From contig NZ_CP046977.1 in the NCBI RefSeq assembly GCF_030408455.1, forward strand, positions 372,001 through 436,000: a DNA stretch of 64,000 nucleotides, in the 5' to 3' direction. The position numbers were made by a program, and so were the translations under genes. Shown here in pieces: positions 1 through 64,000 of this stretch. Numbering within the stretch: the first letter of the stretch is position 1; the number at the start of each line of letters is the position of its first letter. The notes beneath the pieces were generated by a model. The model had not been told where the DNA came from and did not search any database. It saw nothing but the letters and a program-made list of their open reading frames with translations. The DNA comes from Corynebacterium atrinae (GTDB lineage Bacteria > Actinomycetota > Actinomycetes > Mycobacteriales > Mycobacteriaceae).

Positions 1-1444
1 CGGTCAGGTTATCGCCGACGGCCCCGGTACCCACAACGGTGAAATGTCCCTCGGCCGCAACCTCCTGGTTGCGTTCATGCCGTGGGAAGGCCACAACTAC
101 GAGGACGCGATCATCCTCAACCAGCGTGTGGTGGAAGAGGACATCCTCACTTCCATCCACATCGAGGAGCACGAGATCGATGCCCGCGACACCAAGCTCG
201 GTGCCGAGGAGATCACCCGTGAGATCCCGAACGTCTCCGAAGATGTCCTGCGCGACCTCGACGACCGCGGCATCGTCCGCATCGGCGCCGACGTTCGCGC
301 TGGCGACATCCTCGTCGGCAAGGTCACCCCGAAGGGTGAGACCGAACTGACCCCGGAGGAGCGTTTGCTTCGCGCCATCTTCGGCGAGAAGGCCCGCGAG
401 GTCCGCGACACCTCCATGAAGGTGCCGCACGGCGAAAACGGCAAGGTCATTGGTGTGCGTCGCTTCGCCCGCGAGGACGACGACGATCTGGCTCCGGGTG
501 TCAACGAGATGATCCGCGTCTACGTGGCCCAGAAGCGCAAGATCCAGGACGGCGATAAGCTCGCCGGCCGCCACGGCAACAAGGGCGTCGTGGGCAAGAT
601 CCTCCCGCCGGAGGACATGCCGTTCATGGCCGACGGAACCCCCGTCGACATCATCTTGAACACCCACGGTGTCCCGCGTCGTATGAACATCGGCCAGGTC
701 CTGGAGATCCACCTCGGTTGGTTGGCAGCAGCCGGCTGGTCCGTCGATCCTGAGGATCCGAAGAACGCCGAGCTCATCAAGACCCTCCCCGAGGAGCTTT
801 ACGACGTCCCCGCTGGGTCGCTCACCGCGACCCCCGTCTTCGACGGTGCCACCAACGAAGAGCTCTCCGGCCTGCTGGCTAACTCCCGCCCGAACCGTGA
901 CGGCGACGTCATGGTCGACGAGACCGGTAAGACGATGCTTCTCGACGGTCGCTCCGGCGAACCGTTCCCGTACCCCGTTTCGGTGGGCTACATGTACCTC
1001 CTCAAGCTCCACCACCTGGTGGACGAGAAGATCCACGCCCGCTCTACCGGCCCGTACTCCATGATCACCCAGCAGCCGCTCGGCGGTAAGGCCCAGTTCG
1101 GTGGCCAGCGCTTCGGTGAGATGGAGGTGTGGGCAATGCAGGCATATGGTGCTGCCTACACGCTGCAGGAGCTTCTGACCATCAAGTCCGATGACGTTGT
1201 CGGCCGTGTCAAGGTCTACGAAGCGATCGTTAAGGGTGAGAACATCCCGGACCCGGGTATTCCCGAGTCCTTCAAGGTTCTCCTCAAGGAGCTGCAGTCC
1301 CTGTGCCTCAACGTGGAGGTTCTCTCCGCCGACGGCACCCCGATGGAACTGTCTGGTTCTGATGACGACGAGCTCGACTCCGCTGGATCCTCGCTGGGCA
1401 TCAACCTGTCCCACGACGAGCGCTCCGACGCTGACGTCAGCTAA
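1..1444 (+). CDS. rpoB: RNA polymerase beta subunit, C-terminal part (partial)
   Basis: The frame is open from base 2 and gives the last 480 residues of the beta subunit of RNA polymerase; the 5' end, including the rifampicin-resistance region, lies outside the window. Recognisable segments include the [12 protein letters not shown] region near the start, the [14 protein letters not shown] block (active-centre lysines) and the C-terminal [20 protein letters not shown] block that contacts the beta-prime subunit. The tail is short and acidic (Asp/Ser rich). rpoC follows 63 bp downstream without a terminator, the usual rpoBC operon. Confidence 0.98.
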
Positions 1445-1507
1445 CAGACCACAATCGACGATATTCGCCATTCAATCCCTCCCAGCCGGGAGGGGAAAGG
1501 GAGTTAC

Positions 1508-4500
1508 GTGTTCGACGTAAACCTCTTCGAAGAGCTCCGCATCGGCCTGGCCACTGCCGACGACATTCGCCGCTGGTCCAAGGGCGAGGTCAAGAAGCCG
1601 GAGACCATTAACTACCGCACCCTCAAGCCGGAGAAGGACGGCCTCTTCTGCGAGCGCATCTTCGGCCCTACCCGCGACTGGGAGTGTGCCTGCGGTAAGT
1701 ACAAGCGTGTCCGTTACAAGGGCATCATCTGTGAGCGCTGTGGCGTCGAGGTGACCAAGTCCAAGGTCCGTCGTGAGCGCATGGGCCACATCGAGCTGGC
1801 CGCCCCGGTCACGCACATCTGGTACTTCAAGGGTGTTCCTTCGCGCCTGGGTTACCTTCTGGACCTGGCTCCGAAGGACCTGGAGCGAATCATCTACTTC
1901 GCTGCCAACATCATCACCTCCGTTGACGAGGAAGCTCGCCACAACGATCAGTCCACCCTCGAGGCAGACATGCTGCTGGAGAAGAAGGACGTCGAGGCTG
2001 ACGCCGAGGCTGAGATCGCTGAGCGCGCTGCCAAGTTGGAGGAGGACCTCGCTGAGCTCGAGGCCGCCGGTGCCAAGGCCGACGCCCGTCGCAAGGTGCA
2101 GTCCGCCGCCGACAAGGAGATGCAGCACATCCGCGAGCGCGCGGAGCGCGAGATCGACCGCCTTGAGGAGATCTGGCAGACCTTCATCAAGCTTGCTCCC
2201 AAGCAGATGATCATCGATGAGACCGTGTACGAAGAACTCGTCGACCGTTACGAGGAGTACTTCACCGGCGGCATGGGTGCTGAGGCTATCCAGACGCTCA
2301 TCCGCAACTTCGACCTCGACGCCGAGGCCGAGGAGCTGCGCACGATCATCAACGAGGGCAAGGGCCAGAAGAAGATGCGCGCCCTCAAGCGCCTCAAGGT
2401 CGTTGCCGCGTTCCAGCGCTCTGGCAACGACCCCGCTGGCATGGTCCTCGATTGCGTTCCGGTGATCCCGCCGGAGCTGCGCCCGATGGTCCAGCTTGAT
2501 GGTGGACGTTTCGCCACCTCCGACCTCAACGACCTCTACCGTCGCGTGATCAACCGCAACAACCGCCTCAAGCGCATGATCGATCTCGGTGCCCCCGAGA
2601 TCATCGTGAACAACGAGAAGCGCATGCTGCAGGAGTCTGTCGACGCCCTCTTTGACAACGGTCGTCGCGGCCGCCCGGTCACCGGACCGGGCAACCGCCC
2701 GCTGAAGTCGCTGTCTGACCTGCTCAAGGGTAAGCAGGGTCGTTTTCGTCAGAACCTGCTGGGTAAGCGAGTCGACTACTCTGGCCGTTCGGTCATTATC
2801 GTTGGCCCGCAGCTCAAGCTGCACGAGTGTGGTCTGCCGAAGCTCATGGCTCTCGAGCTGTTCAAGCCGTTCGTGATGAAGCGACTGGTGGAAAACGAGT
2901 ACGCGCAGAACATCAAGTCCGCTAAGCGCATGGTCGAGCGTCAGCGTCCCGAGGTGTGGGACGTGCTCGAAGAGGCCATCTCCGAGCACCCCGTCATGCT
3001 CAACCGTGCACCTACCCTGCACCGCCTGGGCATCCAGGCCTTCGAGCCGAAGCTCGTCGAGGGTAAGGCCATTCAGCTGCACCCGCTCGCGTGTGAAGCC
3101 TTCAACGCCGACTTCGACGGTGACCAGATGGCAGTCCACCTGCCGCTGTCCGCCGAGGCCCAGGCCGAAGCTCGCGTGCTCATGCTCGCCTCGAACAACA
3201 TCCTGTCCCCGGCCTCCGGCAAGCCCTTGGCTATGCCGCGCCTGGACATGGTCACGGGTCTGTACTTCCTGACCATGGGTAAGTCCGAGAACGAGATCGG
3301 TGGCCAGGGCGCCTACAAGCCGGCCGATGAGAACGGTCCGGAGCAGGGCGTCTACTCGTCCTACGCCGAGGCCATCATGGCTCGCGACCTGGGTGTCCTA
3401 GGTCTGCAGGCTCCGATCCACGTCCGGATCTCGCACCTGCGTCCCCCGGCTGACATCGAGGCTGAGCAGTTCCCCGACGGTTGGGAGCAGGGTCAGACCT
3501 GGATGGCGGAGACCACTCTTGGTCGCGTCATGTTCAACGAGCTCCTGCCGTGGAACTACCCCTACCTTGAGGGCGTCATGGTCCGTAAGGGTGGCGGTGC
3601 CGGCAACATCCTGCTCGGCGACGTCATCAACGACCTCGCAGCCACCTACCCGATGATCACCGTCGCCCAGACGATGGACAAGATGAAGGACGCTGGCTTC
3701 TACTGGGCCACCCGTTCCGGCGTCACCATCGCCATGTCCGACGTTCTCGTCCTCCCCAACAAGGAGGAAATCCTCGAGCGTTACGAGGCCGAGGCCCGCG
3801 AGATCGAGGACAAGTACTGGGTCAAGGGTGCTTTGCGTGAACGCGACCGCTACGACCGCCTAGTCGAGCTGTGGCAGGACGCAACCAACCAGGTGGGTAA
3901 GGCCGTCGAGGAGCTCTACCCCGACGACAACCCGATTCCGATGATCGTGAAGTCCGGTGCCGCCGGCAACATGCGTCAGATCTGGACCCTGGCTGGCATG
4001 AAGGGCATGGTCGTGAATTCCAAGGGTGACTACATCACCCGACCGATCAAGACCTCCTTCCGCGAAGGCCTCTCCGTTCTCGAGTACTTCAACAACTCGC
4101 ACGGTTCCCGAAAGGGCCTGGCCGATACCGCGCTGCGTACCGCAGACTCCGGCTACCTGACCCGTCGTCTCGTCGACGTGGCTCAGGACGTCATCGTCCG
4201 CGAGGACGACTGTGGCACCCGCCAGGGCGTTCGCGTCCCGGTCGCCATCGAGGTCAAGGACGCCGAAGGTACCGTCACCGGCTTCGCCCGCCACCCCTTG
4301 GTCGAGACGTCCGTCTCCGGTCGAGTCCTGGCTACCGAGGTCAACGGTGCCGACGGCGAGCAGCTCTACGCCGCTGGCGACGAGCTGACCGAAGCGCGTA
4401 TCGACGAGCTCGTGCTCAACGGTGTCACCGAGGTCAAGGTCCGTTCCGTCCTCACCTGCCAGACGCCTACCGGCGTCTGCGCCAAGTGCTACGGCAAGTC

Positions 4501-5518
4501 CATGGCATCGGGTCACCTCGTTGATATCGGCGAAGCAGTCGGCATTGTCGCCGCCCAATCGATCGGCGAGCCCGGTACCCAGCTGACCATGCGTACCTTC
4601 CACCAGGGTGGTGTCGGTGGTGACATCACCGGCGGCCTCCCGCGTGTCCAGGAGCTGTTCGAGGCCCGCGTGCCCAAGAACGCCTCCCCGATTGCGGAGT
4701 TCGACGGCACGGTCCACCTCGAGGATGACGGCAATTTCTACCGGTTGACGCTGACCTCCGACGATGGTTCCGAGGAGAAGGTCTACGAGAAGCTGTCCAA
4801 GCGACAGGGCCTCGCCCAGATCCGCGTCGCCATGGAGAACAACGCTGGCGTGTTCATCGAGCGCACCCTGCGCGATGGTGACCACCTCAAGCTGGGCGAG
4901 CGCATCCTGCGCGGACCCGCCGACCCGCACGATGTTCTGCGGGTGCTGCGTCGTCGCGGCGTCGAAAAGCACCTTATCGACGAAGTGCAGGCCGTCTACC
5001 GCACCCAGGGTGTGGCCATCCACGACAAGCACATCGAGATCATCATTCGCCAGATGCTGCGCCGCGGTACCGTCATCGAAGCCGGCTCCACCGACTTCCT
5101 GCCGGGCACCCTGGTTGACCTGTCCGAGGCACGTCGCGTCAACGCCGCGATCCGCGCCGAGGACGGCCAGCCCGCCGAGCTGCGCGACCAGATCATGGGC
5201 ATCACCAAGGCCTCGCTGGCTACGGAGTCTTGGCTGTCCGCCGCATCGTTCCAGGAGACCACTCGTGTCCTGACCGACGCTGCGATCAACCGTCGCTCCG
5301 ACCAGCTCATCGGCCTGAAGGAGAACGTGATCATCGGTAAGCTGATCCCGGCCGGTACCGGTATCTCCCGCTACCGCAACATCTCCGTCAAGCCGACCGA
5401 GGCTGCCCGCAACGCCGCTTACTCGATCCCCACCTACGGGGACTCGATCTACGGTGATGACGGCTACGCCGAGTTCACCGGCGCATCCGTGCCGCTGGAC
5501 GAGGATTTCCAGCTCTAG
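1508..5518 (+). CDS. rpoC: RNA polymerase beta-prime subunit
   Basis: 1336 residues, normal for actinobacterial beta-prime. The GTG start at 1508 is preceded by a purine-rich ribosome site (GGGAGGGGAAAGGGAG). The N-terminal zinc ribbon uses Cys60, Cys62, Cys75 and Cys78; the catalytic magnesium motif NADFDGD is at about residues 533-539; the trigger-loop region lies around 1010-1100 ([19 protein letters not shown]). A long charged insertion around residues 150-210 is characteristic of the actinobacterial protein. Second gene of rpoBC; a strong terminator follows. Confidence 0.99.
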
Positions 5519-5559
5519 GAAGTCGCAGGCTTCTGGCATAGCCTGCATTCGGTCTGCTT

Positions 5560-5607
5560 AAGGCCCCACGGTTCCACTCCTTCGGGAGGGGGCCGTGGGG
5601 CCTTTTC
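5560..5607 (+). terminator. rpoBC operon terminator
   Basis: A 12-bp perfect stem (AAGGCCCCACGG pairing with CCGTGGGGCCTT) with a 21-base loop, followed by TTTT. It lies 41 bp after the rpoC stop. A smaller hairpin (GCAGGC / GCCTGC, about 5525-5546) precedes it. Confidence 0.93.
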
Positions 5608-5636
5608 GTTGCACGCCCACTGAGTCGGCGAAACCG

Positions 5637-5698
5637 GCACTTCCTAACAACTTGGGCGGTTTCGAAGGGGGATTCACCCCGGAGTTGTTAGGAAGTGC
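5637..5698. repeat. Intergenic inverted-repeat element with nested hairpin (IR1)
   Basis: Perfect 16-bp arms GCACTTCCTAACAACT (5637-5652) and AGTTGTTAGGAAGTGC (5683-5698), with an imperfect extension outward (CGAAACCG versus CGGGTTTTG). The 30-bp loop carries its own small GGGG/CCCC hairpin. It sits between the rpoC terminator and the 3' end of the convergent DUF1707 gene. It could be a REP-like dispersed element or an extra bidirectional terminator; there is no T-tract on the plus side. Confidence 0.7.
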
Positions 5699-5736
5699 GG
5701 GTTTTGGACTATTCGGGCGGGCCGCACGAACGGTGG

Positions 5737-6378
5737 CTACGTGGCTTTCCTGGGTTCGCGGACGATTTCCACCCCACCCATGAGGCCGACGCCAGAGACG
5801 CGGATGACAGGTGCATCGGCGGGGAGGTCGTTCATTCGGGTGGTCACGTCTTTGCTCGTGGTGATGCCGAATCCGCCCATGATGCCTAGGCCGCTGCTGA
5901 TGACGCGGACATCCTCGGGCACGACGATCTTGATTCCGCCCATCACGGCGACGGCGACGATCTCAGTTTCCCGAGATGCCAGTCGGGCTGAGCGGAGGTC
6001 GAGGTAGTTGCCGCCCATGACGGTGAGAGAGGTGTGCCGAGGTGCACACAGCCAGTCACCGGACTTTTCGCTGCCGCCCATCATGGACAGCGACATTTCG
6101 CTGCCGCCAGATTCGTCGGTGACCTGGGTGGACGCCGGGGAGATGGCCCGTTGGGGTATGACGGCGGGAACAGCAGATTCGAGGACCACCGTGGGATCGG
6201 GGAAGAGATCCTGCAGCGGAGTGATTAGGTCTTCGCGGTAGAGGCACCGCCACACCTGCTCGGTGCGTTCGTCGAGCTCCGCGTAATCGATGCGGCCTTG
6301 GGCGAAAGCCTCGGAGAGCGCGGCGATGACCCGGTTGCGCTCGTCGTCGCTGGCGCGGATGTGCGGATTGTCGGTCAT
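5737..6378 (-). CDS. DUF1707 (SHOCT-like) and LiaF-type C-terminal domain protein
   Basis: 213 residues from the ATG at 6378; the frame is open further upstream but that is antisense to nrdG. Residues about 6-60 (IRASDDERNRVIAALSEAFA..., RIDYAELDERTEQV) match the actinobacterial DUF1707 domain. The C-terminal half has repeated MGG turns (SMMGGSE, VMGGNYLDL, VMGGIKIVV, IMGGFGI, LMGGVEIV), the beta-helical pattern of LiaF/VraT-like cell-wall-active antibiotic response proteins. No membrane segment is evident. The start codon overlaps the stop of nrdG by four bases, so it is probably co-transcribed with nrdDG, though no shared function is known. Confidence 0.85.
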   Translation of the reverse strand: MTDNPHIRASDDERNRVIAALSEAFAQGRIDYAELDERTEQVWRCLYREDLITPLQDLFPDPTVVLESAVPAVIPQRAISPASTQVTDESGGSEMSLSMMGGSEKSGDWLCAPRHTSLTVMGGNYLDLRSARLASRETEIVAVAVMGGIKIVVPEDVRVISSGLGIMGGFGITTSKDVTTRMNDLPADAPVIRVSGVGLMGGVEIVREPRKAT

Positions 6379-7037
6379 GCCATCGATACTACGGTCTTGT
6401 TTAGGTAGAACCCGGAGGCATCGCAACCGCGGGCCCATTGGACGACCAGTGCCGCGCCGAAGTCGGCGACGCGTTCCTGCAGGTTCGGCAGATGCGCCTC
6501 CAGCTCGGACCCGGGCCAGACCGTGGTCCGGACCTGCGCCTCCACACCTGACGCCGCCACCACCGCCAGGGACTCCCACATCGCTTCCGCCGCCCGCGGG
6601 GTGCAGCCGACCACTGGCGGTAGATCGGGCGGCAGTCCCTTGATGTCCAGGCCGATCCAGTCGGGCGTGGTCTCGGGGTCGGCCAGCAGGCGCCGCAGGC
6701 GGCTGGGTGAGTAGCCGCTGGTGTGCAGGCCTACCGGGAAGCCCAGCGCATGCGCGGAGCGGATGGCGGAGGGCAACGCTGGGGAACTGACGGGTTCCCC
6801 GCCGGAGATGACGAGGGCGTCGAGGAGGCCACGGCGGGCGTCGAGAAGCTGGGTGACGTCGTGCCAGGAGACGGTGCCGGGACGGAATTGTTGAAGTTGT
6901 GGATTGTGGCAGTAGGTGCAGCGCAGCGGGCACCCTTGGGTGAACACTGTCGCCGTGAGGCGGCCGGGCCAATCGGTGGCCGAGAAGGGGATGAGCCCGG
7001 CGATCGGCAAGTCACTCGCGGAAGTAGACGCGCTCAC
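6375..7037 (-). CDS. nrdG: Anaerobic ribonucleotide reductase activating protein (radical SAM)
   Basis: 220 residues. Radical-SAM cluster motif CxxxCxxC is CPLRCTYC (Cys36, Cys40, Cys43), followed by the ISGGEPV glycine-rich SAM motif. The enzyme uses S-adenosylmethionine to install the glycyl radical on NrdD. It overlaps the end of nrdD by 26 bp, so the pair is translationally coupled. Somewhat longer than E. coli NrdG, and of the NrdG2 style often annotated as anaerobic RNR activase. Confidence 0.93.
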   Translation of the reverse strand: MSASTSASDLPIAGLIPFSATDWPGRLTATVFTQGCPLRCTYCHNPQLQQFRPGTVSWHDVTQLLDARRGLLDALVISGGEPVSSPALPSAIRSAHALGFPVGLHTSGYSPSRLRRLLADPETTPDWIGLDIKGLPPDLPPVVGCTPRAAEAMWESLAVVAASGVEAQVRTTVWPGSELEAHLPNLQERVADFGAALVVQWARGCDASGFYLNKTVVSMA

Positions 7038-8799
7038 GGAACTCGCCCTTCTTGCCGATGTTGAAGCTTTGGACCGGCCGGAAGTAGCCCATCACGCGGG
7101 TCCACATTTCGGTGGGCTCACCGCAGGAGGGGCAGGCGGGGTGCTCGCCGGAGAGGTAGCCGTGGTCTTGGCAGATGCTAAACGTCGGCGTGATGGTGAG
7201 GTAGGGCAGACGGAAGGTCTCCAGGGAGCGTCGCACCAGCGCCGCGCAGGCTTCGCCCGAGCTCATGGCTGCGCCCATGTAAAGGTGGAGGACGGTGCCG
7301 CCGGTGTACTTGGCCTGCAAGTCCTCCTGGGCGGCGAGGGCGGCGAAGGGATCAGGAGTGTGCGCGACGGGGAGCTGCGAGGAGTTGGTGTAGTAGGGCT
7401 CCTCGTCCGATCCGGCCTGCACGATGTCGGGGAAGCGCTTGCGGTCCTCCTTGGCCAGGCGGTAGGTCGCGCCTTCGGCGGGGGTGGCCTCCAGGTTGTA
7501 GAGATGTCCAGTCTCCTCCTGGGCCGTGACCAGCAGGGCATTGAGGTGATCGAGCAGGCGCGCGACTTGTGCGTGCCCCTGCGGATCGGTGAGATCGTAG
7601 GCGCCGGAAGTAAAGTTGCGGATCATCTCATTGCAACCATTGACGCCGATGGTGGAGAAATGATTGTCCAGGTTGGGCAGCCAGCGCTTCGTGTACGGGT
7701 AGAGGCCGCGGTCGAGGGCCTCGGCCACGAAAGCTCGCCGTCGCTCAAGCGTATCGACGCCCAGTCGCACCAGCTCCGTCGCCGCCGCCAACAAGGCGGC
7801 TTCGTCCCCCGCGTGGACGTAGCCCAGGCGGGCGCAGTTGAGGGTGACCACCCCGATGGAGCCCGTGAGTTCGGCGGAACCGAAGAGCCCGTTGCCCCGC
7901 TTGAGCAGCTCGCGCAGATCGAGTTGGAGCCGGCAGCACATCGACCGGATCATGCCGGGATCGAGATCGGAGTTGAGGAAGTTCTGGAAGTAGGGGAGTC
8001 CGTAACGGGCCGTCATGTCGAATAGCGCCTGTGCATTGGGGCTATCCCAGTCGAAGTCGGGCGTGATGTTGTAGGTGGGGATGGGGAAGGTGAACGGGCG
8101 ACCCTCGGCGTCGCCTTCGCCCATGACCTCGATGAACGCCCGGTTGATGAGGTCCATCTCGGCTTGGAGATCCCCGTAGGTGAAGCCAACCGGCTCGTTG
8201 CCGATGAAGGGAACCTGATCTCGCAGGTCCGGTGGGCAGACCCAATCGAAGGTGAGGTTGGTGAAGGGGGTCTGCGTGCCCCAGCGGGACGGGACGTTGA
8301 GGTTGAACACGAACTCCTGAAGGAACTGGCGCACCTGCTCGAACGTGAGGGAATCAAGCCGGATGAACGGCGCGAGGTAGGTATCGAAGGAGGAGAATGC
8401 TTGCGCGCCGGCCCATTCGTTTTGCAGGGTGCCGAAGAAGTTGACGATCTGCCCAAGCGCCGAGGTGAAATGCCGGGGCGGAAGCGATGAGGTAGTGCCG
8501 GGAACCCCGCCGAACCCTTCTTCCAGCAACTGGCGCAGGGACCAGCCGGCGCAATAGCCAGACAGCATGTCGAGATCATGAATGTGGAGGTCCCCCTCGC
8601 GGTGCGCGCGGCCAGCGGCGGGGGAGAAGACATTGTCCAACCAGTAGTTAGCGGTGATCGCGCCAGCGGAGTTGAGGATCATTCCGCCGAGGGAATAGTC
8701 CTGGTTGGCGTTGGCGTTGACGCGCCAGTCGGAGCGGTCGAGGTAGTTCTCGATGAGGGCGGAGGGGTCGATGCGATGGGAAGACACGGCATCAACCAT
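7012..8799 (-). CDS. nrdD: Anaerobic ribonucleoside-triphosphate reductase (class III)
   Basis: 595 residues. Reduces ribonucleoside triphosphates to deoxy forms under anaerobiosis. The C-terminus has the zinc site (SICQDHGY and CPSCG) and the glycyl-radical segment RVMGYFRPVQ, radical glycine predicted as Gly571. The catalytic HIHDLDM...GYCAGWSL segment is near residues 72-90. The protein begins directly at the catalytic barrel and lacks the roughly 90-residue N-terminal ATP-cone found in E. coli NrdD. No clear Shine-Dalgarno sequence precedes the ATG; a perfect 14-bp palindrome lies 10 bp upstream. Confidence 0.95.
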   Translation of the reverse strand: MVDAVSSHRIDPSALIENYLDRSDWRVNANANQDYSLGGMILNSAGAITANYWLDNVFSPAAGRAHREGDLHIHDLDMLSGYCAGWSLRQLLEEGFGGVPGTTSSLPPRHFTSALGQIVNFFGTLQNEWAGAQAFSSFDTYLAPFIRLDSLTFEQVRQFLQEFVFNLNVPSRWGTQTPFTNLTFDWVCPPDLRDQVPFIGNEPVGFTYGDLQAEMDLINRAFIEVMGEGDAEGRPFTFPIPTYNITPDFDWDSPNAQALFDMTARYGLPYFQNFLNSDLDPGMIRSMCCRLQLDLRELLKRGNGLFGSAELTGSIGVVTLNCARLGYVHAGDEAALLAAATELVRLGVDTLERRRAFVAEALDRGLYPYTKRWLPNLDNHFSTIGVNGCNEMIRNFTSGAYDLTDPQGHAQVARLLDHLNALLVTAQEETGHLYNLEATPAEGATYRLAKEDRKRFPDIVQAGSDEEPYYTNSSQLPVAHTPDPFAALAAQEDLQAKYTGGTVLHLYMGAAMSSGEACAALVRRSLETFRLPYLTITPTFSICQDHGYLSGEHPACPSCGEPTEMWTRVMGYFRPVQSFNIGKKGEFRERVYFRE

Positions 8800-8808
8800 A
8801 AGTTGGAA

Positions 8809-8822
8809 TTACAGATCTGTAA
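8809..8822 (-). promoter_or_regulatory. Perfect palindrome upstream of nrdD (candidate operator)
   Basis: TTACAGATCTGTAA, a 14-bp perfect palindrome ending 10 bp before the nrdD start, where a ribosome site would be expected. It could bind a dimeric repressor or form a small hairpin over the start. It does not match the NrdR box consensus well. Function is inferred from symmetry and position only. Confidence 0.45.
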
Positions 8823-8933
8823 GTAAATGTGACCGCGGCGATAGGTGCAACATCTGCTCGCGATTGTCCGCTGGGGCACTACATGTTGTGGGTAGCGCGG
8901 TGGTGTCTAGGGGGAAGGGAGGAGCATCTTGCG

Positions 8934-8955
8934 GGGCCCTTCCATGCGCGGGCCC
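8934..8955 (-). terminator. Hairpin at the end of the alpha/beta-hydrolase gene
   Basis: GGGCCC (8934-8939) and GGGCCC (8950-8955) form a six-base GC stem with a 10-base loop right at the stop codon of the hydrolase gene. No T-run follows on the minus strand, so it is at best a weak terminator. Confidence 0.35.
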
Positions 8956-9983
8956 TACCCCTGAGTGGGGGAGGAGTGCCACTCGGCAAGGCGCTCGCGC
9001 AACAAGGCGCCCGAGTCGCGGCTGGCCTGCCGGTTGCCCTCGATGGTGCCGCCCAGCATGGTTTTCCAACTGGGGCCGATCGTCGCGGCAATATCCTCAG
9101 AGAACAAGTGGCCCGCGCTGGGGTAGATCACCGCCTCCAGGCGGGGGTTGGTGTTCGCGAGGTTGCGGGCAGCTGTCGCTGCCTGCCACATCGCATCCTG
9201 GTCGCCGGCGAAGAGCAGGCCGTGCCCCGAGAAGCCGGACAGGTCTATGACGCTGGACGGGTCGGCCGAGGCAGCCGCGGCCTCATACGTGGGCAGGTAG
9301 GACACGGGTAGGCCGAGGGCCATCCGGAACATCATGGGCGCCATGATGCGGAAATCGGAAGGGAAGGCGGCGAAGGGTATTTCGGAGCCCCGCCAGGTGA
9401 AGCTGCTGGCTTGTTCCCGGCTATCGAAGCTAAGGCCGGAGTACGTGTGATCGCCGGGCGTGTACAGCACGATGTTGTCGATCTCGGGATAGCGGGCGGC
9501 TAGGTTTGCCGTCAGCTCCGCACCTTTCGATGTCCCGATGACCGTCAGTGGCCCGGCAGTTAGCTCCTCCCGCTCACCGATCCAGGACAGCGCCTCATCG
9601 AAGAAGTCGAGTGGGACCTGTGACAGGGTGGGCTGTTGGCCGTCTTGGCCAAAGAAATACAGGGCCAGGGTGTGGTAGCCCTGCTCGCTCAGGGCTCGAG
9701 CCTGGAAATCTGCGGCACTACCCTCCGAACCGCCGAAGGTGATGATGGTCCCGGCATGTTGAGGCTGCGCGGGGGCGTAATGGATGCCGCGTAGATAGTC
9801 CCCATCAACCGCCTCGCCGCCGTGGGCACGGAGGATGGAATCTCGGTCGGTGCTCACCACGTCGCCAGCTTCCGACGGTATGGCGTAGTGGCGGAGGTTG
9901 TAGGAGAGAATGCCCCAGTAACTCAGTCCAAGCAGGAGGGCAAACGCGAGGAGTGCGCCGAGTATTTTTCCTGCAGTCTTCAT
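8955..9983 (-). CDS. Membrane-anchored BAAT-type alpha/beta hydrolase
   Basis: 342 residues from ATG 9983, which begins directly with a signal-anchor (KTAGKILGALLAFALLLGLSYWG); a GTG at 10025 would add 14 residues and cannot be excluded. The nucleophile elbow GTSKG places the catalytic serine near residue 152; GDQD and a late SAGH supply the expected Asp and His. The layout (FGGSEGS..., then a large C-terminal acyl-CoA thioesterase/BAAT domain) matches bile-acid-CoA:amino-acid N-acyltransferase-like hydrolases. Substrate unknown; a lipid or cell-envelope role is a guess from the membrane anchor and mycolic-acid background of the genus. Confidence 0.82.
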   Translation of the reverse strand: MKTAGKILGALLAFALLLGLSYWGILSYNLRHYAIPSEAGDVVSTDRDSILRAHGGEAVDGDYLRGIHYAPAQPQHAGTIITFGGSEGSAADFQARALSEQGYHTLALYFFGQDGQQPTLSQVPLDFFDEALSWIGEREELTAGPLTVIGTSKGAELTANLAARYPEIDNIVLYTPGDHTYSGLSFDSREQASSFTWRGSEIPFAAFPSDFRIMAPMMFRMALGLPVSYLPTYEAAAASADPSSVIDLSGFSGHGLLFAGDQDAMWQAATAARNLANTNPRLEAVIYPSAGHLFSEDIAATIGPSWKTMLGGTIEGNRQASRDSGALLRERLAEWHSSPTQG

Positions 9984-10025
9984 GGCTCCCAGTCTGCCAA
10001 AACCCGGGATTTGGGCCGTGGCCAC

Positions 10026-10260
10026 TCCCTCAGGTAGGGTTAGCGATCAGTCCCACGTCTCCACTGTGGGAGCTTGAGAATTCCTCCCAGTAAGCCAGCG
10101 AGAGCGGCTGACTGGTTTTCGCACGTTTACGGCACCTGGATCATCGGGCGCCACCAAGCGGCGGGAAGCGGAAAACTTGGGCTAGTACAGATCTTTTAGA
10201 GTTTTCGCGGTCGGTGATGTCCGGCCGGACATCACTTCGATCATCAAAGAAAGACGGTTC
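10026..10260 (+). promoter_or_regulatory. rpsL leader region
   Basis: 235 bp between the divergent hydrolase gene and rpsL. Holds a TCCCAC/GTGGGA hairpin near 10051-10070, a TAGTAC element about 75 bp before rpsL that could serve as a -10 box, and the perfect palindrome at 10214-10235. No small gene is seen. Confidence 0.4.
10214..10235 (+). promoter_or_regulatory. 22-bp perfect palindrome in the rpsL leader
   Basis: The sequence starts GTGATGTCCGG and is its own reverse complement over 22 bp; it ends 25 bp before the rpsL ATG. As RNA it can form a stem of about 9 bp just ahead of a weak ribosome site (AAAGACGG). Likely regulatory for the rpsL-rpsG operon, either as a DNA operator or an mRNA hairpin. 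Confidence 0.55.
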
Positions 10261-10632
10261 ATGCCTACTATTCAGCAGCTGGTCCGCAAGGGCCGCCACG
10301 ATAAGACGAGCAAGGTTTCGACCGCAGCTCTGAAGGGTTCCCCCCAGCGTCGTGGCGTGTGCACCCGTGTGTACACCACCACTCCTAAGAAGCCGAACTC
10401 CGCTCTGCGTAAGGTCGCCCGTGTGCGCCTGACCACCGGCATCGAGGTTTCCGCCTACATTCCGGGCGAGGGTCACAACCTGCAGGAGCACTCCATGGTG
10501 CTCGTTCGCGGCGGTCGTGTGAAGGACCTCCCGGGTGTGCGCTACAAGATCGTCCGCGGCACCCTCGACACCCAGGGTGTCAAGGATCGCAAGCAGGCCC
10601 GTTCCCGCTACGGCGCCAAGAAGGAGAAGTAA
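10261..10632 (+). CDS. rpsL: 30S ribosomal protein S12
   Basis: 123 residues, full length. Decoding-centre protein of the small subunit. The [13 protein letters not shown] and [13 protein letters not shown] loops are intact: Lys43 and Lys88 are both lysine, the streptomycin-sensitive residues. First gene of the str operon; rpsG starts 4 bp after its stop. Confidence 0.99.
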
Positions 10633-10635
10633 ACA

Positions 10636-11103
10636 ATGCGTAAGAATGCAGCTCCGAAGCGCCCCGTCGTCAAGGACCCGGTTTACAAGTCCGAGGTTGT
10701 CACCCAGCTCGTGAACAAGGTTCTGCTGGACGGCAAGAAGTCCACCGCAGAGCGCATCGTCTACGGTGCTCTCGAGGCTTGCCGTGAGAAGACCGGCACC
10801 GATCCGGTTGGCACCCTGGAGAAGGCCCTGGGCAACATCCGCCCGGACCTCGAGGTTCGCTCCCGCCGCGTCGGTGGCGCCACCTACCAGGTTCCCGTTG
10901 AGGTCCGTCCGGGCCGCTCCAACACCCTGGCACTGCGTTGGCTTGTCACCTTCACCCGCCAGCGCCGCGAGAACACCATGGTGGATCGTCTGGCCAACGA
11001 GATCCTGGATGCGTCCAACGGTCTCGGTGCTTCCGTGAAGCGTCGCGAGGACACCCACAAGATGGCCGAGGCCAACCGCGCCTTCGCCCACTACCGCTGG
11101 TAG
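10636..11103 (+). CDS. rpsG: 30S ribosomal protein S7
   Basis: 155 residues, normal for the family. Primary 16S rRNA-binding protein that nucleates assembly of the 30S head. Starts with [10 protein letters not shown] and ends HYRW, as in other actinobacteria. Its ribosome site (AAGGAGAAG) lies within the end of rpsL, so the two are coupled. Confidence 0.99.
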
Positions 11104-11151
11104 TCGAGTCCAACACTTATGGCCCACGCGACCGTGCTTTTCACGCCGAAC

Positions 11152-11174
11152 CCTGCCGCACAACGTGCGGCAGG
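11152..11174 (+). terminator. Stem-loop between rpsG and fusA
   Basis: Perfect 10-bp stem CCTGCCGCAC / GTGCGGCAGG with a 3-base loop, 48 bp after rpsG. No T-run follows, so it is more likely an attenuator or processing site than a full terminator. Confidence 0.5.
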
Positions 11175-11227
11175 CGGGGCGTCGTAAAGCAAGTAATCGC
11201 CTGGGCCTTCGGTGTATGACCTTCTAG

Positions 11228-11243
11228 GGCTGCCTAGGCAGCC
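11228..11243 (+). promoter_or_regulatory. 16-bp palindrome in the fusA leader
   Basis: GGCTGCCTAGGCAGCC is a perfect palindrome followed by ATTTAG. It lies 92 bp before fusA. It could be a second attenuator or an operator; the region between rpsG and fusA (232 bp) carries no gene. Confidence 0.4.
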
Positions 11244-11335
11244 ATTTAGTGGCAGTATTAAACGAGAACTATCCACCGACGGCGTTATTGGCGTAGAAGC
11301 CAAGGGCGTCCATATTTACAAGTTGGGGTAAGAAC

Positions 11336-13459
11336 GTGGCACAAGAAGTGCTTAAGGACCTAAACAAGGTCCGCAACATCGGCATCATGGCCCACATCGA
11401 TGCTGGTAAGACCACCACCACCGAGCGCATCCTGTTCTACACGGGTATCAACCGCAAGGTTGGCGAGACCCACGACGGTGCCTCCACCACTGACTGGATG
11501 GAGCAGGAGAAGGAGCGTGGCATCACGATCACCTCCGCCGCCGTCACCTGTTTCTGGAAGAACAACCAGATCAACATCATTGACACCCCCGGCCACGTCG
11601 ACTTCACCGTCGAGGTTGAGCGTTCCCTCCGTGTCCTCGACGGCGCAGTCGCTGTCTTCGACGGCAAGGAAGGCGTTGAGCCGCAGTCTGAGCAGGTCTG
11701 GCGTCAGGCTGCTAAGTACGATGTCCCGCGTATCTGCTTCGTCAACAAGATGGACAAGCTGGGCGCTGACTTCTACTACACCGTCGACACCATCGTCGAT
11801 CGCCTCGGCGCTAAGCCGTTGGTCATGCAGCTGCCGATCGGCGCTGAGGATGACTTCGACGGCGTCGTCGACCTCATCGACATGCAGGCTTTGACCTGGC
11901 GTGGCGTTACCGAGATCGGAACCGAAGCCACCATCGAGGAGATCCCGGCCGACCTGCAGGAGCGCGCTGCAGAGTACCGCGAGAAGCTGCTCGAGACGGT
12001 TGCTGAGTCCGACGATGCCCTCATGGACAAGTACTTCGGCGGCGAAGAGCTGACCAAGGAAGAGATCCAGGGCGCCATCCGCAAGATGGTCGTCAACTCC
12101 GAGGTCTACCCGGTGTTCTGTGGCACCGCTTACCGCAACAAGGGTGTCCAGCCGCTGCTCGACGCCGTTGTTGCCTACCTGCCGAACCCGCTTGACGTGG
12201 GCGAGGTCGAAGGCCACGCACTAGGCGACGACGCTGAGATCATCACCCGTAAGCCTTCCGTCGACGAGCCCTTCTCGGCACTGGCCTTCAAGATCGCAGC
12301 TCACCCGTTCTTCGGCAAGCTGACCTTCGTCCGTGTCTACTCGGGTCGCGTTGAGCCGGGTAACCAGGTGCTCAACTCCACCAAGGACAAGAAGGAGCGC
12401 ATCGGCAAGCTCTTCCAGATGCACGCCAACAAGGAGAACCCGGTCGAAGAGGCTCTCGCTGGCAACATCTACGCCTTCATTGGCCTGAAGGACACCACCA
12501 CCGGTGACACCCTGTCCGCTCAGGATGCTCCGATCATCCTGGAGTCCATGGACTTCCCGGACCCCGTGATCAAGGTGTCCATCGAGCCGAAGACCAAGTC
12601 CGACCAGGAGAAGCTCGGCGTCGCTATTCAGAAGCTGTCTGAAGAAGACCCGACCTTCACCGTCGAACTGGACGATGAGTCCGGCCAGACCGTCATCGGC
12701 GGCATGGGCGAGCTCCACCTCGACGTCCTCGTTGATCGCATGAAGCGTGAGTACAAGGTTGAGGCTAACGTCGGTGCCCCGCAGGTTGCTTACCGCGAGA
12801 CGATCCGCAAGCCCGTCGAGAAGCTCGAGTACACCCACAAGAAGCAGACGGGTGGCTCCGGCCAGTTCGCTAAGGTCATCATCTCCCTGGAGCCCTACGC
12901 TCCGGCCGAGGACGAGCTGGCAGAGGGCGAGTCCGCACTGTACAAGTTCGAGAATGCCGTCACCGGTGGTCGCGTTCCGCGCGAGTACATTCCTTCCGTT
13001 GACGCCGGCATCCAGGACGCCATGCAGTACGGCTACCTCGCAGGCTTCCCGCTGGTCAACATCAAGGCCACCCTGCTGGACGGCCAGTACCACGAAGTTG
13101 ACTCTTCGGAAATGGCCTTCAAGGTCGCTGGCTCCCAGGCTCTCAAGGAGGCTGTTGCCAAGGCAAAGCCGGTCCTGCTCGAGCCGCTGATGGCCGTTGA
13201 GGTTGTCACGCCGGAGGAGTACATGGGCGAGGTCATCGGCGATATCAACTCTCGCCGTGGCCAGGTCAACTCCATGGACGATCGTTCCGGCGCCAAGGTC
13301 GTCAAGGCCAAGGTTCCGCTGTCCGAGATGTTCGGCTACGTCGGCGACCTGCGTTCCAAGACCCAGGGTCGTGCGAACTACACCATGGTCTTCGACTCCT
13401 ACGCCGAGGTCCCCAACAGCGTCTCTGAGGCGATCATCTCTGAGCGCACCGGTAACTAA
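11336..13459 (+). CDS. fusA: Elongation factor G
   Basis: 707 residues. GTPase that drives ribosomal translocation. The GTG start at 11336 follows a GGGGTAAGAAC site. P-loop AHIDAGKTT (about residues 19-27), switch [11 protein letters not shown], and NKMD G4 motif are all present, followed by domains II-V. Separated from rpsG by a structured 232-bp leader and from tuf by a 339-bp gap with its own promoter. Confidence 0.99.
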
Positions 13460-13479
13460 CACCGGCAGATAGTCGCGAA

Positions 13480-13540
13480 GCCGTGACTGGATTTCGCTTA
13501 TCGACGCCGCCGTGCCGCGGCGTCGACAAGCAGTCACGGC
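13480..13540 (+). repeat. Long hairpin after fusA
   Basis: Outer arms GCCGTGACTG (13480-13489) and CAGTCACGGC (13531-13540) are perfect; inner arms CTTATCGACGCCGC and GCGGCGTCGACAAG differ at one base; a 7-base bulge separates them on the left. No T-run follows, so it may be a mRNA 3'-end stabiliser rather than a classic terminator. It contains a copy of the GCTTATCGACG motif (13496-13506). Confidence 0.65.
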
Positions 13541-13646
13541 AGCACCGACACCCACTGCGTGGGTAGCGGTCGCGCTGAATGCTCACTATGTGAACATTGA
13601 GCCGGCCGTTACCCCGCGGGAGATCCTCGGGTCAACCGGCCGCAGT

Positions 13647-13675
13647 TTGAAAAAACAGCGGTATAAACCTAGGAT
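13647..13675 (+). promoter_or_regulatory. tuf promoter
   Basis: TTGAAA (13647-13652) and TAGGAT (13670-13675) with a 17-bp spacer, a good corynebacterial sigma-A promoter. It leaves a leader of about 115 nt that can fold into two hairpins (around 13701-13738 and 13752-13777) before the AGGAGG ribosome site at 13788. Confidence 0.75.
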
Positions 13676-13798
13676 CGTGTAACTGGCACATTGTGAGACC
13701 ATCTGGTGCGACGCCGAATTAGCGTCGTGCCTGATGGAGACTGTCAACCACCGTGGCTGCGAAGGTCGTAGCCACCATGAAGTCCAGGAGGACATACA

Positions 13799-14992
13799 GT
13801 GGCAAAGGCGAAATTCGAGCGTACGAAGCCCCACGTCAACATCGGCACCATCGGTCACGTTGACCACGGCAAGACCACCACCACCGCCGCCATCACCAAG
13901 GTTCTGGCCGACGCATACCCGGACCTCAACGAGGCCTTCGCCTTCGACGCCATTGATAAGGCACCGGAGGAGAAGGAGCGTGGTATCACGATTAACATCT
14001 CCCACGTTGAGTACCAGACCGAGAAGCGCCACTACGCGCACGTCGACGCTCCGGGCCACGCCGACTACATCAAGAACATGATCACCGGCGCTGCTCAGAT
14101 GGACGGCGCTATCCTCGTCGTCGCCGCTACCGACGGCCCGATGCCGCAGACCCGCGAGCACGTGCTGCTGGCTCGCCAGGTTGGTGTTCCTTACATCCTC
14201 GTCGCCCTGAACAAGTGTGACTCTCCTGACGTCGACGAAGACATGATTGAGCTCGTCGAGATGGAGGTCCGCGAGCTTCTGGCTGAGCAGGACTACGATG
14301 AGGACGCCCCCATCATCCAGATCTCCGCTCTGAAGGCCCTGGAGGGCGACGAGAAGTGGACCAAGCAGATCCTCGAGCTCATGCAGGCCTGCGATGACTC
14401 CATCCCGGATCCGGAGCGCGAGACCGACAAGCCGTTCCTGATGCCGATCGAGGACATCTTCACCATCACCGGCCGCGGCACCGTCGTTACCGGTCGTGTT
14501 GAGCGCGGCTCCCTCCGCGTCAACGAGGATGTCGAGATCATCGGCATCAAGGAGAAGTCCACCACCACCACCGTCACCGGTATCGAGATGTTCCGTAAGC
14601 TGCTCGACTACACCGAGGCTGGCGACAACTGTGGTCTGCTGCTCCGCGGCATCAAGCGCGAGGACGTTGAGCGTGGCCAGGTCATCATCAAGCCGGGCGC
14701 TTACACCCCGCACACCGAGTTCGAGGGTTCCGTCTATGTTCTGTCCAAGGACGAGGGCGGCCGCCACACCCCGTTCTTCGATAACTACCGCCCGCAGTTC
14801 TACTTCCGCACCACCGACGTCACCGGCGTCGTGAAGCTGCCGGAGGGCACCGAGATGGTCATGCCCGGCGACAACGTCGACATGTCCGTCACCCTGATCC
14901 AGCCGGTCGCTATGGACGAGGGCCTGCGCTTCGCTATCCGCGAGGGCTCCCGCACCGTCGGCGCTGGCCGCGTCACCAAGATCATCAAGTAG
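13799..14992 (+). CDS. tuf: Elongation factor Tu
   Basis: 397 residues. Delivers aminoacyl-tRNA to the ribosome. GTG start at 13799 after a CCAGGAGG ribosome site. P-loop GHVDHGKT at residues 19-26, DAPGHADY and NKCD motifs, and the C-terminal barrels ending VTKIIK are intact. Single tuf copy in this window, with its own promoter and terminator. Confidence 0.99.
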
Positions 14993-15016
14993 TCACTTCT
15001 TGATCTAAAACCCTTG

Positions 15017-15056
15017 AAGGGGTCTGGAGGAATTATCCTCTGGGCCCCTTTTCGGT
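15017..15056 (+). terminator. tuf terminator
   Basis: Stem AAGGGG...GGAGG pairing with CCTC...CCCCTT with a short AATTA loop, followed by TTTT. It starts 25 bp after the tuf stop. Confidence 0.88.
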
Positions 15057-15086
15057 TTTCTGTAGCAAGGCGGTATCTTCTTAGCC

Positions 15087-15506
15087 ATGCTGCGAACAAT
15101 CCTTGGGTCGAAGATCCACCGCGCTACAGTCACGCAGGCTGACCTCAACTATGTCGGGTCCATCACCGTGGACGCCGACCTGCTCGACGCCGCCGATCTC
15201 ATCGAGGGCGAGAAAGTCTCCGTCGTCGATGTCACCAACGGTGCCCGCCTGGAAACCTACGTCATCACCGGGCCGCGGGGGACCGGCGAGATCTGCATCA
15301 ACGGCGCCGCGGCCCACCTCGTGCACCCCGGTGACCTTGTTATCCTCATTTCTTACCTGCAGGCCACCACGGAGGAGGCCCGCGCCTACACTCCGCACAT
15401 CGTCCACGTCGACGGCAACAATCGGATCGTCGCCCTAGGCAATGACCTCGCGGAACCTGTGCCCGGCTCCGGCACGCTCAGCTCCCGCGACGCGCTCGTA
15501 CACTAG
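15087..15506 (+). CDS. panD: Aspartate 1-decarboxylase
   Basis: 139 residues. Makes beta-alanine for pantothenate and coenzyme A. It is a pyruvoyl enzyme: self-cleavage occurs between Gly24 and Ser25 in YVGSITVD, and Lys9 and the [12 protein letters not shown] segment are conserved. The gene is monocistronic or shares a transcript with the unknown gene starting 4 bp after it. Confidence 0.97.
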
Positions 15507-15510
15507 CCCC

Positions 15511-16206
15511 TTGCAAGATCCCTCACGCATTCCCTTCATCCTCGAGGCCCTCCGCCGCACTTGGGAAGGCCAACCGGACCTGTCCCTCCCGACACTGTTC
15601 GCCATGCTGGCCAACGAAGGCGTCGGCTGGGGCAGCACCGATGAGCAGTTGCTCACCGTCCTGCAGGAGATGGAAAGGGTGCAGCCCGGCCGGCTCCCGC
15701 TTGTCGACGCCCGCGTCACCTCCCCCTACCTCCTGGTCACTGAATCCCCCGATTTTCGCGTCACCGTCGGTCCGTCGCAGGTGATCACTCGCCGTTCGGG
15801 TCGCGTTGCCCAGCCCGGCATCTGGTCCTACTCGGCAATCCGGCCAGCCTTCGTTGGACAGCCCCTGGTGATCACCGATGCCGAGGGCATCGACCACCGT
15901 CTGGGAGTACTCGTCTCGTGCACCTTGCTCGCCGACGTGCCTTTGTCCTTGGATGGACTGACCCGACGGAGTTTAGGCGATGTGTCCTACCTGGTGATAC
16001 TGAGCAACGGCGACACCGTCGTAGTGGATCATCGCCTGCGCTTGTTTTCTTCCGGCCGGCGGGAGCTCCATCGGGAGGAGCTCACCTGGGAGCACCTCGC
16101 CGTCGACGGCTCAACGCTCCTCGTGCAGCGGCCCGGCGGAGCAGCCCCCGTCACGATGGGCGAGGTCGCGGAGGTTCATCTCCTTCAGGCTCCGGCCGCC
16201 TGCTGA
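15511..16206 (+). CDS. Conserved hypothetical protein
   Basis: About 231 residues from a TTG at 15511, four bases after panD; the frame also has an ATG at 15442 inside panD, but the extra 23 residues look like out-of-frame panD ([19 protein letters not shown]). No domain recognised. The N-terminal part (RIPFILEALRRTW, LPTLFAMLANEGVGWGSTDEQLLTVL) looks helical; the rest is beta-rich (VTVGPSQVITR, VTMGEVAEVHLL). No signal peptide or membrane segment. Coupled to panD by position, but no functional link can be inferred. Confidence 0.75.
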   Translation: MQDPSRIPFILEALRRTWEGQPDLSLPTLFAMLANEGVGWGSTDEQLLTVLQEMERVQPGRLPLVDARVTSPYLLVTESPDFRVTVGPSQVITRRSGRVAQPGIWSYSAIRPAFVGQPLVITDAEGIDHRLGVLVSCTLLADVPLSLDGLTRRSLGDVSYLVILSNGDTVVVDHRLRLFSSGRRELHREELTWEHLAVDGSTLLVQRPGGAAPVTMGEVAEVHLLQAPAAC

Positions 16207-16214
16207 GCCGGCCT

Positions 16215-16299
16215 ACAAAAATTCTCTAGAATCAAAGATAGTATCTAGTGTTTTTGCAGGTCGTGGAAAATCCAGTTCCACATTCTAGAGAATTTTTGT
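16215..16299. repeat. Intergenic inverted-repeat element with nested hairpin (IR2)
   Basis: Perfect 18-bp arms ACAAAAATTCTCTAGAAT (16215-16232) and ATTCTAGAGAATTTTTGT (16282-16299). The loop contains a second hairpin GTGGAA / TTCCAC (16263-16281). AT-rich against a 60% GC background. Lies between the convergent unknown gene and amaP, so it may act as a bidirectional terminator (T-runs are at both arms), or be a small dispersed element. Confidence 0.7.
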
Positions 16300-16323
16300 T
16301 GATCCCGACTTCCTGATCGCGAC
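16300..16323. repeat. TGATCGCGAC decamer and variant next to IR2
   Basis: TGATCCCGAC (16300-16309) and exact TGATCGCGAC (16314-16323) follow IR2 directly. Four more exact copies lie at 49378-49572. Function unknown. Confidence 0.45.
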
Positions 16324-16396
16324 CCCAGCCTTTAGGGCAGCTGCTCTATCACTTGGCTGGAGTCGCCCTAGCTACGGACCTGAACAGTTGCCTTGG

Positions 16397-16951
16397 CTAG
16401 CGAGGTGGGCGAAGGTGAACTCGGTAGCGAGTAATGACGTCAATGCCGGGGAGAGCCGCCCGGAGATCTCCTTCTGTGGAGCGCAGGTGGGAGCTCAGCT
16501 CTGCCATGTCGACGGAGGGTGTGGTCCATACCGTCAACGTCATGATGGTCTGGCCGAAGTTCCTGGACACAACGTGGTCTACCGAGTCGATGCGGGAATC
16601 GGCCTCTAGTTCATGGGCGATGGCCGTGGCCAAGGTCGCGAGATTGATTTCGATGTCCCCCGCAGGGGAGGAGGAAGGTGAGTAGACCCGGGACACCCGG
16701 TAGCGGCGTAGATTGAGCGCGATGAGCCACCCGCCGAAGGCCGCGGAGAACACCAGTATGAGCGTGAGGACGGCGTTGAACCAGCGTTGATCCGGGGCCG
16801 AGCGCCAGGCGGCGAAGTTGATGTTATCGGCGAGTCCCTGGGCCAGCGGCACGTTGAAGAACAACCCGATTGCCCACAGACCCCCCAATACGATGACCAC
16901 GCCGAGCAGGAAAACCAAGATCCGGTCGACAAGTGCGATGCGAGGATTCAT
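16397..16951 (-). CDS. amaP: Alkaline shock response membrane anchor protein AmaP-like
   Basis: 184 residues. Two N-terminal membrane segments (about 10-32 and 60-80: ILVFLLGVVIVLGGLWAIGLF and VLTLILVFSAAFGGWLIAL) are followed by a soluble C-terminal domain, the layout of AmaP, which tethers Asp23-family proteins to the membrane. Last gene of a six-gene operon; its start overlaps the DUF6286 gene by four bases. Confidence 0.82.
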   Translation of the reverse strand: MNPRIALVDRILVFLLGVVIVLGGLWAIGLFFNVPLAQGLADNINFAAWRSAPDQRWFNAVLTLILVFSAAFGGWLIALNLRRYRVSRVYSPSSSPAGDIEINLATLATAIAHELEADSRIDSVDHVVSRNFGQTIMTLTVWTTPSVDMAELSSHLRSTEGDLRAALPGIDVITRYRVHLRPPR

Positions 16952-17484
16952 CGTCGCTCGCCCCCCTCGTGCTGGGCGGAGTTCTGGTGCACTCGAAGAT
17001 CCAGTTGCAGGCCGAGCTTGTTCAGGGCGCTGCGGGCGGCTGATTCCACGTCCGGGTCTGAGCCCGGGTGAGCGCTGTAGGTGACGTGGACCTTGGAACG
17101 ATCAACCCGCGTGTGAGCGCTGCCGACTCCTGGAACTGAACGAGCCGCGGCGCTGAGGTAGCGGGCCACATCAACGGGGCGCAACCAGATTCCGGTCGCT
17201 TCGTCAATTGCCAGGTGGGTCTTCGTGCGGGGGCGGATGGAAATCCACAGCATCGCCACGCCAACCACGAGCGCCACGATGGCGACCGGGAGCATCCAGG
17301 GTTGGAAGGTGGCATTGCCGATCGTCATCACGACAGGGTCAACCCAGCTGTGACCTTGAGCATTGTCGGCGGTGCGCAAGTAAAGCTCTCGGCCGCACAC
17401 CACGGCCACCGCGATGAGGAGCAGGCCGATCACAACAGCGACATAGCGGGCGAGGGGAGTAGCACGAGGAGTATCAGCTGACAC
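16948..17484 (-). CDS. DUF6286 membrane protein
   Basis: 178 residues with two membrane segments (about 13-30 and 62-82) and a soluble C-terminal domain containing a small alpha/beta module (SAHTRVDRSKVHVTYSAH). This domain pattern accompanies Asp23/Gls24 operons in actinobacteria. Overlaps its upstream neighbour by 11 bp. Probably part of the same membrane-attached complex; biochemical role unknown. Confidence 0.78.
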   Translation of the reverse strand: MSADTPRATPLARYVAVVIGLLLIAVAVVCGRELYLRTADNAQGHSWVDPVVMTIGNATFQPWMLPVAIVALVVGVAMLWISIRPRTKTHLAIDEATGIWLRPVDVARYLSAAARSVPGVGSAHTRVDRSKVHVTYSAHPGSDPDVESAARSALNKLGLQLDLRVHQNSAQHEGGERR

Positions 17485-17950
17485 GAGGGCCCCTCTTCTC
17501 CAACAACGGGGTCACAGTAATAGGACGCAAGGGGCACGGGGCAGGAACCGACGGGGAAGCCACGCGAAGCGGGGCGACGGTGACGGGGCGGGGCGTGGGG
17601 TGAGCAGGGTGGGCGTCGATAAGCTCTGGTGAGATACGCGCGCCCGGGACGACCGGACCAACGACGACATTGACCCGCGTGACAGCCAGCCCGGTGAGGG
17701 CCTGGACCCATTCGGTGATCGTGGTGCGGACGGCTTCGGCGACGAGCGTGACCGGCGAGGGCCACGTCACGGCGATGAATGCCTCGACACTGCAGGAATT
17801 GGAATACTCATCTACTTCGACGTCATAGCGCGGGTACGTGCGGCCAGCCAACCGATCCAAGCCGCGCTCGAGTGAGGTGGTACCAGGCACAGAAGCGGCC
17901 GCCATAGCGACGATGCGGGCCACAGCCCGATCGGTGATGGTCAGCGTCAT
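17474..17950 (-). CDS. Asp23/Gls24 family envelope stress protein
   Basis: 158 residues from ATG 17950; an in-frame start at 18073 would overlap the DUF2273 gene and adds unrelated sequence. The core (ITDRAVARIVAMAAASVPG ... ALTGLAVTRVNVVV) is the Asp23 fold: an N-terminal helix, then beta strands and the VxxVNVxV end. The C-terminal 50 residues are Pro/Val rich and poorly conserved. One base separates its start from the stop of the DUF2273 gene. Confidence 0.85.
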   Translation of the reverse strand: MTLTITDRAVARIVAMAAASVPGTTSLERGLDRLAGRTYPRYDVEVDEYSNSCSVEAFIAVTWPSPVTLVAEAVRTTITEWVQALTGLAVTRVNVVVGPVVPGARISPELIDAHPAHPTPRPVTVAPLRVASPSVPAPCPLRPITVTPLLEKRGPRVS

Positions 17951-17951
17951 G

Positions 17952-18134
17952 CTAGCCCCGACTTCCGCGGGTGAAAATGGCCGAAAGGTCAATGCGGCCA
18001 TCCAATTGTGCGCCGATAGCGGCGCCGACCGCCCCGAAAACGAGCACATAAATGAGGCCGAGCCAGCCACCAAAGATCACAGCGAAGGCGATCGCGATGC
18101 CAAGAACGAGGCCGGTGAGGGTGTGGTTGCTCAT
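17952..18134 (-). CDS. DUF2273 small membrane protein
   Basis: 60 residues with one long or two short hydrophobic helices (TGLVLGIAIAFAVIFGGWLGLIYVLVFGAVGAAIGAQLDG). DUF2273 proteins are regular members of Asp23/AmaP operons. Its ATG overlaps the stop of the preceding gene by four bases. Role inferred only from context. Confidence 0.82.
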   Translation of the reverse strand: MSNHTLTGLVLGIAIAFAVIFGGWLGLIYVLVFGAVGAAIGAQLDGRIDLSAIFTRGSRG

Positions 18135-18436
18135 GATGACTCCTGCGCGTCAGAGAAATATACGTCGATGGTTAAGCCGGGAAGGGCGGCGGCAGTGAGG
18201 CGGCGGACATCCTCCGCGATCTCTCGCACTGCTCGACCGGCGGTGAGATCGAGGACGAGATGAATGGACACAGTCGAGCCCTTCAAGCTCAGGCCTTCGA
18301 CGCGGTGCCGAGGGTATAACAACGCCACCTCGCCGAACCGGCCGGCCGACAAACCCGCAACGCCGGGGATGGTCACCAGTTGCGCGGCGACAGACACGGC
18401 GACGTCCTGGGGAATGGGATCGGGGAGGGGAGACAC
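18131..18436 (-). CDS. Short Asp23/Gls24-like protein
   Basis: 101 residues. Shows the second half of the Asp23 pattern (VSIHLVLDLTAGRAVREIAEDVRRLTAAALPGLTIDVYFSD), with a shortened N-terminus (VAAQLVTIPGVAGLSAGRFGE). Starts 2 bp after the upstream Asp23 gene and overlaps DUF2273 by four bases. Confidence 0.78.
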   Translation of the reverse strand: MSPLPDPIPQDVAVSVAAQLVTIPGVAGLSAGRFGEVALLYPRHRVEGLSLKGSTVSIHLVLDLTAGRAVREIAEDVRRLTAAALPGLTIDVYFSDAQESS

Positions 18437-18438
18437 GA

Positions 18439-18912
18439 CTATTGGACCCGCGGGGCAATCTCAGACGGAGCAGGGGATCCGGGTTCTTCGTCTTCGCCCA
18501 GATCCAGGTGGACATCATGCACCGTTACGTTTACTTCAGTGACTTCCAGGCCCGTCATGCGTTCCACGGAGTTGATGATGTTGCGGCGAATGGCATCAGC
18601 GAGCTCATGAATTGCCACGCCATACTCGGCGACGATGGCAACGTCGACCGCCGCCTGGCGCTCTCCAACCTCCACCGAGACGCCTTGTTGGATGTTCGAA
18701 GCGGAACCGGCGAAAGACTCGCGGATGGCGCCGACCATGCGGGCCGCTCCGCCGCCGAGCGCGTACACGCCGGACACCTCGCGGGCAGCCAGTCCGGCGA
18801 TCTTGCCAACCACAACATCCTCGATGCGGGTGACGCCGCGGCTGGTGCCTTCTACTGACCCAGCTGACTCGGCGGCGTTCTCGAATGGATCCAGCTCATT
18901 GTTCTCTGACAT
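18439..18912 (-). CDS. Asp23/Gls24 family envelope stress response protein
   Basis: 157 residues, first gene of the operon. The conserved core runs from about residue 25 (GVTRIEDVVVGKIAGLAAREVSGVYAL) to 137 (MTGLEVTEVNVTVHDVHL), flanked by acidic tails. In Gram-positive bacteria Asp23 is abundant under envelope or alkaline stress and is held at the membrane by AmaP. The upstream DNA has a TACTAT element on the minus strand (about 18953-18958) that could be a -10 box; no sigma factor can be assigned. Confidence 0.87.
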   Translation of the reverse strand: MSENNELDPFENAAESAGSVEGTSRGVTRIEDVVVGKIAGLAAREVSGVYALGGGAARMVGAIRESFAGSASNIQQGVSVEVGERQAAVDVAIVAEYGVAIHELADAIRRNIINSVERMTGLEVTEVNVTVHDVHLDLGEDEEPGSPAPSEIAPRVQ

Positions 18913-19442
18913 TTTGTGACTCCTGCAACAGTAGGTGGCAATGCGTGATTCCTATAGTAGACCGATTGTGTTTCTGGGCTCTGGCGTGCTTTAATACATG
19001 GGTTGCTTTAACACGGTGATGTCCCAGGCGCAGGTCTGGCGGACATCTCTGCTGGTAGGGCAAACATGACACCTTCGTCAGACAGTCTTGAACCGACTGG
19101 CTGGGAAGGCTTCGCAATCGGGTCAAAGTCACCGTCAAGGTCTGGCATACCCGAGCGCGAGGACCGGAGAAGGGGCATGGCAAATAAACAGCGGCAGTAC
19201 GCAAGGGCCCCACGCTTATCGCGATGTGATCCCTTCCTTCTTGGCCACGGGTCTTGTACCCCGTCAGGAGCACTTCCACGCGTTGATTTGTTCACGTCCT
19301 GGAATCCTCCCGGCTAGTCATGGCAGTCAAGAAACTGGCGTTGCGCCCAGGCCCTAAGCCCGGACAACGTTATAGAGAAATCGAGAAGCGAATTCCCACC
19401 GCTCCGAAATGTGATGTGGGACAAGCGAGGAAGAGGATAAGC
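18913..19442 (+). promoter_or_regulatory. Divergent control region and long leader of the S10 operon
   Basis: 530 bp between the Asp23 operon and rpsJ. A plausible plus-strand -10 element TAATAC is at 18992-18997, which would give a leader of about 440 nt. Small open frames in it have poor coding character. An ATG at 19320 is in frame with rpsJ and would add 41 basic residues. No known ribosomal-protein riboregulator could be assigned by eye. Confidence 0.4.
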
Positions 19443-19748
19443 GTGGCCGGACAAAAGATCCGCATTCGGCTTAAGGCCTACGACCATGAGGCAATTGACG
19501 CATCGGCGAAGAAGATCGTCGAGACTGTCACCCGTACGGGTGCCCGCGTCGTTGGCCCGGTGCCGTTGCCCACCGAAAAGAACGTGTACGCCGTTATTCG
19601 TTCTCCCCACAAGTACAAGGATTCTCGCGAGCACTTCGAGATGCGCACTCACAAGCGCCTGATCGACATCCTCGACCCGACGCCGAAGACTGTTGATGCC
19701 CTCATGCGCATCGACCTTCCGGCCAGCGTCGACGTGAATATTCAGTGA
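19443..19748 (+). CDS. rpsJ: 30S ribosomal protein S10
   Basis: 101 residues from GTG 19443 ([19 protein letters not shown]), the standard S10 start and length, preceded by GAGGAAGAGGA. First gene of the S10 operon. S10 also joins NusA/NusB antitermination complexes in bacteria. The longer in-frame ATG at 19320 is discussed as a finding. Confidence 0.98.
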
Positions 19749-19780
19749 TCGACGACAAACTTGGCAGCGGAGAATAAATA

Positions 19781-20437
19781 ATGAGTGAAAACGAGATCAA
19801 GGGAATCCTGGGCACCAAGCTCGGTATGACCCAGGTCTTCGACGAGGAGAACCGCGTTATTCCGGTGACCGTCGTTGAGGCTGGGCCGTGCGTTGTGACC
19901 CAGATTCGCACCAAGGAAACTGATGGCTACACCGCCATCCAGATTGCTTTCGGCGAGATCGACCCGCGCAAGGCAAACAAGCCTGCCGCAGGTCACTTCA
20001 AGAAGGCTGGCGTTACCCCCCGCCGCCACGTGGCTGAGATTCGCATGGACGATGTCTCCGGCTACGAGGTTGGACAGGACGTCACCGTTGACATCTTCGA
20101 GGGTGTTACCTTCGTCGACGTCACCGGCACTTCCAAGGGTAAGGGCTTCGCCGGCGGCATGAAGCGCCACGGCTTTGCCGGTCAGGGTGCCGCTCACGGT
20201 AACCAGGCTGCTCACCGTCGCGTGGGTGGCATCGGTGCTGCCGCGACCCCGGGCCGTATCTTCAAGGGCAAGCGTATGGCTGGCCGCATGGGTAATGACC
20301 GCGTCACCACCCAGAACCTCAAGGTTCAAAAGATTGACGCCGATGCGAACCTGCTGCTCATCAAGGGTGCTATCCCGGGTGCGCGCGGCGGCATCGTTAC
20401 CGTTAAGACCGCAGTGAAGGGCGGTGCACACGCATGA
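19781..20437 (+). CDS. rplC: 50S ribosomal protein L3
   Basis: 218 residues. Early-assembly 23S rRNA-binding protein near the peptidyl-transferase centre. The conserved [19 protein letters not shown] glutamine-bearing loop (site of methylation in E. coli) is intact. Overlaps rplD by four bases (ATGA). Confidence 0.99.
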
Positions 20438-21087
20438 CCAATCTGAAGCTCGACGTCCACACCGCTGAAGGTAAGACTGATGGCCAGGTGGAGCTGCCGG
20501 CCGAGATTTTCGACCGCGAGGTGTCCATCGCTCTGATGCACCAGGTCGTCAACGCCCAGCTCGCAGGCGCCCGCCAGGGCACCCACTCCACGAAGACCCG
20601 CGCAGAGGTCCGTGGCGGTGGCCGCAAGCCGTTCCGCCAGAAGGGTACCGGTCGCGCCCGTCAGGGTTCGATCCGCGCACCGCACTTCACCGGCGGCGGC
20701 ATCTCGCACGGCCCCAAGCCGCGCGACTACAGCCAGCGCACCCCCAAGAAGATGAAGGCTGCCGCACTCTGCGGCGCTCTGTCCGACCGCGCACGCAACG
20801 ATCGCATTCACGTGATCACCGAGCTCGTTCCCGGCCAGACCCCGTCGACTAAGTCGGCTCGCGCCTTCTTCGAGCGCCTCACCGATCGCCGCAACATCCT
20901 GTTTGTGGTTGGTCGCGAGGACCTCAACGCCCGTCGCAGCGCCAACAACCTGCCCGGTGTCCACATCCTGGATGCCAGCCAGCTGAACACCTACGACGTG
21001 CTGTACTCCGACGACGTTGTGTTCTCCGTTGAGGCTCTGCATGCCCTCATCAACCGCAACAAGGTTGCGGACAAGGAGGAGAACTAA
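20434..21087 (+). CDS. rplD: 50S ribosomal protein L4
   Basis: 217 residues. The extended tunnel loop [19 protein letters not shown] lies at about residues 65-85, where macrolide-resistance changes occur in other species; the KGTGRAR core is wild type here. Stop and next start overlap (TAATG). Confidence 0.99.
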
Positions 21088-21392
21088 TGGCTAAGATCGC
21101 CAACCCGCGTGACATCATCGTCGCTCCGGTTCTGTCCGAGAAGTCGTACCGTTTGATGGAGCAGGACGTGTACACGTTCCTCGTCAACCCGACTTCCAAC
21201 AAGACCCAGATCAAGATTGCTGTCGAGCAGATCTTCGGCGTCAAGGTTGCTTCCGTCAACACCGTCAACCGCGAGGGCAAGCGCAAGCGCACCCGCACCG
21301 GCTACGGCCAGCGCAAGGCAACGAAGCGCGCCTACGTGACCCTCCGTGAGGGCAGCGACTCCATCGACATCTTCGGCGGCTCCGCCGCTTAA
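21087..21392 (+). CDS. rplW: 50S ribosomal protein L23
   Basis: 101 residues. Lies at the tunnel exit and docks trigger factor and SRP. Opens with the usual [13 protein letters not shown] and contains the [17 protein letters not shown] core. Start shares one base with the rplD stop. Confidence 0.99.
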
Positions 21393-21416
21393 GGCGTCGA
21401 GAGAAAAGGACACATT

Positions 21417-22253
21417 ATGGCTATTCGTAAATACAAGCCGACAACTCCGGGTCGCCGTCAGAGCTCCGTTTCCATGTTCGACGAGATCACTCGCTCGACC
21501 CCGGAAAAGTCTCTGCTGCGCCCGATCCACAAGACCGGTGGACGTAACTCCCACGGTCACATCACCACCCGGCACAAGGGTGGCGGGCACAAGCGTCGCT
21601 ACCGCGTCATCGACTTCCGTCGCAACGACAAGGACGGCGTGCTGGCCAAGGTCGCTCACATCGAGTACGACCCGAACCGCACCGCCAACATTGCGCTGCT
21701 GCACTACTTCGATGGCGAGAAGCGCTACATCATCGCCCCGAAGGGCCTGAAGCAGGGCACGATCATTGAGTCCGGCGCCAACGCCGACATCAAGGTCGGC
21801 AACAACCTGCCGCTGCGCAACATCCCGACCGGTACGACCATCCACAACGTCGAGCTGAAGCCGGGCGCCGGCGCCAAGCTCGCTCGTTCTGCTGGTTCTT
21901 CCATCCAGCTTCTTGGTAAGGAAGGCACCTACGCTGTTCTGCGTATGCCCTCCACCGAGATCCGCCGCGTCGACATCCGCTGCCGCGCGACCGTTGGTGA
22001 GGTCGGCAACGCCGATCAGATCAACATCCGCTGGGGCAAGGCTGGCCGTATGCGTTGGAAGGGCGTCCGCCCGACCGTCCGTGGTGTTGTCATGAACCCG
22101 GTCGATCACCCGCACGGCGGTGGCGAGGGCAAGACTTCGGGTGGCCGCCACCCGGTGTCGCCGTGGGGCCAGAAGGAAGGCCGCACCCGCAACCCGAACC
22201 GCTACTCCAACAACATGATCGTGCGTCGTCGCCGGTCCAACAAGAAGCGCTAA
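21417..22253 (+). CDS. rplB: 50S ribosomal protein L2
   Basis: 278 residues. Binds 23S rRNA at the subunit interface and peptidyl-transferase centre. The catalytic-site region [15 protein letters not shown] with its conserved histidine and the C-terminal RRRRSNKKR tail are present. Confidence 0.99.
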
Positions 22254-22269
22254 GAGGAGGTAAAACGAT

Positions 22270-22548
22270 ATGCCACGCAGCCTTAAGAAGGGCCCGTTCG
22301 TCGATGAGCACCTCCTCAACAAGGTCGATGCTCAGAACGAGGCCGGCACGAAGCAGGTCATCAAGACCTGGTCCCGCCGTTCCACCATTCTGCCGGACTT
22401 CATCGGTCACACTTTCGCCGTTCACGACGGTCGCAAGCACGTGCCGGTGTTCGTGGACGACTCTATGGTCGGCCACAAGCTCGGTGAATTCGCACCCACC
22501 AAGACCTTCAAGGGTCACATCAAGGACGACAAGAAGGGACGTCGATAG
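22270..22548 (+). CDS. rpsS: 30S ribosomal protein S19
   Basis: 92 residues. 30S head protein that pairs with S13. Typical start [15 protein letters not shown] and the conserved [13 protein letters not shown] motif. A strong AAGAGGAGG site precedes the ATG. Confidence 0.99.
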
Positions 22549-22550
22549 CG

Positions 22551-22913
22551 ATGAGTGACACCATCACCTCCGCACGCGCGACGGCCAAGTACGTCCGTAC
22601 CTCCCCGATGAAGGCACGCCGCGTTCTCGATTTGGTTCGCGGTAAGTCTGTCGCCGAGGCTCTTGCCATTCTGAAGTACGCTCCGCAGGACGCCGCTAAA
22701 CCGGTGGCCAAGGTTGTCGCCTCCGCGGCTGCCAACGCAGAGAACAACTTCGGCCTGGACCCGCGCACCCTGGTCATCTCCGAGGCTTACGCTAACGAGG
22801 GACCGACCATGCGTCGTTTCCAGCCGCGCGCACAGGGCCGTGCTTTCCAGATCCGTAAGCGTTCCAGCCACATCACCGTTGTGGTTGAGAGCCAGAAGGA
22901 AGGGGCCAAGTAG
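22551..22913 (+). CDS. rplV: 50S ribosomal protein L22
   Basis: 120 residues. Globular domain plus the beta-hairpin that lines the exit tunnel ([20 protein letters not shown]). Starts 2 bp after rpsS; its TAG stop shares a base with the GTG of rpsC. Confidence 0.99.
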
Positions 22914-23668
22914 TGGGCCAGAAGATTCATCCTCACGGCCTCCGGCTGGGCATCACTTCCGACTGGAAGTCCCACTGGTTCGCCGAGAAGCAGTACGCTG
23001 ATTACCTCGCCGAGGACATCAAGATCCGCGAATTCCTGTCCAAGGGCCTCGACCGCGCCGGCATCGCCGACGTCGTCATCGAGCGCACCCGCGACCGGGT
23101 CCGCGTCGACATTCACACCGCCCGCCCGGGCATCGTGATTGGCCGCCGCGGCGCTGAGGCCGACCGTATCCGCCGTGAGCTGGAAAAGCTCACCGGCAAG
23201 ATGGTTGCCCTCAACATCCTCGAGGTCAAGAACATCGACGCCAACGCAGCTCTGGTGGCTCAGTCCATCGCCGAGCAGCTGGTCAACCGTGTCGCATTCC
23301 GTCGCGCCATGCGTAAGGCCATCCAGTCCGCCATGCGCCAGCCGCAGGTCAAGGGCATCAAGGTCGTGTGCTCCGGTCGTCTCGGCGGCGCCGAGATGTC
23401 CCGCACCGAGCGCTACCACGAGGGTCGCGTTCCGCTGCACACTCTGCGCGCCGAGATCGACTACGGCACCCACGAGGCCCACACCACCTTCGGACGCATC
23501 GGCGTCAAGGTGTGGATCTACAAGGGTGACGTCGTCGGCGGTCGTCGCGAGTCTGAGATCAACGCCCCGGCCGAGCGCCGTGGCCGCGGTGACCGCAACG
23601 AGCGTGGCGGCCGTCCGCGCCGTGGCGGCCAGCGTCGCCAGCGCGCCGAGCAGAAGCAGGAGGGTTAA
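22913..23668 (+). CDS. rpsC: 30S ribosomal protein S3
   Basis: 251 residues from GTG 22913. KH-type RNA-binding [20 protein letters not shown] segment at mRNA entry. The C-terminal 35 residues are an Arg/Gly-rich tail ([18 protein letters not shown]), longer than in E. coli and usual for actinobacteria. Confidence 0.99.
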
Positions 23669-23670
23669 GA

Positions 23671-24087
23671 ATGCTTATCCCCAAGCGCGTGAAGTACCGT
23701 CGCCAGCACCGTCCGCACCGTACGGGCATCTCCAAGGGCGGCAACCGCATCACCTTCGGTGACTACGGCATCCAGGCTCTCGAGCCGGCCTACGTCACCA
23801 ACCGTCAGATCGAGTCCGCTCGTATCGCCATCAACCGCCACGTCAAGCGTGGTGGCAAGGTCTGGATCAACATTTTCCCGGACCGTCCGTTGACCCAGAA
23901 GCCGCTCGGCGTGCGTATGGGCTCCGGTAAGGGCCCCGTCGAGAAGTGGGTCGCCAACGTCAAGCCGGGTCGCGTTCTCTTCGAGATGAGCTACCCCGAC
24001 GAGGCAACCGCCCTCGAGGCTCTGCGCCGTGCCGGCCAGAAGCTGCCCTGCAAGGTTCGCATCATCAAGAAGGAGGACCAGTTCTAA
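23671..24087 (+). CDS. rplP: 50S ribosomal protein L16
   Basis: 138 residues. Sits at the A-site side of the large subunit. Conserved start [14 protein letters not shown] and [20 protein letters not shown] (site of arginine hydroxylation in E. coli). Stop TAA overlaps the ATG of rpmC. Confidence 0.99.
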
Positions 24088-24317
24088 TGGCAACCGGTAC
24101 CCCTGCTTTCGAGTACCGCGAGCTCGACGCCACTGAGCTCGAGACTCGCCTGTCCGAGGCCAAGGAAGAGCTGTTCAACCTGCGCTTCCAGCTTGCCACC
24201 GGTCAGCTGACCAACAACCGCCGCCTTCGCACGGTCAAGCGCGACATCGCCCGCATTTACACTGTTATCCGCGAGCGTGAGCTGGGCCTGTCCGTCGTCC
24301 CGGGAGCTGAGGCTTAA
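24087..24317 (+). CDS. rpmC: 50S ribosomal protein L29
   Basis: 76 residues from ATG 24087, which overlaps the rplP stop; the frame extends upstream inside rplP but that is a shadow. Coiled two-helix protein with the conserved [28 protein letters not shown] core. Confidence 0.98.
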
Positions 24318-24319
24318 TC

Positions 24320-24601
24320 ATGAGTGAGGCAACTGTGAACGATAAGAAGGAAAAGGGCATCCGCAAGGTCCGCACCGGCTACGTCGTCTCTGACAAGATG
24401 CAGAAGACGATCGTCGTCGAGCTGGAGGACCGCAAGCAGCACGCCCTCTACGGCAAGACCATCCGCTCCAACTCCAAGGTAAAGGCCCACGATGAGAACG
24501 AGGAAGCCGGCATCGGCGACCGCGTCCGCATCGAGGAGACCCGTCCGCTCTCCAAGGACAAGCACTTCCGCCTCCTGGAGATCGTCGAGAAGGCCAAGTA
24601 A
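24320..24601 (+). CDS. rpsQ: 30S ribosomal protein S17
   Basis: 93 residues. OB-fold primary rRNA-binding protein: [14 protein letters not shown] start of the fold and [16 protein letters not shown] end. Last gene of the S10 operon here; in most genomes rplN follows directly, but here it is 23.5 kb away. Confidence 0.99.
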
Positions 24602-24610
24602 GCACAACTT

Positions 24611-24621
24611 GCTTATCGACG
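24611..24621 (+). repeat. GCTTATCGACG motif copy after rpsQ
   Basis: One of nine exact copies in the window (others at 13496, 17614, 38102, 45361, 47971, 50751, 54659, 57418; first bases given). It begins 10 bp after the rpsQ stop. Biological role unknown. Confidence 0.6.
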
Positions 24622-24638
24622 GCTAGGTTTCGTCCCCG

Positions 24639-24672
24639 GCCCCGCCCCAACCGTTTCGGTTGCGGCGGGGCT
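24639..24672 (+). terminator. Putative terminator of the S10 operon
   Basis: GC-rich hairpin: GCCCCGCCCCAACCG pairs with CGGTTGCGGCGGGGC around a TTT loop. No T-run follows, so termination strength is uncertain, but it closes the S10 transcript before the MFS gene. Confidence 0.6.
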
Positions 24673-24701
24673 GCGGCGATTCAAGGGTGACGTGCAGAAA
24701 G

Positions 24702-24732
24702 TTGTACATAACGCAGACTTTCCAGCTAGTAT
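24702..24732 (+). promoter_or_regulatory. Candidate promoter of the MFS transporter gene
   Basis: TTGTAC (24702-24707) and TAGTAT (24727-24732) with a 19-bp spacer, just before the 24779 start. An inverted repeat GAAAGT / ACTTTC (24697-24702, 24717-24722) brackets the spacer and could be an operator. Spacing is a little long. Confidence 0.4.
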
Positions 24733-24778
24733 GACCGGGACCACATTCTTAGCGCCATTTTGACCGTAAGGCTCATTT

Positions 24779-26305
24779 ATGTCTTTTATGTCCCGCAGTG
24801 CGATCATCGCACCCAAGGAATTTAATCGGTGGCTCATTCCACCGGCGGCGTTGGCCATCCACCTGTCCATCGGCCAGGTGTATGCGTTCAGCGTGTTCAA
24901 GCTGCCCCTCATGGACCACTTTCAGGTCCGGGAGGTCGCCGTAGGGTGGATTTTCTCACTCGCGATCGGCATGCTCGGACTGTCGTCGGCAGTTGCAGGC
25001 ACCTGGGTGGAGCGCGTTGGGCCGCGGGTATCCATGGCCACCTCGGGCGCCTTCTGGGTCACGGGCTTCTTCGTCGCCACTCTGGGTATTTCCACCGGCC
25101 ACTTGTGGTTGGTGTATGTGGGCTATGGCCTCATCGGGGGTATTGGCCTCGGCATTGGCTATATTTCCCCCGTCTCCACTTTGATGAAGTGGTTCCCGGA
25201 CCGCCCGGGCCTGGCTACTGGGCTGGCCATCATGGGCTTTGGTGGTGGCGCGCTTATCGCCAGCCCCACTTCCAACATGCTCATGGCTCACTTCGGTGGC
25301 GGCAACGAGACCTCCCAGCTGTCCGACGGTTTGTCGCAGACCTTCCTCACCCTGGCTGTGCTTTATCTGGTGGTCATTTCCCTCGGTGCCTATGCCATTC
25401 GCCTGCCGCACCCGGATTGGAGCCCCAAGGGCTTCCATAAGTCCACCTCCAAGCCCAAGGCGATGCAGACCAAGGGCAGCGTTTCGGCTAATAATGCGGT
25501 TCGCACGCGTCAGTTCTGGCTCCTGTGGGTCGTCCTGTTTACCAACGTCACGGCGGGTATCGGCATCTTGGAAAACGCTGCCCCCATGATCAGTGACTAT
25601 TTCCCACAGATCGCCGCAGGTGCTGCCGCAGGTTTCGTTGGCCTGCTCTCGCTGACCAACATGGGTGGTCGCTTCGTCTGGTCGACGGTGTCCGACTGGA
25701 TTGGGCGCAAGAACATCTACATGGTCTACCTCGGAGTGGGCCTGCTCATGTATCTGCTCATCGCGACTATGGGTTCCACGTCGATTTTCCTTTTCGTCGT
25801 CGCCGCGCTAATCATTCTCTCTTTCTACGGCGGCGGCTTCGCCACCATTCCGGCGTACCTGCGTGACATGTTCGGCGTCTACCAGGTCGGTGCCATCCAT
25901 GGACGCTTGCTCACCGCATGGTCGGCTGCTGGTATCGCGGGACCGCTGATCGTCAACATGGTCGTCGAGTCTCAGGCCTCTAAGGGACTCGAAGGCCCGG
26001 ACCTCTATCAGCTCAGCCTCTACATCATGGCCGGTGTCCTGGCCGTGGGCTTCGTCGCAAACTCTCTCGTCCGTCCCGTGAGCAAGGAACACTTCGAAGA
26101 CGAGGCGGTGGTTCAGGCCAAGATCGATGCCGACCGTCAGGCCGTCGTCGACGCGGAAGTAGAGGCCAAGGAAGCTGGACGCACTGGCGGCAACTCCGGA
26201 CCTCTGCACACCACAATCTCCATGATCCTGGCGCTGTTCATTGGTGCCTCGTTGTTCTACGGTCTTTTCCAGACGGCCGTGAAGGCCGCCGGTCTGTTCA
26301 TGTAG
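24779..26305 (+). CDS. OFA-family MFS transporter
   Basis: 508 residues. Twelve-helix major-facilitator protein of the oxalate:formate antiporter (OFA) type: helix 1 AALAIHLSIGQVYAFSVF and the GGIGLGIGYISPVSTLMKWFPDRPGLATGLAIMGFGGGALI region are characteristic. The C-terminus is longer than usual: after helix 12 comes a charged segment (about residues 430-480) and one extra hydrophobic helix. Substrate cannot be told from the sequence; members carry oxalate, formate, pyruvate or other monocarboxylates. It stands alone with its own terminator. Proximity to nrdD and fdhD in the window makes formate one candidate. Confidence 0.88.
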   Translation: MSFMSRSAIIAPKEFNRWLIPPAALAIHLSIGQVYAFSVFKLPLMDHFQVREVAVGWIFSLAIGMLGLSSAVAGTWVERVGPRVSMATSGAFWVTGFFVATLGISTGHLWLVYVGYGLIGGIGLGIGYISPVSTLMKWFPDRPGLATGLAIMGFGGGALIASPTSNMLMAHFGGGNETSQLSDGLSQTFLTLAVLYLVVISLGAYAIRLPHPDWSPKGFHKSTSKPKAMQTKGSVSANNAVRTRQFWLLWVVLFTNVTAGIGILENAAPMISDYFPQIAAGAAAGFVGLLSLTNMGGRFVWSTVSDWIGRKNIYMVYLGVGLLMYLLIATMGSTSIFLFVVAALIILSFYGGGFATIPAYLRDMFGVYQVGAIHGRLLTAWSAAGIAGPLIVNMVVESQASKGLEGPDLYQLSLYIMAGVLAVGFVANSLVRPVSKEHFEDEAVVQAKIDADRQAVVDAEVEAKEAGRTGGNSGPLHTTISMILALFIGASLFYGLFQTAVKAAGLFM

Positions 26306-26320
26306 TTCACTCCGGCAACC

Positions 26321-26367
26321 TGCCCTGTGTCCTCCCCGTTTCGGGGAGGGTGCAGGGCATTTTTGCT
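26321..26367 (+). terminator. Terminator after the MFS gene
   Basis: Stem TGCCCTGTGTCCTCCCC / GGGGAGGGTGCAGGGCA with a short GTTTC loop, then TTTTTGCTTTT. Strong intrinsic terminator. Confidence 0.92.
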
Positions 26368-26642
26368 TTTCGACGCCTCCCTAGAATCATTCGTCCCTCT
26401 GGCGTCAGGTGTGGGTGAATTTTTTTCTCCGTCAAGCTTCGCACTAGGATGGCAGAAGTATGCACATGTAGTGAGTGGGTATTGACAATTGTTGACTAGC
26501 TGGCCAGCACCCTTTTCCCAGCGGCCATTGCGAATTTTCCTGTGACGTTTGGCCTCCATCGCGGTGGGGGTGGGAAAGCAATAGCTTCACTTATGCACAT
26601 TTTAGAGTTTGTTTCGCCGAAAATTAGTTAGGGAGTTGTTTC
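26368..26642 (+). promoter_or_regulatory. Intergenic region upstream of the polysaccharide cluster
   Basis: 275 bp that is more AT-rich than its surroundings. Contains a TTGACA hexamer (26482-26487) followed by the palindrome GCTGGCCAGC (26499-26508) but no good -10 box at the proper spacing. GGGAG lies 6-10 bp before the 26643 start. The promoter of the cluster is probably here but cannot be pinpointed. Confidence 0.4.
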
Positions 26643-27098
26643 ATGCCGACAGGGCAAGAAGCACAAGGGCGTGCCGTCGTCGGCTACGTGCCGGGAGGCT
26701 TCGACATGCTGCACGTGGGGCATATCAATATCCTCATCGCGGCTCGCGATCGCTGTACACACCTCGTCGTGGGGGTAGCGACAGACGAGTCTCTCCAGAG
26801 GATGAAGGGGCGAATGCCGGTTATCCCCCATGCCGAGCGGATGAAGCTGGTCGAAAGCCTGCGCTTCGTCGATGAGGTCGTGGAGGACCTGGACCAAGAC
26901 AAGCGACTCGCCTGGCAGCGCCGCCACTTTGATGTCCTCTTCAAAGGTGACGATTGGAAAGGCACCGACAAGGGTGAACGCCTCGAGCGGGAGCTGGCTG
27001 AAGTCGGGGCCCAAGTGGTGTATCTGCCGTATACCCCCTCCACGTCGTCCTCAATCCTGCGGAACTTCCTCCTCAAAGACGCGGAGGAGGTTCGATGA
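26643..27098 (+). CDS. Glycerol-3-phosphate cytidylyltransferase-like nucleotidyltransferase
   Basis: 151 residues. Cytidylyltransferase fold: GGFDMLHVGH with the HxGH motif at residues 24-27, then RFVDEVVED and the C-terminal STSSSILR. This is the signature of TagD/GCT-type enzymes that join CTP and an alcohol phosphate (glycerol-3-phosphate in TagD). First gene of the polysaccharide cluster and overlapping by four bases with a CDP-alcohol phosphotransferase, which suggests that its CDP-alcohol product is the partner's substrate. Confidence 0.85.
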   Translation: MPTGQEAQGRAVVGYVPGGFDMLHVGHINILIAARDRCTHLVVGVATDESLQRMKGRMPVIPHAERMKLVESLRFVDEVVEDLDQDKRLAWQRRHFDVLFKGDDWKGTDKGERLERELAEVGAQVVYLPYTPSTSSSILRNFLLKDAEEVR

Positions 27099-27841
27099 AC
27101 GACCACGCTGATGGAAGCTGGCGGGCCCGCTACGAGTGGGCTCGGTCATCCCTCGACGGTGCACAGAAAACGGGCCAGGGTGTCCCGGCATACACGCGGT
27201 GGGTCAACCGACGAGGAGCCCGGGTCGTTGCAGCCGTCGGTTACGCCTCGGGGTGGACGCCCAACATGGTCACCGCCATGTCAGCCGCCCTTTCGCTGGC
27301 GGGAATGGTCCTTTTGCTGGTAGTCCCACCCGCCGCGTGGCTGGGTCTTCCTGTCGCTGCCCTGCTGGCGGCGGGCTACCTCTTCGACTCGGCGGACGGC
27401 CAGCTGGCGCGCCTGTCGGGGCGTTCCTCCAAGGCGGGGGAGTGGATCGATCACGTCGTTGATGCCTTCCGTTCCCCGGCGATCCACCTCGTTACGGCCG
27501 TGGCTGTCATGGTGTACCGTCCGGACAGCTGGTGGCTGGCCCTCGTTGCCCTGGCCTACTCGCTGATCACCAGCGGACAATTCCTCAGCCAGATCTTGGC
27601 GGAGGCCTTCGTAAAGAAGGCCGGCCGCCCGCAGACTCGCGGAGGAGACCTCCGCTCGTGGGTGCTGCTGCCGACCGATCCGGGAACTCTGTGCTGGTCC
27701 TTCATCCTCTGGGGCGTCTCGCCCCTGTTCGCGGTGGTCTACCCGGTGCTCGCGGCCATTGCGGCGGCTCATTCCGCTATTTCATTGCGGCGTCGCTTCC
27801 GTGACCTCACCGCCCTCGATAATGCATCGAGTCAGGGGTAA
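27095..27841 (+). CDS. CDP-alcohol phosphatidyltransferase family protein
   Basis: 248 residues, polytopic membrane enzyme. The family motif D-x2-D-G-x2-A-R-x8-G-x3-D-x3-D is complete: Asp98, Asp101, Gly102, Arg106, Asp119, Asp123. It transfers a phosphoalcohol from a CDP-alcohol to an acceptor. Placement next to the cytidylyltransferase and glycosyltransferases suggests addition of a phosphoglycerol-like group to a lipid-linked glycan, though phospholipid synthesis is possible. Confidence 0.88.
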   Translation: MNDHADGSWRARYEWARSSLDGAQKTGQGVPAYTRWVNRRGARVVAAVGYASGWTPNMVTAMSAALSLAGMVLLLVVPPAAWLGLPVAALLAAGYLFDSADGQLARLSGRSSKAGEWIDHVVDAFRSPAIHLVTAVAVMVYRPDSWWLALVALAYSLITSGQFLSQILAEAFVKKAGRPQTRGGDLRSWVLLPTDPGTLCWSFILWGVSPLFAVVYPVLAAIAAAHSAISLRRRFRDLTALDNASSQG

Positions 27842-27844
27842 GAC

Positions 27845-28744
27845 GTGCCCCACATGACTGTCTTGCTCCCCGCGCTCAATGCGTCGAACCACATCAGAAC
27901 TGCCGTTCGCTCCACGCTGCGCGGGCTGCCCCGCGATGCCGAACTTTTCGTGCTCGATGATGGCTCGACGGACAACACCGCTGAGGTCGCGGTCAAAGCC
28001 GGAACCCGACGAGGGGTCGTGGACCCACGACTGAAGGTAGTGAGTCGGCCGCCCTCCGGCGGGCTGGGCAAGGCGCTGAACTGGATGCTCGAGGAGACCG
28101 ACTCGCAGCTTGTGTCGCGGATGGATGCCGATGACATCAACTTGCCGTGGAGGTTCTCCACCTCCTATCAAGCACTGAAAAGTGGCATCGATGTGGTGTT
28201 CTCTCAAATGATGCTCAACCGAGGGAAGGTGATCATTCCGGGCGTGCCCAGTGCTATTAGCCCTCGCGCCTTCCCCGTGCACCTCCTGCTCAGGAATCCC
28301 GCGTCACATCCGACGATCGTGGCCCGTCGAGAAGCATTTACGGTGAGTGGGGGATACCGTGACGTGCCGGCCGAAGACTATGACCTGTGGATGAGGATGG
28401 CCAGCCATGGGCTGGCGATGCGCCGCTTGGCCCTCAATTCCTATGTTTACCGCTCACACCCTCAGCAAAGCACAGCGAGCCCTGACTGGTACCGCAAGTC
28501 CTGGTCAAATCCCCTCCAGGCGGAAGCTTTCGCGGATCTGAGCGAGACGATCACCGGCGTTCGTCTGAAACGGCTAGTCGCCATTGCTCAGCTGCCACCG
28601 GATGACAAAGAACCGCAGCTTCAGCAGTTTGACCAGCTCGTCGGCGCCGCTATCGCGGAACTCCCGCGGGCATCGCAACCAGTTCTGCGCAGGCGGCTCA
28701 ATCGCAGGATTGAGTGGGCCCGACAATACTCAACCAACGATTGA
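27845..28744 (+). CDS. Family 2 glycosyltransferase
   Basis: 299 residues from GTG 27845 (an ATG at 27854 is an alternative). GT-A fold: start MTVLLPALNAS, FVLDDGSTDNT, and the metal-binding DADD at residues 94-97. No membrane segment. Probably adds a sugar to the lipid-linked repeat unit. Confidence 0.9.
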   Translation: MPHMTVLLPALNASNHIRTAVRSTLRGLPRDAELFVLDDGSTDNTAEVAVKAGTRRGVVDPRLKVVSRPPSGGLGKALNWMLEETDSQLVSRMDADDINLPWRFSTSYQALKSGIDVVFSQMMLNRGKVIIPGVPSAISPRAFPVHLLLRNPASHPTIVARREAFTVSGGYRDVPAEDYDLWMRMASHGLAMRRLALNSYVYRSHPQQSTASPDWYRKSWSNPLQAEAFADLSETITGVRLKRLVAIAQLPPDDKEPQLQQFDQLVGAAIAELPRASQPVLRRRLNRRIEWARQYSTND

Positions 28745-28775
28745 CACCTCACCGCGCTAAAGGAGCAACAAGAAA

Positions 28776-29990
28776 ATGGCAACAATAGACAGCCATCCCC
28801 ATCAAGGGCAGTTCGACGGATCGATGGACTTCAACATTGTGTCGGCGATTCTGCGTCGGCGGAAAAAGTGGATTCTCCTCGGAACGGTCATGGGGCTGGT
28901 GATGTGTATTGCTTACCTCCTGATCACGCCGACTACCTACACCGCGACCGCGCGGGTCAGCATCGCGGCGCTGGGAACTGAACCAGTCGCGCAGGGACGA
29001 TCAGCCGCCAACCTGGTGGACATGCCGACCGAACGTCAACTGGCATCGTCCTCGCTGACGACGGAAGGCGCGCTGGAGGAGCTCGGCGAGGGATGGCGCG
29101 CCTCCGAGCTGCGATCCGGCCTCAGCTTGTCGGGGGATCCGGAAAGCACCGTCCTGGACCTGTCGTATTCGGCGCACGATCGCCTGCGAGCCATTGAGGG
29201 CGCCGATGCCTTGGCGCGCGCCTTCCTCGTGACCCGAAGCAACCAGGTGACCGACAGAGCCCAATCTATGGTCGAGAACATTGACGAGAAAATCGCCAAG
29301 AATGTAGCAGAGAAAAATCGGATTGCCCAGGGTGAAAGCACCAATGGTGTCGCACCCAGCGTGAGTATCGCGACTATCGACACCACCATCGCAGCCCTCC
29401 AGCAACAAAGGGCGACGTGGAGCGACATCAACACGTGGCCAGGTGAAGTGATCACCCCAGCGTCGAGTAACGAGGTGAAGACTTCACCAGTGATGTGGCG
29501 CGTAATCGCCCTTGGGCTCCTCGCCGGCCTGTTCCTCGGCCTCGTCATGGCCGCCCTGCGTCACGCTTTCGACGGTGGAGCATCTCACGCGGATGATATC
29601 CGCAGTCTGCTCAACGTTCGATTGCTGCGTCCGCAGGCGCCCTACGGGGAGGTCCATCGATGGGATGCGGCAGCCACCATTGCCCATCACGGCAATGGCG
29701 ATTCTGCACCGTTGTTGGTCTTGGTCGACGAAGACAACTCTGATGCCGAAGCAGCAGCCCAGGCACTGGCAGCGGCGGGCGAAACTCGTCAGCTCGATCT
29801 TCGAGTTGACCGAGCAACTCTCCTGCGTGAGCTGGGAAGCGAGTCGCAAGCTGTGCTCGTTTTGCCACCGACTTGGAAGAAGACTGAGCTTCTTGGCCTC
29901 GTCGATGACCTCGATGGAATGGGAACCCACTTGGTTGGTGCCATCGTCGTAGACGAACGTGCTGGGCGCCCGGCAGCAGCCACGAGGTAG
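28776..29990 (+). CDS. Wzz-like chain-length protein with degenerate tyrosine-kinase-like tail
   Basis: 404 residues. Wzz layout: membrane segment about 32-52, an extracellular helical part with few conserved residues, and a second membrane segment about 242-262 (MWRVIALGLLAGLFLGLVMAAL). After it comes a 140-residue cytoplasmic part that resembles the end of a BY-kinase (LLVLVDEDN..., QAVLVLPPTWKKTELLGLVDDL, GTHLVGAIVVDE) but has no Walker A (GxxGxGKS/T) and no tyrosine cluster. It may regulate polymer length without kinase activity. Confidence 0.8.
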   Translation: MATIDSHPHQGQFDGSMDFNIVSAILRRRKKWILLGTVMGLVMCIAYLLITPTTYTATARVSIAALGTEPVAQGRSAANLVDMPTERQLASSSLTTEGALEELGEGWRASELRSGLSLSGDPESTVLDLSYSAHDRLRAIEGADALARAFLVTRSNQVTDRAQSMVENIDEKIAKNVAEKNRIAQGESTNGVAPSVSIATIDTTIAALQQQRATWSDINTWPGEVITPASSNEVKTSPVMWRVIALGLLAGLFLGLVMAALRHAFDGGASHADDIRSLLNVRLLRPQAPYGEVHRWDAAATIAHHGNGDSAPLLVLVDEDNSDAEAAAQALAAAGETRQLDLRVDRATLLRELGSESQAVLVLPPTWKKTELLGLVDDLDGMGTHLVGAIVVDERAGRPAAATR

Positions 29991-29992
29991 TG

Positions 29993-31270
29993 ATGGACAA
30001 CTCACCCTCCATTCTCGGAGACACTGTGGGGGCGGTCCACGTGGATCCGCGGCGAAGCCTCGTGGCAGTCGTGGAGCGCGATACCCAGGCCGTGACGGTG
30101 CTCTCCGGCGATGAGGCGGACCCACGGGCGGAGATCCTCGTCCGTGAACAAGGCATGACGTTGGCGCACTTCAGACTCAACGGGGCTGGGGGGTTCGTCG
30201 AGCAGGCTTTGGACCAGACCCCGCAGGGGATACCACACCGTGGATGGACCGTCGGAGCCGGGAAAAACACCCAGGCGAGTGTTGTTGTGTGCACGATGGG
30301 GAAGAACCCTTTGCTCCCCTTGGCCGTGAAGGCGGTGCTGGCGCAGACGCATGGAGCTTTCGAGGTCATAGTTGTTGACAACGATCCGGTTTCGGGTGAT
30401 GTGCGCCGACTCCTCGCCGGCCTGGACGATCCGCGCCTGCGAATCGTGAACGAACCGCGCCGAGGTCTCTCCGCCGCCCGAAATCGAGGCTTGCACGCTG
30501 CCGAGGGCAGTGAAGTGGTGGCCTTTACCGACGATGATGCCCTGGTGAATCCGAACTGGCTGTCTTCCATGCTTGATGTCTTCGCCTCCGCACCATCGGG
30601 CGAGGTAGGGGCCGTCACGGGACCCGCTTTCGCGGCGGAGTTGCAGAGCCCCTCCCAACGGTTTTTCGAATCTCGCGGGGGATTCCCCCACGGACTCGAG
30701 CCCGTCGTGTGGTCCGTGCGGCCGATTTCACCCGAGTGCGCGCGCTTGGGACAAGCCGGCGACGGAGGACCCCTGTACCCATTGGCGACTGCCCGCGTCG
30801 GTGCTGGGGTGTCAATGGCCTTCAGTCGCGCAGCCCTGCAAGCACTACGCACTTTCGATGAGTGCCTGGGTGCCGGATCTCCCACCCGTGGCGGCGAGGA
30901 TCTTGATGCCTTCGCGCGCGTCATGCGGGCTGGTTTTGCCATTGTGTACACCCCCGACTCCGTCGTCCACCACGTGCACCGACGAGATCTGGCAGGACTG
31001 GAACAGCAGACGTTCGGCGACGGTACCGGCATGGCCGCCCTCCTGTTTAAGTCTCTCCTCCATCACCCGACGGAGCTCGTCACACTGCTCCGGCGCATTC
31101 CCGCCATCCTGGCCAGGGTGCGGCCAGGGACGGATCGCATGAGCGGTAGCGAAGACGATGTTCCTTCGGTCCTCAGCCGCAAAGAGGTGCAGGGATTCTT
31201 AGTCGGGATTCCGCTTTACCTGCAGTCGCGTGGACGTCACGCTCTATCACAGGTGGGAAGTCAGCGATGA
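29993..31270 (+). CDS. Family 2 glycosyltransferase with N-terminal extension
   Basis: 425 residues from ATG 29993; a GTG three bases earlier overlaps the stop of the Wzz gene, but GAGG spacing favours the ATG. About 95 residues with no recognised domain precede the GT-A domain (ASVVVCTMGKNPLLPLAVKAVLAQTH, VIVVDNDP), whose acidic triad DDD is at residues 180-182. A late GGEDLD motif is typical of GT2 acceptor sites. No membrane segments. Confidence 0.87.
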   Translation: MDNSPSILGDTVGAVHVDPRRSLVAVVERDTQAVTVLSGDEADPRAEILVREQGMTLAHFRLNGAGGFVEQALDQTPQGIPHRGWTVGAGKNTQASVVVCTMGKNPLLPLAVKAVLAQTHGAFEVIVVDNDPVSGDVRRLLAGLDDPRLRIVNEPRRGLSAARNRGLHAAEGSEVVAFTDDDALVNPNWLSSMLDVFASAPSGEVGAVTGPAFAAELQSPSQRFFESRGGFPHGLEPVVWSVRPISPECARLGQAGDGGPLYPLATARVGAGVSMAFSRAALQALRTFDECLGAGSPTRGGEDLDAFARVMRAGFAIVYTPDSVVHHVHRRDLAGLEQQTFGDGTGMAALLFKSLLHHPTELVTLLRRIPAILARVRPGTDRMSGSEDDVPSVLSRKEVQGFLVGIPLYLQSRGRHALSQVGSQR

Positions 31271-32562
31271 GAGTGAGAACTGCTCAGACCTTGCCGGCAG
31301 CACCCGTGGTCCTGCCGTTTGCCGCGTACATCCTGTGGTGGGCCCTTGGTGTCGGCGACTTCATCTGGATCATCGCTGGATTTATCATTTGCTTGTCGTG
31401 GATCGGAGTTAGAGGCATCAAGGTGCCTCCGCTGCTGTTCCTGTGGGTCCTTTTCACCGCCTGGGTGGCAGTTACCCTTGTGATGAATGACAACGTCGGA
31501 CGGCTCGCTGGCGCTGTGTATCGGTTGCTTCTGTACGCCTCGGCTGGACTGTTGGCTGTCCACACCTTCAACGCGCGGCATTCGTTGCCGTTGCACAAGG
31601 TTACTGGGGCGATGGTGTGGTTCCTCGGCGGGATGAGCGCCGTTGGCTATGCGGCGCTCGCTTTCCCCCAAGCCATCATCCGCACCCCCATGTCGTGGAT
31701 CATGCCGGAGGCATTGGCCCGCAACGAGCTCGTCGAGCAGATGATCATTCGCCGCATGTCGCATTGGAACCCCTCGGCCTGGATCGACCAAGCCGTCCGA
31801 CCTGTGGCACCTTTCCTCTACGCCAACACGTGGGGCAACGTCTACTCCCTCGTTCTTCCGCTGGCTGTGCTGCATCTCTGGCTCATGTGGCACACGCGCT
31901 ATCGCTGGATCACCCTGATCGTTATCCTCGGCAGCGTTATTCCAGCGTTGAGCACCCTCAACCGCGGAATGTTCATCGGGCTGGGCGTCGTTGCTTTGTG
32001 GGTCTTGCTCCAAACCGTGCGCCGTGGGCAGTTCTTCATCGCCGCCCTCACCGTTTCGGCAACGGCCATCGCGGGATTGGTGTGGCTCATATCCCCGTTG
32101 GGTGTGGCGCTGCTCAATCGGGTGGAAACTACCTATTCCCTGGTTGATCGCCAGTCTCTGTACACCGACACCTTCGACGCTGTGCTCCAATCCCCGCTCT
32201 TTGGGTATGGTGCGCCCCGCCCGGCCGATCAGTCATGGCTCCCATCGCTGGGTACTCAGGGACAGCTGTGGACGGTGCTGTACTCCCACGGCTTCGTCGG
32301 CGCCGCGTTGTTCGTCGGGTTCCTTCTGGCCGCATGTGTCGTCGTCCTTCGCCGTCGAGACGTCGTTGGTGCGGTTCTCGGCGGAATCATCCTGGCCACG
32401 GCCGTCGAGACGGTGTTTTACGGGATGATGACCGGCATCATGGTCTCGCTAGTTGCGGTGGCTCTGGCGATGCGCCCCGATACCGTGATTAGCAGCGGGG
32501 ATCGTCCGGGAATGCCCGTTCGGCCATCTTCCACGTCCCGTCTTCGAGGCGGAAGGTGGTGA
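31267..32562 (+). CDS. Wzy-like O-antigen/polysaccharide polymerase
   Basis: 431 residues, 10-12 predicted membrane helices, and the loop NRVETTYSLVDRQSLYTDTFDAVLQSPLFGYGAP that matches the O-antigen ligase/polymerase (Wzy_C) family. Polymerises lipid-linked units outside the membrane. Four-base overlap with the upstream GT2. Its last 74 bp overlap the 3' end of the convergent lipoprotein gene. Confidence 0.85.
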   Translation: MRVRTAQTLPAAPVVLPFAAYILWWALGVGDFIWIIAGFIICLSWIGVRGIKVPPLLFLWVLFTAWVAVTLVMNDNVGRLAGAVYRLLLYASAGLLAVHTFNARHSLPLHKVTGAMVWFLGGMSAVGYAALAFPQAIIRTPMSWIMPEALARNELVEQMIIRRMSHWNPSAWIDQAVRPVAPFLYANTWGNVYSLVLPLAVLHLWLMWHTRYRWITLIVILGSVIPALSTLNRGMFIGLGVVALWVLLQTVRRGQFFIAALTVSATAIAGLVWLISPLGVALLNRVETTYSLVDRQSLYTDTFDAVLQSPLFGYGAPRPADQSWLPSLGTQGQLWTVLYSHGFVGAALFVGFLLAACVVVLRRRDVVGAVLGGIILATAVETVFYGMMTGIMVSLVAVALAMRPDTVISSGDRPGMPVRPSSTSRLRGGRW

Positions 32563-33139
32563 GCATGAGAGAACGTTGCTCTTCTCTCGGGATGTCGGCA
32601 TTGACCACGTTGTCGTTTTCGTCCCGCACCTCGACGCCGGAGGAATCCACGCAGACGCGGGCAACCACGGCAGTGGGATCATCCGTTGGTTCGATGTCGG
32701 TGGAGACGATCTCTGCCCTGCCAACCTGGTGCAGCTCGGTGACTGCCCATTCTTGGCGCTGGTTCTCAAAGTCTTCGAGGGCGACCCCAGTGAGCAGCGC
32801 CGACATGTCTAATGCCGCCTCGGGGTCCTCGAAGCTCGACCACGAGGTTTGCAGGGTCTTTTCCACCAGTTCTCGGTCGATCCCTTCTGGCGTCGTGGGA
32901 GTCGGGGCCACCAGGGTGGAGGTTTCCACGGCGCTGGTGGGTGTCTCCGCCGGGTCAAGGGACGGCTCGACCGCCTCGCTAGACTCGGAGGAAGAACCGG
33001 AGGAGGACAAGGCAGAACTCAGCTTGTCATCACATGCGCTCAAGCCCAAGGCGGTGGCGGAGATAATCCCAGCAATGAGGAACGCGCGAATCGCCCGACC
33101 ATTCTCGGGAAGGGCCGCAGATAAGCGTTGTGGCAGCAT
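32489..33139 (-). CDS. Putative lipoprotein with NTF2-like tail
   Basis: 216 residues from ATG 33139 (an ATG at 33166 adds nine). The signal peptide ends in a lipobox, LSAC, with Cys36 as the lipidation site, followed by a Ser/Glu-rich linker (SSALSSSGSSSESSEA). The C-terminal 110 residues (TPEGIDRELVEKTLQTSWSSF ... MLTTFRLEDGTWKMAERAF) look like an NTF2/SnoaL-type fold. Convergent to the Wzy gene and divergent from the flippase gene, so expressed independently of its neighbours. Function unknown. Confidence 0.75.
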   Translation of the reverse strand: MLPQRLSAALPENGRAIRAFLIAGIISATALGLSACDDKLSSALSSSGSSSESSEAVEPSLDPAETPTSAVETSTLVAPTPTTPEGIDRELVEKTLQTSWSSFEDPEAALDMSALLTGVALEDFENQRQEWAVTELHQVGRAEIVSTDIEPTDDPTAVVARVCVDSSGVEVRDENDNVVNADIPREEQRSLMLTTFRLEDGTWKMAERAFPDDPRC

Positions 33140-33179
33140 GAAGACTCCAAGCTTTGGGTGGGACAAGGTCGGTTCTAAT

Positions 33180-33202
33180 GGTGACTTGATTGTATTGTCA
33201 CC
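33180..33202. promoter_or_regulatory. Inverted repeat in the lipoprotein/flippase divergent region
   Basis: GGTGAC and GTCACC arms separated by 11 bp. It lies between two divergent genes, where an operator would be expected. It resembles, but does not match, the GlxR (CRP-type) consensus TGTGA-N6-TCACA. Confidence 0.3.
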
Positions 33203-33312
33203 CGGGGACGCTGAACAACACGCCAGGGGTAGCAGGGTGCTTGAATTTGGTCAAACACCGGCAACTTCCGTGGCCACGGGGCTAGATAATGTCATGGGGG
33301 CGAAGTAAGCAC

Positions 33313-34842
33313 ATGTCAGATCAGGAAAGTGGAGACGTCCGTTCGGATGCTACTAACCGCGAAAATCGACGAGAGTTAGCCCGAGGCGGGAGCCTGAGCT
33401 TCATCGGGTCGGCGTGCAGTGCGCTGCTGGGTTTCCTGCTCACCATCGTCATCACGCAGCTCATGGGCGCCGAAGGCGCCGGAGTCATCTTCCAGGCCAC
33501 GGGTGTGTTCGCGGTGGTCCTCGCGTTCGCCAAGGTGGGGCTGGATTCCACGGCCATCTACTTGCTTCCCCGGGTTCGGCTCGATGATGTTGGCCGGATA
33601 CGTTCGACCATCATGGCCTTCCTCCTCATCGCCGGGGTCATCAGCGTGTCGCTCGCCGTTGCGCTCCAGTTTGTGGCGCCGGTGTTGTGGCCCGGCCCTG
33701 ACAACCCCGTCTCGGCATCTGTGCGGGCGTTGGCGGTGTTCATCCCATTCGGTGCGGTCGTCATCATCGCCGCGGCGATCTTGCGGGCCTTGGGGTCGGT
33801 CAAGGAGTACGTGCTGGTGAGCAACATTGCTATCCCGGCCTTGCGTCCGCCCTTGGTTGCCATAGCCGCTGTGGCCACCGGCTCGGTCGTGGTGGTGTCG
33901 GTGGCGTGGGCCCTGCCACTCGCTCTCATGGTCCTGGTGGTTGCGGTCATGATCGCCGGACACGTGCGGCGCGAGGAGAACGGCACTCCGGGCCGGGTAC
34001 TCCCATCCCGGGATCAGCTGCGGCAGATCACCGGCTTCGCGGCTCCCCGCACGGCGTCGGCCGGTTTGGAACAGGCCATCATTTGGGTGGATGTTCTCAT
34101 TATCGGCTGGCTGCTCAGCGACGAGGCAGCCGGGATCTACGGTGGTGCGGCGCGATTCATTCAGGCCGGGCTGATCGTGGATGCGGCTTTGCGGGTCGTG
34201 GTGTCGCCGCGCTTTTCCTCCCTCCTGCACCAGGGCAAAACAGACGCGGTGCGCGACCTGTACGTCACGGCGACCATCTGGCTCGTGCTCATCGCCTCAC
34301 CCATCTACGTCCTGCTGGCAATCTTTTCCCCAGTATTCTTGGGCCTACTGGGCCCCGATTTCCCTCAAGGGTCTACTGCCTTGACCATCCTTGCCATCGG
34401 CATCATGGTGACGTTTCTGGCGGGCAATATCCACTCGCTGCTCATCATGAGCGGCCGAAGCGGATGGGCAGCGATCAACAAAGTCATGGTCTTGACCATC
34501 AACGTCGTGGGAAACCTTGTGGTGGTGCCCGAGTGGGGGATTGAGGGTGCAGCGGCAGTGTGGGCCTTCAGCATGCTTTTCGACGCCGGCCTGGCCGCCT
34601 GGGAGGTCCACTACTTCCTTGGTATCCGTGCCCCGTTGTGGGAGGTGATTCGGCCCTTGGCCTTGGTCGCGATCACGTGCGCGGTACCCGCCTTAATCAT
34701 CAGCAATGTTTGGGGGCGCTCGGTGGGGACTTTGTTCGTGGCGGCGGTGATAGGGGCGATGCTGTTCCTGGGCACCTGTTGGTTCGCCCGGCGGTCGTTG
34801 CGGCTGGAGAGCCTGATGTCCATGCTGCGTTCTCGGGGCTAG
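33313..34842 (+). CDS. Wzx-like polysaccharide flippase (MVF/MATE fold)
   Basis: 509 residues from ATG 33313 (a start at 33289 adds eight). Fourteen predicted membrane helices. Opens with a short basic cytoplasmic part (NRENRRELARGGSLSFIGSACSALLGFLLT) typical of the polysaccharide export (PST/Wzx) family. Presumably flips the lipid-linked repeat unit across the membrane for the Wzy protein. Confidence 0.87.
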   Translation: MSDQESGDVRSDATNRENRRELARGGSLSFIGSACSALLGFLLTIVITQLMGAEGAGVIFQATGVFAVVLAFAKVGLDSTAIYLLPRVRLDDVGRIRSTIMAFLLIAGVISVSLAVALQFVAPVLWPGPDNPVSASVRALAVFIPFGAVVIIAAAILRALGSVKEYVLVSNIAIPALRPPLVAIAAVATGSVVVVSVAWALPLALMVLVVAVMIAGHVRREENGTPGRVLPSRDQLRQITGFAAPRTASAGLEQAIIWVDVLIIGWLLSDEAAGIYGGAARFIQAGLIVDAALRVVVSPRFSSLLHQGKTDAVRDLYVTATIWLVLIASPIYVLLAIFSPVFLGLLGPDFPQGSTALTILAIGIMVTFLAGNIHSLLIMSGRSGWAAINKVMVLTINVVGNLVVVPEWGIEGAAAVWAFSMLFDAGLAAWEVHYFLGIRAPLWEVIRPLALVAITCAVPALIISNVWGRSVGTLFVAAVIGAMLFLGTCWFARRSLRLESLMSMLRSRG

Positions 34843-34900
34843 TCCCCGGGGTGCTTTTCCGGGGGTGACATCGCACAGCCGGAAGTGCGTATTTTCCGGC
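34843..34900 (+). terminator. Two hairpins after the flippase gene
   Basis: TCCCCGG / CCGGGGG (34843-34866) with a TTTT in the loop, then GCCGGAA / TTCCGGC (34878-34900). Neither has a clear T-run; they may separate the flippase transcript from the secreted-protein gene. The remaining 90 bp before 34992 hold nothing recognisable. Confidence 0.4.
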
Positions 34901-34991
34901 TTCATGCGTCAAAATGTCAGTACAAGAATGATCGACACACTTGCCCCATCTGAGATGGTGCATCCTTTCGCAAAGGCGACCTCATCTACAC

Positions 34992-37900
34992 ATGAATACC
35001 TTCTCCTCGCTGCGCATGTTTCGCCTCCTCGCAGTCTGTGTTGTGCTCATCGCACTCGTTGCTTCTAGCTTCTCCGTCCCGGCCCTTTCACAGGAGGCCG
35101 TGAACCCCGGCATTCCGCAGCCTCGCACGCTGGAGGTGGTCAAGCGTGATGGGCGCACAATGGACACTGCCGCTGGATCCTGCTGGGAGATTAAGCAGAA
35201 GTTCCCCAGCCAGCCGAGTGGCTCCTATTGGCTTTTGACTCCGACCATGCAGGCTCCGCAGCAGTTCTATTGCGATCAGGACATGGACGGCGGCGGCTGG
35301 GTCCTCATCGGACAGGGACGTGAAGGCTGGGAGAAGTTCGCTGACGGAAAGGGCAACCCAGAAAGGCTCCTCTCCAGAGGCCGTAGCCCGGAGGATTTCT
35401 CGCCTGTCCAATTGCCATCCGCGACGATCGATGGGCTGCTGTCCGGTACAAACGTCAACCAGCTGCAGGAGGGGATGCGAGTGGTGCGGGCAACCGACAC
35501 CACTGGTAACCGTTGGCAGGCACTCGATCTTCGTCCAACGAGGATGACGACGTGGTCGTGGGCATTGCCCACGGAAGATCCCGTGGCTGCCTACCGAATC
35601 AACAACGGAATTTGGCGTGCCGGCGGTCAGTTCCAGACGAGTTTCGGTTTTGATAGTTCGTGGAACCGAGTTGATCTATCGGTGACCGCGAACCGGGGAT
35701 ACAACTGGGGCTTCGGCTACGGCGTCAACGCCTACGGCGGAAACACTAGTGCAAACAACTTCCTGTGGTCTCAAAATGGGTACTCGCCGATACCCTTCGC
35801 GGAGCTGTATGTACGTCCGCGAATCTCCTCCGAGGAGAACTTCACCCGGATCGATGATGGCGGCACGCCGGCCTCTGAGCAGCGGGCCATGTCATCCAAC
35901 TTCGCTTCTCCCACCAGCTGGGGTGTGAGCGGCAACCTCAATGGCCGCACGACCGAAGGTAATGCGACCGTCCAGGCCTTCGCGGAGATCGACGGCACGG
36001 TGTTCGTGGGTGGAAACTTCACTCACGCTGAGCAACGAAACGCCAGCCGGCTGGTGCCGCGCACGGCGCTAGCGGCCTTCGATTCGACCACGGGTGAACT
36101 GCGTGAGGGATTCAACGTCGAGTTTGATAATCAAGTGAAAGCCCTCCAAGCCTTGCCAGACGGGCGTTTGTTGGTCGGCGGTGACTTCAAAAACGTCAAT
36201 GGCCAAAGCCACAGCGGCACGGTGGTCGTGGACCCCACCACCGGGGCGATCGACGAGAGTTGGACCCTGGACATCACCAGTCGACTGAGCTCGGGCATCG
36301 TTAGCGTCACGTCGCTTGCCTTGGGTGGGGAGTTCGTTTACATCGGCGGAAACTTCACCCACCTGTCATCTGCCACCGTGAGCACTTCCTATTCGCGCGC
36401 AGCGGCGCGCGTGCGTCTCGATGGCAGCCCCGACCGGTACTGGAACCCCGAGTTCAACGGCACTGTGGTCGACATTGATACCTCGTCCGCAGGGGATCGC
36501 TTTTACGCGGCGGGTTACTTTACTAAGTCGGCGAGCAACGTTGCCATGAAGGCGACGGTGTTGTCCACGGAACCAGGGGCGCTTCCGGCCACCAACTGGG
36601 TTTTCCAGGGCAGCGCTTCGGAACGAACCAACTACCAACAGGCAATCGAAGATACCGGGCAGCTGCTCTTTATCGGCGGGTCCGAGCATGCTTTGTTTGG
36701 CTATAACTCTGCCACCCTCGATAGGGTTTCGGGGTCGATCACCAAGCAGATTGGTGGAGATTTCCAGGCGATCGCTTCTGATGGAAGTGTCACCTATGCT
36801 GGCTGCCATTGCTCGCAGAACACCTACCAAGATGCCTATTACTGGCCGACCATGAACCGGGATTGGTCCCGTGTGGACAACATTCAGTGGGTTGGCGCCT
36901 GGGATGCCCAGACGGGTAAGCAACTAGGAGAATTCTCTCCGTACCTGCTCAAATCGAACAATGCCGGTGCGTGGAGTCTTTTCGTCGCCTCCGACGGTGC
37001 CCTGTGGGTTGGCGGCGACTTCGTCGGATCGAACACCTCGCTGGATAGGTCGCAATGGAACGGCGGCTGGGTGCGATACCCCGCCAGGGATGTCGTCGCA
37101 CCTGAAACCCCGTCTCGAGTTTGGGCTGACGGCGGAAACGCCGACACAGTTAACATCCGCTGGAGTGGAGTCAGCGATAGCACCAGCTACGAGGTGCTTC
37201 GCGACGACCGGGTGGTGGCCACCGTCCCGAGCAATGGCAGCATTGCGGGTGGATCGGCCACCGTGCCCCGTGGCGGTGAGAACCGCTTCTTCGTCCGGGC
37301 GGTGGATGCCGCCGGGAACCGCTCGGCGTCGACAAGCGTGTTTAAGGCACCGGATGCAGGCGAAGTTGACCCAAGCTCCCCGATCCTCATTGATCAGGGT
37401 GCGACCTGGCATTATTCTTACGATCAGGGGACGCCCGCTACCGGCTGGAACGTGGAGTTGGGCTTTGATTCCTGGCCCGAAGGCGCTGTTCCCATCGGCT
37501 ACGGTGCGACGGGTATGGCGACCACGCTGACTCCTCCTGCGGGCTCGACCCGCCCCATCACCGCCTGGTTCGCCCATGATTTTTCGGTCGCCGACCCGAA
37601 GGCTTTCACCACCGCCACCTTGGACTATGTCGCTGATGACGGCGCGGTGATTTACCTCAACGGCCAGGAAATTCACCGCACTCGAATGGCGGACGGGCCG
37701 GTCTATCCGGACACGCGCGCGCATGCGGCGATCTCGACGGGTGCAGCCCAGGCAGCTCGTACTCGTATTGAGATTCCTTCCTCCCTCCTCAAGACGGGAA
37801 CAAACGTCCTCGCTGCTGAGACCCACCTCAACTATCGGACCAGCCCCAATATGTCCTTCGACGCGAATCTCATCATCACGGACTTCGCGCCGGCTCCCGA

Positions 37901-38471
37901 GGTCCCGGACCCCGTGGACCCCGTGGATCCCGAAGAACCGGAGGTTCCGGAACCAGCTACCTTCCGCATTGCGGAAGGTTCGGACTGGTACTACCGCTAT
38001 GACCTGGCAGAACCCCCTGTCGGCTGGGATACGGACGCCGATGTGACTGCCTGGACGCAGGGGGCTGCCCCGCTTGGTTGGGGACACGCGGGCGTCGCCA
38101 CGCTTATCGACGTCCCCGTGGCAGAGCGTGCACCTACCGCCTACTTCGTGCGGGATGTCGACATCGACACCTCAGCCCTCCCTGCGGGAGGATATCTGCA
38201 GATCACGGTCCGGGCTGACGATGGCGTCCTCGTTCGCATCAACGGTGAGGAAGTGGGGCGGAAGCGCCTCAAGGCGGGACCAATCACCCACAACACGTTT
38301 ACGGAAGGCACCGTCAACACAGCGGCCGCCATTGCTGATCCACTCATCATCAGGATTCCGATCGCAGATCTTCAGCCCGGAACCAACCGCATTGCGGTGG
38401 AAACGCACCTGGGATACCGCTCCACCCCCTCGGTCACCTTCGAGCTGTCAGCGGAGGTAGTTGGCGAGTGA
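34992..38471 (+). CDS. Large secreted protein: fibrinogen-like, beta-propeller, fibronectin III and duplicated C-terminal domains
   Basis: 1159 residues from ATG 34992; an in-frame TTG at 34941 adds 17. A signal peptide (MFRLLAVCVVLIALVASSFSV...ALSQ) is followed by a fibrinogen-like domain at about 60-285: SCWEIKQ, FYCDQDMDGGGWVLIG and a late FAELYVRPR. Residues 320-680 contain repeated GGNFTH/GGDF blades like delta-60 propeller repeats. A fibronectin III-like domain is at 700-795. Two related modules of about 165 residues (797-965, 989-1155) with YxYDxGxPxxGW, ADDGxxVxING and ETHLxYRxxPxxxF are joined by a Pro/Asp/Glu linker. No LPxTG or C-terminal anchor is seen. A glycan-binding or matrix role is inferred from location in the polysaccharide locus and from the lectin-like behaviour of some fibrinogen-like domains. 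Confidence 0.85.
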   Translation: MNTFSSLRMFRLLAVCVVLIALVASSFSVPALSQEAVNPGIPQPRTLEVVKRDGRTMDTAAGSCWEIKQKFPSQPSGSYWLLTPTMQAPQQFYCDQDMDGGGWVLIGQGREGWEKFADGKGNPERLLSRGRSPEDFSPVQLPSATIDGLLSGTNVNQLQEGMRVVRATDTTGNRWQALDLRPTRMTTWSWALPTEDPVAAYRINNGIWRAGGQFQTSFGFDSSWNRVDLSVTANRGYNWGFGYGVNAYGGNTSANNFLWSQNGYSPIPFAELYVRPRISSEENFTRIDDGGTPASEQRAMSSNFASPTSWGVSGNLNGRTTEGNATVQAFAEIDGTVFVGGNFTHAEQRNASRLVPRTALAAFDSTTGELREGFNVEFDNQVKALQALPDGRLLVGGDFKNVNGQSHSGTVVVDPTTGAIDESWTLDITSRLSSGIVSVTSLALGGEFVYIGGNFTHLSSATVSTSYSRAAARVRLDGSPDRYWNPEFNGTVVDIDTSSAGDRFYAAGYFTKSASNVAMKATVLSTEPGALPATNWVFQGSASERTNYQQAIEDTGQLLFIGGSEHALFGYNSATLDRVSGSITKQIGGDFQAIASDGSVTYAGCHCSQNTYQDAYYWPTMNRDWSRVDNIQWVGAWDAQTGKQLGEFSPYLLKSNNAGAWSLFVASDGALWVGGDFVGSNTSLDRSQWNGGWVRYPARDVVAPETPSRVWADGGNADTVNIRWSGVSDSTSYEVLRDDRVVATVPSNGSIAGGSATVPRGGENRFFVRAVDAAGNRSASTSVFKAPDAGEVDPSSPILIDQGATWHYSYDQGTPATGWNVELGFDSWPEGAVPIGYGATGMATTLTPPAGSTRPITAWFAHDFSVADPKAFTTATLDYVADDGAVIYLNGQEIHRTRMADGPVYPDTRAHAAISTGAAQAARTRIEIPSSLLKTGTNVLAAETHLNYRTSPNMSFDANLIITDFAPAPEVPDPVDPVDPEEPEVPEPATFRIAEGSDWYYRYDLAEPPVGWDTDADVTAWTQGAAPLGWGHAGVATLIDVPVAERAPTAYFVRDVDIDTSALPAGGYLQITVRADDGVLVRINGEEVGRKRLKAGPITHNTFTEGTVNTAAAIADPLIIRIPIADLQPGTNRIAVETHLGYRSTPSVTFELSAEVVGE

Positions 38472-39181
38472 ACACTGAAGCTACCGCTATGGCACACCGG
38501 GTTGCCCGGCCCGGAACGGTTGCTACCTGGTTAAACCACTGGTCCATCCAGCACGCCGACTGGGGAGCGCTCAGCCAGGTTAGCTGCATTGGGATCGACG
38601 GGACGCTCCTGCAACTGCTCATGCGAAGAGCGGGCTACGACTTGGGTAGGACATCGGCAGACCTCGTCCTGCCTATCCTCTTCCGCGACGTGCTTCCCGC
38701 GGACAGCGCCATTGCGCTCATCGGTGCCGCGCCGGGTGTTGCAGCGAAAGCCGCCGCCCGACTGGGTACGAGGCACCGGGTGCGCGCATGGGATGGGTAC
38801 GAGCAACTCAGCTCGCTGCGTTTTAATCCCGAGGAATTGGAGGAATTTTCCCCCGATGTCATCGTGCTCGGACTTGGCGCTGGCCTGCAGGACGAGGTAG
38901 CCGTTGAGTTCCATCGTCGTTTCCCTGAGGCGGTCATCTGCACCTCAGGGGGCTGGATCGACCAATTCTCCCGCAAGGAACAGTACTTTCCGGCGTGGGT
39001 ACATAAGTTCCGACTTGGGTGGCTGTGGAGGATTCTCCACGAGCCGCGCCGCCTGCTCCGCCGATACACTATCGACGCCGTGAGTATCCTGCTAAAGCAG
39101 CGCGAGTACGTGGGGAGGCTGCAGGCCCTGCGGGTCGAGCCCACCCCCATCTGCCTGGAAGTTAGAAGGCACCGTCCTTAG
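38468..39181 (+). CDS. WecG/TagA/CpsF family glycosyltransferase
   Basis: 237 residues from GTG 38468, which overlaps the stop of the secreted-protein gene by four bases. The family end is clear: DVIVLGLGAGLQDEV, CTSGGWIDQFS, PAWVHKFRLGWLWRILHEPRRLLRRY. TagA and WecG transfer N-acetylmannosamine or related sugars from UDP to a polyprenyl-linked sugar. Its last 20 bp overlap the end of the convergent sugar-phosphate transferase. Confidence 0.88.
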   Translation: MNTEATAMAHRVARPGTVATWLNHWSIQHADWGALSQVSCIGIDGTLLQLLMRRAGYDLGRTSADLVLPILFRDVLPADSAIALIGAAPGVAAKAAARLGTRHRVRAWDGYEQLSSLRFNPEELEEFSPDVIVLGLGAGLQDEVAVEFHRRFPEAVICTSGGWIDQFSRKEQYFPAWVHKFRLGWLWRILHEPRRLLRRYTIDAVSILLKQREYVGRLQALRVEPTPICLEVRRHRP

Positions 39182-40610
39182 ACAGCACGGCCTTGAAAGT
39201 CCGCAGCAGGATCTTAAGGTCGAGGCGGGGGCTGCAGTTTTCCGCGTAGTAAAGATCTAGGTACACGGAATCCTCCCAGGACAGATTGGATCGCCCCATC
39301 GTCTGCCAGAGACCGGTCAAACCGGGCTTGACCATGAACTTGCGGAGCACGTGCTTTTCATAGCCGGCCACCTCCTTCGGCAGAGGTGGGCGTGGTCCGA
39401 TGAGCGTCATGTCGCCGCGGAAGGCGTTGAAGAGCTGCGGTAACTCGTCGAGGCTGTACTGCCGAAGGAACCCTCCGACCTTGGTGATTCGGGGATCGTC
39501 CTTCAACTTAAACAGGACTTTGTTGCCTGAATCTTGCGGCATCTCCATCCGCGCGAGCATGTCCTTGAGGGCTTCTTCCGCGTCGATCCGCATGGTGCGG
39601 AACTTGTACATGGTGAACTTCTTGCCATTCATGCCCACCCGCACCTGTGTAAAGAAGACCGGACCACCATCCCCCAGCTTGACGATGAGCGAGATCACCA
39701 GCAACAACGGGGTGAGGAGGAAGATGCCGAACCCGGCGAGGACGACATCCAACAAACGCTTGGTTTGGAAGTACCAGCCTGAGTATTGGGCAGGTGCCAG
39801 GTCAACGATCGTCGGTCCGATCCCGGCCTGGATCTGCATTCTCTGGGCCGCGACGCCGTGGACGGGCAAGAGGAAGGACATCTTCTTGTTCGCCGCTTCC
39901 AGAGCCCAGCGCAGAGATTGAATCTGCGTAAGGCTTAGACCCGAATTGGGGGACAACAGCAGCCCGCCCGCGTCACTATTACGTACTTCTTGGAGCACGT
40001 AATCGATTGGCGAAGGAGCGGCCAGTGCGGCAGGTGTGTAGATATGCCCGGAAATGTCCACATCGCCATGGAAAGAGCCCGTCAGCAAGGCGAGGGCGGG
40101 ATCGTCCTTGCCATCTTCCCCCAGGACCACGTAGGTCTCCTTGTTCCCGGCCCGTTTGTTACTGATTCTGTGGGTTACCAGGCGAAACGCGAAGATTAGC
40201 AGAATTCCTAAGGGGAGGGTGAAGTAGAACAATGCCGGCGGGAGGGCATTGAGGAACACCACATCGACGATGGCGAAGGCGCCCAAGGTTATCAGTGAGG
40301 TGCGCGCAACTCTTTTGAAGGGCTCGAAGGCCGTCCGTGAAGTGCGGGGGGCGTAAGAACCTGTGATGGCCAGGGCAAACAGCCAGGCCACGAAAATGAA
40401 TGACATGTGTGCCCACGGGGTGATCCGAGGAGTGCCAGCGGTCAGCTCGTTGAAGAACGAGGGGAAAATTGCGAGCAAGGCGATGGAAATCGCAAGTGTG
40501 TCGCCGGTGAAGACGGGCAAAGTTGAGCAGCGCTGTATTGCTCGGCGAGCGGACGTGAGGGAGGCCTCTGTTTGGGTACCGCCTTGGGCGTACATTTGCG
40601 AACTCTCCAT
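39162..40610 (-). CDS. Undecaprenyl-phosphate sugar phosphotransferase (initiating enzyme)
   Basis: 482 residues. Four N-terminal membrane helices and a central nucleotide-sugar-like region (ETYVVLGEDGKDD) precede a fifth membrane segment and the bacterial sugar transferase domain (KRLLDVVLAGFGIFLL..., FTQVRVGMNGKKFTMYKFRTM, RRYSLDE-type LRQYSLDELPQLFN, LIGPRPPLPKEV, GLTGLWQ). This is the WbaP/CpsE type that loads the first sugar phosphate on the lipid carrier. Transcribed opposite to the rest of the cluster. Confidence 0.93.
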   Translation of the reverse strand: MESSQMYAQGGTQTEASLTSARRAIQRCSTLPVFTGDTLAISIALLAIFPSFFNELTAGTPRITPWAHMSFIFVAWLFALAITGSYAPRTSRTAFEPFKRVARTSLITLGAFAIVDVVFLNALPPALFYFTLPLGILLIFAFRLVTHRISNKRAGNKETYVVLGEDGKDDPALALLTGSFHGDVDISGHIYTPAALAAPSPIDYVLQEVRNSDAGGLLLSPNSGLSLTQIQSLRWALEAANKKMSFLLPVHGVAAQRMQIQAGIGPTIVDLAPAQYSGWYFQTKRLLDVVLAGFGIFLLTPLLLVISLIVKLGDGGPVFFTQVRVGMNGKKFTMYKFRTMRIDAEEALKDMLARMEMPQDSGNKVLFKLKDDPRITKVGGFLRQYSLDELPQLFNAFRGDMTLIGPRPPLPKEVAGYEKHVLRKFMVKPGLTGLWQTMGRSNLSWEDSVYLDLYYAENCSPRLDLKILLRTFKAVLSKDGAF

Positions 40611-40946
40611 CGGATTGACGCCTCCCAGTCGTGGAGGTAGGTCGGTTGTATATAACTTCTCTGGGAAGAAAGTTACCCGATGGCCCTCCGGGCAAGTACC
40701 CTCGGGGTCCTAAACATATACATAAGTGGGCATTCATTCTTGACAAGTCGGGTGCTCTTATGCTCGACCCCGTGAACTCTGATAGGCCAAGTGAATTATT
40801 CCTAGCCTTTACCCAGGAAAAAGTGTGCCCATGCTTAATTGTCGCGTGTTAGGTTTGGGGGCATCACAATAAAGAAAACGATGGTCAACATCGTCACGAC
40901 TTAAAGGGCTAGGACGTTGAGCCCGCACAAACCTGGAGAAAGTTCT
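40611..40946. promoter_or_regulatory. Divergent control region between sugar transferase and MacA-like gene
   Basis: 336 bp, AT-richer than average. On the minus strand a TATATA (40649-40654) may be the -10 of the sugar transferase. CCTCCCAGTCGTGGAGG (40621-40637) is a hairpin that pairs the GGGAGG ribosome site of that gene with CCTCC. On the plus side AAGGGCTAGG and GGAGAAAG lie before 40947; no clear -35/-10 pair is seen. Confidence 0.45.
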
Positions 40947-42575
40947 ATGAGCCGCCGTGTCCTCATCCCGTCCATAGCGATCGGGGTCATCTTGATCGCC
41001 GGCCTCATCTTCTTTTTTCTCCCCAAGGGGCCAGCGGTGACGCTGGCGTCGCAGGACTATCGGGTGGCGAAGAAAGAAGACGTCGTCAGCCGAGTGATGG
41101 TGAGCGGCACGGTCGACCCCCTGCGCACCGTCGTGCTATCAACGCACCTGAGCGGCTCGGTGGAGCAACTGGATGTCAAGGTCGGGGACCGCGTCAATGC
41201 GGAGCAAGTCCTCGCCCACATCGATGTCTCCGCCCAACAACGGGAGTTGGACACGCAGCGTGCCCAGCAGGCGACGAGCGATGCCGCCGCGCTGACCCAG
41301 GTTGAACAGGCCCAGCAGCAGTATCAGCAGTACAAGACCGGGCTGGATGAGGGGCTGAACCAGCAGATCATCTCTGCCGAAGCCGCCCTGCGCACAGCGG
41401 ATGGCCAGTACGTCGATTCCGTGGCTGCCTTCGACGCCAAAGCCAAGCATCGTGCCGATGGCACCGACACCGCCATTCGTGAGCAGGGCAACGCAGTGGA
41501 AAACTCCCGCACGCAACTCATCTCGGCGGCGTTGGATGCTGTACGCAGCGGCATCACCGCTGCCGATACCCTCGCAGGCTCCAAACCGGGCGGCACGGCA
41601 ACTAGTCCCACGGATAACACTGGTGCAGCGGCCGGCACCGTGGTCTCGGCAATTGACTCCGTCAATCGCCTGCACGGCGCGGCCCAGGTCCTTGATCAGA
41701 ATCAACGAGCCTACGAGGTAACTCTGGGCAACGTCGATACGGAGCTGGCCACCTCGCAGCGGGCCGTCGGGCAAGCCTTCGAGGCCAAAAAGGAGGCGGC
41801 CATCGCCCTCGAGTCGGCCCGCCTCGGGGCACAGCAGCAGTTGGATACCCATGCCTCTGCCGTCGATCAGGCGTGGCGCGGGGCACAGGCCGCCAAGGCC
41901 GCTTCCTCTCAGGGGAGTAACCAGCTGTTGGTGGACATCTCCAACCGGGAGGTGCGCACTCCCATGGGCGGCATCGTCACCTCCGTCGTTGCCGAAAAGG
42001 GAAAGCCGGCCGCCGGTACCTTGCTCACCGTCGCGGACGAGGGTGCCCTGATCATCAAAACTGAGGTCAAGGAAGTAGATGTCCCACAAGTCACGGTTGG
42101 AAAGCCGGTCACCTTCACTACTCCCACCACCGGGACAAAGGAGTTCCAAGGCAAGGTTCGCTTCGTCTCCCCGGTGGCCGCGACTCCGGGCGGCACCGCG
42201 GAAGGAGCCGTCAAGGACACCGCTAACCGTAAGGCCGCTTTCCCCGTGGAAATTGAGGTGACTGGCAAAACTGAAGGGCTGCGCATCGGCGGCTCCGCCA
42301 AGGCACAGATCATCACCGAACGCGAGACCGGAAAACTCGCCGTCCCCCGGGATGCCGTCATCGAGGAATCGGGCAAGAAGTACGTCCTCGTCCTCGCCGA
42401 GGACTCGGGCCAGTACGTCGTGGAGCGTCGCGAGGTCACCCTCGGCGCTTCCAACGAGATCGACGTGGCCGTCACCGGCGGGACCTTGAAGGAGGGCGAG
42501 CGGGTCATTAACCAGCCTTCCAACTACCTGCAGTACGAGGGGCAGAAGGTCGCGGTCAATGACGCAACTGAGTAG
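40947..42575 (+). CDS. MacA-like efflux adaptor (HlyD family)
   Basis: 542 residues from ATG 40947 (GGAGAAAG eight bases upstream); a frame start at 40917 adds ten. N-terminal membrane anchor (IPSIAIGVILIAGLIFFFLP), a lipoyl half (LSTHLSGSVEQLDVKVGDRVNAEQVLAHID), a long coiled coil about 105-320 rich in Gln and Ala, then the second lipoyl half (REVRTPMGGIVTSVVAEKG), beta-barrel and membrane-proximal domains. First gene of a three-gene tripartite-like export operon; in a Gram-positive it would reach the outer layer. Confidence 0.9.
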   Translation: MSRRVLIPSIAIGVILIAGLIFFFLPKGPAVTLASQDYRVAKKEDVVSRVMVSGTVDPLRTVVLSTHLSGSVEQLDVKVGDRVNAEQVLAHIDVSAQQRELDTQRAQQATSDAAALTQVEQAQQQYQQYKTGLDEGLNQQIISAEAALRTADGQYVDSVAAFDAKAKHRADGTDTAIREQGNAVENSRTQLISAALDAVRSGITAADTLAGSKPGGTATSPTDNTGAAAGTVVSAIDSVNRLHGAAQVLDQNQRAYEVTLGNVDTELATSQRAVGQAFEAKKEAAIALESARLGAQQQLDTHASAVDQAWRGAQAAKAASSQGSNQLLVDISNREVRTPMGGIVTSVVAEKGKPAAGTLLTVADEGALIIKTEVKEVDVPQVTVGKPVTFTTPTTGTKEFQGKVRFVSPVAATPGGTAEGAVKDTANRKAAFPVEIEVTGKTEGLRIGGSAKAQIITERETGKLAVPRDAVIEESGKKYVLVLAEDSGQYVVERREVTLGASNEIDVAVTGGTLKEGERVINQPSNYLQYEGQKVAVNDATE

Positions 42576-43278
42576 CGTCATCGCGCCGGAGCGCGTCATT
42601 GACATGCGGGGCATCGTCAAGACCTTCAACATTGGCACCCCGGCCGAACTAACGGTCCTGCACGGTTGCGATTTCTACACCGACCCAGGAGAGTTCGTCT
42701 CCGTCGTGGGTACTTCCGGCTCTGGAAAGTCCACGCTGATGAACATCATTGGCCTGCTCGACCGACCCACCGAAGGTTCCTACATTTTCAGCGGCACCGA
42801 CGTGCTTGAGGCGGATGAAGATCGGTTGGCCCGCTACCGCAGCCAAAACATCGGATTCGTGTTTCAGAACTTCAACCTCATTGGCCGCATCGATGCGATT
42901 CGCAACGTCGCCATGCCGATGATGTACGCCGGGATGTCCGGGCGCGAAAGAAACCGCCGGGCCGAGGAACTGCTCGAGATGGTGGGCATGAAAGACCGCA
43001 TGAACCACCTGCCCAACGAGCTTTCGGGCGGACAGAAACAGCGCGTCGCAATCGCCCGGGCGCTGGCGAACAACCCCGACCTCATTCTCGCGGATGAGCC
43101 CACGGGCGCCCTCGACTCCGCCACCGGGCGCATGGTCATGGACCTATTCCACGAGCTCAATCAGGAGCATGGCAAGACCATCGTCTTCATTACTCACAAC
43201 CCGGAGCTGGCCCAAGAGACCAGCCGGGTAGTTACCATGCGCGATGGCGTCATCGTTGACACTGACGGAGGCCACTGA
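42559..43278 (+). CDS. MacB-like ABC transporter ATP-binding protein
   Basis: 239 residues. Walker [10 protein letters not shown] at 51-59, signature LSGGQ at 155-159, Walker B LILADEP at 175-181, and H-loop ITH near 208. Belongs to the LolD/MacB subgroup that powers mechanotransmission rather than transmembrane transport. Starts inside the end of the adaptor gene (17-bp overlap). Confidence 0.95.
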
Positions 43279-43279
43279 C

Positions 43280-44557
43280 ATGAGCTTGTGGGAATCCATC
43301 GGTCTGGCCATGACCAGCCTGCGCTCCAACAAGATGCGCTCGTTGCTCACCTTGTTGGGCGTCATCATTGGTATCGCTTCGGTGATCACCATCCTCACGT
43401 TGGGTCAGTCGCTGCGGGCGCAGACGCTGTCGAGTCTGGATCAAGCCGGCGCCAACGACTTCACCATTCAGGTGCAGCCGCGCCCCGCGCCGGGTGAGCC
43501 GGAGCAAGAAGAAACCAGCATGTACTACGGCAGTACCTCGCAGGATCCCGCCGACCGTATCAATGCGGAGATGGTTGAACAGCTCAAGGTCGCATTCCAA
43601 GATCGCATCAAGGGCGTGTCCATCGGCGATACCTCGTCCCATTCCGGTGATGCGAGCCGGGAGGGCCGGACCTCTCGGACCAGCCTCAAGGGCATCAACG
43701 CGGACTATCAAACGCTGAAAAACGTCAAGCTCAGTCAGGGACGGCTGCTGCGGGAGGAGGACATCACGGGCGATCGTCCCGTGGCGATCATCTCTCCCAC
43801 CATGGTGAAAGACTTGTTCCAGGGCGATGAGCAAGCGGCGTTGGGTAAGGAGTTCGACTTCGAGACGGACAAGGGTTTTGCGTCTTTCGTCGTGGTCGGG
43901 GTGTACGAGGAACCCAAGAGCGGCGGAGTGGTATCCATGGGGTCGACCCCGTCAAGCCTGTACGTGCCGTACCTGGCCGAGGAACGAGTCTCGGATTTCA
44001 ACGGCACCTGGGACAGCCTCAGCGTGCGGGTGAATGCGGGTGGAAATGCCGACACCATCAAGCAGGACTTGCAGACCTTTGTCAACCGCTGGTACGAGGA
44101 CAACACGGCCTACCAGGCCAAGGTCACCGATATGAAGAAAGAGCTGGAGCAGTTCAACACCATGCTCAGCACCATGAGTATCGCGCTCTCCGCGATCGCG
44201 GGCATTTCACTGCTGGTCGGAGGTATCGGGGTTATGAACATCATGCTCATCACCGTCACCGAACGCACAAGGGAGATCGGTGTGCGTAAGGCGTTGGGAG
44301 CTACTCGACGCCACATCCGCACCCAGTTCGTTGTCGAGTCCATGATCGTGTGCCTCATTGGCGGACTGATCGGCATCGTGTTGGGTGGAACGTTTGGCAT
44401 GGTCGGCGCGAAGCTGTTGGGTACCTTCGTCTACCCGCCCATTAGCGGCGTCTTCATCTCCTTGTTCTTCTCCCTGGGCATCGGCCTATTCTTCGGCTAC
44501 TACCCGGCGAATAAGGCAGCCAAGCTCGATCCGATCGAGGCACTGCGCTACGAATAA
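43280..44557 (+). CDS. MacB-like ABC transporter permease (FtsX family)
   Basis: 425 residues from ATG 43280, preceded by GGAGG; a frame start at 43244 lies inside the ATPase gene. First membrane helix about 22-42 (RSLLTLLGVIIGIASVITILTLG), a periplasm-like domain about 45-290, then three C-terminal helices with the family motif RTREIGVRKALGATRRHI. Substrate unknown. Its end overlaps the convergent GTPase gene by 10 bp. Confidence 0.93.
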   Translation: MSLWESIGLAMTSLRSNKMRSLLTLLGVIIGIASVITILTLGQSLRAQTLSSLDQAGANDFTIQVQPRPAPGEPEQEETSMYYGSTSQDPADRINAEMVEQLKVAFQDRIKGVSIGDTSSHSGDASREGRTSRTSLKGINADYQTLKNVKLSQGRLLREEDITGDRPVAIISPTMVKDLFQGDEQAALGKEFDFETDKGFASFVVVGVYEEPKSGGVVSMGSTPSSLYVPYLAEERVSDFNGTWDSLSVRVNAGGNADTIKQDLQTFVNRWYEDNTAYQAKVTDMKKELEQFNTMLSTMSIALSAIAGISLLVGGIGVMNIMLITVTERTREIGVRKALGATRRHIRTQFVVESMIVCLIGGLIGIVLGGTFGMVGAKLLGTFVYPPISGVFISLFFSLGIGLFFGYYPANKAAKLDPIEALRYE

Positions 44558-46149
44558 CCAGCAGTTTTGATCGCGGAAAGGAACTCCCCATAGCGCTGGC
44601 GAATGTCCAGCAGCGGGGTTTGAACTTCCTGGGTGGATATCTGCGCCACTTCCCGACGCAGGGCCTTGCGGGTGCGTCGCTTCACTCCGCCGCCGATGGC
44701 CAAGCCAAAAACGGAGGTAAAGAGCCCCAGCACTATCCCGAGCAAGATCCCACCCAGAATGAGGAGGGTGGGGATCGGCCAGCCTTCGACTTCGGGGATG
44801 ATCTCGTCCATGAGTGGGTACAGGGCACCGGGGAGGAAAGCAGCCAGGAGATACCAGCCGACCCCGACCAGGGCGCCGAGGAGTGCCAGCCACTGCAGGA
44901 CGGTGAACACGCCCCAAGCACCCGAGGGTTGGGCGGGCAGTTTGGTGCGGGCGGCGGCGCGATCGAGCTTTTCAGGTAGCTCGTCAATGATCGTCTCGGT
45001 GCGGTCGACGATAGCCCCGGCCCAGCTTTCCGGCAGACCCTCGGCGGCGGCGGCCGCGTAGCCGCGCACTCCGCGATTAGCCACAGCTCGGCCGGAAGCC
45101 TCGAGGCTGGGCAGGGATGTGCGATGCACCCCGGTGTCGTCTGCTTCCTCGCGGAGACCAAGCCGCCGCAGGGGATCTGGGCGCAATCGCAGCAGCCAGG
45201 ACGTCAGCAGCCATCCGGTCTTTTGGCCGAGCCGCTTGCGGTAGGCGGCGGCGGTGACGGCGGCGAGCTGCTCGGTGCCGGCGGCGTCGGAAAGCAGGGT
45301 GTCCAGCTCGCGTTTCGCGGAATCCGGCACCTTCTTCAGCCCTGGGGCATTCGCCCACGGGCTTATCGACGTCGAGATATCCGCCTCAATGCGCGCCTGT
45401 TGCGCGGTGCGGCGGGAAGCGACGCGGGCGATAGCCTGCCGTAAGTCATCGACCCCGAGGCCGGTGCGAGCGGAGGTGGCGATAACCGAGACCTTTTTTA
45501 GTCCATCATCGGCGAGCAATTGCTGCAGCGACGAAGCCACGCGGCGGCGGTCATCGGGATTCAGTTTGTCTGATTTGTTCAACACGGCCAATGTCACCGA
45601 GCTGTGGGAGGCGTGTGGGCGGATGAAATGGTCATGGATGATCGAATCGGCGTACTTCTCCGGGTCGGTGACCCACACGAGCACATCGACCTGCCCCGCC
45701 AACCGCGTGGCGATCTCCCGGTGCCGTGGCTCAACCGAGTCGAAATCGGGCAGGTCAAGCAGGATGAGTCCGCCCGCTCCAGGGCTGAACTCGCCGGGAC
45801 GGTTGCGCCGGTCCTCTACGGCCAACCAATCGAGGAGTTCCTCCGAACCCTCGGGTTGCCACACCGCGGCTAGGGGAGAAGACGTGGTGGGGCGGCGGGC
45901 AGCGGTGACACCCAGGTCCTCGCCGACAACAGCGTTGAACAGCGACGTCTTGCCGGAACCAGTCGCACCGAAGAAGCCCACCACCGTGTGATCGCCCGAG
46001 AGCGCGCGCCGCTCGGCGGCTGCGGCGGAGATGCGGGTGAGGGATTCGTGCTCTGCGGGGGAGAGGTACGGTGCGCCGAGGGCGGCGGCGTTTGCGAGGG
46101 CGTCGAGACGCTGGTTGAGAGTGCTCTTCTTTTTAAACACGACCTTCAT
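44548..46149 (-). CDS. Dynamin-like/YfjP-type GTPase, second of a pair
   Basis: 533 residues from ATG 46149 (the frame opens at 46206, inside the neighbour). Walker A GATGSGKT at 61-68, G3 DLPDFDS, G4 NKSD. The C-terminal part has two membrane helices (about 405-425 and 440-470, GAWGVFTVLQWLALLGALVGVGWYLLAA and LLILGGILLGIVLGLFTSVFGLAIGG). Such tandem GTPases are common in actinobacteria and may act on membranes; the biochemical role is unproved. Overlaps the upstream partner by 17 bp. Confidence 0.85.
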   Translation of the reverse strand: MKVVFKKKSTLNQRLDALANAAALGAPYLSPAEHESLTRISAAAAERRALSGDHTVVGFFGATGSGKTSLFNAVVGEDLGVTAARRPTTSSPLAAVWQPEGSEELLDWLAVEDRRNRPGEFSPGAGGLILLDLPDFDSVEPRHREIATRLAGQVDVLVWVTDPEKYADSIIHDHFIRPHASHSSVTLAVLNKSDKLNPDDRRRVASSLQQLLADDGLKKVSVIATSARTGLGVDDLRQAIARVASRRTAQQARIEADISTSISPWANAPGLKKVPDSAKRELDTLLSDAAGTEQLAAVTAAAYRKRLGQKTGWLLTSWLLRLRPDPLRRLGLREEADDTGVHRTSLPSLEASGRAVANRGVRGYAAAAAEGLPESWAGAIVDRTETIIDELPEKLDRAAARTKLPAQPSGAWGVFTVLQWLALLGALVGVGWYLLAAFLPGALYPLMDEIIPEVEGWPIPTLLILGGILLGIVLGLFTSVFGLAIGGGVKRRTRKALRREVAQISTQEVQTPLLDIRQRYGEFLSAIKTAGYS

Positions 46150-47824
46150 CCCCCGTCCGCCTGCGAACGTCGCTCTGGGCCGCGTGGGCGGCATCGCGAA
46201 GCTCATCCGACGTTGCCCCGGCGGTCAACTGCGACGTGACCTCGTCGTAGCGGGCCCGCTCGGCGGCCATGAGGACATCGATGCGATCGTTGAGGTCCTC
46301 GCGGGCCCGCTTGGCCATCCGGCGCACATTATCCTCACCGAAGACCGTCTCCAGCATTTTCTGTCCCACCACCGCGGAACCGCCCGCAATCGCGATCTCC
46401 CCGCCGGTCAGGCCCGCCGTTGAGGCGAACACCACCAACATGAGCGCAACGGTGATGACGTTGAGGCTCAACGACATAATCCGCGCTTTCATCCGCTTAT
46501 CCCCAGCATTGTCCTGGATGTAGCTGACCAACCCGGCCTGCCACTCCCGCACTAGCTCGGCAGCCTGGTCGTTGATATCCGGGCTGGCGGCGGCCAACCC
46601 CGGGGACGATGCCGCCCGCAACTCAGGCGCGACGGAGCCGAGGTGGGACCACGACCGCACCGCGGCGGTTTCGGCCGAATCGACCACCACCGCGTGCAAC
46701 CCGGCCTCGATCTCCTTCTCCACCTCACGGATCGGCGCCGGCCGACCAGTGAAGAAGCTTCCCACCCGATCCACCGCCATCGAATACCAGCGCTCAATAG
46801 TGCGGAACGCATCCGAGGTGCCGACGAAATCCTGCCAGCGCTGCACCACCTCCTGTCGCAGGAGATTGCCATCGCTCGTGGCATCAATCACCTGCTCCAC
46901 CGCGCGTTGATAATTGCCATCGAACACCCCGGCCAGCTGCTCACCGAACTCTTCCTGGCGCTGTCGTTTTGAAGCCAGCTCCTCCACGCGCATTCCCACC
47001 CGATTGACCGCGCCCAGCACCGTCTTGCCAGCCATGGCGCGCCGGGCAGCGGCATCCGCCGCCAACTCATGCAAATGCTTGCTTATTTGCGTCACCAGTT
47101 CCCCCGGCAGCAGTCCCTCCACCGGCCCAGCATCCGGCACCGTGTACAAGGTCGCGCGGCCCAGACCTGCCTCGCTCATCATGCGCCGCAGATCCACGGG
47201 AACCGAATCCTCATCCACACGATTGAGGATCACAATGACCTCAATATCGCGGCCCGCCGCCTCATGCAGGAAGTTCCACACCAACTGATCCGCATAGCGC
47301 GACGGCGTGGTCACAAACACCCACAAGTCCGCCGCCGCCAGCAGCTGGGACGCGAGCGCCCGGTTACGGTCATCGATGGAATCGAAATCGGGGGCGTCGA
47401 GAAGCGCCAACCCCGGGCTGATGGCATCGGTCGACACCGTCCGCAGCGACGTCGCAGTCGGATTTGCCCCCGGTTCGCCCTGCTCGCGCGCCAACCCCGG
47501 GAGCACCCGGTTCGAGTTGAACCAGGCGGAATCCGCCGGATTTGCCACCAACACCGGCTGCCGAGTCGTTGGGCGAATTACTCCCGCCTGGCTCACCTGC
47601 TTGCCGACGATCGCGTTCACCAACGTCGACTTGCCACTCCCGGTCGAGCCGCCCACCACCGCCAACAACGGCGCATCAATGTTGGCCAGGCGCGGCAGAA
47701 TATAGTCGTCGATTTGGTCGATGACCGCCCTCGCCTCGGCCTCTGCGGAGGCATCGACGGCGAAGGTCGCGTCTGCCACTGTCTCACGCAGGTGGACTAC
47801 AGAATCCAACGATGAGTTGTTCAC
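46133..47824 (-). CDS. Dynamin-like/YfjP-type GTPase, first of a pair
   Basis: 563 residues from GTG 47824; the frame is open to 48040 but that part would cover the rplN leader and shows no conserved sequence. Walker A GGSTGSGKST about 58-67, G3 LDAPDFDS, G4 NRVD. Central coiled region, then one or two hydrophobic helices near the C-terminus (MSLSLNVITVALMLVVFASTAGLTGGEIAIAGG). No good ribosome site is seen for the GTG, so the start is uncertain. Divergent from rplN. Confidence 0.83.
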   Translation of the reverse strand: MNNSSLDSVVHLRETVADATFAVDASAEAEARAVIDQIDDYILPRLANIDAPLLAVVGGSTGSGKSTLVNAIVGKQVSQAGVIRPTTRQPVLVANPADSAWFNSNRVLPGLAREQGEPGANPTATSLRTVSTDAISPGLALLDAPDFDSIDDRNRALASQLLAAADLWVFVTTPSRYADQLVWNFLHEAAGRDIEVIVILNRVDEDSVPVDLRRMMSEAGLGRATLYTVPDAGPVEGLLPGELVTQISKHLHELAADAAARRAMAGKTVLGAVNRVGMRVEELASKRQRQEEFGEQLAGVFDGNYQRAVEQVIDATSDGNLLRQEVVQRWQDFVGTSDAFRTIERWYSMAVDRVGSFFTGRPAPIREVEKEIEAGLHAVVVDSAETAAVRSWSHLGSVAPELRAASSPGLAAASPDINDQAAELVREWQAGLVSYIQDNAGDKRMKARIMSLSLNVITVALMLVVFASTAGLTGGEIAIAGGSAVVGQKMLETVFGEDNVRRMAKRAREDLNDRIDVLMAAERARYDEVTSQLTAGATSDELRDAAHAAQSDVRRRTGDEGRV

Positions 47825-48062
47825 CCATTCATTGTGGCAGACTCCCTGCGAAAGAGTTTGGAATCGAAGCGGCGACTGTGGTTGAATACTCGGGTTGACC
47901 GAGTTGGTCGGTGCCGCATGCATTTCCGAATGCGACGCCGAGACCCTTCGACCACCCGGTGGGGTGCGTTCGTCGATAAGCAAGGAAAACAGCAAGACAA
48001 TAGACCAGGTGCGTGCAAGGCCGGAAATCTTCGCGCACATTAATCCAGGTCAGGAGACCAAA
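47825..48062 (+). promoter_or_regulatory. Leader/promoter region of the spc operon
   Basis: 238 bp between the GTPase gene and rplN. TTGACC (about 47895) could be a -35 but its -10 partner is weak. GGAGA at about 48052 is the rplN ribosome site. A GCTTATCGACG copy lies on the minus strand at 47971-47981. Confidence 0.4.
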
Positions 48063-48431
48063 GTGATTCAGCAGGAATCGCGTCTGAAGATCGCCGATAA
48101 CACCGGCGCCAGGGAAATCCTGTGCATCCGTGTGCTCGGCGGCTCGACCCGACGCTTTGCCGGAATCGGTGACGTCATCGTCGCCACCGTCAAGGAGGCA
48201 ACTCCCGGTGGCAACGTCAAGGCTGGCGAAATCGTCAAGGCCGTCATCGTTCGTACCAAGAAGGAAACCCGTCGCGCAGACGGCTCCTACATCCGCTTCG
48301 ACGAGAACGCGGCTGTCATCATCAAGACCGACAACGAGCCGCGCGGAACCCGCATCTTCGGCCCAGTTGCTCGTGAGCTTCGCGAGAAGAAGTTCATGAA
48401 GATCGTGTCGCTTGCACCGGAGGTGATTTAG
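48063..48431 (+). CDS. rplN: 50S ribosomal protein L14
   Basis: 122 residues from GTG 48063 ([19 protein letters not shown]). Binds 23S rRNA at the subunit interface. The frame extends upstream in the leader but L14 starts here in all relatives. Resumes the ribosomal superoperon 23.5 kb after rpsQ. Confidence 0.98.
48419..48427 (+). promoter_or_regulatory. Strong ribosome site before the TTG start of rplX
   Basis: GGAGGTGAT is nearly fully complementary to the 16S 3' end and lies 4 bp before the TTG at 48432. It supports TTG as the true rplX start and may offset the weak start codon. Confidence 0.8.
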
Positions 48432-48746
48432 TTGAAGATCCACAAGGGCGATATGGTCCTCGTCATCTCTGGCCCCGACAAGGGCGCCAAGGGCAAGGTC
48501 ATTCAGGCTTTCCCGAAGAAGGAAAAGGTCCTCGTTGAGGGCGTCAACCGCATCAAGAAGCACGTCGCCAACTCCGCACCGGAGCGCGGCGCTGAGTCCG
48601 GCGGAATTGTTACCCAGGAAGCACCGATCCACGTCTCCAACGTGATGGTCCTGGACTCCGACGGCAACCCGACCCGCGTCGGTTACCGCTTCGACGAGAA
48701 CGGCAAGAAAGTCCGTATCTCGCGTCGTAACGGGAAGGACATCTAA
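48432..48746 (+). CDS. rplX: 50S ribosomal protein L24
   Basis: 104 residues from TTG 48432, immediately after the rplN stop. KOW motif [24 protein letters not shown] start in a highly expressed gene is unusual, but the ribosome site is strong and no ATG fits the family start MKIHKGD. Confidence 0.97.
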
Positions 48747-48748
48747 GC

Positions 48749-49303
48749 ATGAGCGAGAACTACACCCCGCGTCTGAAGACTCGCTACCGCGAGGAAATCC
48801 GCACCAAGCTCAACGATGAGTTCTCCTACGAGAACGTCATGCAGATCCCCGGCGTCACCAAGGTTGTCGTCAACATGGGCGTCGGCGAGGCAGCTCGCGA
48901 CTCCAAGCTGATCAACGGTGCTCTCGAGGACCTCACCCTCATCACCGGCCAGAAGCCGCAGCTGCGTCGCGCCAAGAAGTCCATCGCGAACTTCAAGCTC
49001 CGCGAAGGTATGCCCATCGGCGCCCGCGTCACCCTCCGTGGCGACCGCATGTGGGAGTTCCTCGACCGTCTCCTGACCGTCGCCCTCCCCCGTATCCGCG
49101 ACTTCCGCGGTCTGTCTGACCAGCAGTTCGACGGCCACGGCAACTACACCTTCGGCCTCAACGAGCAGACCATGTTCTACGAGATCGATGTCGACAAGGT
49201 CGATCGCCCCCGCGGCATGGACATCACTGTCGTCACCACCGCCTCCAACAACGACGAAGGTCGTGCCCTGCTCCGCGAGCTCGGCTTCCCCTTCAAGAAG
49301 TAG
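48749..49303 (+). CDS. rplE: 50S ribosomal protein L5
   Basis: 184 residues. Binds 5S rRNA in the central protuberance. Conserved [17 protein letters not shown] segment and [14 protein letters not shown] end. Followed by a terminator and a 2.3-kb insertion before rpsH; no rpsN is found here. Confidence 0.98.
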
Positions 49304-49319
49304 GCAGTTCGGTCTGAAA

Positions 49320-49362
49320 CGCCCTCATTGTTCCCCGGTTGGGGGGACGGTGGGGGCGTTTT
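49320..49362 (+). terminator. Terminator after rplE
   Basis: CGCCCTCATTGTTCCCC pairs imperfectly with GGGGGACGGTGGGGGCG around GGTTG, then TTTT. Ends the rplN-rplX-rplE transcript. Confidence 0.8.
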
Positions 49363-49377
49363 CTGCTGCTTGGGTTG

Positions 49378-49572
49378 TGATCGCGACGGGCTGATCGCGA
49401 CTTTTAGGCTGTTTTGCGGTGTGCGGGGTTGCGCGACCTGGGGGTTTGGGTGCTGGGGTTGGTTCGGGTCGTGAGCAGGGGGTCGGGATCGGGCGTGATC
49501 GCGACGGGAAGGCCTCTAGGCGAGGGGCATCCTGGTGTTTTGCACGCCGGGGCGGGGTTCAGGTCGCGATCA
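49378..49572. repeat. Cluster of four TGATCGCGAC decamers
   Basis: Exact copies on the plus strand at 49378-49387, 49392-49401 and 49496-49505 and inverted at 49563-49572, in the gene-free 300 bp between rplE and the next gene. The last two form an inverted pair with a 57-bp loop. One further copy is at 16314. Role unknown. Confidence 0.6.
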
Positions 49573-49605
49573 GGATGTCGGGAGCACTCACTTAGGATGA
49601 AGGCC

Positions 49606-50292
49606 ATGTATCCCGAATTTCTGGCGGTCGGATTTGATCAGCAACCTGGTGAGATTTCAGACTTGGTGTTTGATCAAGAGCTGATGGGGGAGGAGGACTG
49701 CGGTGATGGCTACCAATTGTGCGCGGTCTACGTGGATCCTTCGGGCGCCCGAATCAGCGTGGGTCTGCGTGATAGCAAGCCGTACCTGCATGCGGGGGTC
49801 TCTGGTCCGGTGAGTGAAGCTGCCGAGGTGACGCGCTTAAGTGATACAACCGCGCGGGTGGATATGGGCGATGCCATGGTGTTGGCCAATGTGGAGTTCC
49901 CAGCGAAATACGCTAGCGATGAACCGCATCATGCGCAGGAGCTGCGCCTCAGTGCGGTAGGTGTGGAGGACCTTCGGGTGTATCCCACGGAAGAGGCATA
50001 TCTGGCGGAGGATGATTCCGCCGCCGTCGGGCAGTTGATTTCGCCTGGCTTGATCTCGCTTCAGGGTGGTGTCCAGCAACCGAATGCCGTCGCATTTCTG
50101 TCCGGGCGATGCCGTCAGGTTGAGCTGCGCGCCAATGCACTGACGGGGAAGAGCTTTTGGTATCTGCTCATCGATACGAAGGTGCCAATCGCGGTGGCCT
50201 TGCCCGAGGGTGTGAAGCCGGCGCCGGCTGTGGGGTCGGTTGTGGCGGGGACGGTGCTTCTCTATGCCTCGGAGATGAGTTCGCCCGCGTAG
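49606..50292 (+). CDS. Conserved hypothetical protein
   Basis: 228 residues from ATG 49606 (MYPEFLAVGFDQ, AGGA eight bases upstream); ATG 49597 would add three. No family recognised. The sequence is acidic and strand-rich (QLCAVYVDPSGARISVGLRDSKPYLHAG, AMVLANVEFPAKY), without signal peptide or membrane helix. Its last 31 bp overlap the convergent fdhD gene. Function unknown. Confidence 0.7.
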   Translation: MYPEFLAVGFDQQPGEISDLVFDQELMGEEDCGDGYQLCAVYVDPSGARISVGLRDSKPYLHAGVSGPVSEAAEVTRLSDTTARVDMGDAMVLANVEFPAKYASDEPHHAQELRLSAVGVEDLRVYPTEEAYLAEDDSAAVGQLISPGLISLQGGVQQPNAVAFLSGRCRQVELRANALTGKSFWYLLIDTKVPIAVALPEGVKPAPAVGSVVAGTVLLYASEMSSPA

Positions 50293-51095
50293 AGGTTGAA
50301 GCGATTGCCGCGGGTGAAGCCGGTCAGCGCCAAACCGGCGGATCGGGCGAGGTCCACGGCGAGGGAGCTGGCAGCTGAGACGGCGACGAGCGCTCCGAAC
50401 CCAGCCATGACGGCTTTCTGGGCCAGTTCGAAGGACGCACGCGAGCTCATGACCAGGATGAGGTCATCAGCGGGGAGTAGGCCCTGGAGAAGAAGATGGC
50501 CGATTACTTTGTCGGCGGCATTGTGACGGCCGATGTCCTCGCGGGCTACGATGAGCTCGCCGTCCCTTGTAAACGCACCCGCGGCGTGGATTCCGCCGGT
50601 ACGGCGGAATTGCTGCTGCTGATCCCGCAACAGGTCGGGAAGCTGGACCACGACGGCGGGGTCGAGGGGAAATCGGCGCGGGGGAGCGGCGACCTTGCCC
50701 AGAATTTGTTCGATGGAGGAAGATCCGCAGACCCCGCAGGCAGAGGTGGTCGTCGATAAGCGAAATGATTCGAGGCCGGGAGCACGAACGCTGGAGGCGA
50801 GATCGACCTCGATGACGTTGTAGGTGTTGGCGCCATCGGGGCCGGTGGCACCGGCACAGTAACGGGCGGTGGCGACGTCAGAGGCGGAACGGATGATGCC
50901 TTCTCCGTAAAGGAAACCGTGTACCATCTCGATGTCGTGGCCAGGTGTGCGCATCGTGGTATTGAGTATGGGGCCGCCGACGCGAAGCTCGAGAGGTTCC
51001 TCGGCGGTGACGTAGTCAGCCCGGGTGTCGGTGTCAACTCCATCAGGCCCGACGGAGACACGGGTGACAGCGAAGGTCCGGTTAAGCCTTCCCAC
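50262..51095 (-). CDS. fdhD: Formate dehydrogenase accessory sulfurtransferase
   Basis: 277 residues from GTG 51095, which shares a base with the upstream stop (TAGTG). The catalytic CGVCG motif is at Cys120/Cys123; AAGAFTRDGELIVAREDIGRHNAADKVIG and MSSRASFELAQKA are FdhD hallmarks. It transfers sulfur to the molybdenum cofactor of formate dehydrogenases. In C. glutamicum the same position carries fdhD with fdhF; here no fdhF gene is present in the window. Confidence 0.95.
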   Translation of the reverse strand: MGRLNRTFAVTRVSVGPDGVDTDTRADYVTAEEPLELRVGGPILNTTMRTPGHDIEMVHGFLYGEGIIRSASDVATARYCAGATGPDGANTYNVIEVDLASSVRAPGLESFRLSTTTSACGVCGSSSIEQILGKVAAPPRRFPLDPAVVVQLPDLLRDQQQQFRRTGGIHAAGAFTRDGELIVAREDIGRHNAADKVIGHLLLQGLLPADDLILVMSSRASFELAQKAVMAGFGALVAVSAASSLAVDLARSAGLALTGFTRGNRFNLYAGELISEA

Positions 51096-51376
51096 TATGA
51101 CCGTTCCTGCAGCATCATCTGGAGAGCGTGCGCCTGGGACTTCGTGAGGGTCACGGTCTCCTCGGGGTCGGAGGTCGCTCGTCCGACGGACAATCCGAGC
51201 AGGAAAGCGGTGACCGGGGCGGCGGGCCGGGAGGGGCCATGGGCGACGTCGCGGGTGAGATCGAGAATGTCGCGCATGAGGTCATTGACCAGGGAAAGTT
51301 CTAGGTCGAGGGAGGTCGCTGCCGCAATTAGCCAGGAGTGTGCGGAGGCGAGATTCTCTTCTTTGTGCGCGTTCAT
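51095..51376 (-). CDS. DUF6457 small protein
   Basis: 93 residues from ATG 51376 (an ATG at 51385 adds three). All-helical, with SAHSWLIAAATSLDLE near the start and APVTAFLLGLSVGRA in the middle, the DUF6457 pattern found beside fdhD in actinobacteria. Probably translated together with fdhD. Likely helps formate dehydrogenase or molybdenum-cofactor maturation; this rests on gene neighbourhood. Confidence 0.82.
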   Translation of the reverse strand: MNAHKEENLASAHSWLIAAATSLDLELSLVNDLMRDILDLTRDVAHGPSRPAAPVTAFLLGLSVGRATSDPEETVTLTKSQAHALQMMLQERS

Positions 51377-51385
51377 TCTGACCAT

Positions 51386-51648
51386 TCTAGGAGGGATTTT
51401 GAGCTGGGGGTCTGGACGGGTACCCTGGCTTGTCGGACTCGTGTGCCTTGAGAAAGGTGCACGTAACCGCCAAGAACTAAATCATTCAACTTTGTTGTAG
51501 GCCCCCCGCCAACATGGCGACCGGGTGGAAGTGGCAGCGAGCGCCCCAGGCTATTGAGTTTGGGGAGCGTGAAGTGGCCCGACGGAATACCCGGCAAACG
51601 ACCACGGTGGGTAGGGAACCGCAGCGAGAAAGGTACCGGTCACCTAAC
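51386..51648 (+). promoter_or_regulatory. rpsH leader region
   Basis: 263 bp between divergent DUF6457 and rpsH genes. Contains a near-perfect hairpin GTGTGCCTT / AAGGTGCAC around 51440-51461 and the GAGAAAGG purine run before rpsH. It must hold the promoter of the rpsH-rplO unit, but no clear -35/-10 pair was found. Confidence 0.4.
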
Positions 51649-52047
51649 ATGACCATGACTGATCCTATCGCCGACATGCTGTCGCGCGTGCGCAATGCAA
51701 ACCATGCGCACCACGACACCGTGTCGATGCCGTCTTCCAAGCTGAAGATCAACATCGCGGAGATCCTCAAGCAGGAGGGCTACATTGCTGGCTACTCCGT
51801 CGAGGATGCTCGGGTCGGCAAGACCCTCTCCCTCGAGCTGAAGTACAGCCCGTCTCGTGAGCGCTCCATCGCTGGTCTGCGCCGCGTGTCCAAGCCGGGT
51901 CTGCGCGTGTACGCCAAGTCCACCAATCTGCCGCAGGTCCTCGGGGGCCTGGGCGTGGCTATCATTTCCACGTCCCAGGGTCTGCTGACCGACCGTCAGG
52001 CAACCGAGAAGGGCGTAGGCGGAGAAGTCCTCGCCTACGTCTGGTAA
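51649..52047 (+). CDS. rpsH: 30S ribosomal protein S8
   Basis: 132 residues from ATG 51649 (an ATG at 51655 is also in frame). [17 protein letters not shown] start and the [14 protein letters not shown]-terminal motif are standard. Central-domain 16S rRNA binder. First gene of the second half of the spc operon. Confidence 0.98.
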
Positions 52048-52062
52048 AGGGAGGATTGACTA

Positions 52063-52599
52063 ATGTCGCGTATCGGTAAAAACCCGATTGCCATCCCGTC
52101 CGGCGTCACCACGACGATCGACGGCCAGAACATCGAGGTCAAGGGCCCGAAGGGCACCCTGTCTTTCGAGGTCCCGGCCCCGATCTCCGTTGCCGTTGAG
52201 GAGAACGAGATCCTCGTTACTCGTCCGGATGACAACCGCAAGAACCGTGCACTCCACGGTCTGTCCCGTTCTCTCGTCAACAACCTGGTTGTCGGCGTGA
52301 CCGAGGGCTACACCATCAAGATGGAGATCTTCGGCGTGGGCTACCGCGTCCAGGCTAAGGGCAAGAACCTTGAGTTCGCCCTCGGCTACTCCCACCCGAT
52401 TCTGATCGAGGCTCCGGAGGGCATCACCTTTGCGGTTGATGGCACCACCAAGTTCTCCATCGCGGGTATTGACAAGCAGCAGGTCGGGCAGATCGCCGCC
52501 AACATTCGCCGTCTGCGGAAGGACGACCCCTACAAGGGCAAGGGCATCCGCTACGAAGGCGAGCAGGTCCGCCGCAAGGTCGGAAAGACGGGTAAGTAA
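52063..52599 (+). CDS. rplF: 50S ribosomal protein L6
   Basis: 178 residues. Two repeated domains; begins [15 protein letters not shown] and contains the L6 signature [18 protein letters not shown] segment ([19 protein letters not shown]). Supports factor binding near the sarcin-ricin loop. Confidence 0.99.
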
Positions 52600-52601
52600 G
52601 C

Positions 52602-53006
52602 ATGAGCAACACTGCAGAGAACTCCAAGCGCACCCCGGTTGGCAAGGACATTTCGTCCCGCCGCCGCGAGGCCCGCGCACGCCGTCACTTCCGCATCCGC
52701 AAGACCCTCCGTGGCACCCCCGAGGCGCCGCGTCTGGTCGTGCACCGCACCTCCCGTCACCTGCACGTGCAGGTGATCGACGACAATGCCGGTCACACCC
52801 TGGTCGCCGCCTCCACCATGGAGCCGGACGTTCGCACCGTTGAGGGCGACAAGAAGGCCAAGGGCGCCAAGGTCGGTCAGCTCATCGCTGAGCGCGCCAA
52901 GGCCGCTGGCATCGAGACGGTCGTGTTCGACCGTGCGGGTTACAAGTACCACGGCCGCATTGCCGCTCTGGCTGATGCCGCACGTGAAGGTGGTCTGAAG
53001 TTCTAA
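52602..53006 (+). CDS. rplR: 50S ribosomal protein L18
   Basis: 134 residues. 5S rRNA-binding protein with the core [18 protein letters not shown] and [24 protein letters not shown]. Starts two bases after rplF. Confidence 0.99.
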
Positions 53007-53046
53007 TGATCACCGACTCCATGAACATCAACGGAAGGATCGCGTA

Positions 53047-53679
53047 ATGCCGGGACGTGAACGGCGTGACGGCGGACGCTCCGCCGACGACAACAGCAAC
53101 AACAACAAGAATGATCGCCGCGGCGGACGTCGCGACGATCGTCGTAACCAGCAGCAGGACGAGCGCAGCCAGTACCTGGAGCGCGTTGTCACCATCAACC
53201 GCGTGTCCAAGGTCGTCAAGGGTGGTCGTCGCTTCAGCTTCACCGCTCTCGTGATCGTGGGCGACGGCCAGGGCATGGTCGGCGTTGGCTACGGCAAGGC
53301 TAAGGAAGTTCCGGCTGCGATCCAGAAGGGTGCTGAAGAGGCTCGTAAGAACTTCTTCCGCGTCCCGATGGTCGGCGGCACCATCACCCACCCGGTTCAG
53401 GGTGAGGCTGCAGCGGGCATCGTGATGCTCCGCCCGGCTGCACCGGGTACCGGTGTAATCGCTGGTGGCGCTGCCCGCCCGGTGCTTGAGTGCGCTGGCG
53501 TTCAGGACATCCTGTCGAAGTCTCTCGGCTCCGACAACGCCATCAACGTCGTCCACGCCACCGTGGACGGCCTGAAGCAGCTGGTTCGCCCCGAAGAGGT
53601 CGCCGCACGCCGCGGCAAGACCCTCGAGGAGGTCGCTCCGGCTCGTATGCTGCGCGCCCGCGCAGGTCAGGAGGCGTAA
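53047..53679 (+). CDS. rpsE: 30S ribosomal protein S5
   Basis: 210 residues. The S5 core starts near residue 40 ([30 protein letters not shown]). Residues 1-38 form an Asn/Arg/Asp low-complexity extension ([20 protein letters not shown]), typical of corynebacteria. Involved in decoding fidelity and mRNA entry. Confidence 0.99.
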
Positions 53680-53682
53680 ATT

Positions 53683-53868
53683 ATGGCTCTGAAGATCACC
53701 CAGATCAAGGGACTGGTTGGCACCAAGCCGAAGCAGCGTGAGAACATGCAGTCTCTCGGACTTCGCCGCATCCGCCACTCCGTGGTTCGCCCCGACACCC
53801 CCGCGGTGCGTGGCATGATCCACGTCGTGCGCCACCTGGTCACCGTCGAAGAAGTGGCAGGGGAGTAG
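53683..53868 (+). CDS. rpmD: 50S ribosomal protein L30
   Basis: 61 residues. Conserved [26 protein letters not shown]. Between rpsE and rplO as in most bacteria. Confidence 0.98.
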
Positions 53869-53874
53869 TAACAC

Positions 53875-54321
53875 ATGAGCGAAATTATTAAGCTCCACGA
53901 CCTGCGTCCGGCAAAGGGCGCAAACACGCCGAAGACCCGCGTTGGCCGCGGCGAGGCTTCCAAGGGTAAGACCGCTGGTCGCGGTACCAAGGGCACCAAG
54001 GCTCGCAAGCAGGTTTCGGCCGCTTTCGAGGGTGGCCAGATGCCGCTGCACATGCGTCTGCCGAAGCTCAAGGGCTTCAAAAACCCGAACAAGGTCTACT
54101 TCCAGGTTGTTAACGTTTCCGACCTGGAGAAGGCTTTCCCGCAGGGCGGCGACGTCACTGTTGCCGACATCGTTGCAGCGGGCCTCGTGCGCCCGAAGCA
54201 GCCGGTGAAGGTTCTGGGCAACGGCGACCTCGGCGTCAAGCTGAACGTCACCGCTGCCAAGTTCTCCAAGTCCGCCGTCGAGAAGATCGAGGCTGCCGGA
54301 GGCACCGTCACCGAGGCTTAA
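53875..54321 (+). CDS. rplO: 50S ribosomal protein L15
   Basis: 148 residues. [11 protein letters not shown], the [21 protein letters not shown] basic arm and the C-terminal globular domain ([15 protein letters not shown]) are intact. Ends the rpsH transcript at a strong terminator; secY does not follow directly. Confidence 0.98.
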
Positions 54322-54351
54322 GCCCTCGTTGACTTGGCCGTTGAGGTCAGG

Positions 54352-54397
54352 AACTACTGCCCCATTCCGCTGTGCGGAATGGGGCAGTAGTTTTTAT
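54352..54397 (+). terminator. Terminator after rplO
   Basis: Perfect 19-bp stem (AACTACTGCCCCATTCCGC and its complement) with a 3-base loop TGT, then TTTTT. One of the strongest terminators in the window; it separates rplO from secY. Confidence 0.96.
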
Positions 54398-54940
54398 GGC
54401 GGTGACCTTTGTGTGTAAGAGCCCTGCGCCCACTTTTGTTACACAGCGGCCTGAGCGCCTTCATCCTCGCCAACGCGCCAGGCTTGACGTGTACCCCCTC
54501 TGCGCAGGCCGTGGCAACGTCCGGGGCTTTTGCGCGGTCCGTGCATACTGGCTCCCACAAAACCCTGATCGTCCGCGCCTATGCGCCGACCGCAAGGTCA
54601 CCTTCTGCGTGCTCGACTATGGCAGCAGCAACTTCCTCCGGAGTGCCACTAACACCGTGCTTATCGACGCCGCCCCCGTCATCCGGGAGATGGCAGAGGC
54701 CTACCCACCCTTGACTATCCGCGAGAGCTTCCGTCTTCAATACCTCCGACGAAGGCTAGAAGTAGCTCGACCGCGCCAACGTGCTCGCCGAGCGCGACAC
54801 TGTACCCGACTTCACTTTCGTGGGGGTCAACAAGTTCAAGGCCGACGGCAGCCGGCAAACGCTGGACATGCCGTCTACATCGGATTTGGGGAATTCTTCG
54901 AGACAAACGGTGGCTGTTCGGCTGGTTGTTCCGGTTCTAA
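54398..54940 (+). pseudogene. Possible gene remnant between rplO and secY
   Basis: No intact gene. A frame from 54769 reads DRANVLAERDTVPDFTFVG then VNKFKADGSRQTLDMPS, with coding-like composition, but stops (including TAG just before 54766) interrupt it upstream. Another frame is open from 54409 to 54714. This suggests decay of a former gene by frameshift and stop mutations. I cannot name the ancestor. A GCTTATCGACG copy is at 54659-54669. Confidence 0.35.
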
Positions 54941-54946
54941 AGGTCA

Positions 54947-54952
54947 TATAAT
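54947..54952 (+). promoter_or_regulatory. -10 element of the secY promoter
   Basis: A consensus TATAAT, 115 bp before secY. The -35 is weak (GGTTGT region near 54924-54930). It would give the secY-adk-map unit its own promoter after the rplO terminator. Confidence 0.6.
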
Positions 54953-55066
54953 CGCCCCACGTCCGAGACCGGCCGCCAACACACTGGTAGGCTGATCAAG
55001 TCAATTGTGTCAAACCCTCGCGTGCCCTGATCGTTCGTGGTCAGGGATGTGGGGCCAGGAGGCTTA

Positions 55067-56389
55067 GTGTCCGCCATTATCCAGGCATTCAAGGATATCG
55101 ATCTGCGCAAGAAGATTATCTTCACTGTGCTGATGGTCATCCTGTACCGCATCGGTGCGCAGATTCCCTCTCCGGGAGTGGATTATGCATCGATCAGCGG
55201 GCGGCTGCGCGAACTGACGCAGGAGCAGGGCAGCGTGTACTCGCTAATCAACCTGTTCTCCGGTGGTGCGCTGTTGCAGCTGTCGATCTTCGCCATCGGC
55301 ATCATGCCGTACATCACGGCATCCATTATCGTGCAGCTCCTTACTGTCGTCATTCCTCACTTCGAGGAGTTGAAAAAGGAGGGCCAGTCCGGCCAGACGA
55401 AGATGACGCAATACACGCGTTACCTAACGTTGGCGCTGGCGTTGCTGCAGTCCTCGGGCATCGTCGCCCTGGCGGATCGTGAGCAGCTGCTAGGTCAGGG
55501 AATCCAAGTCCTCGTCGCTGACCGCAGCCTCTGGGACCTCATTATCTTGGTCACGGTGATGACTTCGGGTGCCATGCTCGTCATGTGGCTCGGCGAGCTC
55601 ATCACCGAGAAGGGCGTGGGCAACGGCATGTCCCTGCTCATCTTCGCCGGCATTGCTACTCGCCTGCCTACCGACGGCGCGAGCATTCTGCAGACTTCGG
55701 GCGGCGTCGTGTTCGCCCTGGTGCTCGCTGCTGTCATTCTCTTGGTCATCGGCGTCGTGTTCGTCGAGCAGGGTCAGCGCCGCATCCCGGTGCAGTACGC
55801 CAAACGAATGGTGGGGCGCCGCCAGTATGGTGGCACGTCGACCTACCTTCCGCTGAAGGTCAACCAGGCCGGCGTTATCCCGGTCATCTTCGCTTCCTCG
55901 CTGATCTACATGCCGGTGCTCATCACGGAAATCGTGAACTCCGGTTCGGTGGCTCCGGCGGATAACTGGTGGCAGCGCAATGTGATTGCTCACTTGATGA
56001 CGCCGTCTTCGTGGCAGTACATTGTCTTGTACTTCATCTTGATCATCTTCTTCTCCTACTTCTACGTCTCAGTGCAGTACGACCCGAACGATCAGGCGGA
56101 GAACATGAAGAAGTACGGTGGATTTATCCCGGGCATCCGTCCGGGACGACCCACCGCCGAGTATCTCGGCTATGTGATGAATCGCCTGCTTTTCGTCGGT
56201 GCCGCCTACCTGGGAATTATCGCCGTCCTGCCGAACATTGCGCTCGACCTCGGCGTCGGTCAAACCAGCGCAGGAATGACGGCATTTGGCGGTACGGCCA
56301 TCCTCATTATGGTGTCTGTCGCCCTGACCACTGTGAAGCAGATTGAATCCCAGCTTCTCCAAAGCAACTACGAAGGACTGCTCAAATGA
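55067..56389 (+). CDS. secY: Protein translocase subunit SecY
   Basis: 440 residues from GTG 55067, preceded by CCAGGAGG five bases away; a frame start at 55037 is less likely. Ten membrane helices; [12 protein letters not shown] and the plug-region [15 protein letters not shown] are typical. The C-terminal cytoplasmic part reads [16 protein letters not shown]. Forms the SecYEG channel. Four-base overlap with adk. Confidence 0.98.
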
Positions 56390-56931
56390 GACTTGTACTC
56401 CTCGGACCCCCCGGTGCGGGCAAAGGCACCCAGGCCGCTCTCCTCTCCGAGAAGCTGGGCGTGCCCCACATCTCCACCGGCGATCTGTTCCGCGCGAATA
56501 TTGGCGAAGGCACCCCACTGGGGGTAGAGGCCAAGAGCTATATGGATGCCGGCAAGCTCGTGCCGACCGACGTGACCGCTCGCATGGTGGAGTCACGCCT
56601 CGCAGAGTCGGATGCCGCTAACGGTTTCCTCCTCGATGGCTTCCCGCGCACGGTCGAGCAGGCTGACATTCTCGCCGAGCTGCTTGAGCGTCATGGCCAG
56701 AAGCTCGACGGGGTGTTGAACTTCCAGGTTGCGGAGGACGTCGTGGTTGAGCGCATGCTCTCTCGTGGTCGCGCCGATGACAACGAGGAGACGATCCGCA
56801 CTCGCCTTGGCGTCTATCGCGATGAAACTGCCCCGCTGATTGATCACTACGGCGAGGAGATCATCAATATCGAGGCTGAGGGTGAGGTCGAGGAGATTAA
56901 CGCTCGCGCCCTGGAAGCCCTAGGCAAGTAA
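56386..56931 (+). CDS. adk: Adenylate kinase
   Basis: 181 residues. P-loop GPPGAGKGT at residues 7-15, the DGFPRT motif and a short LID ([16 protein letters not shown]) without zinc cysteines, the small actinobacterial type. Interconverts ATP + AMP and 2 ADP. Confidence 0.98.
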
Positions 56932-56952
56932 GTACGACTCGCTGCCCAAGGT

Positions 56953-57001
56953 GGGGGCCGCTTTCCTTTCAGTGTCACGCTCACTGAGGGGGAGTGGCCC
57001 C
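56953..57001 (+). terminator. Hairpin between adk and map
   Basis: GGGGGCCGCT can pair with AGTGGCCCC, with a second hairpin (CAGTG / CACTG) in the loop, followed by TTTCCC. Possible attenuator; map lies 37 bp downstream. Confidence 0.45.
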
Positions 57002-57037
57002 TTTCCCTGTGGGCCCAAAGTTTTAAGGAGATAGGCA

Positions 57038-57832
57038 ATGGGATTCCGCAAGAAGAGCAAGGCCATTGTGGCTCGCACGGCCGGTGAACTCGATGCCATG
57101 CAGGCGGCCGGGGAAATCGTGGCTGCCACTCTGCAGGCCGTGAAGGCGGCGGCGAAGCCGGGGGTGAGTACTTTCGAGCTGGACCAAGTTGCTGAGGCTA
57201 CTATCCGCGATGCCGGTGCCGTGCCCACTTTCCTGGGGTACAACGGCTTTAGTGGTTCGATCTGTACCTCCCTCAATGAGGTTATTGTTCATGGAATCCC
57301 GAACAAGAAGGACATCCTCAAGGAAGGTGACCTGGTCTCCATTGATTGTGGAGCCACCCTCGATGGCTGGATCGGGGATTCGGCCTGGTCTTTCGGAGTG
57401 GGTGAGGTTGACGGGGACGTCGATAAGCTCAATCAAGCCACGGAGTGGGTACTCATGGAGGGGATCAAGGCTATGCTCCCCGGCAATCGGCTCACGGATG
57501 TCTCCCACGCGCTCGAGCTGGCGACCCGGCAGGCGGAAAAGAAGTTCGGGGTGCAGCTCGGCATCGTTGACGGCTACGGCGGGCACGGGATCGGGCGCCA
57601 CCTGCATGAGGAACCGTACCTAGCCAATGAGGGCCGGGCGGGCCGCGGCCCGCTCATCCAGGAGGGGTCGGTATTGGCGATCGAGCCGATGCTCACTCTC
57701 GGAACTATTGAATCCGAAGTGCTCGATGATGACTGGACAGTGGTCACCCTCGATGGCTCTTTTTCTTCGCATTGGGAGCATACGGTGGCGGCGACGGGCG
57801 CTGGACCGCGCATTCTCACGCCACGCAAGTGA
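57038..57832 (+). CDS. map: Methionine aminopeptidase
   Basis: 264 residues, type I. Metal ligands are visible: Asp in SIDCG, Asp in GDSAWSF, His in [11 protein letters not shown], Glu in IEPML, Glu in SHWEHT, plus the substrate His in VHGIP. Removes the initiator methionine. Ribosome site AAGGAG nine bases upstream. Confidence 0.97.
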
Positions 57833-57924
57833 CAGGTGTGACTGGCGGTGCATATGGGGCACTACCAGGGTAAACATTGGGAAACATCAACCCCTTCGAG
57901 TCGAGAAACTACTTCGCCGTGTCA

Positions 57925-57930
57925 TATACT
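57925..57930 (+). promoter_or_regulatory. -10 element suggesting a leaderless mRNA for the L,D-transpeptidase
   Basis: TATACT lies just 6 bp before the likely ATG at 57937, so transcription would start at or next to the A of the start codon. No ribosome site is present before this ATG. Confidence 0.4.
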
Positions 57931-57936
57931 CCACCC

Positions 57937-58623
57937 ATGCGTTCCTCCCTTCGTCGCCGGATTGTCGGCGCCTTCGCCGCGGCGGCCACCGCCGCAACTT
58001 TAATCATCGCCGCTCCGGGCATTGCCTCCGCTCAGCAGCCACTGAGTGACGCCTCGTCGCAAGCAACGGACGGTGCGCGTGACGCCGCCTGGAACGCTCG
58101 CAATGGCATCCACCAAGGGGTGAACGGGCTGCCGCCAGAGGCGGCCGACGCCATCCGCGGCGGCGTCGATAATGCCGTGAATGGTGTCTTCCCCGGTCTC
58201 ATCGATGAGCGAACCGCTCCCGCGCCCGCTCCGGTCGCTGCGCCCGCGCCCGCCCCGGTGCCCTCCTTTGACTACGGATCATGTCCGAAGGACGCTAAGG
58301 CCTGCATCGACCTCAATGGCCGCCGCACCTGGCTGCAACGTGACGGACAGGTCTACTACGGCGACGTCTTTCACGGGCCGGGCCGCATTGGCTACGAAAC
58401 CCCGCGTGGCACCTTCTATGTCAACCGCAAGGTCCGCCACGAAATCTCTCGTGAGTTCAACAACGCCCCCATGCCTTACGCGGTGTACTTCACCTACAAT
58501 GGCATCGCCTTCCACCAGGGAGATCCCAATATCCTCTCCCACGGCTGCATTCGCCTCAACGAGCGGGATGCTGCCAAGTTCTTCGCTGACTTGAACATCG
58601 GCGACAAGGTTTACGTCTACTAA
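57937..58623 (+). CDS. L,D-transpeptidase (YkuD domain), secreted
   Basis: 228 residues from ATG 57937; an in-frame TTG at 57877 would place 20 residues before an evident signal peptide (MRSSLRRRIVGAFAAAATAATLIIAAPGIASA). A Pro/Ala linker about 90-115 precedes the YkuD domain. Catalytic SHGCIRLN has Cys204 and the conserved preceding His in FHQGD. It should make 3-3 peptidoglycan cross-links, abundant in Corynebacteriales. Not part of the ribosomal operons around it. Confidence 0.92.
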   Translation: MRSSLRRRIVGAFAAAATAATLIIAAPGIASAQQPLSDASSQATDGARDAAWNARNGIHQGVNGLPPEAADAIRGGVDNAVNGVFPGLIDERTAPAPAPVAAPAPAPVPSFDYGSCPKDAKACIDLNGRRTWLQRDGQVYYGDVFHGPGRIGYETPRGTFYVNRKVRHEISREFNNAPMPYAVYFTYNGIAFHQGDPNILSHGCIRLNERDAAKFFADLNIGDKVYVY

Positions 58624-58649
58624 TACTCGCTCGCGTTCGAAGCTCGATG

Positions 58650-58684
58650 AACCCCACCGGCGGTTTGACTACGTCGGTGGGGTT
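58650..58684 (+). terminator. Terminator after the L,D-transpeptidase gene
   Basis: Perfect 10-bp stem AACCCCACCG / CGGTGGGGTT with a 15-base loop, then TTGGTATTT. Separates the gene from infA. Confidence 0.75.
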
Positions 58685-58806
58685 TGGTATTTCCCGCTCC
58701 AGCAGGTACAGTGTCCAGTTGGTGTGTGGGCGTTCGCCGATGCATCGTTCGTAGTTATGTAAATATGCAGGTGTCGCACTTGATTGACACCAGGAATGTG
58801 GAGGAT

Positions 58807-59025
58807 ATGGCTAAGGAAGGCGCCATCGAGGTTGAGGGTCGCATTGTCGAGCCCCTGCCGAATGCAATGTTCCGAGTCGAGCTCGACAACGGACACAAGG
58901 TTCTTGCTCACATCAGTGGGAAGATGCGCCAGCACTACATCCGTATCCTCCCCGAGGATCGCGTCGTTGTGGAGCTGTCTCCGTACGACCTGACCCGCGG
59001 TCGCATCGTTTACCGCTACAAGTAA
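58807..59025 (+). CDS. infA: Translation initiation factor IF-1
   Basis: 72 residues from ATG 58807 ([17 protein letters not shown]); an upstream in-frame extension has no coding character. S1/OB fold with the standard end [15 protein letters not shown]. The GGAGG ribosome site is only two bases from the ATG, closer than normal. Confidence 0.98.
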
Positions 59026-59223
59026 GAACCAATCGCCTTCTCACCCCACGGCGTTCTCGAATGGTCGCTTTACTGCGACTTTGCGCGCTCACTTACCTTC
59101 GGCCACGGTGGCTGAAGCCTCGCGAATCACGATCCATCGTCCGGTCATCGGTCCGGGCAAAGCATCGCTTGGCGGGGACGGGTGGGGAGAAAACCACCGT
59201 AACAACCCGAAAGGTACTGCCAC

Positions 59224-59592
59224 ATGGCACGTCTTGCTGGTGTTGACCTCCCGCGCAACAAGCGCATGGAAGTCGCACTCACTTACATCTACGGCATCGG
59301 CCCCGCCCGTGCCACCAAGCTGCTCGAAGAGACTGGAATCTCTCCCGATCTGCGCACCGACAACCTGTCCGATGATCAGGTTGCCGCTCTCCGTGACGTC
59401 ATCGAAGCCACCTGGAAGGTCGAGGGTGACCTCCGCCGCGAGGTCCAGGCTGACATCCGTCGCAAGATTGAAATCGGCTGCTACCAGGGCCTGCGCCACC
59501 GTCGTGGCCTGCCCGTTCGCGGCCAGCGCACCAAGACCAACGCTCGTACGCGTAAGGGTCCGAAGAAGACGATCGCCGGAAAGAAGAAGTAA
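59224..59592 (+). CDS. rpsM: 30S ribosomal protein S13
   Basis: 122 residues. Starts [26 protein letters not shown]; basic tail [14 protein letters not shown]. Contacts the large subunit and tRNAs. The 198 bp between infA and rpsM contain no rpmJ, which must be elsewhere. Confidence 0.99.
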
Positions 59593-59595
59593 CTC

Positions 59596-60000
59596 ATGCC
59601 TCCGAAGACACGCTCTGGCGCACGCCGCACTGGCCGTCGCGTCGTAAAGAAGAACGTGGCCCAGGGCCACGCTTACATCAAGTCCACCTTCAACAACACC
59701 ATCGTGTCCATCACGGACCCGCACGGTGCTGTCATCTCTTGGGCCTCCTCCGGCCACGTCGGGTTCAAGGGCTCCCGTAAGTCCACCCCGTTCGCCGCAC
59801 AGATGGCTGCTGAGTCCGCTGCCCGTAAGGCAATGGATCACGGTATGAAGAAGGTTGACGTTTTCGTCAAGGGTCCGGGCTCGGGCCGCGAGACCGCTAT
59901 CCGTTCCCTCCAGGCCGCCGGCCTCGAGGTGTCCTCGATCTCCGACGTGACCCCCCAGCCGCACAACGGCTGCCGTCCGCCGAAGCGTCGCCGCGTCTAA
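59596..60000 (+). CDS. rpsK: 30S ribosomal protein S11
   Basis: 134 residues. Conserved [11 protein letters not shown] and the C-terminal [18 protein letters not shown]. Forms part of the 30S platform. Confidence 0.99.
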
Positions 60001-60025
60001 ACAGGGAAAGGAACAGTAACTTACT

Positions 60026-60631
60026 ATGGCTCGTTATACCGGCCCCGCAACCCGTAAGTCCCGTCGCCTCCGCGTCGACCTCGTCGGCGGAGATATGGCG
60101 TTTGAGCGCCGCCCCTACCCGCCCGGGCAGGCTGGCCGTGCTCGCATCAAGGAGTCTGAGTACCTCCTGCAGCTGCAGGAGAAGCAGAAGGCTCGCTTCA
60201 CCTACGGCGTGCTGGAGAAGCAGTTCCGCCGCTACTACGCGGAAGCTAACCGTCGTCCGGGCAAGACCGGCGAGAACCTGTTGGTTCTCCTCGAGTCCCG
60301 CCTTGACAACGTGATCTACCGCGCAGGTCTGGCTCGCACCCGCCGCCAGGCCCGCCAGCTGGTTTCTCACGGTCACTTCACCGTGAACGGCAAGAAGGTC
60401 AACGTCCCGTCCTTCCAGGTGTCCCAGTACGACATCATTGACGTTCGCGACAAGTCCCGGAAGATGATCTGGTTCGAAGAGGCTCAGGACAACCTCATCG
60501 ACGCCATCGTCCCGGCCTGGCTGCAGGTCGTTCCGACCACCCTGCGCATCCTCGTGCACCAGTTGCCCGAGCGCGCTCAGATCGACGTTCCGCTGCAGGA
60601 GCAGCTCATCGTCGAGCTTTACTCGAAGTAA
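60026..60631 (+). CDS. rpsD: 30S ribosomal protein S4
   Basis: 201 residues. Primary 16S rRNA binder with an S4 domain (LARTRRQARQLVSHGHFTVNGKKVNVPS). Lacks the N-terminal zinc cysteines, as in other actinobacterial C-minus forms. Often a translational regulator of the alpha operon. Confidence 0.98.
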   Translation: MARYTGPATRKSRRLRVDLVGGDMAFERRPYPPGQAGRARIKESEYLLQLQEKQKARFTYGVLEKQFRRYYAEANRRPGKTGENLLVLLESRLDNVIYRAGLARTRRQARQLVSHGHFTVNGKKVNVPSFQVSQYDIIDVRDKSRKMIWFEEAQDNLIDAIVPAWLQVVPTTLRILVHQLPERAQIDVPLQEQLIVELYSK

Positions 60632-60736
60632 TACTTCCGACGACCGGCTTGCCGCCGGTCAGCGGGAATCTTCACCCTCATCACCATCCCTTTTTCCAAC
60701 GGCGTCAAATAGCGGACGCCGACAAAGGAGAGTTTC

Positions 60737-61753
60737 ATGCTTATTTCCCAGCGTCCCACGCTCACCGAGGAGTTCATCGACTCCGCACGTTCCCGGTTCG
60801 TCATCGAGCCGCTGGAGCCGGGTTTCGGCTACACCCTCGGTAACTCGCTGCGTCGTACCCTGCTGTCGTCCATCCCGGGCGCTGCTGTGACCTCCGTCAA
60901 GTTCGAGGGTGTGCTCCACGAGTTCACCACGATCAACGGGGTCAAGGAGGATGTCTCTGAGATCATCCTCAACATCAAGGGTCTGGTCCTGTCCTCTGAC
61001 TCCGACGAGCCGGTGGTCATGTACCTGAGCAAGGAAGGCCCGGGAGCAGTCACCGCCGGCGACATTCAGCCGCCGGCTGGTGTGGAGATCCACAACCCGG
61101 ATCTGCACATCGCGACTCTCAATGAGCATGCCAAGCTCGACATCGAACTCATTGTGGAGCGTGGCCGCGGCTACGTTCCGGCTGCCACCACTGCTGGTGG
61201 AGGAGACATCGGCCGCATCCCGGTCGACCAGATCTACTCCCCGGTGCTCAAGGTCAGCTACAAGGTCGAGGCGACTCGTGTTGAGCAGCGCACCGACTTT
61301 GACAAGCTTGTCATCGATGTTGAGACGAAGAACTCCATCACTGCCCGCGACGCTGTCGCTTCGGCAGGTAAGACCCTCGTCGAGCTCTTCGGCCTCGCCC
61401 GTGAGCTCAACACCGCCGCTGAAGGCATCGAGATCGGCCCCTCCCCGCAGGAGACCGAGTACATCGCTGCTTACGGCATGCCGATCGAGGACTTGAACTT
61501 CTCTGTTCGTTCGTACAACTGCCTGAAGCGTCAGGAGATCCACACCGTCGGTGAGCTCGCAGAGTGCACCGAGTCGGACCTGCTGGATATCCGCAACTTC
61601 GGCCAGAAGTCCATCAACGAAGTGAAGATCAAGCTCGCTGGCTTGGGTCTGACTTTGAAGGATGCCCCTGAGGATTTCGATCCCTCCACCCTGGAGGGCT
61701 ACGACGCTGAGACCGGCGATTTCGTCGACAACGACGCGGAAGATTCTGAGTAA
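60737..61753 (+). CDS. rpoA: RNA polymerase alpha subunit
   Basis: 338 residues. N-terminal dimerisation domain ([25 protein letters not shown]) and C-terminal domain that binds UP elements ([39 protein letters not shown]). The C-terminus is acidic. Confidence 0.99.
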
Positions 61754-61798
61754 AGCGCCCGTTCGCGCTCACCACATACGTAATCGAGGAGTACTCAC

Positions 61799-62284
61799 AT
61801 GCCTACCCCTAAGAAGGGCGCCCGTCTCGGCGGCTCCGCGCAGCACCAGAAGAAGATTCTGTCTAACCTCGCTGCTCAGCTGTTCGAGCACGGCGCAATC
61901 AAGACCACTGACGCCAAGGCCAAGGTCCTGCGTCCCTACGTGGAGAAGCTGATCACCAAGGCCAAGGACGGCTCTGTTGCCGCCCGTCGCCAGGTGCTTG
62001 CTGATGTCCCGCAGAAGGACGTCGTGGCTTACCTCTTCAACGAGCTGGCCCCGAAGTTTGAGAACCGTGAGGGTGGCTACACCCGCATCATCAAGCTTGA
62101 GAACCGCTCCGGCGACAACGCCCCGATGTCTCAGATCTCCCTCGTTCTCGAGGAGACCGTGAGCAGCGAGGCTTCCCGTGCCACCCGCGCAGCCGCTTCC
62201 AAGCAGGCTGCTGAGGAGGAGGCTCCCGTCGAGGAGACCACCACCGAAGAGGTCACCGAAGAGGCTGAGGTCGAGGAGAAGTAA
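61799..62284 (+). CDS. rplQ: 50S ribosomal protein L17
   Basis: 161 residues. L17 core ([24 protein letters not shown]) followed by an actinobacterial acidic tail ([23 protein letters not shown]) of about 45 residues. Last gene of the alpha operon. Confidence 0.98.
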
Positions 62285-62300
62285 TTCCCTCGCTCTGAGC

Positions 62301-62335
62301 AGCGCCCTTTCCGCCCCGGCGGGAGGGGCGCTTTT
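62301..62335 (+). terminator. Terminator after rplQ
   Basis: AGCGCCC pairs with GGGCGCT-like GGGGCGCT around a GC-rich inner hairpin (CCGCCCC/GGCGG), followed by TTTT. Confidence 0.82.
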
Positions 62336-62414
62336 CACATCTTCTGGCAAGCGTCCTTGGCCGGGGTAGGATGGAAAGCGCCAGGTTAGAACCCAAAAAT
62401 CTAGGAAGGCCGTC

Positions 62415-62624
62415 ATGAAAACCAACGAATCCGGCGTCGATCGCGGCATCCGCGCCGCCCTTGCCGTCGTCGCTCTCATACTCGCGTTCACCGTCTTGAA
62501 GCCCAGTTCTTTCCTTGGGATTCTCCTAATTATTGTGGCCATTATCCTGGGCGCTACCGCCGCTGTCGGTTTCTGCCCGCTCTACCGGGTCTTCGGTATC
62601 AGCACCTGTAAAACCAACCGCTAG
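62415..62624 (+). CDS. DUF2892 small membrane protein
   Basis: 69 residues. Two hydrophobic helices (IRAALAVVALILAFTVL and FLGILLIIVAIILGATAAVG) and the family end CPLYRVFGISTC. DUF2892/YgaP-type proteins are widespread and often next to rhodanese genes; alone here. AGGAAGG precedes the ATG; TAGGAT at 62367-62372 may be its -10 box. Confidence 0.88.
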   Translation: MKTNESGVDRGIRAALAVVALILAFTVLKPSSFLGILLIIVAIILGATAAVGFCPLYRVFGISTCKTNR

Positions 62625-62651
62625 TCCGGGGGCGGTATCCTCTTGATCACC

Positions 62652-63512
62652 ATGGATACCGCCACGACTCGCCTGCGCTTCGACCTCGCCTACGACGGCA
62701 CCGACTTCCACGGCTGGGCCCGGCAGCAGCCACAGAATGGCGCTGAGCTTCGCACGGTCCAGGGGGTGGTGGAGGATGCGCTGTCGCGCATCTTGCGTAT
62801 CGACGCCGCCCTCACCGTCGCTGGTCGCACCGATGCGGGTGTCCACGCTGCCGGGCAGGTAGCCCACCTTGATGTGCCCCTGAGCAGCCTTGATCAGCGT
62901 TCCATTGACGGTGACCCGGCCCGTCTCGTGCGCCGCTTGGGGCGAATGCTGCCGGAGGATGTCCGGGTGCACGGGTGTCAGTTTGCCCCCGAGGGATTTG
63001 ATGCCCGTTTTTCCGCTCTTCGTCGGCACTATGTTTATCGGGTCACCACCCATCCGCGGGGGGCATTGCCCACGCGCTCGCGAGACACCGCCGTGTGGCC
63101 AAAGGGCGTGAACCTAGACACCATGCAGGACACGGCAGATTTCCTCGTGGGCCTGCACGACTTCGCCGCCTTTTGCAAAGCCAAGCCCCACGCGACGACC
63201 GTGCGTGACTTACAAGAGTTCACCTGGCGCGATGTCTCCACCTCGTGGGAGCCGCAGCTCTATGAAGCGCACGTCACGGCAGACGCCTTTTGTTGGTCGA
63301 TGGTGCGCTCACTGGTGGGCACGTGCTTGGCGGTGGGGGAGGGGCGTAGAGAAGCAGCTTTTGCCAGCGAATTGCTGGCCGAGTCCGCTCGTTCCTCCCG
63401 GGTGCCGGTGGCGGCGGCGAAGGGGCTGAGCCTGGTGGGAGTTGACTACCCGGATGACGCCGAGCTGGCGGCGCGGGCGGCGGTGACCCGGGATCGTCGC
63501 AAAGCTCTCTGA
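62652..63512 (+). CDS. truA: tRNA pseudouridine synthase A
   Basis: 286 residues from ATG 62652 (a TTG at 62643 adds three). Catalytic Asp61 in GRTDAGVHA; RFDLAYDGTDFHGWARQ and the RHYVYRVTT core are standard. Makes pseudouridine at positions 38-40 of the tRNA anticodon stem. Follows the alpha operon as in many bacteria. Confidence 0.97.
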   Translation: MDTATTRLRFDLAYDGTDFHGWARQQPQNGAELRTVQGVVEDALSRILRIDAALTVAGRTDAGVHAAGQVAHLDVPLSSLDQRSIDGDPARLVRRLGRMLPEDVRVHGCQFAPEGFDARFSALRRHYVYRVTTHPRGALPTRSRDTAVWPKGVNLDTMQDTADFLVGLHDFAAFCKAKPHATTVRDLQEFTWRDVSTSWEPQLYEAHVTADAFCWSMVRSLVGTCLAVGEGRREAAFASELLAESARSSRVPVAAAKGLSLVGVDYPDDAELAARAAVTRDRRKAL

Positions 63513-63610
63513 CAGGCGAGCCAGATAGGTGATGTCGGGTCCGTTCGTTACACTTTGTTGTGTCATATGGCCGAAGCCATGCCTAACCCAGGGAGCAAAG
63601 GCGGTCGAGG

Positions 63611-64000
63611 GTGGAGCTGTACCAGGTGGTACTCATCGCGTTCGTGTTTTACACGGCGCCGGGTGCCCTGCTGGGCTGGGTTTCCGGACTCAAGCTGCCA
63701 TGGGCGCTGGCTTCCTCCGTGCCGGTCACCTTCGGCACCATCGGCCTGGCGGCGTGGATGCTCGGCCAGTGGGACAAACGGTTTGATGTTGGTTCCTACT
63801 TCTTGGTCTTCCTTGGCTTTATTGCCTTAGCGGTCCTGTGGCGCGTGGGTTTCCTCCTCGTCCAACGCCGCACGCGGGATGCAGACGTGTCTGTGAAGCA
63901 GCGCTTGCTCATCTCCAGCCGTGAAGGGGGCATCCTCGACCCCCGATGGATCCTGCCGGCTGCGGGTGCATTGACGGGCATGTACCTGTTCTTCCGGCGC
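63611..64000 (+). CDS. Polytopic membrane protein, N-terminal part (partial)
   Basis: An open frame from GTG 63611 runs off the end of the window (130 codons). It begins MELYQVVLIAFVFYTAPGALLGWVSG and has three hydrophobic helices (about 4-24, 29-46, 62-82) followed by a basic loop (QRRTRDADVSVKQRLL) and another hydrophobic start. It resembles the large integral membrane proteins encoded after truA in other corynebacteria. Function unknown. Confidence 0.75.
   Translation, partial: MELYQVVLIAFVFYTAPGALLGWVSGLKLPWALASSVPVTFGTIGLAAWMLGQWDKRFDVGSYFLVFLGFIALAVLWRVGFLLVQRRTRDADVSVKQRLLISSREGGILDPRWILPAAGALTGMYLFFRR

What the first reader, a model, noticed from the sequence alone, without database searches (positions are those of the whole stretch)
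13496..57428. Highly over-represented 11-mer GCTTATCGACG, nine exact copies
Exact copies on the plus strand start at 13496, 24611, 38102, 45361 and 54659; on the minus strand at 17614, 47971, 50751 and 57418. With 60% GC about 0.03 copies are expected on both strands of 64 kb. Four copies are in intergenic DNA although most of the window is coding. Inside genes it falls in different frames and costs rare codons: in fdhD it forces a TTA leucine, in the second GTPase gene an ATA isoleucine. This points to selection on the DNA word, not the protein. It does not match DnaA, parS, GlxR or any motif I know. It could mark uptake, segregation (KOPS-like), nucleoid binding or modification sites.
Basis: seen in the sequence. 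Interest (0 to 1): 0.85.

Follow-up and report, generated by a model that had tools for sequence, protein, structure and literature searches.

The report
Dispersed uptake-like DNA word in Corynebacterium
A short DNA word is scattered hundreds of times over both strands of this Corynebacterium chromosome, is kept by selection or a similar force, and is spelled differently in related species, much like the "self" tags that some other bacteria use to recognise their own DNA during uptake.

Summary
The nine copies are real and far above chance. The genome, a Corynebacterium, holds 439 exact copies, 203 forward and 236 reverse, and none of the reversed word. The word is one spelling of a family, GCTTNNCGAYG plus a C-rich right flank. 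Of 171 genomes of the genus, 126 carry it at 4 to 30 times the reversed control, 7 at 2 to 4 times, 38 below 2; none of 149 genomes of 55 other genera exceeds about 2.1. Lineages spell it differently. The spelling is kept between sister species beyond protein need: CTT codons in the word 42 of 48, elsewhere 104 of 312. Replichore use is even (92 leading, 91 lagging), excluding KOPS; RecC is in 0 of 171 genomes. The 30 kb of plasmid-like contigs read hold 1 GCTTNNCGACG, about 12 expected. Best explanation: a self tag like DNA uptake sequences, read in natural transformation. No receptor was found, word-poor species have the uptake genes too, and function is untested.

The parts
13496..13506 (+). 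exact word; left arm of an intergenic inverted pair with 13521-13531
   Evidence: pair folds at -45.3 kcal/mol, z -5.8
13521..13531 (-). one-mismatch copy GCTTGTCGACG, right arm of the inverted pair
17614..17624 (-). exact word inside an Asp23-family gene, sense, Glu-Leu-Ile-Asp-Ala frame
24611..24621 (+). exact word, intergenic, just after the last gene of a run that looks like the S10 ribosomal operon (operon name recalled from gene order and sizes, not from a call)
38102..38112 (+). exact word inside a 1160-aa gene with a GGGW/fibrinogen-like domain, sense, Thr-Leu-Ile-Asp-Val
45361..45371 (+). exact word antisense in the second Dynamin_N/MMR_HSR1-type GTPase gene; goes with an ATA Ile codon
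47971..47981 (-). exact word upstream of the first GTPase gene (inside the longer ATG form of that ORF)
50751..50761 (-). exact word inside fdhD, sense, goes with a TTA Leu codon
54659..54669 (+). exact word in the gap before secY (an ORF at 54372-54995 there has no Pfam match)
57418..57428 (-). exact word antisense in a peptidase M24 gene, Asp-Val-Asp-Lys-Leu

Best explanation
The word is a DNA-uptake-sequence-like self tag of naturally transforming Corynebacterium. A sequence-biased DNA receptor of the uptake route (inferred; the candidate route is the Flp/Tad pilus with ComEA and ComEC) would prefer DNA carrying GCTTNNCGAYG, followed in this species by n-C-S-n-C. Preferred fragments recombine into the chromosome, so near-matches are converted into and kept as full matches (molecular drive). 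This gives copies on both strands, in genes and between genes, an excess that is highest at 0 mismatches and falls with each mismatch, and a spelling that drifts with the receptor. When a lineage loses uptake or its bias, the words decay. Shown: the words, their excess, dialects, conservation, strand symmetry, scarcity in the plasmid-like DNA read, and presence of the genes. Inferred: the reader protein, uptake preference, drive, and loss as the reason for word-poor species.
For: Excess 184-fold at 0, 7.9 at 1, 1.6 at 2, 1.2 at 3 mismatches, the graded pattern described for uptake sequences (PMC1939737, abstract seen). Even strands: 71,731 forward and 71,729 reverse family words in 126 rich genomes; leading 92, lagging 91. 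Dialects with a shared core in related species, as for DUS in Neisseriaceae (PMC3630211, passages seen). Conserved at orthologous sites beyond protein need. Right-flank C also in intergenic family copies: 16 of 18 at position 13, 14 of 18 at 16. Plasmid-like contigs C2 and C3 (30 of 88 kb read): exact word 0 (4.7 expected, P = 0.009), GCTTNNCGACG 1 (11.8 expected, P = 9e-5), GCTTNNCGAYG 2. One orientation favoured in reading frames (41 sense, 19 antisense), as reported for known uptake sequences (PMC2346458, abstract seen). ComEC 171 of 171, DprA 171 of 171, prepilin peptidase 169 of 171 (161 over its curated cut-off), T2SSE ATPase 168 of 171 (165 over the cut-off). The window genome has a tad-type locus and comEA-comEC; tad/Flp genes are required for transformation of Micrococcus luteus, which also has comEA and comEC (PMC4322843, passages seen).
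Against: No receptor was identified. ComEC, DprA, prepilin peptidase and mostly the Tad genes are also present and open in word-poor species, so no gene tested separates rich from poor cleanly. Weak or missing T2SSE matches are commoner in poor (32 of 38) than rich (11 of 126) genomes, but the threshold was set after seeing the data and relatedness is not controlled. Inverted pairs are few: 6 close pairs among 198 words, about 6 expected, whereas the DUS paper reports them in high numbers in all DUS genomes (PMC3630211, passage). Words are not depleted in chromosomal genes of atypical codon usage. I saw no report of natural transformation in Corynebacterium in the listings of searches (9 papers; 16; 25 listed of 175; 12).
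Confidence: 0.62

Rival explanations
1. Chi-like regulator of a DNA-end-processing helicase-nuclease (for example AdnAB): the word marks self DNA and switches resection to recombination.
For: Asymmetric dispersed word, in genes, kept at orthologous sites, scarce in the plasmid-like DNA read.
Against: RecC in 0 of 171 genomes; no replication-strand skew (92 leading, 91 lagging), whereas Chi is usually skewed (recalled); the length of the informative word plus flank and its dialect changes are unlike the 5-8 base Chi sites (recalled). AdnAB itself was not searched.
Confidence: 0.13
2. Binding site of an abundant nucleoid-organising or segregation protein (not KOPS), patchily present in the genus.
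For: High density (about 4.3 family words per 10 kb), random spacing (mean 3.96, variance 4.04 per 10 kb), patchy distribution over the tree.
Against: Even strands exclude KOPS. A structural site would not be expected to be missing in six separate places of the tree and respelled between neighbours, nor to be scarce in resident plasmid-like contigs of similar GC.
Confidence: 0.13
3. Recognition site of a DNA modification or defence system that marks self DNA.
For: Scarce in the plasmid-like DNA read; patchy over the tree.
Against: Methylation targets are usually shorter or bipartite and not enriched this strongly (recalled). No methylome was available.
Confidence: 0.06
4. RNA-level element such as a terminator, or a by-product of codon and amino-acid usage.
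For: Two intergenic inverted pairs fold well (z -5.8 and -7.4); most sense copies encode Leu-Ile-Asp.
Against: 60 of 72 sampled copies are inside called genes, 19 of them antisense; CTT inside words is kept far more than elsewhere; third-order Markov and reversed-word controls.
Confidence: 0.03

Closest known systems
DNA uptake sequences (DUS) of Neisseriaceae and their dialects
   Same: Short word present in large numbers, species dialects with a shared core, some genomes of the family without an obvious one, copies inside genes and in inverted pairs (PMC3630211, passages).
   Different: Unrelated sequence and phylum; Gram-positive mycolate-type envelope (recalled) with a tad-type locus; no ComP counterpart found; 439 exact and 1228 family copies here; close inverted pairs are few.
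Uptake signal sequences (USS) of Pasteurellaceae
   Same: Graded over-representation of near-matches, one orientation favoured in reading frames (PMC1939737 and PMC2346458, abstracts); core plus conserved flank (recalled for USS; here).
   Different: Unrelated sequence; no bias to gene ends here.
Flp/Tad pilus-dependent transformation of Micrococcus luteus
   Different: The terms 'uptake signal' and 'sequence-specific' occur 0 times in that paper's main text.
Chi sites and KOPS
   Same: Dispersed asymmetric words kept by selection (recalled).
   Different: No replichore skew; no RecC.

Membership tests
DUS/USS uptake sequences | Short non-palindromic word far above a Markov expectation, genome-wide | tested here: met
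   439 copies; 72 against 0.39 in 464 kb
DUS/USS uptake sequences | Equal on both strands, no replichore skew | tested here: met
   92 leading, 91 lagging; 71,731 and 71,729 in 126 genomes
DUS/USS uptake sequences | Lineage dialects around a fixed core | tested here: met
DUS/USS uptake sequences | Graded over-representation of near-matches | tested here: met
   184, 7.9, 1.6, 1.2, 1.06-fold at 0 to 4 mismatches
DUS/USS uptake sequences | Frequent inverted pairs at terminators | tested here: inconclusive
   6 close pairs among 198 words, about 6 expected in any orientation; 5 of 6 inverted, 3 of 6 intergenic; the two tightest intergenic pairs were folded and fold well
DUS/USS uptake sequences | Rare in mobile DNA | tested here: inconclusive
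   30 of 88 kb of plasmid-like contigs: 1 GCTTNNCGACG, 11.8 expected; no depletion in codon-atypical chromosomal genes; the rest of the contigs could not be read
DUS/USS uptake sequences | Competence machinery present | tested here: met
   ComEC and DprA 171 of 171, prepilin peptidase 169, T2SSE ATPase 168; but word-poor species have it too
DUS/USS uptake sequences | Sequence-specific receptor | tested here: inconclusive
   Flp, TadE, TadF and ComEA alignments of rich, poor and both position-10 dialects, looked at by eye, show no obvious candidate residue
DUS/USS uptake sequences | Word raises DNA uptake or transformation | not testable with these tools
   needs the bench
KOPS | Skewed towards dif on each replichore | tested here: not met
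Chi of RecBCD | RecBCD present | tested here: not met
   RecC 0 of 171; the control search rings in E. coli
Chi of AdnAB or another nuclease | Word alters resection | not testable with these tools
   AdnAB genes not searched

The most novel reading that the evidence does not exclude
An independent invention of DNA uptake sequences outside the two known Gram-negative families: a Gram-positive actinobacterial genus in which about three quarters of species carry a self-DNA tag, read through a Flp/Tad pilus and ComEA/EC pathway, with spelling dialects that act as barriers to gene exchange between species and with repeated loss.
Probability: 0.52. Interest if true: 0.95.

Novelty: new variant of a known kind. 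Interest (0 to 1): 0.87.

Why it matters
If true, transformation with self-recognition exists in Corynebacterium, a genus of skin and nose commensals, amino-acid producers and some pathogens. It would help explain how genes move between its species, give a simple handle for genetic work in strains that are hard to transform, and offer a replicated natural experiment (word-poor species in six separate places of the sampled tree and several respellings in one genus) on why uptake sequences evolve, a long-open question that Neisseria and Haemophilus alone have not settled.

Tried and rejected
Rejected: chance or composition; a protein motif; KOPS; RecBCD-Chi; a terminator-only element. Led nowhere: presence or absence of ComEC, T2SSE ATPase, prepilin peptidase and DprA as the explanation of rich and poor species: nearly universal. 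Comparing Flp, TadE, TadF and ComEA between GACG and GATG spellings by eye: no clear residue. Searching samples of word-poor or intermediate species for another spelling (98 to 136 kb each of G014, G155, G170, G171, G175 and G186; only 18 kb each of G028 and G062; also 80 kb of G107, enriched 4.7 times): none convincing; a GCTCGACGC excess in G175 (14 against 0.96) and CTCGACGCCCA in G155 (7 against 0.27) are unexplained. The named-genome scan returned 1 Corynebacterium among 80 loci, so species names are mostly unknown. Core against accessory DNA: uninformative, only 12 kb unaligned, most of it one stretch that may simply not have been fetched in the sister. Bias to gene ends: none. Papers: in the listings of searches over the held open-access library I saw no Corynebacterium uptake sequence; searches list 25 of 175, 30 of 157 and 20 of 786 papers, judged by title and start of abstract; preprints and most subscription journals are not held. 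In PMC5217627 the Corynebacterium motif pairs are CRISPR repeats (passages).
Full report
Observation. The nine exact copies are at the coordinates given; 26 copies occur with up to one mismatch where 1.0 is expected. It is the only 11-mer with at least 6 copies in the window. The genome in which the window lies (2.81 Mb, 3 contigs) holds 203 forward and 236 reverse copies, and 0 of the word read backwards. In a sample of 464 kb (window plus 20 stretches spread over the chromosome) there are 72 copies against 0.39 under a third-order Markov model.

What the word is. Single changes are tolerated unequally: position 5 takes any base (17 to 21 copies each), position 3 takes G (14 copies), the other changes give 0 to 5. 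Excess is 184-fold at 0 mismatches, 7.9 at 1, 1.6 at 2, 1.2 at 3, 1.06 at 4. There is a right flank, n-C-S-n-C, which is not only a codon effect: C is at position 13 in 16 of 18 and at position 16 in 14 of 18 intergenic family copies. Copies of GCTTNNCGACG are spread at random (46 bins of 10 kb: mean 3.96, variance 4.04). Of 72 exact copies 60 are in called genes, 11 between them and 1 at an edge, with 87% of the sample called coding by my own simple caller; 41 are sense and 19 antisense.

Strand. GC skew of the 21 stretches suggests an origin near the start of the main contig and a terminus near 1.45 Mb. GCTTNNCGACG copies split 92 leading and 91 lagging. Over the 126 word-rich genomes the family word counts are 71,731 forward and 71,729 reverse. 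This excludes a KOPS-like role and speaks against Chi; RecC was found in 0 of 171 genomes.

Distribution. The genus is Corynebacterium: a locus named Corynebacterium sp. S30M_Sa_12 (L137) lies in a genome whose word counts (928 and 996, control 73 and 64) equal those of same-genus genome G159. In 171 genomes of the genus the exact word ranges from 0 to 686 copies. The family pattern GCTTNNCGAYG divides them into 126 rich (at least 4 times the reversed control), 7 intermediate (2 to 4) and 38 poor (below 2); I set these limits after seeing the counts. In 149 genomes of 55 other genera of the order the ratio does not exceed about 2.1.

Dialects. Samples of 80 to 100 kb per species show different favourite spellings: GCTTGCCGATG in G006, GCTTGTCGATG and GCTTATCGATG in G134, GCTTGACGACG and GCTTGCCGACG in G122, GCTTGTCGACG in G012, GCTTATCGACG in G172 and G160. 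In Tad-locus stretches of 34 chosen species the position-10 T spelling prevails in seven (G006, G134, G161, G117, G076, G167, G174), while G012, the sister of G006, spells C. On a midpoint-rooted TopA plus helicase tree of 33 of these species, poor and intermediate ones fall in six separate places; some nodes are weakly supported, the species were picked for contrast, and loss against gain was not tested formally. Poor species sampled show no convincing other spelling.

Maintenance. Against a sister species (G193; 182,819 aligned bases at 88.6% identity) 22 of 29 aligned exact words are intact, against 34.6% of 26,087 other 11-mers; for GCTTNNCGACG 54 of 82; the reversed control has only 5 aligned copies, 2 intact. 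In sense copies the CTT codon is kept in 42 of 48 cases against 104 of 312 CTT codons elsewhere (p = 7e-13); the other codons of the word show no significant difference. So the DNA spelling is held, not just the protein.

Mobile DNA. The two small contigs (44.5 and 43.5 kb) look like plasmids: C2 matches Corynebacterium plasmid records over short parts, among them transposases, and C3 has short matches to two plasmid records. In 20 kb of C2 and 10 kb of C3 there are 0 exact copies, 1 GCTTNNCGACG and 2 GCTTNNCGAYG; 4.7 exact and 11.8 GCTTNNCGACG are expected at genome or sample density. Against this, words are not rarer in chromosomal genes of atypical codon use (4.2, 4.5, 5.1, 3.0, 3.6 per 10 kb by quintile from least to most typical). 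A comparison of DNA aligned and not aligned to the sister was uninformative (12 kb).

Mechanism. The best-fitting known process is uptake bias with molecular drive. The genome has a tad-type locus between a HAD-type phosphatase and a DEAD helicase/Csp/TopA (neighbour names recalled from sequence look and order), in which NCBIfam names a TadA ATPase, an Ssd/CpaE protein and a Rv3654c-type TadE-like protein over their cut-offs; TadE is a sub-cut-off match, and the labels TadB, TadC and Flp are mine, from order and sequence. A comEA-comEC operon is present (domain matches over cut-off). In Micrococcus luteus tad genes are required for transformation (PMC4322843, passages). ComEC and DprA are in 171 of 171 genomes, prepilin peptidase in 169, a T2SSE ATPase in 168. 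Because poor species have these genes too, mostly intact, presence of machinery does not explain who carries the word; loss of bias or of expression, or loss of an unidentified receptor, would have to. A weak (E above 1e-47) or missing T2SSE match is commoner in poor genomes (32 of 38) than in rich ones (11 of 126, some of them fragmented or incomplete assemblies), but the cut was chosen after seeing the data and relatedness is not controlled. In 32 species with both values, TadA at or below 52% identity occurs in 5 of 14 poor or intermediate and 1 of 18 rich.

Comparison. It works like DUS or USS in abundance, symmetry, grading, dialects and reading-frame orientation bias (PMC3630211 passages; PMC1939737 and PMC2346458 abstracts). 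It is not yet a member: receptor and uptake effect are unshown, and inverted pairs are few (6 close pairs among 198 words, about 6 expected; the two tightest intergenic pairs fold with z -5.8 and -7.4).

Verdict. A real, strong feature of most of the genus, with respelling and patchy absence; uptake tag most likely (0.62). I saw no earlier report in the listings of the searches named in Tried and rejected.

Noticed in passing
window 5608-5735; also L032, L034, L038, L043, L045, L097: An intergenic repeat of about 95 bases with inverted ends (GCACTTCCTAACAACT ... AGTTGTTAGGAAGTGC), at 8 other sites (two of them only about 74% alike) in 6 of the other 21 G000 loci examined, and matched in the sister genome; looks like a MITE or REP-type element.
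   Followed up: partly
L110 (G135 Tad locus): TadA is split over two open frames in G135, and its ComEC domain match is in two pieces; word enrichment there is lower (6.2 times). Could be decay or assembly error.
   Followed up: no
L114 (G171 comEA-comEC locus): In word-poor G171 the ComEA open frame lacks the last helix-hairpin-helix part seen in the 26 others aligned.
   Followed up: no
L107, L108, L238: One word-less clade (G170, G028, G029) has a Tad locus with TadZ, TadE and TadF not matched or hardly matched by BLAST to those of the window genome; in L107 and L108 it lies at the same place, beside the helicase, Csp and TopA genes.
   Followed up: partly
window 54322-55066: A gap of about 745 bases before secY holds one copy of the word; the part from 54199 to 54907 is not aligned to the sister genome.
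   Followed up: no
L071-L074 (G172): Strongly repeated words such as ACCGTCGTCGG and AACACGAACAC in this genome, apparently unrelated to the family word.
   Followed up: no
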